NCBI RefSeq assembly: GCF_000003815.2
Contig: NC_049988.1
Location: 7,699,776 to 7,763,775, forward strand
Direction: 5' to 3'
DNA: 64,000 bases
From: Branchiostoma floridae
Taxonomy: Eukaryota; Chordata; Leptocardii; Amphioxiformes; Branchiostomatidae
The notes beneath the pieces were generated by a model, which searched no databases, was not told the DNA's origin, and saw only the letters and a list, made by a program, of their open reading frames with translations. The position numbers were made by a program, and so were the translations under genes. Positions within the stretch are counted from its first letter, which is position 1. Each line of letters begins with the position of its first letter. Below are positions 1-64,000 of the stretch, one piece after another.

Positions 1-2174
1 GTGATATTTATAATATGAAAGTGTTTGTTGAATGTTGAGAATCTCTTGTGGCCATGTGTCCACACTGCTTTCTACTGTACCTGCATAGGTTGTGAGACTG
101 AAGGTGAAATTGCAATATTTTTGTAAAAGAAATTTTGCTTCAGTAAAAATTAACAAATTATGAGTCCTGGTTCAGTTTTGTCCTTTACCCAAGGAATCAT
201 CTTTATGGAAGAAATGAACGAATGAAGCAGTAGATGGAAGAGATGATGGAATTGTGTTTGCTTGATGGATTGATTGAAGGATGAAATAAGAAAGCTATCC
301 AATTCTCATGCATACAAGAGTAAAATCCACAGAAATGAGTGAGTTTTGAACCCACAGTTGTTAGAATTACTTAACAGCACTGGAAGGTCTCTGATTGGCT
401 TTTAATGGATTGCCAAGTAAAGCAACTCCACTGTTTTGTCACCTGCACTTCACATCCTTGTTATAAGAGGGCGCTATTGTACAGGGAAAGAGAAACCATA
501 AGTGACCACTGAACTTTTAAAAGACTATCTTTAGATGTTACAAAACATAGGGTGACAGCCTTAACACTTGCATATTTACTGTCACTTGAAGCTGTATTCA
601 GGTGAAGTCTGAAATTAAAAAAAACAAGTTCGCCTGACAATGAACAACAGATAAAGTTAACTTTTTAAATTGGACAGGAGGGATACAAAAATTGCACTAG
701 CTTTGCTCTATGCCGTCTCTGCACCAAGGATAAAATCAAACTATGTATGACAGTGAAAAATTGATCAACAGCCAAACAACATCAAATTTTCCATACATCA
801 CATTTCACGGACATCTGAGGAATTGCATTAATTGTGTTGCATCCCTTTGAGCTCTGGTTTAAGGAAAGAAAATGGAGACAGACGACAAGTTTGATTGCAT
901 TGATGTAACATTACACTGACATTGAAGATTTGATTGAACACTAAGGAATAAGAAAATAAATTGGGAAATGAAGAAATGTCGGGAGAAATGACAAAGAATC
1001 TATGGATGGATTTTAAAATTTATCCTTTTTGTCTTGGCATGTATATCAGCAAATATGATATTTACAAATGGCGGAATGCGGTCAATTTTACTCAAACTCA
1101 AGTGGTAAATGTCACTAAGTTAACATTGTACTTGGTTTCTTCCATACTACCAGCATTTGGTTGTTGGCTTGTGAAAAAGATAACTCAAGTTATATGTTTT
1201 TGTCAGTAGCGAGGTAGAGATTGATCTGGGGTAGAATCATACTTTTGGCCCGAAAACTGGTTCCTTCCACACCACAGATAACAAGCATGTAAAACGTAGA
1301 GAGAAACCTCCTCTACCCAGGATGACATTTGAACATTTTCCAAAGTCTTTTCCAAGTCTTACGTAAAAGTCCTATTTTCTAATAATGCACAGCAGAAGCC
1401 CAATTAGCAATATGCTTTTAAAACTGATGACTAAGATTTTTTCTCTTCCTCTTAGTTATTAAAGGGCTTTTGTGTAATTTCTTTAATGCATGCATTCTAA
1501 TGTATAATTAACTCCTTTTTTGTCTTGTTGTCATTGATCCGGACACATTGCACTTCTGGCATTAGCTCACTCTGAAGGCATCCAAGGAAATTTGTCTAAT
1601 GTAATCCCAACCATTCCACAGCAGTTTGTTCTGAGACATGCAGACTCCAAACTTATTGGGTCTTTAAGTTTTGAACAAACAGACAAGTTGATACAGTAAA
1701 TGTGACACCTTTCAACTTAATTGTGTTTAAGGTGTTTGTATGATAAGATAGACACAAGGGTCATCTTTTCATGTAGTTTTTTTTGGGGGGGTTTTGTTCT
1801 TAAAACAATGAACAATATGCATCTGTGCAACATAGAAGGAAGGCTTTCAGTAAAAAAATCCTTCAAAATTTAAGGCAATGTTGACTTGATTATATTACTT
1901 GATTCACTAATTGTTCTTTTTATGATGATAAAAGAAACCAACTATTTATGAGTGTATCCAAAATACACGCTTACTTTCCAACTATTCCTGACAATGAAAA
2001 ATCAATCCTACTATTAAAATCAAAGAACCCACACATTATAAAAGAAGTGGGTAAATTCGTCTTCCACTGCCTAAAGAGAAGAAGTCTAACCCAACAAAAC
2101 CAGTATAATGTACACTAGCATAGCATATAGTCATAGAAGTAGTTCCTAGCACCTTTGTATTTTCCATATTTTAT

Positions 2175-2225
2175 ATGTTGTTTGTACCTGCAATTAGCCC
2201 TCGGGCAAGAACTTGCAATCAACAT
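2175..2225 (+). mobile_element. retroelement tail, GCAATTAGCCCTCGGGCA family, copy 1
   Basis: GCAATTAGCCCTCGGGCAAG followed by AACTTGCAAT matches copies at about 3098-3130 and 36990-37025. It lies directly upstream of the TIR element at 2284. Confidence 0.55.
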
Positions 2226-2283
2226 GGCCCAATGTGCTGTACGATTACAGTTTTCTTTTACTACAATAACCTGTGGACACCAA

Positions 2284-2462
2284 GCCTGGGTACCTTCCGG
2301 GTAGTAGTTTGCTCCTATGTTCGCTTCTGCTACCCGTCTGGGGAACTGTACATTCAAACTGTTTATAGTATATAATAAATGTCAGAGCGAGAAGCGACTG
2401 TAACGTGTTATATAGTGTGTAATAAACGTCAGAGCGAACTACTATCCTGATGGTACCCAGGC
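2284..2462. mobile_element. MITE with 31-bp terminal inverted repeats (GCCTGGGTACC family), copy 1
   Basis: The left arm 2284-2314 (GCCTGGGTACCTTCCGGGTA...) and right arm 2432-2462, read on the other strand, match at 27 of 31 positions. Between them the phrase AATAAAYGTCAGAGCGA occurs twice, about 49 bp apart. No coding capacity. A second copy lies at 20694-20767. Confidence 0.8.
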
Positions 2463-2552
2463 TAGTGAACACCATCATGTCCTGATAAATGACATCCATC
2501 CCACCGTCCTAGAATAACCTTTCCTTTCATCCACCATCCATCTTAATAACTT

Positions 2553-2813
2553 TGACCTTGAGTTGGACCCGTAAGGTCATCGTCAGCGCTAGGGTCACCT
2601 GACAGGACTGCCGACTTTTGTGCTTCCCTTGTTCTGTCAGCCATCTTTTCTCTCTATAGATCAGAAGCAGGTCCATCGACTAATTCTCTCTGACCTTGGC
2701 GACCTCTGCTTCTTTCCCTCAAATCCCGCGGTGTGACGTTCGGGATTCCGCAAGTTACATTCCATCCCAGTTGCCCAATCAGACATCCAGGGGGGGAAAT
2801 GATGTGGTGACCT
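2553..2813. promoter_or_regulatory. cluster of AGGTCA-like nuclear receptor half-sites
   Basis: TGACCTTG (2553-2560), AAGGTCA (2573-2579), AGGGTCA (2591-2597), TGACCTTGG (2691-2699) and TGACCT (2808-2813) occur within 260 bp of locally GC-richer DNA, downstream of Rnd. No target gene can be assigned. Confidence 0.25.
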
Positions 2814-3059
2814 GTTATAACTTTTGGCTAACATTTTGATACTGTGTGAAGGAATTCTGACAGGTAGAATCCAAAAGTTATGACAGACTCATTTTGTGGA
2901 CTTGTGGAAATCTTCACTCATCGATCAGAGCAAAATAGGAATGAAATAGGTTCAACTGCATGTAGGCCATGACATTTATTGGGCTGACTTCTTTATTGAA
3001 CATCAACTTCGATCATCAACATGTCACAACTTTTTCCCCAATAGCACTGTTTTATTCTC

Positions 3060-3135
3060 AAAGGTATGTTGTCCGTCCCCTTTCATGCCATCTGCAATTA
3101 GCCCTTGGGTTAAAGAATTTGCAATAAACTTATCA
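3060..3135 (+). mobile_element. retroelement tail, GCAATTAGCCCTCGGGCA family, copy 2
   Basis: GCAATTAGCCCTTGGGTTAA then GAATTTGCAATAAACTT. It ends with an AATAAA motif followed by an AT-rich run, as expected of a retroposed 3' end. Confidence 0.55.
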
Positions 3136-3242
3136 TTATTATGATGTCCTGTCAGTAGTGTCAGTAAGTTAAAACTTATGTTTTGCTTCCTTGTATATTA
3201 AAAATCGTATATCAAATATTTTTGTCAAATTGACAGTCTAGA

Positions 3243-3262
3243 CAAGGACATTAATGTCCTTG
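3243..3262. repeat. 20-bp perfect palindrome
   Basis: CAAGGACATTAATGTCCTTG, perfectly self-complementary. The CAAGG..CCTTG ends are shared with the mini-hairpins at 3286, 31487 and 58425. Confidence 0.8.
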
Positions 3263-3285
3263 GTTATGATATAACAGTTAATTAA

Positions 3286-3315
3286 CAAGGAGTTCAAATA
3301 TCTGACATCTCCTTG
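3286..3315. repeat. CAAGGAG mini-hairpin, weak copy
   Basis: CAAGGAG and CTCCTTG face each other across 16 nt; only the 7-bp ends pair well. It sits 23 bp after the palindrome at 3243. Confidence 0.5.
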
Positions 3316-4557
3316 GATAGAATAGCACTGATACTAGTAGCATATTTGACGTTGTACAAATGTATAAGCAAGGAAGCAAGCAACTGATGAATTTGGTTGA
3401 CATTATATTAGTATTCAGAACAGGTCAGTGAGGAAAATGTTATCAAGATAAGAAGATGTAGGACTTGAGGCATGCACCACTCAAAATGAAAGCTTTTGTG
3501 TGAGTTTTTCCCTGCTTTGTTGTTAATTGGTCTGGCCCTGAAAACTCCACAGGTTTGAATGCTTCGTTAGCTGCATAATCTTGTCTGCCTAGCGTCCACT
3601 TTCAATGCCAGTTAAGTCTTCAGTAATCGTCCAATCCAGCGAAGGGCACCACTTGTTACGGCATCCATCTTTCTTCCCTCTGATGAAACAGAAAGGCTAT
3701 TGAGTCAGACATTTATAGATCTCCAAAATAATGGTCCTAGGACCAGCTACTGGCATGGATATATGTGATGGCCTCTCGGAATGGTCAGCCTAAACTTGAT
3801 TAACATTCTAGAGTTGCTGTAACTATTCCAAATAGACAGTCTGGGGGTACCTTAATGATGCAATGGTTTGGATCAAAGCCATATAATCAGGATATTTTTT
3901 GGCAACTGTACATTGAAGTCACTGTCAGACTCAGAACTTCAAAGGACTCAAGCTGACTCAAGCTTTTAAGAGTCTAAGAAGAGTCTTTCATGAGAAAGCG
4001 GGCATCAATGTTGATTTCACTTGGCAAAATAAGTTATCAGAATCCATTGTAGATAGTATTGGCAAAACACTATGCATGTATCGTGCTTTCTCTTCTGCTG
4101 CGTGAGGATTTCATCGAAATTTCAGCAGCATTTCCCCAGCCTCCAAGAACAAGAGGCTTGTGACTTTCCCATGAACTTGGTAAGACGTTCTTCTATGGAG
4201 AACTAATGGCATTAGCGTGCATGGCTGAAGCTTCTGTGTTTTTCCACCCAGCATGAGAAATAGGATTACTCTTACCTGGCTGATCAGAGAGGAAGAGAAA
4301 ACAACCAGTCTGGAAGAAAATTAGGGTTATTGAGTTTTAAGTGTTAGAGTAGTAGCAAGTATAAAGTTGTTAGAAAAGTTATTAAGCTTCACTCTAACTA
4401 CCCCTATTAAGAGATTGCTGTTTGTTTCCCAGTCGGACAACATTTTTCTGCCAGAAATGAGACAGATACTGGAATGTTGCCATGGGTTTTATTCCTTACA
4501 GGAACACACCACTAGGGATGGAGGGGGATGGATAAGGGTTGGAGGGGGGGGGGGGGG

Positions 4558-4855
4558 NNNNNNNNNNNNNNNNNNNNNNNNNNNNNNNNNNNNNNNNNNN
4601 NNNNNNNNNNNNNNNNNNNNNNNNNNNNNNNNNNNNNNNNNNNNNNNNNNNNNNNNNNNNNNNNNNNNNNNNNNNNNNNNNNNNNNNNNNNNNNNNNNNN
4701 NNNNNNNNNNNNNNNNNNNNNNNNNNNNNNNNNNNNNNNNNNNNNNNNNNNNNNNNNNNNNNNNNNNNNNNNNNNNNNNNNNNNNNNNNNNNNNNNNNNN
4801 NNNNNNNNNNNNNNNNNNNNNNNNNNNNNNNNNNNNNNNNNNNNNNNNNNNNNNN
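4558..4855. other. assembly gap (298 N)
   Basis: A run of N between a poly-G tract (about 4541-4557) and a (CTCA)n array. The gap lies in low-complexity DNA, so its true length is uncertain. Open frames spanning it are artefacts. Confidence 0.99.
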
Positions 4856-4899
4856 CTCACTCACTCACTCACTCACTCACTCACTCACTCACTCACTCA
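4856..4899 (+). repeat. (CTCA)11 microsatellite
   Basis: Eleven perfect CTCA units directly abutting the N gap; the array probably continues into it. Confidence 0.97.
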
Positions 4900-7264
4900 G
4901 GTCCACATGCTCCAAAGGAGCGTAGCGCCTCCACAGATGGTTCTCCATATAGCTCCCAGTAAAACTTTTTCTTTCTTCCATGTTCATTCAAATTTGGAAG
5001 GCACTCTCTTCCTGCCATAACTCTTGATCTCCCTAAACTGAATGATGTAGTAGAGAGAGCTGGAAATTGAACTGGAAATGAAAATGACAGAGGTTAGGCC
5101 TGTGCATGAAGCTTTTCACTTTGACATTAGGTAGCACTCTTCATCATAATACAGGACTAAAAGCCTGGTTCACAGCCAAGAGGCTTTGGAAAAGGTGGTT
5201 TTAGGAATGATTACACGGTTGGATGATATGCATCTTCTTGTCTATACTTGTGCTGGTAACCACCATGCTGAAGTAAATGGCTAATGGAAGAATTCCAGGA
5301 AACGTCTACATTTGATTCCTCTGAGTTGGTGCAGACGATGGTCTGGCTGAAGTTTCCCTTGATGATACGTCTCCAAAAATATGGTGGGATGAAAAGCTGT
5401 GACATTCTCTGGTTGCCTCATTTTTCTTGAGATGCTTTTGAATCCAAATATATGCAACAGCTAGAAAAGGTTATGATGTTCCATCCAGTGGCCTTAATGC
5501 TTGACTTTCAAGGATGAAAATTGATGCAGAAATTGGTTGTACTTGATATTAAAAGAAGTGAATTTGTGAACAGGAAGTCTAAGGATTAAGTAAGAAGTTC
5601 ATAGACAAGAATGAAATTCTTTTTAAAGGAATCCTCAGAAAAGTGTATAGCGGCTTCTTGAAAAAGAGATGCAGGGAGTATGCGAATTGTAGGTTTAAGA
5701 ATCAAACCAGGGCTGAATTCAACATGCTTATTAAGAAGAGTAGGGGTGATCTAGTGTGCTTCGCATCGCAGAGTAAAGCCGCATCACAAGCTATCAACTG
5801 TGGAAAACCATTAAGCTTTGAGTTTGACCTGGTAAAGTAATATTTGAGTTTGACCTGCTGATCATGATATCATGTGATCTATTTTTCTCTCTTCAACAGT
5901 GAGAGATCAAAGTACCAAGCAGCAAAATTGCTACAGCCCTACAGGCCAACTTCATACAATTGACTTACACTGTCAGGTTACATATGGGACCATTCTTCTG
6001 GCCCACCACCTTTGACCTCCGAGAACATCATTAACTACTTTGTAATCCATCTTGGTCATTTTGGGGAAGGAACACAAATTGGACTAACAGAATTATCTCC
6101 AACAATCCGCTTTGCATCCGGAGGTTGCCACTTTCTGTCCGGAGATTTAACCTCCCATCCTCCGTGGAAATGGGAGTGAGAGGCTGGCTTTTGGGATAAG
6201 AGGCTTTTAGTTGCACGTGAAGGTATGGAAATGTTACATCTATTAGTGACAGTAAAGATTTCTGACAGGTGAAACACATGGTCTGTTTTCATCAATTATG
6301 TCCACATTCTATGTAACCTTTAAGTTTAAACCAATGCTTCAAGAACAAGAGTTTGGAGACCTCATATCTCCATGAAATATTCTGATTATGCAAATGACTG
6401 CCACATTAACATATTCTAAGTTCACAGCAAGAAGGCCAATTCTTAACAAAATTCAAATTAACAAGATTTTAACATCACCCCTCAAATTGGTTTTGTAAGC
6501 TAATGTTTGCCATGCCTTGTCAGACACATTATATTCAGCCAAAGGCAAAGGCTGGCATTTAATACTTAATTCAATTAAAGAGTACTTGGCGAGTGAAGTA
6601 GAATACTGAATGCTTTTTGATGCGAGTGGAACTAGTGGGTACTTTAACATATAATCTGAAGTAGTGTGCATTTTTTTAGTTCCTAAAAATTAATGTCTAT
6701 CAGAAAATAACACTCTTTTCTGGAGTTTAGGACTCATTTAAAGTTTAGCTGCATGTAACCTGACTGCTGAAAGTTGTCCCCTTCACGTTAAAGATTATTT
6801 CAAACTTTACAGGTATTCTGCTGGCAAGGTATTGAGTTAAGTACATGTTTAATAGGGCAAATCATGGGAGATGTCAGTGATCTAGTACTATTGACTGTCA
6901 GCGAGTAACAGTTATTCCATTACTAGAAATCACAGAAATGGTCCTTGAAGGATAGATATTCATATCTGTCGTGACAAGCTCGCTATCTCTATATAACTCT
7001 AGTCTGTCATTCTTGCATCTGTCAACTACTCATGATAATTCAATTCATCAGTCTTGTACTCTGGAGTCATCTCTGTACATGAACATGCAAATGTAGGTGA
7101 GACTTTTGTCAGGTGTGGGATTTTTGTTTTTGAGCATATGCATGCTGAATTGGACAGCACAGATATCATATCAGGAGATGAGAGGGTGCCTGATCCTGAT
7201 CTCTCTGCATTGCTGATAATGCATTATGAAGGTGAGTCAATTGAAAGTGGGGGAGGGGGTTAAA

Positions 7265-7520
7265 GCTTTTTACTACAACTACATTGCATGACACTGACTA
7301 TTAACGAACAAACGAACGGACACGGACTATGAACACTGAGCCATCTGCACCACTATATGTTTTGTACCATGTATGTGTAGTGATATAGGTTGATGAATCT
7401 AATAGTACTCAATGTAATCTGTATCTGTATCATATTTTATATGACCCTGACCTCCCTCATGACCTCAATGAAAAGCGGCCTGCTGGCCGATTTGAGCTTC
7501 TCATGAATAAATAAAGGTTC
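7265..7520 (+). mobile_element. CR1-like LINE 3' end (last ORF2 codons and 3' UTR)
   Basis: The frame at 7272-7304 reads TTTTLHDTDY followed by TAA, which I recall as the C-terminal end of amphioxus CR1-type ORF2 proteins. A UTR follows, containing GAAAAGCGGCCTGCTGGCCG and ending CATGAATAAATAAAGG. The unit is 5'-truncated and dead. The exact 5' edge is unclear. Confidence 0.6.
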
Positions 7521-8484
7521 AAACAAACAAAGAAAACAAAATTAATGCACTGTCATTGCAGCAGCCAATATTTTCGAAACCCACAGACTACTAGACTAAG
7601 TATTATCTTTGCTTGGGAGGTTAAAACTTGCTCAAGCATTGGTCAATTGGCAGCTTTGTTCCAGGACCACAAGATAACTCAAATATGATAGATTCTCTTT
7701 ATGTTTGTGTGTGTAGATCCTTCACTCATTCAATTTAACGTTAAGTGTTTGACCTAATTTACCTGGCTCAAATCTCGAACTAGTGCATGCAACCTACAAA
7801 CAGTACTAGTTGGTTTAGGGTCAATTGCCCAAGGCATAAGGCCTAAGGAAAAGGACCTTGATTATTTAGGTGTGAAATTTTGTAGTTCTGAAGAATTTTG
7901 TCAACATTTCAAAATTTTTATAATAAAGCAAAATGTAGAAAGAAAACCAGGAGCTTGAAAATGTTATGATTTTGCCTTTCTACATCTTCTTGCTGATTAC
8001 AACTTCTGTGTCAATGATCTTAGCTCTCTGAAAACTCCCTAGCCTCAAGGTTTACATTGCTGCAGGGCTAAATAAATCAAGGTCACGTTGTAGGTTAGGT
8101 GGGGAATGTCCAATGATAACACACTCACAAACATAGGAGCAGAGGCTTAGTCTCCAGGCAAATATCAACAGGGAAAATGCCTTTACCAGTATCTCAAACA
8201 TGGCTCAATTCTTAGCTTCATGACATAATATGGTGAGAAGAAATTCTGCATCAAATTAATCCTGTTCTATGTGTTACTTACCCAAAAGCCGATTTTGAGT
8301 TGATCTGTGAATCATTGTTCTTAACACGAGTGGGGTTTATTATACTGTAAATTGCCATTTACTGTCATCTGTATTGTCTGGTAATTCTTGATTTGTACTA
8401 CTAGTAATTAATTTTGGTGACTAATTCAGCTGTCACCATTCAAACACTAAAATTTCATCAACGCAAGCTCCTTGATCATCAACA

Positions 8485-8652
8485 ACTGTAAATGCATTTA
8501 AGTTCGCAGGGATTTAATTTCGCGGTAACACCATAGACGGCAGTCTAATAGCATAATAGAAAAATGTTCGCGGTGGTTTTAAGTTCGCCGTGAAGTGGTC
8601 ATCGCGAAAACCGCGAACATTAATCCACCGCGAACATTTCTGCATTTACAGT
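8485..8652. mobile_element. TIR element, ACTGTAAATGCA family
   Basis: A 168-bp unit with perfect 12-bp terminal inverted repeats (ACTGTAAATGCA). Inside are alternating inverted copies of TTCGCGG-type words, for example AATGTTCGCGGTGG and its complement. Non-coding. A partial copy is visible at about 48564-48617 (GCAGGGATTGAATTTTGCGG), and a fragment is possible near 55262. Confidence 0.75.
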
Positions 8653-8999
8653 ATTTCATCACGGTGCTGAGGCCAACTGGAGCTTGTTCCCATCTCCCAT
8701 CTCAGCAAAAATTACCAATCACAATATTAGATGGATTTACAGTAACTTGTGATTTGAGCAGGTCAAACACTTGCTGTGCACAGGTCAATATTTTCTATAA
8801 ATAATAAACTTCAGAGCAATATTTCTTGGAAATGTAAGATGAGAACTGTCACCCTCATACCCTGCCTGTTGGCAGGACAGATATCGTTGGAGGAAAATCA
8901 AGCTGAATGTGACTATGGTCATCCCTGGACCCAAATAGATGGAACACCCTTAATTTAACATGGTGACCCTTAAAATACCACAAAGGAGACAAGCGACTG

Positions 9000-10278
9000 G
9001 TTAGAGAGTTCCCAAAGTTTATTTACATCTGGAATCAGAACACAACCTGCACCAAAGCAACAATACACTGAATAATATCACATGTACAATGTGGATTCCT
9101 CACCATTCTAGATGTCTGTCTGGGCATCATGAAACAAAACATCTCTTGAGGGTGTCACTCTTTTGACCTGTACAAACTATAATCGTGGCTTTCCAAATTC
9201 CAACTGAAGTCGTTTTTCATATCACTGATCATACTTACAGCAAATAAAGAGACTTATCATTTAAATTTGCCTTCTCACCAAGGCTGAGAAAAGAGATATT
9301 TCACTGGTATGGCCTTGCATGGTGCATAGTGTGGTAACATGCTTCCCTGTAACAGTGACTTCTGTTGTTTTAAAATGATATACATCTTTAACTCTCAATA
9401 TCATACTGAGGAACACAGGCACGCACAGGTGAACTCAACCATGGATGCCATCAAAATGTGTGTCCCACAAGAAATAAATAAAATACACATAAAGCAGGGA
9501 AGGTGTAATTTCAAAGCCTTTGATGAAAATATAAATAACAGAGTTTCAAAGTACTGTAATTTTCTTCTTCTTTGTGTGCTTGACATCTCAATATAAGTGC
9601 AATTTTATTTCTTAAGACAAAAAAGCAAAATATCCTAACCAATACTGGTAAGTCCTGCTAAGACACCCATGTCTCAAAGCAAAGCACCTTTAAGTTTGCA
9701 CGGCTCCTATTCTTTTTCCTGGAGCACCATGATACACAGTCAGCCATTTTTAAACTTCCAGCAAAAATGAAGGGCCCCTTTCACTATGGTACATATGGCA
9801 GACCCTCTTCAAACATACAATTTTCCTGAAAGGTTGTTGTTTGACAGGCAGAACTGTACTGGCATATGATCTTTTGATAAATCTAGCCCCCAGTCAAATG
9901 TTTATATGGTCTAACATCTAGGCAATAATAAGTACAATATTGTGGGTCTCTCTCTCTGTCTCTACAGTTGCTAATAGCAGCAGGAGCTATGTACACATGA
10001 CACCTTAATTTTCCTTTGTACAATCAACACTCTCTTGGGTAAACTGACTTTACTCTATGCAATCTTTTGCCATTTGAAAATCTAATTCCTTAAAGTATTC
10101 TTGTCGCAGGAATGACAAATCTTTTTTACACTATCAGACAGAGTCCCAATGCCGGAGTGTCCTTCTCTTCTTGAGATTCAACACCTTACATGGCATCTAA
10201 GCATCCGACTGTCCATAAGTTACTCTGCATTCCTAAAATTAGTGAAACATAATCTCTATACAGTCTGTGTCCGCACGA
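9000..10278 (-). other. probable Rnd 3' UTR
   Basis: About 1.28 kb of AT-rich sequence downstream of the Rnd stop on the minus strand, with no other coding signal. It is bounded by a candidate poly(A) signal near 9018-9023. A second candidate signal at 9604-9609 would give a UTR of about 0.67 kb. The extent is inferred; transcript data would decide. Confidence 0.5.
9018..9023 (-). terminator. candidate Rnd poly(A) signal AATAAA
   Basis: AATAAA on the minus strand. About 20-40 nt further downstream, near 8970-8995, there is a GT/T-rich stretch (TTTGTGGTATTTT) typical of a cleavage-stimulating element. An alternative AATAAA lies at 9604-9609. Confidence 0.45.
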
Positions 10279-10530
10279 TCACATGACCACGCAGCTCTTT
10301 GTCCTGTCGCCGCGGAATTCCCTCAAGTCCCTCATTCGACTGTCCGAGCGACTCTGCCTCATTTTCATCGACACGTGTCTCTTCGGCGTGCGCTGTCGCA
10401 AGGCCTTGGTGAGTTTTCCCAGCGCAGCGAGCGTGGCCATCTCAAACACGTCCCTGATGCTCAACTCGGACGTCTTTGCCGAGCACTCCACATACGCCAC
10501 TGCTCCGATCTGCTTTGCCACTGTCATTCC
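10279..10530 (-). CDS. RND: Rnd exon 5 (ECSAK motif, basic tail, CaaX box, stop)
   Basis: 252 nt, coding residues 154-236 and TGA. The acceptor is TACACAG. The protein begins [20 protein letters not shown], then [17 protein letters not shown], then a roughly 40-residue basic tail ending RTKSCVVM. Met at the last position predicts farnesyl rather than geranylgeranyl, as in all vertebrate Rnd proteins. The exon is clearly GC-richer than the flanking intron and UTR. The reading frame stays open for 14 codons into intron 4, so a bare reading-frame scan places the start too far upstream at 10572. Confidence 0.95.
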   Translation of the reverse strand, partial: GMTVAKQIGAVAYVECSAKTSELSIRDVFEMATLAALGKLTKALRQRTPKRHVSMKMRQSRSDSRMRDLREFRGDRTKSCVVM

Positions 10531-13500
10531 CTGTGTACAACACAAAGAAAGATACATTAGAAATCTTAACATTTAGAAATTGTTCAACATCTTACTTCTT
10601 TGACTAAGAGAAATACAGTAAACCTGTACAAGTCACCACCTCTACAAAAGAGCCACCTAAAAATTAACCAATTTTTGGCAATTCATAGAGTCTAATATTA
10701 TATTTCCTATTCACACAACCATTAGGATCCTGCCTATACTGATCTTTGTACATTGTATAGATTGTATGTGTTCCTGTGTATCAAGTTTTTGTCATGTTTG
10801 TTGATAAAGACCACAGGAAGAGTAGCTTCAATGTACTCCATTGTATGCTAATTGTGGATCTTAATAAAGTCAAAGTCAAAGTATACTAGTGACCACCTAT
10901 CCACATAGAATACATGTAAGATACACATGTACAAGATTGGCTACTGTGCTGTATTCACATTTCCTGAAGCAAAATTTCCAATCTCATAGTACACCACAGA
11001 GGTCAGTGCCACCTATAAGTGAAATATGTGGTAGTTAAATGGAACAAGGATTTCTATTTGCCTGGTTTGCCTTCTATCAACCTTGAGAGAGGGTTATCAT
11101 AAAACCTTTCAGTTTGTCTCCTCATTCACCCACGGGTCAGACCACATCAGTAGGAAATCACTGCAATTTACTGTGCACTATTCCATTACATATGGGGCTG
11201 GTATATAGATTTAGTAATCATGGTATACGGCAATGCAATATAAATGCAAACATGGCAAGGTAAGCCTAAAATTTGCCGTCGTATTGTTTCTACTGTACTA
11301 TAAGTATAAGTTACATGATATTATATGATATTCTAATAGCAAAACAGCCTACTACAGCATAAGTACAACATAAAAGACTACAAGGCTATGAATTTAAATG
11401 CTCTTCTTGTTGCATTACAGAATATAAAGTGAAAATGACATAACCTACATGTATCACATATCATAAATTCTTCGTAGTTTCCTGCCTCGAAGCAGTTTCA
11501 AGAACCCTCAATGGATAAATGTTGTTTCCAGCCAATGTTTTGTGCTTTATTGTTAACACTATGCAAAATGACTGTCTTATCATTTATGCTGGCATACTGT
11601 AAGATTTGTCATTTTCACTGGCACTCATCTTACAATAGAATGGCTTTACTTCGTGATAGAAAGGGAAAGGAGTACAGTAGTAATGTAATGGAGGAACATA
11701 CAAAATTCAAAAGGTTACAATAGTAAAACTTGCAAAAATAAAACCACTGCAAATATTTGAAGATTTAGAGTGACACAAGAAACATAACCATTACATATTT
11801 ACAAATTCCAAGAAGACGAAAGGTAACCGCATAAAGGTCACCCTAGGTGAGCATACATGACTCATAAGTTTCTTCTGAAATCTAGAAGGACCATCACCTC
11901 CCTAACCATAGGAAGTGTATATGCCAAAGCTCCAGCCAATCTTCAAATCAGCGATGTATGATATACGACCTTGGGCCTGGCCGCGTGACCTTGGCAGGCC
12001 AAGACTGCTGCTTGAAGGCCCGTAATAAACTTGAGAGACCTGAGGAGAAGTTATGGGGTGGCTGGCAGGTTATTGGGTGCTTCCCCCTCACCATGGATCA
12101 CAATTAGATTTGTCTTCATTGAGACCATGGTCCAATGATTTTTTATTACTTCTTTCGGAATTTATTCATTTTGGGAGAATTCTGAATAGAAAATTTGGTT
12201 ATACATGAAATTCAAGTGCAGTGCTTGAACAGACGTAGACATAAGCAGAATGTTGGCATACAGATTTTGATCCCTTATTGATAACTTACAGTTGGTTGTC
12301 CAATCTTACATCATCGCTATTTCAAAGGTAACGCTAGTTCACCTTTATCCACGGGGTAACCTACACCTGTTCTTTTTTTAAAAACTTGGTATTTAGGGAT
12401 ATCAAGTTGTTGGATGGATGGTTTTAAATAGCAATATTTTCCAAATATTGCAGTTTGAAACCACCATTTGTCAACTTAAATACAAAATAGGACACAGGCT
12501 ACTACCCTAGATATAATGGTGAACTAGCGTTACATATTATTATACAGAGCAAAACTGTACATTTCTACCTTTCTTAAATTATTCAGAACAACAGAGTTTG
12601 CATACATTACCTGAAATGTCACATCTGATTGTTATGTTACAGTTTTAAAGGTTACTGTTATAAAAAAAAGTTATGTATTACAGAGGCATTAACATCTTGG
12701 GCTATTTTTATGATTATTGCTGCCTTGAATTGCCTTGTGATGATGACTGAAAACAATTTTGACAAAGTACCATGAAACATATCATAAAATCAATGTATAT
12801 TTCTTCCAAAACATCTGTGTTCTACACCCTTACTTAACACATACTGATTCGGATTTCCTATAAACAACTGACACATAATTAGAAAATTGTTGAAATCCCC
12901 ACAGATGCCAAATAGTAAATTGCCAGACTGTTCAGTAATCTACTATCCATTATCCAATATTTGTTATGTATATGTTCAAAAGAATAAAACAATCCATTTT
13001 GCATCAGTTTCAATAAAAAATGTCATTTTCTACACTAATGAAAAACATTAAACAAAATCCTGAGAGTGGTCTGACAGCCTTGGGAAACAGATAAACCTGA
13101 AAATTGGACGATCGATTGAGCTGGTGCTCATTAAAATTCACTTTCCCTTTGGGTCTGCAAAACTTTTATTATTCAATTTATTGCACTGGACTGTACTGCT
13201 TCACAAAGTAATACTTCCTCGAGTCGAGATGCAATATTGTCCAGACTTCTGAAGAAACTTCTAACAGTCAAGCTTTAACTTCTACTAAAACTTTCTACCA
13301 CAAATCTTAATCCTGAAAATACTACCCTGAAGTTACATTGAACAATCAACTGTGCCATCTGCATTTTCCTCATTACTGAAAATAGCTGAAACAACCCAAA
13401 GGCCAGTACTTTATTGGAAGTGTGGGAGAACTGGAACAGATAACGACTGTTATGTGTGTGTGCAAAGCAATGTAAGGGAGGCACTCTTCTAACCCTGACC

Positions 13501-16500
13501 TTGAAATCTCCATTGCTCATTACTCACGATCAATACTTCAGCTTAGCTACAGTTCAGCTTTTGAAATCTCTAAATGGAAGGCTCAGCTCCGTATATTCCT
13601 CAAAATCAATATGTCACAAATGTACATTGCAATAATTGCCTAGCAATTCTCCAAAATTTTGGATACTACAATTGTGCTTGGTACTTTGGTTATCACGTCC
13701 AGTACCGGGTTACTAAAATTGTGGTAATCCAACAATGCTGATCAAACAAAAATATTCCTATCTTCTCATAAATGAGACTGGAGACTAGTTACAAGAAATT
13801 GAAATATTGTTTGCTCTATACCCTTCTTTATATTCTAAATTGTACCTTACCAAACCTCTCTTGTCTATCTTACAAATGTACAAATGTAGTTGCCCACTAC
13901 TGGTACTCTTTCATTTTCGTATCCTACTAGAAAATGGTACATGCCGTCATGAAAGGCTTTTCAATTTCATACAACCCTGAGGGAATGGCCCAACCTCAAA
14001 ATGACTGGTTCTAAATCTTATTCATATATCAGTTTCTCCTCGCACTAAATCCCGCGGGGCAAGCCACCGTTTTATTGCCTGAGACAATATGGCAGGCGAG
14101 ATAGGGCGCTCTCTCGGTTCAATGATCCGGAGATATATCCCGCTTAGTACCAGGTGCCATTAAGGGTGATTTATCTAATCATAATCCAGGCATGCGAGCG
14201 GCTCTTCCAACAAAACTGTTGCATACGAAAGCTGGAGTGCAGACAGCAATTTGCGATAATTGCTCCATTCCCTGTTATGGGCAGTGATACAGCAACACCA
14301 CACTCATATAATAACAAAATTGATCAAAAGCTGCTTCACATGTGAATCGCAAACTGGAAAAATGGTGGGCTTGCACAATAACGCAACCATTTGATCCTAG
14401 CTTTGGAGACAATCTCAGAGTTGATGTATAAGGCCGCTTTACTGCTGCTAAATTGAACGGGCGTTATCAAAGCGAAACGTTATTGGTGACCGCTTGAATG
14501 TGAATCAGGCTCCAGATACGGGTATAAAACGGCACTCAACTGCCGTTCAGTTTTCGACATTAGCACTTCTTTCTCAGAAGGGTCCAAATAACTGGAGACA
14601 ATGAAAGTTTCAACAGTACAATTTTGCTGACTTTTCTGGGCCATCGCACACTGTGTGATATGCAGTTATGAGTTTGGCCATCTTTGTTCTCATATATTTC
14701 TCGCTATTTCCAAAACCTATAACAGTTTTTCATTTGGCAGAGTCACAAATGGTACCGGGAATCGTGCCATGTTTTGATCTCAAGGGAGAAGAGGGTCAAA
14801 ATCTTCCCGAGTGATTCAAATTCTAACATGCTATACAACTTTCTAGCCAGGGGCCATTTCAAAAGTCCCCAAAATCTTGACCAAACTTTATTTGCTAGCT
14901 TCAACACTGTCCATGATTTGTTTGAGAGACAGACTCCACTGTTTATGTGTGACCTGGTGTTGTTAGGAAAGGCATGCTCTATAAAGCACACTTGATGAAT
15001 TACAAATTACTCCATTGGCAGTCAATCACCTTGCTTAATCAGTTGATTACAGGAGGCATATTTACGTTCATCGACATGTGTTCAAACAGAGTGATAAATC
15101 GATGGTTGGTGAGCCACCCTCTCCATACCAATTAGAAGTATTGGTACAAAACCTTTTTTTCTTATTGGACCGGTCCAGAAAAAACGGACCTGCAAAAAAT
15201 CAGTGGACCGGGCTTTGCACCGATTAAAGATGGACAGATCATACCGGCAGGCATTCACATGTTTTGGGGGCTTACTGGTCCACAAGAGCGAAGCAGAGGA
15301 GAGTTGATTCTCATTTTTACAGTCAAACTTGGTCTAAGTTAACAGGGGCAGTAGGGTTCTTTCCACGCCAGTGGAAGTCGGACACCAAATTCCTTTGTAA
15401 TGAAATGGAAGATTGTTTTGAGTATCATTCATTCAAAAGTTTAACAGACAATCAGGTCCAGGTTCAAGTGTGGGCCTGGACTTTGTGCTCTGGACCTGGA
15501 CCGTTCCTGTACCTGCATTTTCTGTACTGGTACCCAACCCTAATACCAATCATTGGATCTTCTGTACAATACTTGGACATTTGATGGTAGATAGGTACTG
15601 CGGGTTACTACTAGTGGACTAGCTCCCTGCTGTGGAGGAAACTCCTACCTTACCGAAAACTGTTCCCTACTCTACTCTTAATTGCTTGCACAACTGGGTG
15701 GCCCAAGGGCTATAGACACAGAGATGGGTAACACCCTATACACCAAAAGGTGTAGAAAGGACTTTGGCATTTTAAAACTAAGGTTACGTTACAGTTGGTT
15801 ACTGCTCAGTGCATGGTAAGGAACATTCGTTGATGACTGACTAATAAATGTGATGGCTCATTACAATGTGATTTCACCTCTTCCATGGTTAGTAGAAGCT
15901 CAAAATTGCTACCAGTATATACATTATGTTTTTATTGTTCCTCACTTCTGGGCAAACATATGAACAAACTAACAAAAAGACAGTTGCTGTTGTCACCTTC
16001 TACACAACAGATAACAGCACCTTGCAGAGCACCATTCTTCAGACAGTTCTCAGGGAAATGTTTTACTATTACATTTTTCACCAGATGTTTCAGATGTGCT
16101 TCTCCTGGGTTTTGCATTGATTAATGCGTCCACCCCAGTTTGAAAAATGGCAAACGTTAAGTGTTGTCATTTATAGCACTCCCGGGGGAATGCAGTCCTC
16201 CGTCTAAATGAGCAGTCGGAATAACTTTCCCCGGCGAGAAGTGGGCAATCCAGGTAGGCACGGACAGTAGCGAGTTATCGTTCTACCAGAACGCCAGACT
16301 CGGCGACTCCAGCGGGCCATTACTGTCTTCCGGAGCCACGCTGCCATGTCAGCACGGCGACTACAAATGCACCGTCACACTTTTATGGTGCACTAAAGTT
16401 AATTGAGGAGCGCAGGCTTATCATTACTCACGAAAGGACAGGAAAAAAGGCTAACTTCTATCCAGGGTATTATCCAAGCAGATGCTAGGAAGGCTGACTG

Positions 16501-19500
16501 TAATGTGGTTTTTTCTGTTCTCTGCCTACTGTTACCAAATGTATTGCACTCCCATATTATCCAACTACAGTATGGGTGCAATTTCCAAACCCAAAGATAC
16601 TGTTTTCCATTGGTAGGAATCTCGCCGCCTGTCTTCTGACAATGCTATCATCAGTTTTCTTGTTCATTTGAATGCATATTGCCAGAGCAACTTTCCAGAA
16701 GTATTATACCAACCTTTTTTCAATAGTTTTTATCTATAGGCATTATATAGATACTAGGTGTTTTGGTGTATTTTATGTCATTCTGTGGCAGCATTTGATT
16801 GAGCCATGTGTCTGATACACAAATAAATAGATCAAATCAAGTATTCTGACTAATCAGTTGTTACCCCACCCTACATTATGTGATATTCACACTGTGTGAA
16901 CGTTATAATGGACAAAAGAGACGTGCCATTTATGATGGATAAAATCTAGTACACCACTTATCCCCCAATTTCACCTACTTCCAAAGCCATTCCCATGCAG
17001 AGGCTATAACCTAAATATACTCTGATACAATGAGATAGAAGACATTTATTCGACATTTGGGAAAGACTGCTCTGGTACTTAGCACCCCTTAAGGATCCAT
17101 CCGTCATCAGTAATTGCTTACGTGCATCTTCAAGACATCTTTGTCCAAGAAGTATATCATGTATAAGTGTCTAAGGTGCTAATTTCTTTTCTGGGTTTGA
17201 GCGATGTGATGCTTTGTATCAGCCTAATTAGTTGAAATGATGAAGACTTTGTAAGCTTGGAATGTAGAATCTGTCACTAATGATGACTTGGTTGTTTTAG
17301 AGCCTTCTTAAAGGTACGAATCATTTGTTACCCATACAATGTATTATTGAAGTGTGTGGGCTGACTGTGCTCGATTAAGTTGACAGTCAAGTAAACTTAT
17401 GACACTCTCTCAATTTCTATATTAGTTTCACTTCTGAATTTCTGTGTAACATCGATTGAACACATCTAGGAGTAGCACTGTACAGGCTTTTCATCTGTAC
17501 AATGCTACAGACTGCGGTATTGATGTCAGAGTCAGTGAAAGAACTTTAAATTTGACAGCTGTGACAGAAATTCACCATTACAGAGGGGTGGTCTATCAAA
17601 TTTTACATAGGATTTTCAACTGTCTGCTTCAGCCTACTAGTAACCCATTACAGTAACCCACCAATATTTACTATGATATTAAGTATCATTCAAGAATCTA
17701 GGGAAAGGTTGTAGCTTGACTAAATCAAGATTCTGGAAGCCCTTCCATCAGTCAGGAAGACCAATGAGGCCCTGGCAGCAAGAGACTGTTCAACACAGGC
17801 TACAAAAAGTTGCACTACAGTCAAACCTGTACAAGTGACCACCTTTACATAAGGGCCACCAGGCCAATGTAACCATATATTTCTGGTGTTCCCTTTGAAA
17901 GTTTGTTCACATTGACACAAGCATTAGACTCCTGTCCATGGCAACCACCTGTCCACATTGACCAAATTTTCTTGGCCCCCTGAATGGTCTTCTTGGGCAG
18001 TTCTGATTGTACTAAAGATACACACAAAAGATACACACCTGTTCATGACTGACAGGACTCCTCCCCACAATGGCCAGGTCTGTCACGGTCTTCAAGTCTT
18101 GTCTCAAGTCTGCCTTACAGCCAACCAACAGGATAGGTGCACTGGGGCAGTATTCTCTGACTTCTGGGTGCCACTGGAGGATAGATACAGTTCAAAAGCG
18201 AAGTGTTAATCTCACTGTCGCTGTCTTCGACACTTTATTACAGTGTTCTAACCAGCCTGACATTTTTTTCTGTCCCCTGGATTTTGAATTCCTGTCAAGC
18301 TCCAGAGGCCTCCAAGTGACAGTCCTAGTGGGTCTGGGAAAATTTGAAGTCTGAAACCCTCTGAATCACTATTTCCTGCATTTTGAGGGGCAAATTTTGC
18401 TGGTAGAGTAGACTCAGCTTGCTTCAATCACATCTATTCGAATTTCTGGAGATCTTTGCAAAATTTTTAATTTCTTTAATATCTTTACATCCCGATTTTT
18501 GTCCGTCACAGAGAACGGAATGGGCAAAATTTTTGTCCATCACCGTCAAAGGACGGAAGGACAGATGCTGGTTAGAACCCTGCATCATCATCTTCCATGT
18601 TGGAGACTTGAAGTGCCATCAGTACAAGCAAACTTCTGCTGTCAGAACGTATTGATTTTGTTTTCTTCAGTCTGTAACCTTATCTATGCTAAAGTAGACA
18701 CTTGACACAGCATACATGTATGTATTGATTATGTAGTTTGGCTGCACATAGATAGCTAGATCTTCTGCAAGTGACATTTAGAAAAAGGCAACTGAAATAA
18801 ATATGAAGTTGCGATAAAAGAAATTGTGCTGACCTTTTTGACCACTCCATCTAGAGATTCGGGGGTTCCGATGTCAAAACACGCTAGGATGACGTTACTG
18901 TCGGGATACGATAGGGGGCGCACGTTGTCATAGGCAGTTTGTCCTGCAGAGAAACATAAACATAAACATGCATTCAGATTAATGATGTCAATAAAAGTAC
19001 ATTTGTATGTATATAAGTATGGAACTCAGGTATCTGATTTCTGAATAAAAACAAGGATATTTCCACCTAAACCATAAAACACTGTCACTCTCCCTGTTGC
19101 ATACATCTGCAACTACACGTATGCTTTTATTGCGTATTCATCAACTTAATTTGTATGCATGCTGAAGTAGAAAACGCTCAAACACCCAAGGCCAACATAC
19201 TTTCCTAACCGTTTTACAAACCAAGCAACAGAGGCAACCATCCGACAAACCATCGCTGCTGAAAGCATAACCTTGTTGGAGGTAAAACTCAAGATACAGC
19301 AGAGATAAACCTGGCCTATCACATCTTCCATCACACCCCTTACTGCCATGCCAGCAGTATTCCAAGCATGACTTACATAAGTTACAACCCAGAAAGGCTG
19401 CTACCAACTTTGATCCCAGGCACCACTGATGTAGAATAGATAACATCCCTTCTATTGCGCACCAACAAACGGCTTGACTGTAATATGGGTGGAAGTACAC

Positions 19501-22500
19501 CTTATCTTAATGAATGCAGGAGTGAGTGATATGATAGCTTTTACACCTTTCCTCTTAGGTGTAAGGCCACACCAATGGAAATTTATGTTCCTGGATTCTT
19601 CCAAAAAAAAAAAAAATTCTGTCTTAGAAGAAACAAGTTAAGACATTGTGTTGTTCAACTAGCAATATATGTAATCGTGCACAAGGTTTGGATAGTGAAA
19701 GGTTTCTCAAAAAGTCAAATGTCTTTTCTCCTGGGAAAAAATTATGTTAGAAATAAGAACCAGGATATTATATTATTTGGTAGATCCTGGAAGATAACAA
19801 CTTGATAAGTATCCATCTACTATTATATATGCATAACGATTGGTGCAAATGATAAATGACAACACATTACTGTAATTATAAAAGTACTAGAGTGTACGTA
19901 GCATTAATCATCAGGCAACCGCTATAGAACATGAATTTATATTAATATCATAATGTGTGACTCATTAACAAAGTGAGCAAGAGATCTCCTGTAAACAGCA
20001 GTTGTTCAGATTTGAAAAAAAGGGCCTTTGAAGTTTCAGATTGCCAGATACAATCAATGGCAATATTAGCACTTCATAGCTCCATGGTACAGTGGGTGAG
20101 TGAACAGATAGATACAAGACAACTATGGCGCCATCCTTCTCACCAGAACTGATGGACTCACCACAGTCCAGAGAACACAAGGCGCTCCGACTTGGATAAG
20201 AGGAATCGATCTCACACCACCATAGCTTAAAGGTATACAAATCAATACCTTCTGACACACTTGCCACCTTTGTGACCCCATCCATGATTCATCAGACTCA
20301 GAGTGCTTGTGTATAAAAAGGAGAAAATCGCCTGTCCTGAGTTGGCCTCTCAACTGTCCACAAACTTGTTTAATGGGTTTGGAAATACTGTCTGACAGTG
20401 GACAGTACTCAGAGTGTGACCTTATGTCCCATCGCAGCACAGTATTTCCCATTTATCATTTAACACTTATCATCTACCATTTATCATCTAACTGCAGTTT
20501 GAAAGGAAAGATGTTGGGGAGGGGGGGTTCTGTATCTGTTCCCCATCAGTCCTCAAACACAATTTTCACTGTTTCAAGATAATCATTCAACTTGAAGGCA
20601 TCTTAATAGAACCAGCAAGCACAATGCCTACTTGTGTTGTTAAAAACCCAGAGTGTACTCTTACTAAATTGTAAGATATACAATGATATCCTAGCCTGGG
20701 AACCATCCGGAAAGTAGTTCGCTCCGGCGTTTACTATATACTATATACGGTCGGATGGTACCCAGGCCACATTCAAGAACATTAAGAAACATCTGCACTG
20801 TGTGAGTTCAATACTCATAACACATACATACCTCAATATACCAGGATGTCATAAAACTAGCAATATGTTTTGTTATGACTTAGTGGGAGGTACTGTTACG
20901 CATTTCTACTCAGAGTCATCAGCAGCATTTACTCTGCTTTCACAGCAACACTTTAATTTCCAAACTGCCTCAACAGCTATTAAATAGTGCATGTAATTGA
21001 TGAAGTTGCCTCTTTGCCTTTATTGCGCTGTGTTGCCTACCAACTGCTCGTTTTTCACCTTGCACTTAATATGCTGGCCGTGCATTTTCCAGCAGTGAAC
21101 TTTAAAACATCAGTGCAAAGTTATCAAACATGCCACATGTTTGATGGAGGCAGGTTCTTATCTTTAGAGCACAGTCTAGCTCTTTGACTTCCTATTTTTG
21201 CGAACAATCCTTGCCACGAAGTCCCGATATTCCGTCAAGCTCAACTTTCAAACAACGCTGTCAAAGTTCCACACAATTGATGGAAATGCTTCTTAGCTTT
21301 TATGTACCTTTCCCCCAGCTGACTTTTCTCCTTCCCCTTTTTGTTTTCAACGTACATCCCATAATATGTAGCCGCAGCAGCTTGACAGGATTAGCTTTCA
21401 AACATTCAAGGACTGGTTATCAAGTGTCCCAGATGGCGGGTGGATGTTTAGAATGTGGCTTTGTGTGTTTTTTTATCTTGAGAGAACTGTTTCTTTCTGC
21501 AGCATACCCAAGGGCATGCATGTGACCAGGTTGCATTGTAAACATGTACAATGTGTTATCAAACATCCCACATGTTTCGGTGGTTTATGTTTGGAGACTT
21601 GGAACACCTGTCTGAAATAGATGCTTGATTCTTGATATCGTGTCCTACAGGCTTTCCAATGTGGCATTATGCTCAACATCAACTAATCGTGTCCCTGTGG
21701 TGCAAGCTGTTAGCAACCCCGCCACTTCATATTCATAACATAGATCAACTTCTATGGAGCCAGCATTCAGGGATTCAAGCCCCACTATGCAAGACTTTTT
21801 GGGGTTGCTTCCACTTTTATATTACATAGAGAGCCTCAAACATTAAACTTCTGCATGTTAAAGAACCCAGCACACATATCAAGAAGAGCAGGGATGACAT
21901 GGTGTGATTGGCCAAATTCTTGGCAACATTATAGGCTTGTGATTTCTCAATGAAACAAGAATAAAATTCATCATTTCAATCCTTATCATTTCACTGTTCT
22001 TTTCATCCACCGTCCTCCATCTCCTTTCATTCATTTCCTGCCTTTTCCTCCTTCTCTTTAGCTCCCTCCTTCCTTCCTGTATATAATTTCCTATTTTTCT
22101 TGGATGAAATGTCCTGATGTCCAGTCATGACCAGCACCTGCATGTTGGCTTTCTGTCACATTGACCTTGACAAGTTCAAAGAATTCCTCTCAATAACAAA
22201 GTGGAAATCGTTGCCATGGAAACAGACAGGTGCAAAGGGCAAGAAACAACTGCAGGCATGCAGCTGTTGTGGGGAATTCTTTGTCAACTTTTAAGTGTGA
22301 CAAGAGGGTCGTTTGGTTCACATAAACCCTGCCAGGTGCGTTTCAAGACAATTGTAGATGAGATTTACTAACAGCATCTTATAATATAAATGTCATATAA
22401 CGAATTGGTCAATAACCTGAAGTTGAGAGGAGGCCATCATTTTTTCCATTAAAAGTACTAAACTCATACGACACAACTTCTATATCAAGCTCTACTGCAA

Positions 22501-25500
22501 AACCTTCTGTCCTTTCCCACACTTACAGGTATGTTGAACATATGGATCCTTGTGTCGCCCATGACACTATGGCCAAGTTTGGTATTCTTTATTTCGATAG
22601 CGGAAGCTTGCGCATTCTGGTAGGAAACTTCACACTGTCTGGTATCAGGATGGCAAATTCCATGAGAATTTGACACATATTCTTCAACCTATGTCACTTA
22701 CGGTATTCCAGGGGTTGGGTAGGGGATGCGGGCAGGATGTGGCCACTTTGATATAGACTGTTACGTGCTTGGTAACAGATTTGTCCAATCTGTGTTGCAT
22801 GTGCAGTACATACACTGATACAGCACTGCCAGTCTATATAAAGGTTTCAAAGCTGCATATACGTTAGTGTGGGTTGGTGTCTTGGCTTGCGGAAGGCTTA
22901 TGGATCAAGATTTCAATTTCAAAAGAGGGATCTGAAGCCAGATCTAAATCCAGGACGATTTTGAAGGATGGTTTTGAAGGATGCTAGAAACTAGCAAGAT
23001 AAGGTCAAGTACTGCCTTGGAAGAAATTGGCATGCTCTAAGCATTTTGTCTCATTTTTCTCCGCTGCTTCAGCTATTACTTTTAACACTATGGAGAAACA
23101 CTCTGCATAAAAAGTCTCTCGTTTTTGGCAAGTTCCCAACAACTTCCTCTAGCACAAGCTCTAATATCTCATCTCGGACTCCAGAGAATGCAGACATTTT
23201 AACTAACAGGTGTAACACCAGTAAGTTTTACTTAAATGTACTCTGATACAAAGGCCAGATTGTACAGCCATGCAACTGTACCATTCCCCTCTGTCAATCT
23301 TGTGCTTTAACTCCTGCCCTTTGGCTATTAGTCTCCATTGCTTTATAGCAGGGTGACAATGTACAGGCTACATACATGTACATAGCCTGTTTATACACAA
23401 GAATGAGGAAAGACATTGTAAAGGGGAAGTTTTGTCTGCAATGGATTAACATGCTTCTATAAAAGCATACAATTCTTGGCTTTACAAACCAAATCATGAT
23501 GAAGGAAAAACACTCTTCACAAGAAACTTCTTTCTCGATTGGATGCAAAGTGTCTTGTAGGCAAACCGGGGTCTTTTTAACTCATGTTTTGAGTTACTGA
23601 CAATATAGTATGGTGACTTACTGCTATGCTCCAACTTCCAAGCATCATCATCACCATCATCATCATTGAGCAACTGTAGCCCAAGTTGTATCCAAGATTT
23701 CTGATTGGCCACCAAGCAAGCTTTGTCACATATCATTACAAAGGTATTGAAAGCAGCTCTCTTGTCTTTTTCTGGTGGAAACAGGCCAAGATCAATACTT
23801 TCAGTAGTGATGTATGAAGTTTGTGTTGCCTATTAGTAAGTAAGACAGGACAACAACAGGTGATGCGGACCCCTGGTTCTGTGGTAATCCAACTGTCACC
23901 TCAATTCAGCCTCATGACCTGAGAGCTTTCACCATCAGTTTTACCAGAACCAAGACTCAACTCACTTTAGCACAATCTATTGAGAAATGAGTACACAATT
24001 CTCTGGAAGAATGGATTAACTAGTTTTTCTTAATTGAGTGGTTCTGCTTGCTTGACTTTCAATTATTGCTTACAAGAGTTTTCTGGAACTGTTGTCAGGA
24101 ACCGGATGAAGAAAATGAATAGAAAAGTCGAACTTGATTTTCCACTGTGTACGTTCCCTCTGCTTTCTTTTGTATCGACTGCTTTGTTGTAGAATGAGTC
24201 TAACTCAGTGGAATCAAATAAACAACGACAATAGTGTCTAGACCTTATAATTTCCGACAGTGCGATCTTACCCATACTGATAAAACAGCTGCTCCTGTGT
24301 TCAAAAGAACAAAAGCAGGAGTTGTTTTTTTTCCACAAAACCTCCTCTCTTTGGGAACAGGAAAAGTTGACCTGTTATGACCTTGGTGTTCCATCAAGGA
24401 CCAGAAGCCATTGCTGTGCTCGGACGAGGTCACGGTCTGACAAAGAAAAAGTGTCCGCAATTTCTTTTAGCAGCGTTTCCATAGCACGTCTGTGATAAGT
24501 CAAATGTAATACTGAGCCATGAAACGTTGTATCATCCATACATGATGTCATGACTGGACTGCATAATGTTTCTAAACACAGGGATGATGTAGTTACCATA
24601 CAGCATCTCCTCGCTATCTGTATGGAGGAGCAAGACAAGGAGTCAGGGGTCAGCTTTAATCCTATTATATACCCCATTCACACTCAGAAAAACGATTCGG
24701 ATAAAACATTTATCCGAATAAAAAAAATTCTATCCGATCCAAAATTGCGTTCACACTCGTCTTCGGCAATCCGATTAGTGCGCCCTCAGTCTTATCCGAA
24801 TGAAACATTAGGTTGAGGTCAAAGGGTAGCGTCATTTCTTACAGCTCAAAATGGCGGGAATCCACCAACTGTTGATGCTGTTGTTCCTCTGGAGAATGTT
24901 CTGTAGTCGTAGAAGGGAACGCAATCGACGGTCTTTGATCGCGAGAAGATTTCACCGACAAAGTCTTCTGCATATTGGGCTAGCTGTAGTACAGCTAAAA
25001 TGTACGCCACCAGAGCGGCAGACAGAACGATCTGGGAGCGGGAGCGAAGCCATGATTGGTGGAACAACATTGTGCTTTGAACATTTTCAGAGTCGGACTG
25101 GCAGAAAAACTTCTAATTGAGCAAACTCACCTTTGATAAGTTGCATCCTATCCACTATAAGTGAATCCTGTCCACTTGCGCGTTCACACTGCCGAATCGT
25201 ACGAATCGAGACTCCCCGCGGCGCAGTTTTATCCACTTCCCGGAGTTCTATCTACCTCCCCGAGGTGGATCGCGAGGGATTCGAATCGATGAAATCCAAG
25301 TGATTTGGGAGCGTTCATACTGCTAAGTTTTATTCGGATCGGGTAGTTTTATTCGGATAACATGTTTTATTCGAATCGTTTTTCTGAGTGTGAATGGGGT
25401 CATAGACATACCAAGCCAGCAAGATTTTAGGTATTCAGGGAGTGAGCACAATCTATGGGATTCCCATGTAGTAGGACCTCTCAGATTAAAAGCCAGATGT

Positions 25501-28500
25501 CCTGTGCTTGTATGGCACTAAAACAATTTGAATGTAGATGGGAAAGACCTTGTCAGAATAGAATCATGCTTGGAATCAAATGGGAAACAAGACAGGAACA
25601 GCATAACTTTCAGGACTTGTGTTTGGTATCAAAAAAATTAATGTAAGTACATTGTAACAGCTTGGTATTGTTGGAGTATTATGGTATGAAGCTTGAACAT
25701 TTTCAAAAAAATGAAGATTGAACATTTGCATAAAAGACTTTTTTCACACTTCAACACTTCTAAGTTGATTTTTACAACATCATAAACAACACAACGCAGA
25801 GCTCACTAAAGCAACTGTAGTTGAACCAACGTTGACAGATATGATTGACATTCATTACGTCAGGTCGAAGCCAAGGTAGATCTTTGGAGGCTACATGTAC
25901 CTGGGTGTATAAAGCTTGATCTGCTTGGGTATGCTAAAACCATACAACCATAGCCATGGCTCTGAAAGCAGGTATGACAAATGTGATATGTTACTTGGCA
26001 TTGATGCCTAGGAGTCCTCTAATCTGAAACCATTTTTCAGTCGGGTTCCCTGAAGGTTGAGTTATGCATCATTAGCTGGAAGGTGTGCTGCCACAGACAG
26101 TTAGTGGGGAGTGATAAAGGGCCGTGCCCTCCCCCATTTATACACCTGTCTGTGGGGATTTCTGTAAGAGCAGGGGTGCCCGCACAGTTTACAAGGTCGT
26201 AAGCAATTTACAAGGTCGGTGCATTTGGAAGGGTTTTCATTGGCTTTTGCATCTTTATATCGAGCATAAGTTACAACCTGCGCAATTCGGAAAGCTGATG
26301 TAAAGGGGCTACAGAATCAAATAATGAAACACTCTTACCACAATCTCTACCATTGCTAACAAAGTTAAAAGTTTTTGGCATTTGTATGTAGTTTAGCAGC
26401 ATAACTGAAAAAACTTTGGGTGGATTGTAATGAAATTTGGCATTGGGTTTAAACAAATTGGTTAGATTTTGAGCCCACTGGTGCCTTTTCTTGGACTGCG
26501 ACAGAACGTCCGGTTTCCATATCTTGTGTTTATGTACAACTACAAGCTATGGTCACGATCAATATTTGGGTGGTAGATAGCTCTTGTGTTTAGGACAAAG
26601 TGACATACATTTTGGCCCTCTAACATCTTTATATGGAGCTGCAGGGGGGATTTCATTTTGATATACATAGTAAAAATAGGTAAGGGGTTTAGCTATTTTT
26701 GAACGGCAATTCTTAAGCCCTAACAGTGCAAGACGACATCACTAGAACCAAATCAAGCAAAGCAAACTCTTTACACGTTGCATTTTGATCCATGAACAAC
26801 CAGCAAATAATTACAGGTTTCCATCCAACCAGACGGAAGCAGACTAATTGGTACTATTGTAGAATGGAGATTGTGTCATCCTCTAATGTTGCATGTGCAG
26901 CTGAGATCACCACTAGTGGGATACAGATGATGAAGACTGCCATTTTCGCTTCTGTCTGGTTCCTCGGTTGTCTGTTCCCAAATGGGGGTCACATTCAAGG
27001 TCACCTTTCCCATCTGCCTAAGTACAACCCTGCATAACTACCTTCATTAATGCCTGTACACGTGTAATAGTTCTCCTAGGGTAGAGTACCGTCAGAGTAG
27101 TGTATTGGTGACAGCTTCAGAAAATGGAATTTTCTCTCAGAGATGGTTAGAGGGTGGTTCCGTGTGAGGATGCATATGGAGAAAACATTATTTGTAATAT
27201 GGAGGATATAATACAATAACACTGATGTTTTGCTACAGAATCCAGAAATAATATATTGAAGAAAGTAACAAAATATATAAGAAACTGAAAAAAAAAACAT
27301 CTCAACTATTTTTTTTACATCATTCTCCTCTCCTTTAAACATTTTCTGATCTACATTATATCCCCAAAAGTCAATTAAGTACCCATTTTAACAATAACTG
27401 CACTGCAACAGTTTCATATTGTCACACCTAAGTCCTGTATATCTAGCAGCATCAAAAACTACTTTGATTAATACAGGCCTCTACAATATTTCAAACAGCA
27501 CATTACAGAAAAGCAAACAGGAAAGAATAGAACATTTTTAAATCTAGAAAAAAAAATAACAAACTTTCACACATATCCTCATAGCTAAGCAATGCATGTT
27601 TTATAGGCATGCATGTGTGCATAAGCTTTACCTTTGAGTTTGACACTACCATGACCCAGCAATACAGAGATCACCAGACTGTAAGAAATGCATTTTGGTG
27701 CAAATAAGATCCATCACACCATCTTTTTAGGTTCAGCAGTCAGCAAACCTCTAACACAAGTGTAAGTGAATAAGAAAAAGTGTCTGAAAAACTTTAAAAA
27801 GTCATGAAGAAAAGGTCAACCAAGGAGGTTGGGTCAACATACACACATTATCTCAATGCACTGCTAGTGCTAGACTCTGAAAGTATGTCCTTTTTTGTGC
27901 CAGACTGCTTCACACTCTATGGTTCTAATGGAACTTGGCTTTGTCTCACCAATATTGCATTGAGGTGACTTCCGGAGTCAATGTTTTAATGGAAAGGCAG
28001 CTGCTGTTAAGTACTGAGTCAGCACTCAATAGACAAACTCATCCGTCTTCTCTGCGTCATAGACAGAGGGACTACAGGAAAAGCTACTATATGCTGACTT
28101 ATGAGTGGTACTCTGAAAGGTGTAGACCAACATTGGCACAGCCTGAAACAGCACTTTACCCTGGAGTTTTAAGAAGGGTTTCAACTTGAATAACCACTGT
28201 CCAAGTGATAAGACTTTGAGTGTACCTTCCTAGCAGTACATTAATAAAATACAATAACTTTTAAAACAGAGCTGCAAATTAACATGCAAGTTGATAATTT
28301 GTGGCAATGAATCTCCATCACATAAAAAAGGTTTGAAAATGTCCCCTGCAATATCATAAACTTTCCTTTCAATACAAAGGCACAGGAAACTGCATTTTTC
28401 TAATGTACCGTCAAAGTTTTCAATTATTCTCCCTAATTGACTTATTCAGTCGACGACCCTACCTTATTTGATTGTCACAGGTGATCTCAGATGCTCTAAC

Positions 28501-31500
28501 TCATGCCTAACGACAGTCGCTCCTGTCGAAGACAGATGAGGCGGCCTTGCGCCGGGTAATTAGTGTTAAAATTGCAGCAGTAGCAATAACTCAATTCATT
28601 ACCTCCCCAATCATGGCCAGACACTGGTCGCAGTGAGACCAGCTGATGCGTATCCTTTGGATCGAGAATGGTTCCAGAGAAGAGAAAAATTTGGAACAAG
28701 GTGGCCTTCAATGAACTGTGACTGTTGTGATACTAGTATAGTCTGTGTAATGCAAACTCTGCTATCCAGGGCTGTAACTGGCCCCTCCCCGCGGGGGCTG
28801 GCGGATGTTGAGCGGGCTGCTATAAGCGAGATCTAATCAGGCTAGGGGGCCCGGCAGATGTTGGACGGGCTGCTATAAGCGAGATTTAATCAGGCTAGTT
28901 GTGATACAATGCGAATATACATGTACTATGGTACTACACATACTACCCTGGGTGACTAGACTCCTAAGAGGTGGCACTCTGAGAATTTGCAATCGATCCC
29001 TCACTCAGAGTCACTGTACTCTGTCTGTTAGGCAAGCAGATAGTGGTGCTGAATACTGGAGCGGATGAAATGTTTATGCATGCGGCAGGCAATCGGTTGC
29101 AATTCTCCATGCACCGCCTCTAAAGATTCCGGTCACCCAGCTTATATGCATACATCTTATATCCTGTATACCAAATATCTAAACATCTATGTTGGGAAGG
29201 AAAAGAAAGAGCCTCGTGAAAGTGTTCCGACATTCCCTTCCAACATCTGCTTGGACACTGCTACATCCCCTCACCTACATACTAAACTGTTATGTTACCT
29301 TGGCCACTACTTTCAATCTTTAGCGGCCCTCTGAGCAATTCCAAGCACACATTAAGAAAACGACCGGCTCCCATCTGCAATTTGGAGGTGATTGATTCAA
29401 GATTGGGACACTTAACCTGTCAAACCTGTGAGGAACATCTATTAACCTTCTTTACATCATAAGTCGATGATAAGAAATGTCAGGATAAAGCAGGAGGGTA
29501 GGCATTGGTGACCTCAAATGGAAAGAAAATCAATTTCATTCAAGGTCTTTTCTCACAAAAGATACAAGATAAGTAGCTAATTATTCTGTGGATCCTCACC
29601 ACTTACCTCATGAGGTCTGTAAATTAAGATAAACTTTATCCAAGGACATCTCTTTTATGACCTTCAGGCAACCTGACCTTTGCAGTATATTCTATTGATC
29701 CTTCTGAATTTCTAATTTAAAAGTAATTTGGCAAGCTTTTTTTCAAAGTAAATCTAGTTGGACCTACATGTTTCACAAAAACACTCTGCACGTGATACAC
29801 ACATTCATTACTTTTAACTCTTAGATTAATCCAACTGATTTTACAACAGTAATGAGTAACAAATCAATATCTACTAATTTACAATGGACACTGACTGAGT
29901 GATCTTCTAACTCATTTCCCTCTGTGCTGGAGCATTTATGCTTCGCAACCCCATAATAGATCGGCCTACAGTTTCTTTTTCATCCATCCTTCTTCAACTG
30001 ACCAGAGGGGTTGAATTAATTCAAAAGCATAGATCAAGAGTTGGGAGGTGCAGAGAGAAACTTGGCAATACATTTCTACCATGAAGAGCTGTATTGTACT
30101 TTTCAGCCCTCTCCCTCCTTCCTAAAGAATGGTCTTTCTGCAATGGTTTATTATGAAAGCTGATAAGAAGGATCCCTATTCTTCAAGCATTATCTTAGCT
30201 CACATGTTTGCAGCCTTCATTCTAGGTCAGGTGGTGCATTATTTGTTCCTTGCAGTCTGACAACCAATAGATAAGACTGACGCAACTTCATAAAAATAAG
30301 TGACAACAGCTTCAATCTCAAGTCACGGTGTCGAGAAGTTCAGGTAGCATCTGCTTTCTTCAGAGTCACGGCGAGAAGAAAAAAATCAATATGTACCACT
30401 TCCCTTGGCCCGACCAATATCCCTGCGTCCGATACCAGTGACAGATGAATCCGCCGCATTCCTGTAGATTGCCTGTGGGATTTATGTTCGCAAGGAGCGT
30501 GCCAAACACGAAAAGTATCGAAGATTGTCCTTTCTGGTGCGTAGCTTGCTATTGGAGTCAAGTCTTCCCCTCACTACAACAGTCGTAACCACTGCCAAAG
30601 TTATTCTTTACTGAAGTTGGATGGTGGGTGAGTAGAATATAAAAAAAAGTTATGAAGAAATATGAAAATGTTATTTAATTCAAGCTCCAAGCTATGGTAT
30701 TTTCTGGGTGTGCTATCGCTGTGTCAGAGATGTGAGTTAACCGATAAGGTTACACCGCGCAACCTGCAGAAACTTCACACATAACAGAAAGTCAATAATT
30801 TTGTTATTTCTGATGGAGTCTTACCCCAAGGCCTGGAATTAAATACCTCAAGGGTGTAATCCATCTTTCATATAAATATGACTTTTCTTTAAAAATGATA
30901 GGTGAGTCATACCACAGGTACATTAGATAAAGATCCACAATTGATTTTTACCACTGTTGAGAAGATTGGTATGGCCAGGGCCTAATGGGTTGAGGAGAAA
31001 TCACATGAGGGTCAGCAAAGCAAGACAACTTAGTTGACATCAACAACTTACATGTAGCTGACTAAGAATTTGCAATTATAGAAGGAGAAATACTTGTTGG
31101 GACGGCCATAGCTGTCAGTCAAATGTTTGAATTCTGAGACTATCATCATTGTGACCAACTTTTGATCCACCAGCGATATTAAATCCTGGTTAGACAAAAT
31201 AGAGTTTCTTCACAAGTTTATGCCCAAAAGCTAACTGCATAATGTTACATGTTATAGAGTTGTAGAAAACACACATTTGTACATATGATAGTGACAGTGA
31301 TTATAATTACAATAACAAGAGACTAAGTCAAATACCATGTTTAAACAAGTTTGGTATAAAGCAAGCAGCTGCCCATCTTAGGTGGAATAGGGACCGGGTA
31401 GAAGTGACTAACATAACGAGTAAGAAAGGGCATGTTTTTTCGGCCATTGTCCCAAGAATATGACCCTATAATTCATGGGATAGAGTAAGGAGGTTTTATC

Positions 31501-34500
31501 TTGATAAAAACTCCTTGGATATAGTGATGGACCATCTACAGTAAACCTAAGGCTAGTATTGCTGGAAATGTACAAGTTATGGCAATGGGCCAGCACCCTC
31601 TACCATTACTTCTAGTTTTACAGCAGAGTGCATCCAGCTGATACACTGCATACATAACAATTACAGCTAGCCTGATTAACTCTCGCTTATAGCAGCCCGC
31701 CAAACATCCGCGGGGAGGGGCCAGTTAAAGCCCTGGACAGCGGAGTTTGTGTTACACAGACTAAATTTCAGCTTGCAAGGCACAACTATAACATGACTAT
31801 AGAAGTAAAGTTAAAAACTATTATGCTGTCATTTTAATCTACTAGCCTCATGGGCATATTACAAGGCAGACAACAGTTAGGAGCAATATTCCAACCGGTG
31901 CAACAAGTTTTTACGACATCATTAAAATTATCATACCAAAATACATATCATATCACTTTTATGACTAATGCAACACTTCAGAAAAAATCAAATTGTGTAG
32001 TTATCATTTATTCTCAAATCTCACCTGGCAAGTAAAAAAAATTGAATAGCAGCTTGTTTCTAACAGGAAGCCATGTCTGGTCAGTCCATAATTATAGGAT
32101 TTTACGGTGTCTGTTTGACTGACAAGTTGTCTGCGGTGGCTTGGCATACCTAGTCATTATCCGCAAAACCCACAATTACCGGTTCTTGCGGAGATAAAAG
32201 ACTTAATTAACGAGACTCCTAAGTAGTAGTTATTCAGCTTTGAGGTGAAAGAACTGAAGTAGCAAATTCTGTCAACTTTGAACTGCCGAACCCGAGCAAG
32301 TTCTCATCTTTCAAGGGAAGGTGTCTTTAATTTCTTAGCTTTCCACTGTTCAGTTTCTTTGAAAAGTTTATTCTATATGGATGTCTCAAGACAAGGGTGG
32401 TGCAACATGGTGTTTCAACTATTTACTCTTCTTCAAAAGAAACATGTGAACAAATCCATGAAGGTGAAACAAGAAGAAGAAAAAGCTAGAACTTTTAGAG
32501 AAAGTCTTCTTAAATGTTTTCTACAAGGAGACCACCTGGAATGAGAAGAGGCTGATAGAATATCAGGGAGGGGCAGTTATCACTTACAGCCCAGGATGTA
32601 CAGGGCTGTGAAGTGACCAGTTGTGCCTGGACTGTTTCTTCCTTGACACTGCCACCCTCTTGTATCTGTTCTGCTAATTAAAACATATGGTTACCATTTA
32701 GGCACCACATTCCTCACTCAGGAATCCCTCAGCACCAAGTCTGATCAAAAAGAACCCTTTTGGAAATGCCAGGGGTCAGATACAGATGTCCAGGGTTAAT
32801 CTTCCCTAACCTTCCTGTCCTCACCTCACAGGGTGACATGATCCTCTTCTGACCTTTTCCTTGGGTGAAATGTTCTCACTCATATTGGATGGTCAGATTG
32901 TTGGACAGTGACCGGAGCTAGCTAGAGTTTCTCTTTTTCTTCAACTTTGTCTTCAACTTGTTTTCTTCCGTTTGCACTTTAATAGCACTTACTTTTCTTT
33001 CAGCACCACCTCACTGACAGCCTTAACCATGCACCTCAACTGAGTTTTATACTCTAGTAGAGGGCCTTGTTCAGTAATAATACAGAGATAGACTATAGAC
33101 AACTTTTTGTACAGTTCTTTAGCTTGAGATATACTACTAGTCTGTGTAACACAAACTCTACTGTCTGGGGCTGTAACTGGCCCCTTTCTGCGGATGATTG
33201 CTATAAGCGAGATTTAATCAGGCAAGACACTACCAACCATAGTAAAAGATATTAGTATGAATCAAACTTTATTGCAATGGTTTGTGTAAATGATTTTGTC
33301 TCAAAGCCTGAAAGAAATTTATAGGAATTCAAAGTGATGAAAGAAATGCAAAATGAGCAATGTATTTTCTAACTTTGTCACCTAGTTAACCATTGTTGGA
33401 GTTCTTTCAGACAGGAGTCAATTGATTTTTTTCAATTACCTCTTTTTGATGACCAGCGTGAAATGTTAATCACAATGGCACACATTTCCTGAGGAATTCA
33501 GCGTCTGTTATCAGCAAGCCTGGCTGGATTGTTCCTGTCACATTTATGCGAATCTCTTTAGAGGGGGCATTCAAATGCCTTTTCAACAGTTTCACACCCA
33601 ATTGGGCTAATGTCCCATTGTGATGCGCCTCCCCTGAAGCCATGATGACAGGGCTGCCCCTCCCCCTGCAGTCTATCAACACATCAAATTTAAATCTGTA
33701 AAGAGAGGTATGTACTTCTACTTCCACTAAGTGGACTCTGGGGACCACATGGAGTTTTCTGTCATTGGGAACAAGACAACACTACGTTCGTTATCTAAGG
33801 GGGTTAAAAAACAGGGGGTATGCCATACATAAGGCAGTCTGTTTACAAACTTTTGTACACCATGCTTGGCACATTTACAAATCTTTGCAGACTTTTAAAA
33901 AAAAATTGTCTACAACACCAATAAACTTCATTGGGTCCAATCTTTTCAATCTCTCCCATTACTCAATTCATATCTTTTTTTTCTGTCACACAAGGATACA
34001 GAGATATCAAATAGTGTTGTCTGGTTATCTCAAATGCAGTGAAGACATAAATGCTCAAAATTATTCTTTCCTTTTTCCAATTCCAAGATCATGTATAGCA
34101 ACCAAGAAATAAAATTTGACTCAAACTTTGAGTAACCTTTTTACTCCTTCCATTCCCAGCTTGACAACTGCCTTCTACAATATATTCCCCAAATCATGCA
34201 CAAAACCCCCTACATATTCTTCTCCTTGCCAGCTGATAGATTTACATTTGGAGACACAGTCAGAATGCGGAGGTAATTACAATGAGGTCCCACACTGAGG
34301 CTAGATCTGCTCAGTAAGCCACAGAAAGCTTTTATCCCCTACTTTTCTCAGCAGGAATTCCTAACAAGGGTGCTCCTTGGTGAGCATATTGTTCCTTCCT
34401 GGGAAAATGCTCTCCTGTACTGTGGGTCGGCCTCCCACCGAGCCACTCTTTTCTGTTACCTGTTTTGTTGGAGTTTTTTGTGTTGGCTTCTGAACCAGGT

Positions 34501-37500
34501 GTTTCCATGTCAAAGGAACATGATTTCACACCATCATGATATGCAGTGAAATCACTGACACAAAAGAAACTTCCTTTCAATAAAGAAACCCACTGACAAA
34601 AGAAATTTTCAGGACACGAATTCCTAGTATCCTACACTGGATTATACTCATTGAATACAAGAACATTCCATTCCAAGGTTTAATGATTTTCAATAAAAGG
34701 TTTGTCAATTATTCAAGGTTTGGGCAGTCTCGATGTTCGGTATGATTACAACATTCAGTAGAATTCACAAGTAACTTGAAGTTGAAACAGAAAAAATCAT
34801 GATTTGGCCCTGACATAACGTTACTTGCTGGCCACGCTATTCTTTCTGAAAGTTCACTTCTGTAATAAAGTGCATGCCCCAGTCAACTTTCATTTGGCCA
34901 ATTGAAAGGTCATTCTTCATGGAAGATTGAGAAACTGAAAGAACATTCAAATGCTTTCTTTAAATTTCCAGGCAGAATTTACCAGTGGTATAAGATATTA
35001 TTTCTTTTTCACAGGTACACAGATCAGATGGAGTAGCCTGAATTCCAGACTTTTTCCAGGGCCTACTGAGTCAGACCCGCTTGAAAGATATCGAGATCAG
35101 GCTGGTGGGCTGGCATCTAGGCTAAGATGAAGTAACTCTGGAGGAAGAGATATAACTATGAACGACACCAGAATCAATCTTTCAAGTCACCATTGAAGCC
35201 TAGGCTCAAGTTTAATGGCTGATGATAAATGTCTTCTGTGTTTGACTTATATGTTTTCCACTGCTTTTTATTGCAGGATTAATTGTACAGACATCCTGGC
35301 ATCTTACACCTCATCCCTCTTGCTATTGCATCCTACACAAATCCAAACATTCTTCTTTAAAAAAAAGAGGCTGGGAGCTATATCTAAACCACAATAGACA
35401 GCACATCTCAGTACATGTATTTGCTTTTACCCTGCATATCCACCTCTAGGGCAACAAACCTGTTTCCTTGGAGACAGAACTCTGCCTAGCAACCGAGATC
35501 TCAAGCAAGGTGAGGGGCAGCTTAGGGCGTTGACCCCTTTCACTGCCTGCCAGCAAAGTTGCATCATGGGGAGACGATTAGGAAAACGCTTTTCAATCAA
35601 ATTCAAAATGAATTCCCCGTAAGCACAGACGCCAGAGTGGAGGAAGTATTAGCGTACCAGCCTGATTGATCATCGCTTCTCCTCCAAAATATTAGAAGTT
35701 AGATTAAGTTTCCTTCAATCTTATGGCCATTTTACAACTCATGATTGGTTTTTCAGTGATTGACTTCATTTATCCTGTTGGTTAATTATGTTTGAAAGAT
35801 GAGACTTTTCTAGCATATAGATTCTAAGTATGAATTGCACAGAATTAAAGTTTTCATTGAAAGATACTCCTGGTATAGGACTTCATCCAATAAGTTATCT
35901 CAAATTTATAATTGCATTGGAGGCATGCCACCTCTGAAAAGTTTGGAATTTCTAACTCTGTTTCCTGCAGTTTGAGTTTGGTTTGAGAGTAAAATTATTA
36001 TAAATAAATAAATAAGCAAATTGAAAAAGTTTTTTAAGTTTTGACGCAATGTTGACACTTGTAGATTATATTGGTCACACGAGTTGTGTGTAGAGTTATT
36101 CTGCACACAAAAAAAAGGCCAAAGATCCATACCCATATGGTGAGAACGCTGCTCAAATCTTTATGGTGGAACTGCCCTTAGCGAGTAATCCCCAGCAGCA
36201 AGACTGCGTGATTAGCATTGATTGGGACTAAGCTGTTCGATAAAGTAGGTCCACTGCCTGATTGACTCTGTTCTGAGTCCATCAATACACCAGTATGTAA
36301 GTATGGTTCCCTCCTAGGTTTACGAGTATCTCTAGTATTCATACAATCTGTGCGACACAGTATGATACATACTATATGTATGTGCGCATGCCCGTATATA
36401 TATGTGCGTATATCCTCCGATTTTGTCGGAGGGATGTAAGTAACAAATCTCATTAGACTACATACTAGGGCTCTACCCAACTCAAATTTTTATCCGTCGG
36501 CCCAATTCCCAGCTCCGTGCGCCAGGGAAGCGTATACCAGTTCGCTAACGACTCGACCAATGCTTTCTGCTGCGGGGTAGGATAATTTTGAAGGCTAACA
36601 ACAATACTATGGTTCTTGTTATAGTCAACAACATGATATTGACAAGGATATTTGAACTTTTTATGGAACTGGGACATATTTGATTTTTGTCCATCAAGGT
36701 TGACAGATTGGTTTTGAAATTTTTCCGTGACACACAGCAAATTTCCGTCAATTGATGGAGAAACGGATGCGGGCTAGAGCCCTGCCACTACAAAGCCACT
36801 TTTCTCTTGAAATCGTAGAACCCACAAATTCTAGAAAAGGTGGGGCTTTTTGTCTCCCTCTGCTTCCAAAAAAGAAGTCCAATCCAACCTGTTTAGAAAT
36901 AGCCAACACTAGTATTAGAGTACAATATATATAATATTGTTCATAACTGTCCATTGTCGCTTGTATATCTACTATGTTAATACCATGTACTTGCAATTAG
37001 CCCTCGGGCATGAACTTGCAAATAAACTTCTTTTATTAATTTATACATAATAGTTCCTGACCTGATGATCATGGCACAATATTATATCATCCCTGGAAAG
37101 GTAGATATTTTGTTGGTTAGAGGATTAAGCATCAGGGAAAAGGTTTAGGAGCAGGTTTGTCAACACCCCAATCCTACTAGGTAAACTTTGATGTTGTCTT
37201 TAAAATTTACAATCTGTTTACAGGCTTTGCAAGATTCCACATTGATTACTGTTATCAGTAAATATCAGGCCCTATTCAAGGACTCTAGCTGTCCTCTCTG
37301 TCCTTACTGAAACAATTAGTAAGAAATCCAACTCTTCCAAAAATTGCACAATTCCTCACTTCAGTACATCCGATTTCCATTTGAATGATACAAGGAAAAA
37401 GGCCTCAAAGGAGTTCAATACATCTCAAATGTAACTGTTGATTAGTCAAGAGAATTTGTTTTTGTTATTTTAATTCAGAATAGCAATTCTCATGCGTAAA

Positions 37501-40500
37501 CAGTTAAGCTTTTAGAAGATTAATGACGTTGTGCTTCATCATTTTCATGGATGAATCTTTTGAATCTGTTTGAAAAACAAGTAATGACTGATCACAGCAA
37601 TCAGATGGTATTTCGGAATATATCCAATTATATTATTCTACATTGATCAAAGCAACATATGGTACTATCCACAGAGAATGCAAGATGCATTGATAGTCTT
37701 CATTTGCTTGGCAGACTTTGTTTTGTACATGATGAATGAATTTGTAAAAATCATGGCTTTATCTCTTCCACATCACTAACTCCATACATCTTTATTCCCG
37801 AAGCATTTTCATGTCAATACAAATAAGGGAGCTAATACGATCATGACAAGAACTCGGCAGGGCGTAAAGACTGTGATGAAAGTTAGATCAGATCTGAAAG
37901 ATCGAGAACGCACTGGTGATCTAGAAATTTCATCTGAAATGAGCTAGACACGTGGGTCACGTCAAAATTTCTAATAAACACTGCAAAAAAATTGGCGTTG
38001 CTAAATATTTCACGCACCCAAATCCAATTTGTGTCGGCTAGTTGTGACCAACCTTGTGGAAAACAAAAAACAAAATTGCTGCAATTTGTCAAACTCAGGA
38101 GTATATCGTTTATCGAATTGGGGATAAGGAGAACCCAATAGACATCGGGTACCGGTGTCCCGCTGAGGTTTCTGTTTGTGATAGCGCCCGTTTCGCTTGG
38201 TCACCGGGCAACTAGGTTGACTCGCAATAAAACCGCGATTACTGAACAAATACGATATTTGAGGAACAATATTGACATGCTGGGAGCGCCCGGGGAGTAG
38301 GGGTACGTAATTATTCATTGGATACGCACAGGGTAATCCTCCCTGCAGCTCAGGAATTCTTTTGTGTTCCTCGATATTATTCCATCTACTCATCAACTGG
38401 ATTCCTTCTCAGTATGGCAAATTTGTTTGGAAAATCAAAAACAAATGCAAAGGCTTCAGCTTCTTTTCTGTAGCTCATTGTGAGTCAAAAGGTGATGCGA
38501 CAAATTTTGTAACCGAAGTTTAGGGATCAATCGAAATCCTCCCCCTGCACTTGTGCCTGATTGATCTTGGTATTACAGCTCTGGCCAAGTATTACATGAA
38601 CATTGTACATGCTATTTGTGACATGATTATGATGTATTTCCACATATTGCATGTATTCTTAAAACCTTTTCTTGATGAATCATGGTATAGAAATAACAGG
38701 AGGAAATACCATTAAACATTGTGAGCTCTAGGAATGGCCAATCATGTTCAAAGTCACAAGAAAGTGACATACAGCTGTTTTCCATTCAGGGCTTCCTTGG
38801 TATAAGACGAGTTTACATGCAATTTCAAAATTCCATGTCACGTAAAGTTGAATGGCTAAAGAGACCTGAATATACACAAGCATGCCTCAGAGAATACTGA
38901 GTGCACAGTCGCCACATCACAAGTAGCAACCAGTAGAATACCACTTGTTTAAATAGCAAACAGGGTCAGATAGTAACGGGGAGAAGGACTCAAGGAGGCA
39001 CTCAGCTTCCTTTGAAGAAGCTCAAAGAAAGTTTTCACACATTTTGGACTTGCCTAGAAGTGACAGCTCAGTCTAACTTAAAAGAAGTTACACTAACAGT
39101 TACGAGTTAGTCAGTTGTATGAAGGTCAGAAACTGGTGCATTTTACAAGATGAGCACTGCCACATCAGCAGGGCACACACATGTTATACCAGCATCAGAC
39201 AAGTTATAATAGATGACTTAACATGCACATATTTGGCATTTTTTGCATTGTGCACAGTACAACAAAGATTTACTGGAAAAATATGCTCATTCAATAAAGT
39301 CTAAAATGGTTCCAAAGTAAATAGAATCTGGAAGTATCCAAGGTAGTATTCAGCCCACACAGGTACAAAAATGTACTTTATTAATAACATCAATTATTAT
39401 GTCACCCTTCCTAAATGAATTACTGCGGTTCATTCCACCAGGAAACAGCCAAAGCTTTGTGCAAGTCTTTCATACTTTTTGAAAAGGACCCCGGGTTACA
39501 TTGATCTCCTATGGCGGAGGAATTTTCTCTAATGAAATCAGAATTGGCGAGGGAGAACGGAGGGAGAACGGGGGACGGCTCCAAACAAATAAGGGGGACG
39601 GATCGGCGTACCATGAAATGGCGTGCTGGAACGATGAAAACACTCGAGTCCAATAATGGGACAGTGCGCTGCACACACCCAGTTTTAGGGACATCCTCAT
39701 TACATGCGCATACACGAAAGTACATGATGTTGTACAGCGTATGTACAGGGGTAATGTGCTGCAGTAATGGGTGATCATAGCTGTGCCCACTGTCTGTGTA
39801 TACACTTGATATCTAACAATGGATAGATGCAAATGATTTTCTTTTCTTAATCAATAATGTTATATCACGCATTAAATGGTGATGTGTTCCAAAAGTTTTA
39901 AATGGAATCACAAGGTCAAGACTTTCCATAGGAATGAACATAACAAAAACAAGATGGATTTTTCCAAAAAGATCATTTTCTTAAACCAAGTAACTGTATT
40001 GACGTGACAAATAAAGTGACTGAGCACTCAGTAGTCAGTACCCTTCAAGATATGTATGAAAACGTTGATAAACTGCTAGACTGTCTACAGGAATATGTTT
40101 CCATATTCTTATCTGTATAATACAGCATATAGATGACTGATTTGTCTTGGAGTGCCATCCGTTCCATTGACCACCAGTATGTGTAAGGTCAACTTTTCCA
40201 TTGCATTACTGTAAGAGAATGTTCAGTGTGGTATTTACTACCATTACAGCTTCTGTGGTGACTCTTAAAAAGGTGACAGAGCGACCTTCTATGTGAGTAA
40301 TGATACTATTATCCGTGGTACAAGCATGTGATCGGGACATTACAGTTGTTGAGAGTCTCATTGCTAGTTCATCATCCGTTGCACCATTAGCGCTGGTAGC
40401 CGCTATCTTTACATCAATAAGTGCTTCTCCGCCACAGAAGAATCGCCACAGAGCGTGTGATAAAAGACTCAAACGACAGTGATTTCTCATGCTTTCATAT

Positions 40501-43500
40501 TAAGTCATACAGCTGTGCACAGGGTGGCTGTAGGCAGTTCAGTGATTTGTTTTATAGAATCTTTATAAGATTTTTTTCCGGCTGCAAATCCACATCATTA
40601 CTCCTTGTCATGTTAAATACGATATCACTGAATCAATTTTCGGTCTGCTGTATGTCATGCTTGAACTCAACACTCCATTACCGACACATTCATGCACCAT
40701 TTATACAAGAGACGAAGCCTTTCTGGATATAATTTAGGAAGTGGTGTTAGTAAATGTCAGTAGCAATTGTAATAACCGGAAATCCAGCTTTGTGTGGCTT
40801 AAATCTGCTCAGAGCTGTCTCTTAGATACTTCTACTATTGAAGGGCTAGCAAAACTCCCCTGGCGACTAGCTTTAGGTCAATCCTTGTTAGCATCTGTCT
40901 ATCTTGCTCTTCCACTTGTCTCATTGACAAGGTCCAATACCCCCCCCCCCCCACAGCAACATAGATCTTTTACAGCTCTGATTCCCACTTTGTCAATAAC
41001 AAATAACAATATTTACTTTTCCAACCAAATCTACAAGTAAACATGGTCTTGACACATTTTGATGGTGTTTTTATTTATTTCCTAACACCCGGGTGGCATG
41101 TGAGGTCAGGGTCCAACTCAGTGTGTTTTGCAGGCTTTTCTGTTATGAAGTGTTTCTCTAGCTGTTTGTTCACTCAACATAGCAGGATTCCAAGTAAAGC
41201 ACCAGCAAACAGTTATTGTGCAACAAAAAAGAGATGCGTGCATCTATTGTTAGTATGTGAAAAACAACTCTGCTCTGGAACTTACATGTTACATTTGATG
41301 TAAGTATGAAAGAAGGGTTGTTTGGAGAAGGAGATATCTCTTTCTTTTGCCATTTTGATCTTACCTTTCAGTCAGTTATCTGGAGCAATTCTACATACTG
41401 TACTTATATTTGCATGATGACCAAAACAAAAACATGATAAAAGCGATTAATGATTATTCTACATGTACTTCATTTCTCCTTTGCACAGTCTTTTGATACA
41501 CAAACACACTGTTCTGCTACTTTGTTCGAGACGCTTCTACTATCTTGTCCTATTTATATTTGACACCTAGCTGAGACCACACTCCTGGTAGCGTCCTTTT
41601 CAATGTTTGCTCCACATGTCACTACTTGGGCGGCAAACAGGTGAAGGGTTGGCTACTGGACGCCTCTGTACACCCCGGAAACTCAAACAAAGGATGAAGA
41701 ACTCAAACAGAAGAGGGGCAAAGATGTGGGGACATTCAATCCTTCCTGCCGTAACAAACATGCGAGGTTGGTTACATCTCAGGACAAAGGTCTGACAATG
41801 TTGGAAGGTAGCATGACAAAACACAGTGTGTATACCATCACATTCTTTTATTTGCCTTCCCCAATAGAAAACATAGAGCATCACGGCCTTTTTGACATAG
41901 CAGTACACTAACCTGGAAGTACATTGTATACTAACATGTTTTTAGGACATGCTTTTAAAAACCTCCCTGATTTTTCTAATTGATCTCCAATGATGGTATG
42001 CTATCTTGTCGCAAAAATATTAATCTAAGACAAAATAAAACACTCAGAAATGCGTTCTGCTGTTCCTGATATTGTGTTTCAAAAGCCTTTGTGAAATACA
42101 GTAAAGTGCTAGCACCCCCTTTCCAACAACATTCCTCTACGATGCACAAGCGGAGAAGTTGACAGATTACGTGGATTAGGGATATTTATTGTGCTCTTTC
42201 CTTTCCGAGTACAACACCTGTAATCAGAAAGCACCAGCACACATAATTATTACTCTTCCCACAGCCTTTGGGATAAGGCCTACATCATCAAATGACTGGT
42301 TGATAGATAATAGCTATGATAAAGGATGGGAAGACATTTCCACTAGGAAATTGAACAATCTGTTACCCAAGGCTATAAGATTCCCCACTAGAACAGTAAG
42401 TAATGCTTTAAGATTCCTCTTGGAAGAGATGGTGCATTCTGGTACTGCTTATAATCTCCTAGCAGATGTTGGGAGGTTGGGAGACCATAATGTTCCAGGC
42501 AACCCTATTTTTCTGATGCTCAACTTTTGGATACTGTGAGTTGATTTATTTTCACACAGACTTAATTTTGCAGTGGAGGAGAAAAGGAGGAGGTTTTCAT
42601 GGTTGAAATAAATCTATAGTACAGTACAGTAGTAACACACTGAAAACTCATATTAAGAGATTGGCTTCTTAGACCAAAATGGTGAGCTTGAACTTTAAGT
42701 TGAAGAGAAAAATGGTAACAAAAGTCAAGTCACTAGGACGTTATTCTAAACCCAAGACAAGATTCTGAATATGAATGGTATTTGAGTAAAGATAATTCAT
42801 GAGTGACATACACAGACTGGAAAGAATTTACTTTCTAAATATGAATGGTATAATGACTACACATAATTCATGAGTAACATTTGTAGACAGGTAATGATTC
42901 ACCTATAGCAACCTTCCCATAGGCTATTCCATTATATGTTACTGGGCCTAAATCAAAGAATCTTTCTATTCAACTGACTGGACATACAGTAAAACAAAAT
43001 TGCTGGACACATAGTGGGTCATTCAAAGACATTTTTATAATCCATCTGGTATAATCTTTCACTACTTTAATCATTTCCATCTAGTCATTTATTGATTTAC
43101 CTTCTCTTTGTGTACGGAAAATTTCTTTGGTCGAACACTTTCTCCCACACAATTGTGGTGCAAACTCCAAACAAACACAAACCGCAGGTAGGAGTATGCC
43201 AGACATCCTGACCACCCTCGGGCTACATAACAGGGGAGGACGGTGTTCGGCATATAGCTTTGATATAACACCCTACCTGCCCCACCAATCACAACACAAC
43301 AGCCATTCATAGCCACTAGTGCATACTGATAATCTATCAGACCTCCAAACCAAACACACCTCTACCTGCAGATTTTTATCAGCGTACAATCAACAAGATT
43401 AACGCATCAAACCAACTGTTAACAATATGCACATAATTAAGTCTTTGATGCATGTGTGCTGATGTTAATATTATAAAAATGGCAGCCGAGGGGCAGTTAA

Positions 43501-46500
43501 AATATTTGAAAGAATTTTTTTTAAACTCCACCAAACTAATGACTGGAAAGTATGGACTTGTCTAAAAGATTGCAGACAACAGTCCACTTTTTTTATGTGT
43601 GGCAAAGTTGAGAGAATCCAAATGGAGTTAAGTGTAATCGTTAGACTTTACTACACAAAGCACCTGTTGAAATGACGCATTTGACCAATACACACGTGTA
43701 GACTCACTCCAATAGAGTGGCTGTCCACTAGTGCAATGAACAAACCAAAAAGCCTAACTTGTGGTTTCAAGCCCTGTATGGGAACCTGTGCCAAAATCTT
43801 CCCTTACGAAACAATAACAACCTGAAGGGTCATCTGTATAATACAGGGGTCACTCTTGTTGTTGTTTCCCTGCAGATAACAACAATGCATCTGTTGTTCC
43901 TGCACGTTTGTTACCTGGAGGTCAGGAATAACATGCCCAGCACGGCACCACTTTTTGTACCAACACTTCTGGCGTTACCTGTTGTGCTGGTTGTGATAGG
44001 GAAGACACCCCTGCTTATTGTTGGTGCAATGTTGTGTAAACATGCCGTACATAGTCACCTGTCTCCTGTCTATTCACCGAGAGACTCTTCGTGTAATTAC
44101 GCGACACGCAACAGTCTTCCTAAACGCAAAGCGCCCAGCGTCCGCCCTTCCTGTATGAACATCCTATGTTTATCTACAGCCCTGCCTTTTCCTATACGTA
44201 GAAGTCAACTGTGTAACTGTGGCATTGTCTAAGGTGATCGAAAATTCTACTTTTTACAAAAAATCATTGTTCACAGTGTTACTGTCCATTCAGGCGGACA
44301 TAACGAAGTGTTTGCCTGCGGGGAAACGTGGTGAATCAGCAAACTTGCCTCTATTCATTGTCTTGTGTCTATTTGCATAAAAGGGCACGGCCAAAGTCAA
44401 CCTTGTATCAATACAGGCACAAAGATCAATCCGACCTGAATCCGGCTGCTGCAGGTTTGAAGATTTCGCCACAGCAATGCAGAGATTTCCCACACAACCC
44501 CTAAATATAATCAATAACTGTAGGTGTAGGTGTAGGTGTAACTTGTACATGTAACTCTCTGCCCACTGTTTGTTGAAGTTTTATGTAGGGACTAACCATT
44601 AAATGCTCTAAATCACTTTGAGAGAATGAATTTTAGCCCATCTTATTAACCATCTCGATGGTTCATATGACTGCAGTTCAAAACGTATTGTGAAGAGATA
44701 TTCTTTTAAAATAGTTTTAAGAGAACATGTTATGAAAAAATATGTTATGTTCATAACATGTTCTCCAGGGTTACTTATATTCATAAGTTTACATTACAGC
44801 TCATAGTCATACATTGTTCTGTCCTATTTGCATTGTTATCACAACAAATATTAATATATCCTGACACACCCAGAGACACGACCTTGTATAGATCCACAAA
44901 GCGGAACAACAACAACACAATTTACGAAACACAAATAAAGCCTGGCTGAAAATCAGGTTAGGGGAAGTGATTCGGAATCGCTTAGCCAGAAGCCTTCTGA
45001 AACGAGGGTTAATTATCAAAACTCATGCACCAAGGGTGTATTGACCCCCAGCAAATAGAACCTAGACCTGTTGGGACACCAGCAACTAAAACCCTCCCTT
45101 CTGGGGAGGAAATGTAATTAAGCTGACATTGTCTGGGGTGCCAGACATATTGATCTGTGTAGTGTGGTTGGTGAGATGGGCTGGAGGAAGATTAGCTCAC
45201 CTGATGTGTCCCATAAACTCAGCTCCACTCTCTGCTTCTCCACCTCAAACCCTGCCTTGTAGTTCTCGAACACTGTCGGGACATATTCCTACAGAACAGG
45301 AAAACGTCATATGTATCAGTAACTGTTCAATAAGCTATTTTGCTAGCTGTAATTGAATAGAGATGTACTGTACTTACCATGTTACTGAATTACCGGTACC
45401 TTCCATGTTATAGGTAACTTAGGTATATAAGAAGAAGATTATTCAATTTCAGGATAACATCATTAGTATCTGAGTATCGTTAGTCTAATTTTTGCAGACA
45501 AATTGGACAATCAGCCACAAAGGATTAGATTTCCATTCAGTTTATTCATTTCGTCTTTTATTCATTAACTTGCTTATTCATAGAGATCTATTTCATTTAA
45601 CCATTCATTCAAATGATTCATTCTTATTCATATACATCGTTTATTCAACAACATCCCAATCACTTTATAGACCGTATGAAACTAATCAAACGGAAGAATT
45701 CTTGCTTGTATCTGAGACAAGAAACAAAGCTTCACTCTTCCTGTGCTCAAAGTGCTAAGGCTCCTTGTCAGATACTTCGATGCCATACAATCTCCAAGAC
45801 ACCATCTTCCAAACCTAATCAAACATGGGTGGGCTCGACCCAAGGTCGACCTCCTGGGAAGTGGTGCCTAACAGTTGGTCCTGACATTCCCCTGCACTCT
45901 GGTAGTTATTACAACAGTCGCCCAAGCCTCTTTCCTATATAAACATGGTCTAGTACAAGTATGTAAGGATGTGGTCTGGGGCAAGCAAGGTAAAACAGAA
46001 ATTCATTTGTGAAATTTGGTTGTACCATTCTTGCAAATGGTATTGATGATTTCTTTCGAAAAGTTAATGAAAAATTTATATATTAGTAAAAGGTTTCAAA
46101 ATTATTCTCGTGTTTTAAGTTGTCTACTTACTGTAGGAAATGGTTGCATCTAGGTTTGTATACCCATTTTAAAGGAGATAACATGATTCTTTTAATACAT
46201 GTAATACTGTTGAATCGTTGACAATGTGACTGGCAAGATGTGCACGGCGAGAAATTGATATGGTCTATCTTTATCCTGCAATATTCAGAAGCCATCATCT
46301 GCAGTTTGTTCGGAGTTGCCCTTCTGCCCTCCCTTCATACTATTTCCTGGAATAGCCCCTTACATCTTGGCTCCAATTCAGGGCACAGATCCTAGGATTC
46401 CCCGTGGCTCAAATGGGATGTAAAATTTCAGCACGTGCCGGCCATCCTCAATCATGACAATCCCATCTCAATACTAGCCGGGACATCGCTAAAGAGTCAG

Positions 46501-49500
46501 TATGCCACGACACTGCTGATGAGGTTTTGAGTACAGAAAACCCCTTCCACGCCCTCTGTGCGTGGGGGATGGGTCCATCTGTTTCAGAACCTCACAGGAA
46601 CTCCTGTATCTCCCGGAACCCCAACCTCAACCAACCGCTTCCTCCTCACATGTCTCCAATAATCTCAGAAATGCTGGGCATGTTCTAACATCCACACCAA
46701 TGTTTTTCTTTGTCATTACTCTTATTCTGACACAGAGACTTAACACATCATGGCTACCAATCCCTGGACAGAAATGATGGCATACTATAAAAGTTGACAA
46801 GTTGACTATCTATCAATGAGACAGAATTTCTCGGTCTGAGACTACTGCATCTCACCTATCTTTTCTTCTACTTTAGTGTCCCTAAGAATGATGTTAGAAT
46901 TTGGCACAGCCAACGACTAAATCCCAGACATCAGTCAAGCTAGGAGGAACTCCAAAAATGCAAAGGAGCCCTTAGATACAGCGCTCCAGCCTTGGTTACA
47001 GGATGAGAAAAGGCACACGGCACTCCATTCTAATCTCCTACAAAGTAATGGGAGGGAAGATCCTAACATTTTTTGACTGCTCCATTTTTCTAAAACTGGT
47101 GACCAGCTGTGGGAAAGACTAGGCTGTCAGAAATCATTACTATCTTTCCTCCCAACATCTGCTATGAGAGTAACTCCATCCTTTTATTCTAGTTACACAG
47201 AGCAACAGTATAGCAAGCAGTATTGTGGAGGAAAATTTATGCCTTAATATTGTAGCAACCAGTATCTTGGGAAACATGATACACTGAAGTGGAACAGACA
47301 AATATCATCCAGATGTTTATGACCCTCATTTATCTTACAGGGAAGCAATTCATCATAGGAAGGTAAACACAATAAAGATCATCTTCATCTGTGTAAACAA
47401 CTGTGGGAAAATGCTGTGCCTTTTTTCTTTGAGGGTAGAGGGTTGGGTAACAGTGTCTTTCCTTGCAAATGGAGCAATGGTTCTACTCTACTCAACTTCC
47501 ATTTCAATTATGCCTCATGGCTTTAAGTAGCATAATTTCGTACTTGCCTGCTTAATTGAAGTCGATATTCCATAAACTTTATGGAATATTGACTTCAATC
47601 TTTATGATAAAGTACACTAGACTCTTTTTAAGACAATTTCAGAGCCTGTGGCTTCAAGTTACTTTTGCCAGAATATTTGGAGGACATACCAGAGCTTCCT
47701 ACATACTTGTGGAGCATCCATCTGTCATCAGGCCCTTAGACTAGAGTGTTGGAGGCCTAGAAGCAGACATACCACACACAAGTCCACTTACAGACTCCAG
47801 ACAGTAAAGTACACAACTGGTAAATGTGATGAAGACTGTGGACTCAGTAACTACAACAGAACACTGACTGACAGTCTTCTCTCCTCAACAACTGACCAAG
47901 ACGGACACACTATTTCTTGGACAAATCCTAAAGCAAGGAATCAGTTCAAGGATAAAAAGATATTTATTTTAGATTTACACCACAGTGCCCTCCTATGATA
48001 TTTGCAATAATATGTTCAGCATGATTTCCAACAATAACTGCAATTTGTCAAGTTCCGTTCACAGATTTATAGTACCATCGTAAAATGAAAATTACAGTGA
48101 GTCCCGTACAATATCTTCATCGATAAGTAGTCTAGCCATATTTTTGGTAAGTCAATATAACGTCTGCCCCATGGCCGAAACCTTCACCTACATGTATAAT
48201 AAATCATATTATTCTGAGGAAGGCAAGATGAATGTAGTCTGACAGTGACGCATGGTTTAATCAAGTGAGTTGGTAGTTATCTGTTTGTTACCAGATTGTG
48301 GCGTTTGGGCGGCACTTCTCCGGGGTCAGAGGTCAGGTCTAGTTTCTCGCGGCTGGAATGTACTCCGAAAGGTCATGCCTGCAGATTGGCCTTCTGGAAA
48401 TCTCTCGTATTTTCTCCCCCCCTCCGAGGGATAACGCGTCACCCGCTCGGGAGAGAGCTGACATTGCCCATTTGTCATATACTGATATAGAAAGATTTGC
48501 TATACTGGTCGGCAATGCAACTGATCTACAATATCTCGGCGCATTTCAAATCCTGCAATTGAATACTGTATACACATTTATTCTTGCAGGGATTGAATTT
48601 TGCGGTGGAAGTAGAAGGGACGTTTTTGCTTGTTTTAATTTATCAGTGGAAACAATACCATAGCACAAAACCATTTATTCATTGTGTCATGACTTTACTA
48701 CAAAACAGGAAAAATAAAATTTGTCATTTAGTGTGAATATTTTAGGGTCTACAGTAACTTTGGAACCATGACTCCACTATTGGAAGTTATGGTATGCATG
48801 TGGGCAAGGATTTTGGACGAAAGCCATGTTTTAGCCTTGTAGATGTCTTGATATTACTTTCTTTTCTGCTGAACATGCAGGAGATAACACTGTCTGCAGC
48901 TATTGGCCACGGAGTTGGATACAGGCCAGCTTCAGAGAAAAGGCTTGAGCTGCCTTTGAATCACATGGGTAGTCTGAATGTTAATCAATGGCCATGATCA
49001 TCTTGAATTACTGTAAGAGGAATACAAAGTTAACTTATAATACACAGAGTAGACAGCAATTATTGGCAGTTCTTGTATCTTGGGAGGAATTATGATTGAC
49101 TTGCCTAGAATATCAGATCTTGTTTCTGTCTAATGTACTTGAATGTCCAATTCTTTGAGTCCATGTATATTCTCCAGACTACTTTACATTCTAAAAGGAA
49201 TATCTTTCTAACGTCCTTGCTTTCTGTATGCAAGGAAGTGACTTTGTCCCTGAATTATTAATAACGCTGCGTATGTGTAAGTAGACGGAAATTGCATTGT
49301 TTCATGTGTATGCATCACGTTTATGGTTAACAAGTCTACATGGAGAAAATTAGGAAATTCCATAAAGCTCAACCTCACCCCTGGGGGGAGGGGAGTACTT
49401 TGACAGGTGCATGTTTGCTTTTTCAAACTAATCCAACCATGATACACATCTAGCCATGTCATGGTTTTAGTTCTGAGTGATTAGCATGGTTGTCAGGGAA

Positions 49501-52337
49501 ATGCAGGTTCTTTTCTCTATCATGGTAATGTGATCTGTTTCGGGTGTGAGAGAGAAAATCCCCCAAAACAAACTCGCAAACAGAGGTGGACACCCTTTTC
49601 AGCTGATGGTGTCAGATCTAAATAGAGCATCCACAGCTAGTCTGCCATCTTACTGGCTTTCTTATCTTGTAAGTAAGACTTATAAACATGGTTACACTTA
49701 CAGTAGTAGTGCTTTCAAAATTTTTCTCCAAATTGGTATTTAATTTTTCTTGATACTTGCTTACTTGCTTGATACTACCAACTAAATTGAGTTCTGGTAC
49801 AGATGTACAAGCAATTAAGTCAACACAAGGACTTTTTTTCACATTACCTTTACTTTAGGTGTATATTGTATTAGTGATCTTTTAAATTACTAGTACAAAA
49901 TACAGAGAAAAACTGTGCATGTGTCTTGAACTTTGTTTTCCTTGCAAATCTAGTTGTACATTGTCTCTTTCCGACATCCCTGAGGATCTGCATGGGGTTT
50001 CCCACTCCTAACAAAGGTGTATGCTGAATTCAGAAGAACCTTCTACAATTCAAGCTAATATATATGAAGGGAGCCAGTTACCCAAAACTTGGTCACTTTG
50101 CTACAACTTTCCCTACAAATTTCGGGGAAAACAAATATGCTGCCTACACATTATAGCAAAAGGGAATGCACGCCCTCATTTTCCACCACATTCCTGATAG
50201 CAAACCCCTATGGACCACAAAATATGTGGCACATTTCTCCTCAGGTTTCAAACTCCTTCAGGAAGATGAGTGGAAAATGTCAGCATTTCATGCCACACAA
50301 ACCAAGGACGCTGATGTAACGTCCTTGCACAAACATAGGAGATTCAATACACAAAGTGTTAAACTTTCTTGAGTAGGATGTTTTAGGTCCGGAAGTCTTG
50401 TAGGTGGCACAAGAGGCTCTGGAAGGTGTAGGATGTAAAAGGGTCAGACCTGAAGGTGAACTAACACGTGCTAGAGACCACCTTGGGGTCAGGGGGCATG
50501 GGTTCTATTCCCAGTCTCCAATTCTGCTCAAACAACTGGTAGGGAATACTAGTATGCTGGTATGGTGGGAGTATGGGTTTTCAAAATGTGAACTAATATG
50601 ATACACAAGCTAGTGTGACCAATGAACTGTTCTGCCACTTTCAAGATGAAGTTGTAAGCTTTGACATGTATTGAATTTGAAACCTACATTTCGTATCAGT
50701 CTAGCACCTATGTGAAGTTGTATCTCTTAAATTTGTCAACATTTTCAGTTCAACGCTTAATTCTGTTGGACAAAATACACAAAACTTTCAATAACTCTTA
50801 TAATAATTGCTGCAAGAATGTATTCCATGTAGTGGTCAGCATATACACTTGTTTCACCTGTGTACCTTGCATCACACAATCTTAGTTTTATGGACAAAAT
50901 CAGTTTGGATATGGATTTTGGCCTACCTCCAGTACATTGGAAACCTAGGTCCATTCCACAAAATTGACAATTACATGCGACAGTGCCCGCACACTTGTAA
51001 CAAGTTGTTGTAAATCCAATATTCACTGCAAGCCATTCAAGTGTGAGACTCACACATTGACTGAGAATATGACACGGGAGTGACGGGACTGACAAAAAAT
51101 TAGCACATATGTCATAATACATTCTATCCCTGGATATGATAATTTTTCTTTCCATTTCAAATAAGATTTAGGGTGGGTCTTCAAAAAATGTCACCCAATA
51201 AACAAGTCTGTCTGGCCTTTAAATGATATCATAACTTATGTTATGACATCATTTCTATTTCAGAACAGTCAAAGCTATTCATAATGGCACAATCTACCAC
51301 ATATAACAAGATTATATCTAGATTGTGTCCTTGCAAGCAGTTTACTTATCTCCTTGCAAGACAGCTCGAACTTGACATGAACAAGACAACTTTCTGTAGA
51401 CTACTGGCACCGGATAGTCTGAACAACTATCTTCTTGTCTACCACCGCATTGGCCGGGTGCCATGAATTGTATGCATAACAGTGAACACACAGTCCCACC
51501 CTAGCACCACAGGAAACTAGTGCAGACTTTTATCATGAAAATTTTACTTCAAAGCAAAAACATTCAGTTCCTTGTTGTCTTGCCTTGTCATAGAATTTTA
51601 GAAAGCCATTGGTATGAATGAGGAAAAGTGCATTTCAACTTTCAAAGACACTTTGAACATTGTGGCTATCTGCCAAGGTGGTAAGAATATTTGTTATTGT
51701 TGGTGCTTAGTGATGAGGACATCCGCATACTTTTTTTTATCGATTGACATTTAGACTATGTTTGTTGTCCATTTGCTGTATTATAGGCCAATCCTTAATC
51801 AGTATTTGAAAATCATGTAGAGATGGAAAAATGTGCGTTGTCATTTAATTATAGATATTGATAGCTGTCAGTTGCTCATTGGTTGATATGATAATTATGA
51901 TGGACAGCTAGTTCTGGACTATGAAAGGTCAGCATAAGGTATCAATATAGAGACAACTAACGTTACATTTAGTCTACAACGACAAAAAGTAAAAGTGCAA
52001 GTAACGTTACATTACTAATAGTAAATTGATATTTTCTCTATTTACTTTCTGATTCACTCACCAACTGTGAGGGTGAAAGGTTTAAGAAATACAATTATGA
52101 TTAGCCAAAACTTCTTAATGTAATTTTCACTTGTAGCAGTTTTCTTCTATGCTTCAATTCTTCATACTTGACTACGCGCTAAGTAGATTACACAAACACC
52201 AAACAACCTACCTCCAAGAACTTGTCCTTTGCGAAGACTTGCAGTAAGGCCGTCTTGCCCGCTCTCTCGTCTCCTACCACGATAAGCTTACACCTACAGA
52301 CGTTGCCACCACTACTGCTTCCTCCTCCTCCTTCCAT
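10279..52337 (-). CDS. RND: Rnd-family atypical Rho GTPase, complete five-exon coding sequence
   Basis: The exons 52337-52212, 45288-45201, 18943-18834, 18173-18039 and 10530-10279 (minus strand) join to 711 nt, or 236 codons plus TGA. Vertebrate Rnd proteins are about 227-244 residues. Visible motifs: P-loop GDERAGKT (residues 22-29), switch I VPTVFENY (45-52), DTSGQ (69-73), GCKAD (126-130, base binding), ECSAK (168-172), a basic Arg/Lys/Ser-rich tail (about 190-232) and C-terminal CVVM (233-236), predicted to be farnesylated. Exon positions and phases follow what I recall of vertebrate Rnd3. Rnd proteins sit at the plasma membrane, bind GTP, antagonise RhoA/ROCK signalling through p190RhoGAP and plexins, and shape the actin cytoskeleton and axons. 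The Ser before the CaaX Cys (Ser232) matches the Rnd3 position used for 14-3-3 binding. Probably the single pre-duplication orthologue of RND1/2/3 (inference). Family assignment is very secure. Confidence 0.95.
10615..10934 (+). repeat. repeat of the CAAACCTGTACAAGTGACCACC family, interrupted
   Basis: CAGTAAACCTGTACAAGTCA at 10616 and the following accession-like pattern (GCCACC, ATTAACCA, TTCACACAACCATTAGGATC) match the copy at 17817-18011. The unit is interrupted by a 141-bp retroelement tail at 10741-10881, after which the homology resumes (CCACCTATCCACAT). The right end is not well defined. Confidence 0.6.
10741..10881 (+). mobile_element. 5'-truncated LINE tail (CR1/L2-like) nested in another repeat
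   Basis: A 141-bp insertion ending AATAAAGTCAAAGTCAAAG, a poly(A)-like signal followed by short tandem 3' units as in CR1/L2 retrotransposons. It is flanked on both sides by TATACT (10735-10740 and 10882-10887), consistent with a 6-bp target-site duplication. Confidence 0.6.
12328..12533. mobile_element. fully palindromic MITE (GTAACGCTAGTTCACC family)
   Basis: The ends are GTAACGCTAGTTCACC in opposite orientations, and complementarity continues with mismatches to the centre. The centre is GCAATATTT-TCC-AAATATTGC (12431-12451). The unit of about 206 bp can fold into one long hairpin. No coding capacity. It lies in Rnd intron 4. Confidence 0.8.
14482..14552 (+). promoter_or_regulatory. isolated core promoter: inverted CCAAT, TATA box, initiator
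   Basis: ATTGG (14482-14486), TATAAAA (14523-14529) and TCAGTT (14547-14552) are spaced as in a strong Pol II core promoter. The T of TATA is 26 nt before the A of the putative initiator, and CCAAT lies near -65. It lies in Rnd intron 4 on the opposite strand to Rnd. Transcription is not shown. Confidence 0.4.
14601..14995 (+). pseudogene. possible secreted-peptide gene or pseudogene downstream of the intronic TATA promoter
   Basis: The first ATG after the putative initiator (14601, A at -3, 5' leader about 52 nt) reads MKVSTVQFC, then TGA. It continues open in the same frame as [19 protein letters not shown] and on to a stop at 14775-14777. The start resembles a signal peptide (basic residue, then hydrophobic core and Cys/Ala) broken by one TGA at codon 10. 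A different frame (14774-14995) is then open for 73 codons and ends [10 protein letters not shown] recognise neither part. It could be a decayed small secreted-protein gene, a nine-residue peptide, or chance; splicing could also join the pieces. Confidence 0.25.
17817..18011 (+). mobile_element. TIR element of the CAAACCTGTACAAGTGACCACC family
   Basis: A 195-bp unit. The left end ACAGTCAAACCTGTACAAGT is mirrored, imperfectly (about 20 of 27 positions), by the right end, which reads TACAATCAGAACTGCCCAAG on the other strand. Non-coding. It ends 27 nt from the exon 4 donor of Rnd. The same repeat occurs at 10615-10934. Confidence 0.6.
18039..18173 (-). CDS. RND: Rnd exon 4 (base-binding motif and Rho insert)
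   Basis: 135 nt, phase 0 on both sides, coding residues 109-153. The protein begins [20 protein letters not shown], followed by ADLRQDL, and ends SPVSHEQ. It holds the GCKAD guanine-specificity motif and the Rho-type insert region. The acceptor is CTCCAG. The donor is CAG/GTGTGT, and the intron then runs through a doubled AAGATACACAC-like stretch into a terminal-inverted-repeat element that ends 27 nt from the splice site. Confidence 0.95.
18174..18833 (-). other. Rnd intron 3 (660 bp)
   Basis: GT..AG intron, phase 0, far shorter than the others. More than half (18241-18582) is a hAT-like terminal-inverted-repeat element, so the ancestral intron was probably about 320 bp. Confidence 0.85.
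18241..18582. mobile_element. hAT-like non-autonomous element in Rnd intron 3
   Basis: A 342-bp unit with 16-bp terminal inverted repeats, CAGTGTTCTAACCAGC at the left and CAGGGTTCTAACCAGC (minus strand) at the right, matching at 15 of 16. CAG-starting ends of this type are usual for hAT elements. No transposase frame is present and no clear 8-bp target duplication is visible, so the superfamily is an inference. Confidence 0.6.
18834..18943 (-). CDS. RND: Rnd exon 3 (switch II)
   Basis: 110 nt, coding residues 72-108. The protein begins [20 protein letters not shown] and ends LDGVVKK. With exon 2 it forms DTSG-Q-T-A-Y-D. Vertebrate Rnd1-3 read DTSGS at this point, so Gln73 (equivalent of RhoA Gln63) is retained here while the preceding Ala is already Ser. 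The acceptor is CTGCAG and the donor AAG/GTCAGC (phase 0 out). The [12 protein letters not shown] block is the strongest Rnd signature in the gene. Confidence 0.95.
20694..20767. mobile_element. MITE of the GCCTGGGTACC family, copy 2 (short form)
   Basis: A 74-bp inverted-repeat unit in Rnd intron 2. The left end GCCTGGGAACCATCCGGA faces the right end TCGGATGGTACCCAGGC. The AGTAGTTCGCTC inner sequence is shared with the copy at 2284-2462, which shows common origin; the centre is much shorter. Confidence 0.75.
21698..21930 (+). repeat. SINE-like unit with A/B-box-like motifs
   Basis: TGGTGCAAGCTG (21698-21709) and GGATTCAAGCC (21771-21781) resemble internal Pol III A and B boxes, though the spacing is longer than in tRNAs. 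The following CATGTTAAAGAACCCAGCAC and AAGAGCAGGGATGACATGGT recur in part at about 5730-5765 (AAGAGTAGGGGTGATCTAGT). Family not identified. Confidence 0.35.
22140..22350. promoter_or_regulatory. candidate intronic enhancer around a perfect RFX X-box
   Basis: GTTGCCATGGAAAC (22210-22223) fits the palindromic RFX X-box consensus. Within 150 bp there are a TGACCTTG ERR/SF1-type site (about 22163), AACAAAG (SOX-like), CAGGTG and CAGCTG E-boxes. It lies in Rnd intron 2. The clustering is seen; the function is inferred. Confidence 0.35.
24672..25399. mobile_element. PIF/Harbinger-like element with ~50-bp TIRs and a decayed transposase start
   Basis: A 728-bp unit bounded by CCCCATTCACACTCAGAAAA in opposite orientations. 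The inverted similarity extends over roughly 50 bp (ACGATTCGGATAAAACA...). Inside, a plus-strand frame starts [17 protein letters not shown] followed by an Arg-rich stretch. In another frame, from 25024, the sequence reads [18 protein letters not shown], a stop, then [11 protein letters not shown]. This ERSxDWWNNIV pattern resembles the N-terminal part of Harbinger transposases as I recall them. The frames are shifted and stop-interrupted and no catalytic domain is present, so this is a deletion derivative. Target-site duplication not clear. Confidence 0.6.
24851..25120 (+). pseudogene. decayed transposase N-terminus inside the Harbinger-like element
   Basis: An 89-codon frame begins ATGGCGGGAATC with a hydrophobic then Arg-rich N-terminus ([14 protein letters not shown]). 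The more recognisable Trp-rich block (residues encoded at 25024-25110) is in a different frame and is broken by TGA and TAA codons. At least one frameshift separates the two parts. Not expected to be functional. Confidence 0.4.
28741..28898 (+). mobile_element. CTAGYCTG-ended MITE family, copy A (with internal duplication)
   Basis: Begins GTCTGTGTAATGCAAACTCT and ends TTAATCAGGCTAG. The last segment, GCGGGCTGCTATAAGCGAGA to AATCAGGCTAG, is present twice in tandem (units ending near 28845 and 28898). Related copies lie at 31666-31763 (minus) and 33136-33223 (plus). Non-coding. Confidence 0.75.
31487..31516. repeat. CAAGGAG/TTTTATC mini-hairpin
   Basis: 14-bp arms (AAGGAGGTTTTATC and its complement with one mismatch) around a TT centre. 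Closely related in sequence to the hairpin at 58425-58456. Confidence 0.75.
31666..31763 (-). mobile_element. CTAGYCTG-ended MITE family, copy B
   Basis: A minus-strand copy of the family. On the plus strand it begins CTAGCCTGATTAACTCTCGC and ends GTGTTACACAGACTA. A single copy of the 3' segment is present, so this is the simple form. Confidence 0.75.
33136..33223 (+). mobile_element. CTAGYCTG-ended MITE family, copy C (internally deleted)
   Basis: Begins ACTAGTCTGTGTAACACAAA and ends GCGAGATTTAATCAGGC. It lacks part of the middle compared with copies A and B. Confidence 0.7.
35462..35475. promoter_or_regulatory. RFX X-box-like site
   Basis: GTTTCCTTGGAGAC, one mismatch from GTTNCC-N2-GGNAAC, with another half-site-like TAGCAACC about 23 bp downstream. 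Confidence 0.25.
36466..36784. mobile_element. second hAT-like element, diverged
   Basis: The left end TAGGGCTCTACCCAAC and right end CAGGGCTCTAGCCCGC (minus strand) match at 12 of 16 positions. TTTTTGTCCATCA and CCGTCA-type words are shared with the element at 18241-18582, suggesting related families. About 319 bp, non-coding, in Rnd intron 2. Confidence 0.5.
36935..37035 (+). mobile_element. retroelement tail, GCAATTAGCCCTCGGGCA family, copy 3
   Basis: GCAATTAGCCCTCGGGCATG then AACTTGCAAATAAACTT, the best-preserved of the three copies here. The 5' limit is arbitrary. Confidence 0.55.
42768..42891 (+). repeat. diverged tandem duplication, ~70-bp period
   Basis: AATATGAATGGTAT...ATAATTCATGAGTGACAT...AGACTGG (42768-42820) recurs as AATATGAATGGTAT...ATAATTCATGAGTAACAT...AGACAGG (42838-42891). 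Confidence 0.7.
44721..44765. repeat. 16-bp-arm hairpin with 13-nt loop
   Basis: GAGAACATGTTATGAA (44721-44736) and its exact complement TTCATAACATGTTCTC (44750-44765). The loop AAAATATGTTATG repeats part of the arm. Confidence 0.8.
45201..45288 (-). CDS. RND: Rnd exon 2 (switch I)
   Basis: 88 nt, coding residues 43-71 plus the first base of codon 72. The protein begins [20 protein letters not shown] and ends VELSLWDTS, covering switch I (Thr47 is the magnesium-coordinating Thr), beta-2, beta-3 and the start of DxxG. The acceptor is CTGTAG and the donor TCAG/GTGAGC. It starts in phase 0 and leaves one base, which exon 3 completes as Gly. This exon is separated from exon 3 by about 26 kb. Confidence 0.95.
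45533..45650 (+). repeat. TTCATT/TTATTCA low-complexity tract
   Basis: Cryptic repetition of ATTCATT-type words (ttcattt, ttattcat, ccattcattc) over about 118 bp with no exact unit. Old, diverged simple repeat. Confidence 0.6.
47555..47599. repeat. 45-bp near-perfect hairpin
   Basis: 22-bp arms around a single central C. The only non-Watson-Crick pair would be a G-U in RNA. Left arm ATTGAAGTCGATATTCCATA...; right arm ...TATGGAATATTGACTTCAAT. Confidence 0.85.
48564..48617 (+). mobile_element. partial copy of ACTGTAAATGCA-family element
   Basis: ACTGTATACACATTTATTCT followed by TGCAGGGATTGAATTTTGCG aligns with the left end of the element at 8485-8652. Only this end is clear; the rest has diverged or is missing. 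Confidence 0.5.
50404..50520 (+). repeat. possible tRNA-derived repeat remnant
   Basis: TGGCACAAGAGG near 50405 (A-box-like) and GGTTCTATTCC at 50501-50511 (B-box-like). No cloverleaf can be drawn and the boxes are too far apart for a tRNA gene. Confidence 0.25.
52212..52337 (-). CDS. RND: Rnd exon 1 (start codon, P-loop)
   Basis: Codes residues 1-42. A short Gly/Ser-rich leader ([13 protein letters not shown]) is followed by [19 protein letters not shown] and VFAKDKFLE. The donor follows GAG directly, with intron start GTAGGT (phase 0). The ATG at 52337 has A at -3 and G at +4, a strong initiation context, and gives a leader close in length to other Rnd proteins. The reading frame stays open upstream to another ATG at 52571, which would add 78 residues. 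That longer form is not favoured because the added part has no Rnd-like sequence. The P-loop has Glu-Arg where typical Rho proteins have Gly-Ala; departure from Gly at this site is a hallmark of GTPase-deficient Rnd proteins. Confidence 0.95.
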
Positions 52338-52950
52338 CTTTGAGGAACCGTGCGGAAATCCTTCCTCAAAGTCTTGTAAGACGTCCACCTGGGGGTTTGT
52401 AAGACACCGTTGTTGCACACCCCTCAGAGATCTGACGCGCTGGTCTAATTCCTTACAGCAGGACGAAACGTAGGACAAGACTCGACCGCGTGCTGACCAA
52501 TTTCCCCACGCGTTCACACGCTTATAACTCAACACAGGTGTCACAAATAACACTGAAACAGTGGCAGACAAAACCTACAATAAAAATCCAGTTCTCGATC
52601 CTTTTTTCCTGGCTCGAGAACCCGTCGCGTAACTCCCCTCCCCACACGCTCGTTCACTTTTCACGCTGTGGTGTGTTTTCCTCCCGAACAGCTGATTCGC
52701 TTGGTGCCCGAAACAACTACCAACACTCTCGGCGGTTTCTCAAGTCGTCTGAAGTCTTCAAGATCTTGTCACGTCGCGAGAAAACAGAACAAAGAAGTAG
52801 GAAATATCGGGAGTCGATTAGACGAAACTAGATCTGGTAGAACACGTCTAAACTTGCACAACATCCATGCCACACTGACATTCCGCCGCCGGCACCACAC
52901 TTTAATGATCACTGGGCTCTGTATGGAGGATCGGTGAAACCTTGATCGGC
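52338..52950 (-). promoter_or_regulatory. Rnd 5' UTR and proximal promoter region
   Basis: Immediately upstream of the Rnd start on the minus strand. It is richer in GC and CpG than the surrounding DNA and has a GGGGAGGGG-type Sp1/KLF element (minus strand of 52634-52646). No TATA box is placed convincingly. The Rnd frame remains open to 52571, so part of this could be coding if an upstream ATG is used. Confidence 0.4.
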
Positions 52951-55900
52951 ACTTTCAGCGAAAGAGTAATCAATGTATTGACTTTCAAAAGCTAAATTCT
53001 ACGAGGATCTATCTATTTCTTTTAAATACTGACAACCGGAAGCGTGTTCCTGTTCTTAGAAGATGTTGGATTCAAAAAGTTAATTTCGCCAACACAAGGA
53101 AAGGAACACAGAAAACTACACGGTAGCCTCTTTTCCGCTTGACTTACTCAGGAGTGGCTCACTAAGATGAGACTATTTTATCTCTAGGGGTACTTACCTA
53201 ATACGGAGACTACTATGTTTGTAAAAAAAATACTATATCGTAGACAAAAATATTAAGTATGATGATTTTATATAAAAACAAGAATATTAGTACTTAATAT
53301 GTTAGTTTAATGGTCTTTTTGCTTGATAACTGTGTGCTTTCATATAATGAATAAAAGATATCACTCCTATATAAAGAATGTTGGTGTCCAATCGGAAGTG
53401 AATGATTTGCGTATGAAGCGTACTCTCGGCCGCCGCCCCGAAGGGATTTCCCACCGCGATTAGCCACAAACCAAATATGGGCAACACCCTTTTCCACGAC
53501 ACCTTGGGCGAGCAAAGTGCTGTTATCTCCTGAACCCGGCCTTTCATCAAAAACCTTTAAAAATTGGACACGTTTGTCAAAAAAAGCGCGTGACTCAATG
53601 GACATTACGTCAGAAGGGTTAGAAACGAATTTGGTTGAAAACCATACTGCCTTGTGGTGATGAAAAAGGCTTTTCGTGTTCACCGCCACATTTTTCTTGA
53701 CGTTGTGGTGAGGCGGGAAAATTACATTTTAACCCGAGGGCAACTTAAGTAATGTCACGCTTGGGAATTTTCATTTTCAATTCATTTCGTTTGCCACAGG
53801 CGTTGCTGGTGTTGGGGAAAGTAACGGCAGGGACAGGTGACTTACCGTGACTCATACTCATAGGGGGAAATTTCTGGTCATGGCAAATAGCAGGAATTAT
53901 AGTAGTGTGTCGTCTGTGTTCCAGAGAAAACCGCACGTGAGTCAGAAGTGAATGGTATCATTGACGTTTAACGTACGTAAGGTACTATATACGGAAATAA
54001 CGTAGTACCAGGCAGGGCTTGTCTCGGGGATAAGGGATCATAGACATGAAATGCGGAAACTCTAGCACGCATGTAACGAAACGTACTACGTAGTACTCTG
54101 TGCATGTGCTATGCATGAACCTGAGGTTTATACTATAGCTTTCTTTCTTAGCAGACTCTACGACTAGTAGTAGTACGAGTTGGGCTTTTTTTATGGCATA
54201 TATTTTTTTACTACACTTGAATGATGAAAGATCAAACTAACAGATAGAAAATATTAATTGAAAAAAAATGCTTCTGAACTAATTTCCCTATTTCTCATGA
54301 GTCAGCCTTTATAAATCAGAAATACGTTGGCGTCAAAGTTGGCGCCTCCGCTTTTAGATGCTGTCTCTGATATTTCAATTTCCTTGTGGTGACAGAGCGA
54401 CTTTTAGTACGCTTGCACTTTTCAAATGAATACCGTAACATGCCATTTCTCGCTTGTAAGTTATTGGTGTGACACTTTGAGACTGCGTTGCGATCGGTTC
54501 TCACATCAGTCAAGTTCTATCCTGCCAGACGGATGCGGACGTTCGGCGCTGTTTGAACCTTTTCCTCATGTGTCATTGCGGTTGGGTGGCAGGCGCCCGC
54601 CAACCATGGCCGCACGCTCGTGACGGTATTTCACAGGTAGACGCTACCCGTGGGTCCCCGGCAAGATCGGGTCAGGCCTGCGGTCAAAATTGAGTTCTCC
54701 TCCGGGGTCAATTAAAGTCGATATAAAGGGCAGTACACGGTTGTATACCATAAAGGATGATTTCGACATCCGGGAGTCATTGTCAAGTTGCATGGGAAGA
54801 CTGTAGGAACTCAATCTGAGCAATGTTTTCTTCGTCATTGGAACTGAGTGACGCAAATCAACACTAGATGTGGCGGGCTTCCAAACCACACATGCAGTTT
54901 ATATATAACCAAGGATATAATGGATGGACAATTATAGTCTGGTATCATCCTCCGTAGGATTCCGTATGCAACCTCTGGCTCGATCTTTTCGCTTGCCCTT
55001 TGATCACCAATAATCTCAACCCCTGTCTAAAGTTGAAAAGAGAGTACACATAACAATTTATTCATATATATAGGGGGACACTGTAAGGTAGTTCATGTAC
55101 ACACTTCTCAATCGTCACGATTTTCCTAGCATCTTTTTGGAAATTATCATTCTCCGTCCTTTTCAAGACAATAGCAAGCGCTAAGCTGGTATTGTAAATA
55201 AGAACATGTTCCGTCGACGATCTGTGTTATATGTGAACGGTCTTCGCCCTGGTATATTCACCGTGAACACCGCGAAATGTTTTAATAACTTCCTTGGTTC
55301 TTCCTTCTGCCCGCCTGCCTCCTTGTTGTTTCAACATACTACGAATACCCAGTTACTAGTATTTTCTCCTCGACATTCCATTTAATGTCTAAAATATTGT
55401 CCAAGACTATGAGCCTCAAATATGTCTTGACCCAAACGAAATGACGAGAAATCCGGCCTGTCTTTTAAACCATTTGGTGTCGGTATGTATCCTGGCCTGT
55501 ATCCATGTGTATTGCTTCAGGCATGCCTCTGGTCAAAGTAGCTCTGTGCCAAGAAAATAATCGACAGAAATACTAAGTGGAATAAAAGGCTTTCAGCTAA
55601 CCAACCGTTAAAAGGCTTTTACTGAGACACAATTGACCGAGAAGAATGGACAAACAAACTGTCATAACTAACTTTTGTCAAATGTAATGTAACATAACGT
55701 TCGGTATGAGTACTATGACGATTGACCGTTATCCATCACAAAAAAAAATAAAACTACCAATTTGCTCCCGATTGCAAAATCGATAAATCTGGTCATATAT
55801 ACCAAACTATCCGATGACATGTCTGATATTTTTCATGAATCATTTGTGACGTAGATTTTAAAGACAGAATTAAGCAGTTGATGTGAGCTTTCTTTTACTA

Positions 55901-56089
55901 CTTCTGACAGTTCCATCAATATATAACGTTAGGTCTTACCGGCTTGCGGTTGACGAATGTAATAATAAACTTCCCTCCCTCAATAGCTGTGGTGACTTTT
56001 GAAGATATATTTTGCCTATAGCCTTGTATTTAGCCCTGACCGAATACAAGACTTCAAGCAAAATACGCCCGCCCTCAAAGAGTCAAAAT

Positions 56090-56092
<3 letters not shown>

Positions 56093-56147
<55 letters not shown>
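56093..56147 (+). repeat. (TC)27 microsatellite with pyrimidine-rich flank
   Basis: A perfect TC dinucleotide run of about 55 bp, followed by imperfect CT-rich sequence to about 56216. Confidence 0.98.
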
Positions 56148-56150
<3 letters not shown>

Positions 56151-58424
56151 ATCTCTCCCCACCATTTGCATCTATCTTTCTCTCTAGCTCTCCCTCCCCC
56201 TCTCTTTCCCCACTCCGAAGGCTATCGATAGTTTGACAAAGACACATGACCATTGGAAACAAATTTCTCAAGCATAGTAGAATCTAATTTACAGACACTG
56301 TAGCCCAGTATTAAACGGACAGCCGGTGCTCAATGTTTTGAATCGACCGGTAAGAGTCAGACTTTTAAAGGTAATCTTCAGACGCAATGCTTGAAGATGA
56401 TTATCGCTTGGTTTCACACCACAGATAGAGTGCTAGCTGTGTGGTCATCTGTATGTGTCAACCTTCAAAGCACAAACTATTGGGTATCTTTTATTACTAG
56501 TATCATAGTATGTATACAAGCCACCAGATTTCAATGCGTGAAAAAGATCCCAATCCCATGATGAGGTTAGAATCTTAATCGACCCGCAGCAATTAGGAAT
56601 AGCGTGAAAATACTAGTACTTTATTACACAGGGTGCGCGATGTGTTTAGCTTCGCAAGAGATGCTCAACTGAGCATTGCAAATAGCATGCTACCGAAGTG
56701 GTCGTACAGCAGCGTCCCCTGTAGACCAATGTCATAACTACAACTGGCACTGCAGTCTGATACCCAATTAATTTTGCCGGAATCAAGTCGAGTGATATGT
56801 AAACAAATTAAAAGCAAAAATCTAAAAGGATAGTTTTTTTCTCCTGTCATAAACTCGACACTTATCTTTTCTCTGCTTGAAGAACCGAACGAATCTACCA
56901 CATGTTGGGGCTGTGTACCTAGTCCGGCTAGAGTTCAAAACTTGTGTAACTTCGGATACAGGTCCGGACCAAATCATCTGATCTGGTACCTGTACCAGTA
57001 CCTGTACCTGAACAAACGTAAGCACTAGAGGACACCAGTTTTGTAAGACTGCAATAAGTAAATCTCGAATCAAAATCCCGAATCAACAACGAGAATCTTG
57101 ATAATCTTTCAGTCAAATATTAAGAAAATTTGCAAAGAATTGTTTTGAGATTCAAGATTCAAGTAGATGTAAATAACCGTACAAAGATGTTGATTTAACT
57201 TGAAGAATTTTGAAAGATTGTGAAATTAAAATTTGTGAAGGTACAGGTACAGGTAACGTTACTAGGCTTATACCTAAACCCGTGCACTTGTACTTGTAGA
57301 ATTTGATTCTGTACACAGCTCTTGTAGCCTCCACCAGGCCTTCCTACGGGGGTACGGGGATCGTGGAATTCGGCAAAAAAATTGGGGAAATTGGCCAGGT
57401 GAGTCAGTCCACGCTTTAGTATGTTCCTCCTGCGCAGCCGGCCAACACCTCTTGTATCAAAACTTCCAGCCAGCGTAGTCGTAGAGACTAAAGTTTGTCC
57501 GTGTCAGCCGGATATTTTGACATGTAGTGTACTTTATGGACTTTGTAGCGACCTTCCTTTTGCCGTTCAACGAACTTGTTTGATCAGGTTTCGATCAATA
57601 AACAGCGGGGTTTCAACCTGATATGATATGGGTTTTAATCATAACGAATCACATGCAATCATATGACTCTCATGTGCTGCAATATGTGTACTTGCGGGCA
57701 TTTCATTGAAGTGGGTCCACGAAGTCTGATAATCAGTCATGTTCACTTGTGACGTATTTGCCCCACTATTTTCACGACATTTCAAGATAGCTATGGAATA
57801 CATTGCGCACAATCATTGTCTTGAAAGGCGCAGAATCATACTCCATTTTAGCAACAGGTAAAGACTGGCAGTCACAATAACATCTAGAAACCGTAGTACA
57901 GATTTTTTTCATGCCCTACTTTTTAGCTACTTGCTTTGTTTTATTCCAGACTAGAGTTTACCTAAGTTGAAACGTAGCCGATATGATATACAATACATGT
58001 AATATGAAGGCAATTAGGCCATTAACTTTTTCGTTAAGTTTTCTCCAGCCAATATTTCTTGACTGAAACCCTTACTGCTCTTTGATAGATGAGTACCCTT
58101 CACCTGTAAGCAGGTCTAAGGAATGTACTGGCCTAGACAAGGTACTTCATGGACTAGGTATGTAGAGCTATCAGGTTACCTGTTGCGGGATCGACCGTTA
58201 CATCGATCCGGGTGGTGTCAAACAATGTTCCTTTCGTCCGCTAGAGGTCGCTATACTCTGGCCCTGTAACACCTGCTGGTTTGGTAAGAATCGCTAAAAT
58301 TGCACAGAATTGACAGCTAACATATGTCAACATTTGGCAGCTGCAATTCACCCATCACGCTTATATAGGTCATTCTAAGATTTGTAGTCCCTAGTTCCTG
58401 TACGTAGGCTGTGTACATGTATAG

Positions 58425-58456
58425 CAAGGAGCTTTTATCTTGATAAAAGATCCTTG
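58425..58456. repeat. CAAGGAG/TTTTATC mini-hairpin
   Basis: 15-bp arms (CAAGGAGCTTTTATC and its complement with one mismatch) around a TT centre. Same family as 31487-31516. Confidence 0.75.
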
Positions 58457-60749
58457 GGTATAACAGACATTGAAGAAATAAAGGAGAATAATTTTTCAGA
58501 TGAGCACTGAACGGCCTTAAGTGAAGTCCTCAGACGTACTACTATATTGTACATTTGTAAACAAAGCGTTTATTCTCACTGTCACTCGGTGTATAATCGA
58601 CACTTGTCGCGATTTTCCACTTCGATCTGCCACAAATCAATTAAAAGCAATTGATATCCACGCGTTAATCAAAAAGCCTTCTGTCCACACGAAAGGGCCA
58701 AACAATATTCCCTTCACAAATGGAAAATAATTTCCCATGGTAGCAAAAATTTACTTCTCTAAGCTTGCTATGTGGCTGTGTCTCGGCGGCAGAAACTAGT
58801 TCCATCACAATTTGACCGCAATTCAATTGTAGACTCTTCAGAATATACATTTTTGGGCTGAAACATAACGGAAAATGTTGTTTGGAATATCATTCGAAAG
58901 TGCCGTAAACTAAACATTTGTATGGTGGCCTAAGTACTTACAAGGAACCTCCTTGCTATATGACAAACGTCCTGTCGTTACATTGACGAACGACCCCACA
59001 ACGCGAAAAAAAGCCAGCTGTCTGTAGACTTTCCAATTTCTCAGCTGTCTGACACCTTTTTCGAAACTTTCTCTCTGACACATCTGCACAGATGGAAAAC
59101 CTAACAACAGCAGTCATTTCAAGTTCACCTGCTTTGGGGATATAACTGTTAACGGCAATGCTTCTTTTGGCAAGTCCCAGCGATTCCATGTACGGGTCCT
59201 ACAGACTTGCACCTGTTCAGGGGCGATCCTAGCGGGACCTGCCCGCCATGACCACACGCTACGGTGTTTATTCACTCTCGCTGATTGTCACGCCTGCAAC
59301 TGTGTTGTTTTTGGTACCAGCAGAAACTCCCATCGTCTGCAACACTTGTTCCCACACAGCTGTCGTAGGGAGTGATCTATGTGGGGCTTAGAAGAAAAAG
59401 CGACAACTGGGGAGTGATGTACAACTGTGTAAACCGTTACAAAATCACAGGCTTCTGAAAGCCATTGGGGCCTGCTCATCTGTCCTTTTCTAAACAGAAT
59501 TCAACAAATAAAACAGATTCTATCTCGTAAATGGAACATACGTCTCCTTGGTTAAGTTCAAATAGCCCTTTACTGTCAAAAGATAAAGAGTGAATTTTAC
59601 AAGTATTTTATTGGCACGTTTCTGTATCAGTCCAAGCAAAGTATACACCAAGGCAAGTGCTGGAAAACACCGACACGTGTTTCCAGCATGGTCGGCTTGT
59701 GTGGCCATTTTATCTCGGATTTAGACATGGCTTTTCTAAATGCCCATTGGTATTCCCTTCCAGAGCCCGGCGGATCTCCAACAACAAGCAAATCCTTTGC
59801 TTTCTACCCTGTGGAACTTCTTTAGTCTTCAGAGCCACGGCGTCAGAGTTCGGTGTTTTCAAGCTGTTGTCTGCATTGAAACGATTCAACATTAGATAAA
59901 TATTTATTCTAGATACATATTAAAAAACATATTCCATTTCCCATTCAGGAATGGGATAAACAAATGCACAAAAGGTGATGAAACTTCAGATGATAGAGAT
60001 GTGATTCTGATATTACAGTTGAGGACGGCGTAATATTAAGGCAATGTACCCCAGGCGTACAGGTGCAAGGGATTGTTGGAACAGTGCATGGTTTTCACCT
60101 CGCAATCTTTGAACAAATCTGCACTAATTTACAGATGTAGGGTTTAGCTCAGTGTTTTACGCTTGTTTAAATTTAGACTTCTAAGATTTCCCTATCTCGA
60201 CTCTCAGTAGTGGTAGATTTCTCTCACTTTTGAAAGTAGTCAATTTTCTTTCTGAGTCTCCTGTGAGAAATTAAATTTACTAAAAATACGTGCAAAATGC
60301 CACAAAACACTGAGCCAGGCCCTGGATCTTCTTGTAGACTAGGAAAGACGGGGCATCACGGTTTATAACGGGTCGCCGTGGCACGTTAAATGCCCGGGTA
60401 AGTCTCCCATGTCTGTGTTGTGACAGCCTTGTTCTGTGCGAGTCAGGCGAAGCCGGGCAGAAAGCGAGAATTTTTCTGCGCATCTCCGCTTCCGGGACCA
60501 ACCGTTTTGGTGTCACCTATCGGAGGAAGAGAACTATCATTATGAAACTTTTTCTCACGTATGCAAGACCAAAGCAAAGTTTCTGTCATATACAGGTAAA
60601 TTAATAGCTTCATTAACCCTTGCAAAAGATTAAGAATGTAGAAGGCAATGGCAATGCATGTTTTTGTAGGCACGTATCCGTTTGTAAAAATTGTATACAT
60701 TATTATGTACAATTTATTATCATTTATGTTTCTAATCTATCATTAGTTT

Positions 60750-60950
60750 TAGCATCATCATCATCATCATCGTTCGGCTGCAGCGCAGGCGACTGCAAGC
60801 CTTCTAAAGTTCCGCCTATCAGCAGTGAGCTGGCGAAGCTGCCTGGGGGTGATCTGGCCATGATGGTCTCCCATTAGTCGCTGGACGTACTGTAGATGTA
60901 GTTTTAGCATGTACTAGCATGTGTTCCTTATCAAAGAAAGCAATAAATAA
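60750..60950 (+). repeat. GC-rich repeat-like unit after (ATC)n
   Basis: A short (CAT)n run is followed by a GC-rich block (TTCGGCTGCAGCGCAGGCGA, GGGGGTGATCTGGCCATGAT) and then AT-rich sequence with AATAAA near 60945. Composition differs sharply from its flanks. I suspect a dispersed retroelement 3' end but cannot name it. Confidence 0.35.
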
Positions 60951-61153
60951 TATAAAATGTAACCTTTGTAGTTTATCATTGAGACGTGGGTGAATTATTT
61001 CCTTTGATTAATTAGTAAACAAACAAACAAATATTTCAGCAATCAAGTAATGAGGAGACTGTAATCAATAACTGCTTCCAGGTGCCACAAATCCACCTGT
61101 CTGAACACCTGGTCCAGGACACTGTCTTCCCTAATAAGGAGTGGTCTAATTCC

Positions 61154-61167
61154 GTTGCCATGGCAGC
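61154..61167. promoter_or_regulatory. RFX X-box-like site upstream of VAT1
   Basis: GTTGCCATGGCAGC, one mismatch from the palindromic X-box, about 2.5 kb upstream of the VAT1 start. Confidence 0.25.
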
Positions 61168-61559
61168 ATGGCTGTCATGACCGGGTAAGTTCAAAAGTTA
61201 TCCTGAAGGGGTGTGACGGTGGATTTTCCTACGCCTACCAAATTCACGATCAGTTTAACTATTCAAAACTTGTCAGGATAACCTCTTATGCGACCTCCAC
61301 TCCACAAATAAAAACCTGGGCAATGATCCCTTCTCTCTGGGTCAAAAAGTGAAGGACACACAAAAACACCATTGACTGAGACTATTGAACACCACTTCCT
61401 CCGACCGAAATGAGAAATTGAAGAAAGGGGAAATCACATTAATCTTTAGGTTTGAAGAAGGGACATTCTCAACCCCCAGATCGCATTGCGTTGTTACTAG
61501 TACCCTCTAAGCAGAAGTCAGGCTCCGGCTGGTTTTTTTTTTTGGGGGGGGGGGGGGGG

Positions 61560-61671
61560 CGTTTTTAGGCGTTTTTATCGGGCTTTCTATTTTGTACTTG
61601 AAGTTTATAACGCGAGACATCAAGAAAACTGTACAGAATAGAAAACCCGATATAAACGCCTAAAAGACGTT
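61560..61671. repeat. inverted repeat with ~38-bp arms beside poly-T/poly-G
   Basis: The left arm 61560-61597 (CGTTTTTAGGCGTTTTTATC...TTTTGTAC) pairs with the right arm 61631-61670 (GTACAGAATAGAAAACCCGA...) with a few mismatches around a 33-nt loop. A T11 run then G18 precede it (about 61533-61559). Probably a MITE; ends not defined. Confidence 0.65.
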
Positions 61672-63419
61672 TAAAAAAAAGACAGACAGAAGAAGCTGGA
61701 TCGGCGTATCTATAGAGTAATCTCCAAGCAGATGTAAGGGGTCGCGTTGTTCTTTTTATCCGTGTGCTTTGTTGCCGTTGTTCCTCATTAGTTTTTACAC
61801 AAGACGCTCAGTGGAAGGGTTCACGACACAGTCTGATGGACATACAAAACAATTCGAGGCCACACTTCTGCTTTAAGTTTAGATTTAGTGTCAGATAAGA
61901 CTGACACAAGGTAAATAAAAAAGCGATAAGTGACATCAGATCGCCAAGGTCTTCCTATGTCCACTGTCTCGAGGTTAAATGTATCGTTTGCTCGTCCTTG
62001 CTCTGGTCATGCTAGTGTTCTAAACACTGACCTAGGGTCTTAATTCAGTTTAAGGGTCTGTTTGTTTGTTTGGACTCTCAATTTGATAGAACACTTTGCA
62101 TCTAACACGAAGTCCGGCATTTTCAGTACGGTTCGAAATAATATTTTAAGGACAGGTTGCCTACTAGACAACCGAAATCAACAGCTACGTTACTTGTCAC
62201 CAAACTGGGCAAACGGGTATTTTGAATCCTGTTTGTTGTTCGGTAGTGGCGAAAACATCATGATTTCTCTCCCAACATCTGCTTGAAGATTATGACGACA
62301 AGGGATTTCGACAGGCACGATTTATAGGTTACACCGCAAATTTACGGATGTTGCAGAAACGTGTATCCAATTCATCTGCCATGGCTGGCGATCAACCAAA
62401 ACCACTTCACCCAGCAGATCTGTATCAAAACAAACAGGGGAGGCTTTCCCTTTCAATGAACCTGTCTGTCGTTAGCTTGTGTCGGTAATTTCCGTGGGCA
62501 ATTGGTTCACGGCCGATGCGCCTGGTTTATCAAAAGCGGGATATTATGATCCTACTAATTTTCCGGCTTGTTGAAAATGGCCGTAAATTGATCGGCGAAG
62601 CTTGGTGTTGAGTTCCAACCGCGCCGTAAATCCTTCGCTAAAAGTGTGAATGAATCAAGATTACAAATATAGCAGTTGACAGACTGAGATCATGAGTTAT
62701 AAATAACGCAGACAGTATAGATAGGGTTACGGTTGGACCAGACATCGTGTTACGTGTTACTGTGAACGTTTAGAGCATAACGCGTAGGCATCCAAACACA
62801 TATGTTGTAAGAATTTGAGCCTAACGCTAAGTGTTGGAATTTGCTGTGAGATAGAGGGGTCGGCGTGGATCTTTTGCGTTTTCGAGACTTTGCTGTCATA
62901 TTTGGCTGGAGTAAAACTACTTTCGTCCGCCCATTCAAGCCGACCGTCAATGAACTGTGAGAAGCCAGGCTATTTTTGTCCACGGTGGGGACAAACATAC
63001 TGTTTTGGGACCTGGGGTCCTGTCTTATATATCCATCTCCAACACACTAATAGATATCCTAACTGCAACATTACGTCCCTCATAATGGAATTTTATTCAA
63101 TTTCCTACAGAAAATAGTACCACTAGTTGTCAGTCTTCAGCATTGCATTGGACAGGTCTTTTATCTTATAAGCCTAACGTCCTAGATTTTTTTTTGCATC
63201 TAGCTAGCTATCGAACAGCCAGTTATGATTGGAGCACGAAAAATACAATCGAGCAAAAGAAGCTAATGTATAATTCTATTGTAACGTTATAATTTATATG
63301 GGTTTCCAATCATACTGCAGTACAAAGAAAGGCGATCAATCAAGATGAGGTAAGAAGCTAAAAAACGGTATGCCAAAATTTTCAGGTTTCGCTCTGAGAG
63401 TAACGTTAATCCTACAAAA

Positions 63420-63657
63420 GGGTTAACGTTACACAGACCAATGAGTTAATAAAAGCTCGTTGAATAGTCTCCACGATTTTTGTTCAACGCAGACTACATT
63501 TTCTGCCCCACGTGACTGTAGCCAGCAATCCCATCGACCAATCAACAATGATCGTTCCCCTAATTTTGGCAGTTTTTCGGGGTCAGCAGGGGTGAGAGGT
63601 CATAGGTTAGCTTGTTGGCTGTACTTGGCTGTAGTAGTGAGAGTGAGTCCTGACAAG
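63420..63657 (+). promoter_or_regulatory. VAT1 proximal promoter and 5' UTR region
   Basis: Upstream of the VAT1 ATG are CCAAT boxes at about 63437 and 63538-63542 and an E-box CACGTG at 63509-63514 (CCACGTGAC, a USF/TFE3-type site). Sequence becomes GC-rich close to the ATG and no TATA box is evident. The transcription start cannot be placed. Confidence 0.45.
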
Positions 63658-64000
63658 ATGGCGGAAGGCGGAGATGCAGCAACGGTCGCGCACGAGGCGG
63701 GCAACGCCGTACAGGAGACCCCGAAGGCCGAGCCTGAGAAGGCGGCGGCGCCCGCGGAGCCAGCCCCTCCGGCGGAGCCTGCAGAGCCCACGGTGCGAAC
63801 CATCGTGTTGACGGGCCATGGCGGCTACGACAAGCTGTCGGTACAGCAGAAGCCGCAGCCCAAGGCGGGGAAAGGCGAAGTGCTGGTCCGAGTCAAGGCG
63901 GCCGGACTCAACTTCTCCGAGCTGATGGTCAGGCAGGGTCTGCACGACCGCATGACCAAGCCACCCGTCGTCCTGGGCATGGAGGCCGCAGGAGTCATCG
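63658..64000 (+). CDS. VAT1: VAT1-type synaptic vesicle membrane protein homologue, first exon (runs off window)
   Basis: The ATG at 63658 opens a frame with no stop to the window end (114 codons). The first 45 or so residues are an Ala/Glu/Pro-rich leader (MAEGGDAATVAHEAG...). From there the sequence reads TVRTIVLTGHGGYDKLSVQQ, then GEVLVRVKAAGLNFSELMVR, QGLHDRMTKPPVVLGMEAAG. This is the N-terminal GroES-like domain of VAT1/VAT1L, zinc-independent members of the medium-chain dehydrogenase/reductase (quinone oxidoreductase) family linked to vesicle and mitochondrial membranes and NADPH binding. The nucleotide-binding domain lies beyond the window. Very high local GC and CpG content marks a CpG-rich first exon. 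The start has AAG before ATG and G at +4. VAT1 versus the paralogue VAT1L cannot be separated from this part; the gene probably predates their split. Confidence 0.93.
   Translation, partial: MAEGGDAATVAHEAGNAVQETPKAEPEKAAAPAEPAPPAEPAEPTVRTIVLTGHGGYDKLSVQQKPQPKAGKGEVLVRVKAAGLNFSELMVRQGLHDRMTKPPVVLGMEAAGVI

Follow-up and report, generated by a model that had tools for sequence, protein, structure and literature searches.

Head-to-head Rnd and VAT1-type genes in amphioxus mirror the human RND2–VAT1 neighbours and may descend from an ancestral pair

An Rnd gene on the minus strand and a VAT1-type gene on the plus strand lie head to head in the 64,000-nucleotide stretch of Branchiostoma floridae DNA analysed here (the window), with 11,321 bp between their ATGs (52337 and 63658). 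The exons of both genes were located by tblastn, with human proteins as queries (Table 1). Coordinates, orientation and distance agree exactly with the preliminary description of this DNA. We postulate, with a probability of roughly 60%, that the two genes represent an ancestral head-to-head pair that was passively inherited, with a separate promoter for each gene, and kept at one duplicated vertebrate locus. The preliminary description, which presupposes that the two partners are orthologous to their human namesakes, had further taken the conserved arrangement to suggest common regulation of the two genes or a regulatory block in the intervening DNA. The observation itself proves right and the orthology has good support, while the regulatory reading is currently the weaker one. 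No report of a Rnd–VAT1 pair in an invertebrate was found in the literature searched, and PMC4042849 and PMC2976758 gave no passage on this pair.

Table 1 Features of the Rnd–VAT1 region, in positions of the window.
Feature	Position	Strand	Remarks
Rnd coding exon 5 (C-terminal extension, CVVM CAAX box, stop)	10279..10530	-	stop codon 10281-10279
Rnd coding exon 4	18039..18173	-	tblastn, splice sites
Rnd coding exon 3	18834..18943	-	tblastn, splice sites, Pfam Ras
Rnd coding exon 2 (switch I, ...LWDTSG)	45201..45288	-	
Two TAACGTTA copies (51958, 52002)	51957..52010		about 200-255 bp into Rnd intron 1
Rnd coding exon 1 (P-loop, GDERAGKT)	52212..52337	-	ATG at 52337; donor gtaggt
Interval between start codons	52338..63657		CpG o/e 0.854; without recognised gene
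Three TAACGTTA copies (63282, 63401, 63424)	63281..63432		about 225-380 bp upstream of VAT1 ATG
CACGTG (63509) and CCAAT (63538)	63509..63542	+	within 150 bp upstream of VAT1 ATG
VAT1-type gene, first 114 codons	63658..64000	+	frame open to the end of the window

The rebuilt coding sequence of Rnd consists of five exons and encodes 236 amino acids without an internal stop. Its introns measure 6,923, 26,257, 660 and 7,508 bp, and all four are bounded by GT-AG. Scattered over 28739-33200 in intron 2 are direct and inverted repeats 45-63 bp long (D1, D2, I2-I5), perhaps remnants of small mobile elements. A 43-bp repeat with a short palindrome is found both in this intron (31481-31523) and in the interval between the two genes (58420-58462), the two copies being 86% alike.

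Among the best 60 of 828 matches to solved structures, Rnd scores highest with RND3 (255 bits) and RND1 (232 bits), against at most 218 bits for Rho1/RhoA types. In a tree of seven proteins, comprising human sequences and this Rnd as the sole invertebrate member of the family, Rnd joins RND1/2/3 (support 100/99) and falls outside the three human proteins (support 99/98), the position expected of a single pre-duplication gene. Pairwise identity amounts to 58.3% with RND3 (127/218), 55.1% with RND2 (125/227) and 52.3% with RND1 (116/222), and is as high with RHOA (57.7%, 101/175). Since raw identity fails to separate Rnd from RhoA, the placement rests on the scores, the motifs and the small tree. 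The motifs DTSG and VGCK are Rnd-like, as is the C-terminus KSCVVM, which compares with KSCSIM in RND1, KSCNLM in RND2 and KSCTVM in RND3. The scores and the tree argue for a pre-duplication-type RND and support the orthology presupposed for this partner.

Rnd also carries the long C-terminal extension ending in a CAAX box with a terminal Met, a residue that directs farnesylation. Members of the Rnd subfamily are characterised by inhibition of RhoA signalling and by a lack of measurable GTPase activity, a deficiency linked to substitutions at the positions corresponding to G14, A61 and Q63 of RhoA. The alignment places substitutions at two of these three positions (G14 to Glu, A61 to Ser), whereas Gln63, which is Ser in human RND1/2/3, is retained. 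A residue other than glycine at position 14 usually blocks GTP hydrolysis, so that Glu at this position would still be expected to yield a GTP-locked protein despite Gln63. From its sequence, Rnd is thus probably GTP-locked, and the combination of a conserved Gln63 with substituted G14 and A61 possibly marks a halfway stage on the way to losing GTPase activity. For Branchiostoma floridae, the species table of PMC4669188 lists a single BfRnd, which may be the gene seen here. The same table enters Rnd for three bivalves and is blank for sea urchin and Ciona, and a passage of PMC7600811 reports a cnidarian Rnd. On these partial sources Rnd extends beyond chordates, so the Rnd–VAT1 pair could predate chordates, or not.

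The second partner is represented by its first 114 codons, about 69-73 residues of which can be aligned. The visible part is N-terminal catalytic-domain sequence, and the coenzyme-binding domain falls beyond the window. PMC2976758 gives 37 strictly conserved positions for the coenzyme-binding domain vs 10 for the catalytic domain, and a passage of PMC4042849 unites VAT1L, ZADH2 and VAT1 in one ohnologue family. The exon scores 70.6 bits with VAT1 and 54 bits with VAT1L, against at most 35.8 bits for the remaining 17 of the 20 listed MDR sequences, and it is 52.9% identical to human VAT1 over 70 columns. Eight MDR-type families were returned by NCBIfam for the fragment, all far below their cut-offs. 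The clear score gap identifies the fragment, from about 70 alignable residues, as VAT1/VAT1L-type, and the sequence accordingly places this partner on the VAT1/VAT1L branch, as had been proposed. The shortness of the alignable part leaves some room for another MDR enzyme that is not a VAT1/VAT1L orthologue and whose match to the human pair misleads; in view of the score gap and the identity to human VAT1, we regard such an assignment as very improbable.

In human, RND2 and VAT1 are presumably head to head at 17q21, roughly 3 kb apart. The same two families stand side by side in amphioxus, and the head-to-head orientation is alike if we take the human orientation correctly. The two loci differ in the interval, which is 11.3 kb here against presumably 3 kb in human, and in the position of the Rnd member, the amphioxus protein falling outside RND1/2/3. 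To our knowledge, no such partner accompanies vertebrate RND1, RND3 or VAT1L. The proximity of the human genes to BRCA1, also part of the preliminary description, is borne out by a passage of PMC3207938: a BRCA1 deletion that begins in VAT1 and reaches as far as the NBR1 start includes RND2, pseudo-BRCA1, BRCA1 and NBR2. This implies the order VAT1-RND2-BRCA1, with VAT1 next to RND2.

We postulate that a single pre-duplication Rnd and VAT1 stood head to head in the ancestor and were inherited in this form by vertebrates, where, after the duplications, the pair would have been kept only at RND2-VAT1 beside BRCA1. As neighbours that are not paralogous and that two deeply diverged lineages apparently share, the two genes are comparable to the ancient metazoan microsynteny blocks of PMC8851819; VAT1 has no occurrence in the main text of that paper. 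Alternatively, chance or independent joining on a chromosome of ancient linkage could have produced the matching arrangement. Chromosome-scale linkage in chordates is old, which makes re-joining within a chromosome not negligible, and in the text available from PMC8851819 shuffled genomes still yield 45, 48 or 56 blocks, against 256 new blocks inferred for the bilaterian ancestor. Such an origin would, however, have to reproduce both the identity of the neighbours and their head-to-head orientation, which match here if the human orientation is as we take it, and we consider it improbable.

The VAT1 promoter must lie in the interval between the start codons, and so must that of Rnd if the gene lacks a distant 5' exon. 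The CACGTG and CCAAT elements upstream of VAT1 are promoter-like by consensus. A true bidirectional promoter was rejected, as we take this term to require start sites within about 1 kb; the distance used is that between ATGs rather than transcript starts, and a distant 5' UTR exon is possible. Translated in six frames with stops as X, positions 52340-63660 gave nothing above the curated Pfam cut-offs, and the matches below them (Atrophin-1, E 0.044; DUF3915, 0.46; AvrRpt-cleavage, 0.052) were taken as chance. Neither an Rfam family at gathering thresholds nor, with ARAGORN, a tRNA was found in the whole window.

Pfam likewise found no domain in the 10 kb beyond the Rnd stop codon, one plus frame being covered to 7352 only. 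The scans of this left flank comprised plus frames 1 and 2 over 1-10.5 kb, frame 3 over 3-7352 and the minus frames over 1-9900. For the Rnd region, two of the three minus frames were scanned over 45300-52200 and all three over 10270-19900. Ten of the 25 long ORFs of the window were included as well, the plus strand at 10.5-52.3 kb, the third minus frame at 45300-52200 and most of intron 2 being covered only where these ORFs lie. Across all scans, the sole match above cut-off is Ras, on the exons of Rnd itself; two ORF matches below the cut-offs (Cas5, 0.088; Ferritin-like, 0.28) were taken as chance. As a control, the region of Rnd exons 3-5 was scanned: Ras was recovered twice within a single frame, with exon 3 as the best match and presumably exon 4 as the other, and no match came from the exon 5 frame. 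The scan is therefore moderately sensitive, and a small or fast-evolving exon could escape it. At 4558-4899, a run of 298 N bases, probably an assembly gap, adjoins an 11-copy CTCA microsatellite, and the six long ORFs that overlap the run are probably its artefacts.

The CpG content changes abruptly along the window. The ratio of observed to expected CpG is 0.32 for positions 1-10281 and 0.41 over the Rnd gene, but 0.854 from one start codon to the other, and 11.3-kb windows slid to the left of the interval give 0.35-0.471. The depletion ends sharply at Rnd exon 1, with about 0.3-0.4 to its left and about 0.85 to its right; within the interval, local dips reach about 0.45-0.6. The pattern resembles the trace of gene-body methylation known from invertebrates; it speaks against a vertebrate source and agrees with a cephalochordate one. 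In our preferred reading, passive inheritance, the interval would be unmethylated in the germ line and the Rnd gene body methylated. According to the available text of PMC6292497, nearly all 5mC of amphioxus lies in gene bodies, which makes CpG-rich intergenic DNA ordinary there. The CpG-rich interval was accordingly rejected as a mark of special regulation. The depletion also extends from the Rnd stop codon leftwards to position 1, which suggests either that the 3' UTR is long or that a further transcribed gene lies there.

The 8-mer TAACGTTA, core of the palindrome GTAACGTTAC, occurs nine times in the whole window against 0.60 expected. Seven of these copies fall in 51801-63657 (0.23 expected) and two in 1-51800 (0.37 expected). 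With a score of 17.2 it tops the ranking for 51801-63657, which considered words with at least five copies there and left out those with fewer than three different letters. Copies cluster near both gene starts (Table 1), and these could hint at shared factors; two more (55924 and 57254) lie mid-interval, far from both starts. The motif was chosen after looking. A second palindrome, TACATGTA, occurs 12 times in 1-51800 against 1.29 expected and scores 16.1 against 17.2, and either palindrome may be a general feature of this species. It is conceivable, but in our view doubtful, that shared control from the interval has preserved the head-to-head pair from a time before the vertebrate genome duplications, with the GTAACGTTAC copies just within Rnd and shortly upstream of VAT1 as its common element, and that the pair was kept at one duplicated copy only.

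More broadly, both genes may be served from the interval, by enhancers or by factor sites there, and selection may keep the pair together as a genomic regulatory block or a co-regulated pair. The divergent orientation shared with human RND2-VAT1 (the human orientation being our assumption), the high CpG ratio throughout the interval, and the top rank of TAACGTTA with two copies near Rnd exon 1 and three near the VAT1 ATG are all compatible with such control. On the other side, 11.3 kb makes no bidirectional promoter, CpG-rich intergenic DNA is expected in amphioxus, the motif is a post hoc pick with two copies remote from both starts and a nearly as over-represented rival, and the vertebrate RND1, RND3 and VAT1L, as far as we know, lack such a partner. 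In addition, the described mammalian enhancers of Rnd2 and Rnd3 sit 3' of their genes in the available passages of PMC4319381; for Rnd2 this would place them opposite to VAT1, across the gene, provided that the human orientation is as we take it. The regulatory claim of the preliminary description is hence unsupported, given the length of the interval and the 3' position of these enhancers, and we consider shared cis-regulation rather unlikely, though worth keeping in mind.

Passive inheritance accounts for the observations, except perhaps for the TAACGTTA copies. Rnd and VAT1 would be independent genes, driven by separate promoters at opposite ends of the 11.3-kb interval. As predicted from the sequences, the Rnd product would be a farnesylated protein that is probably GTP-locked and counteracts Rho signalling, and the VAT1 product a medium-chain oxidoreductase-like protein. 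The pair would have persisted since nothing broke the interval, and not through demonstrable shared control.

The CpG depletion that ends at Rnd exon 1 and the over-representation of TAACGTTA in and beside the interval are new observations. If the arrangement is confirmed in other deuterostomes, the BRCA1-adjacent pair would be a relic that predates the vertebrate genome duplications, and the question of why certain genes remain neighbours could be addressed on a simple example. As far as we know, most of the Rnd copies that arose by duplication no longer adjoin VAT1, so that the RND1, RND2 and RND3 loci would allow shared enhancers to be separated from inertia.
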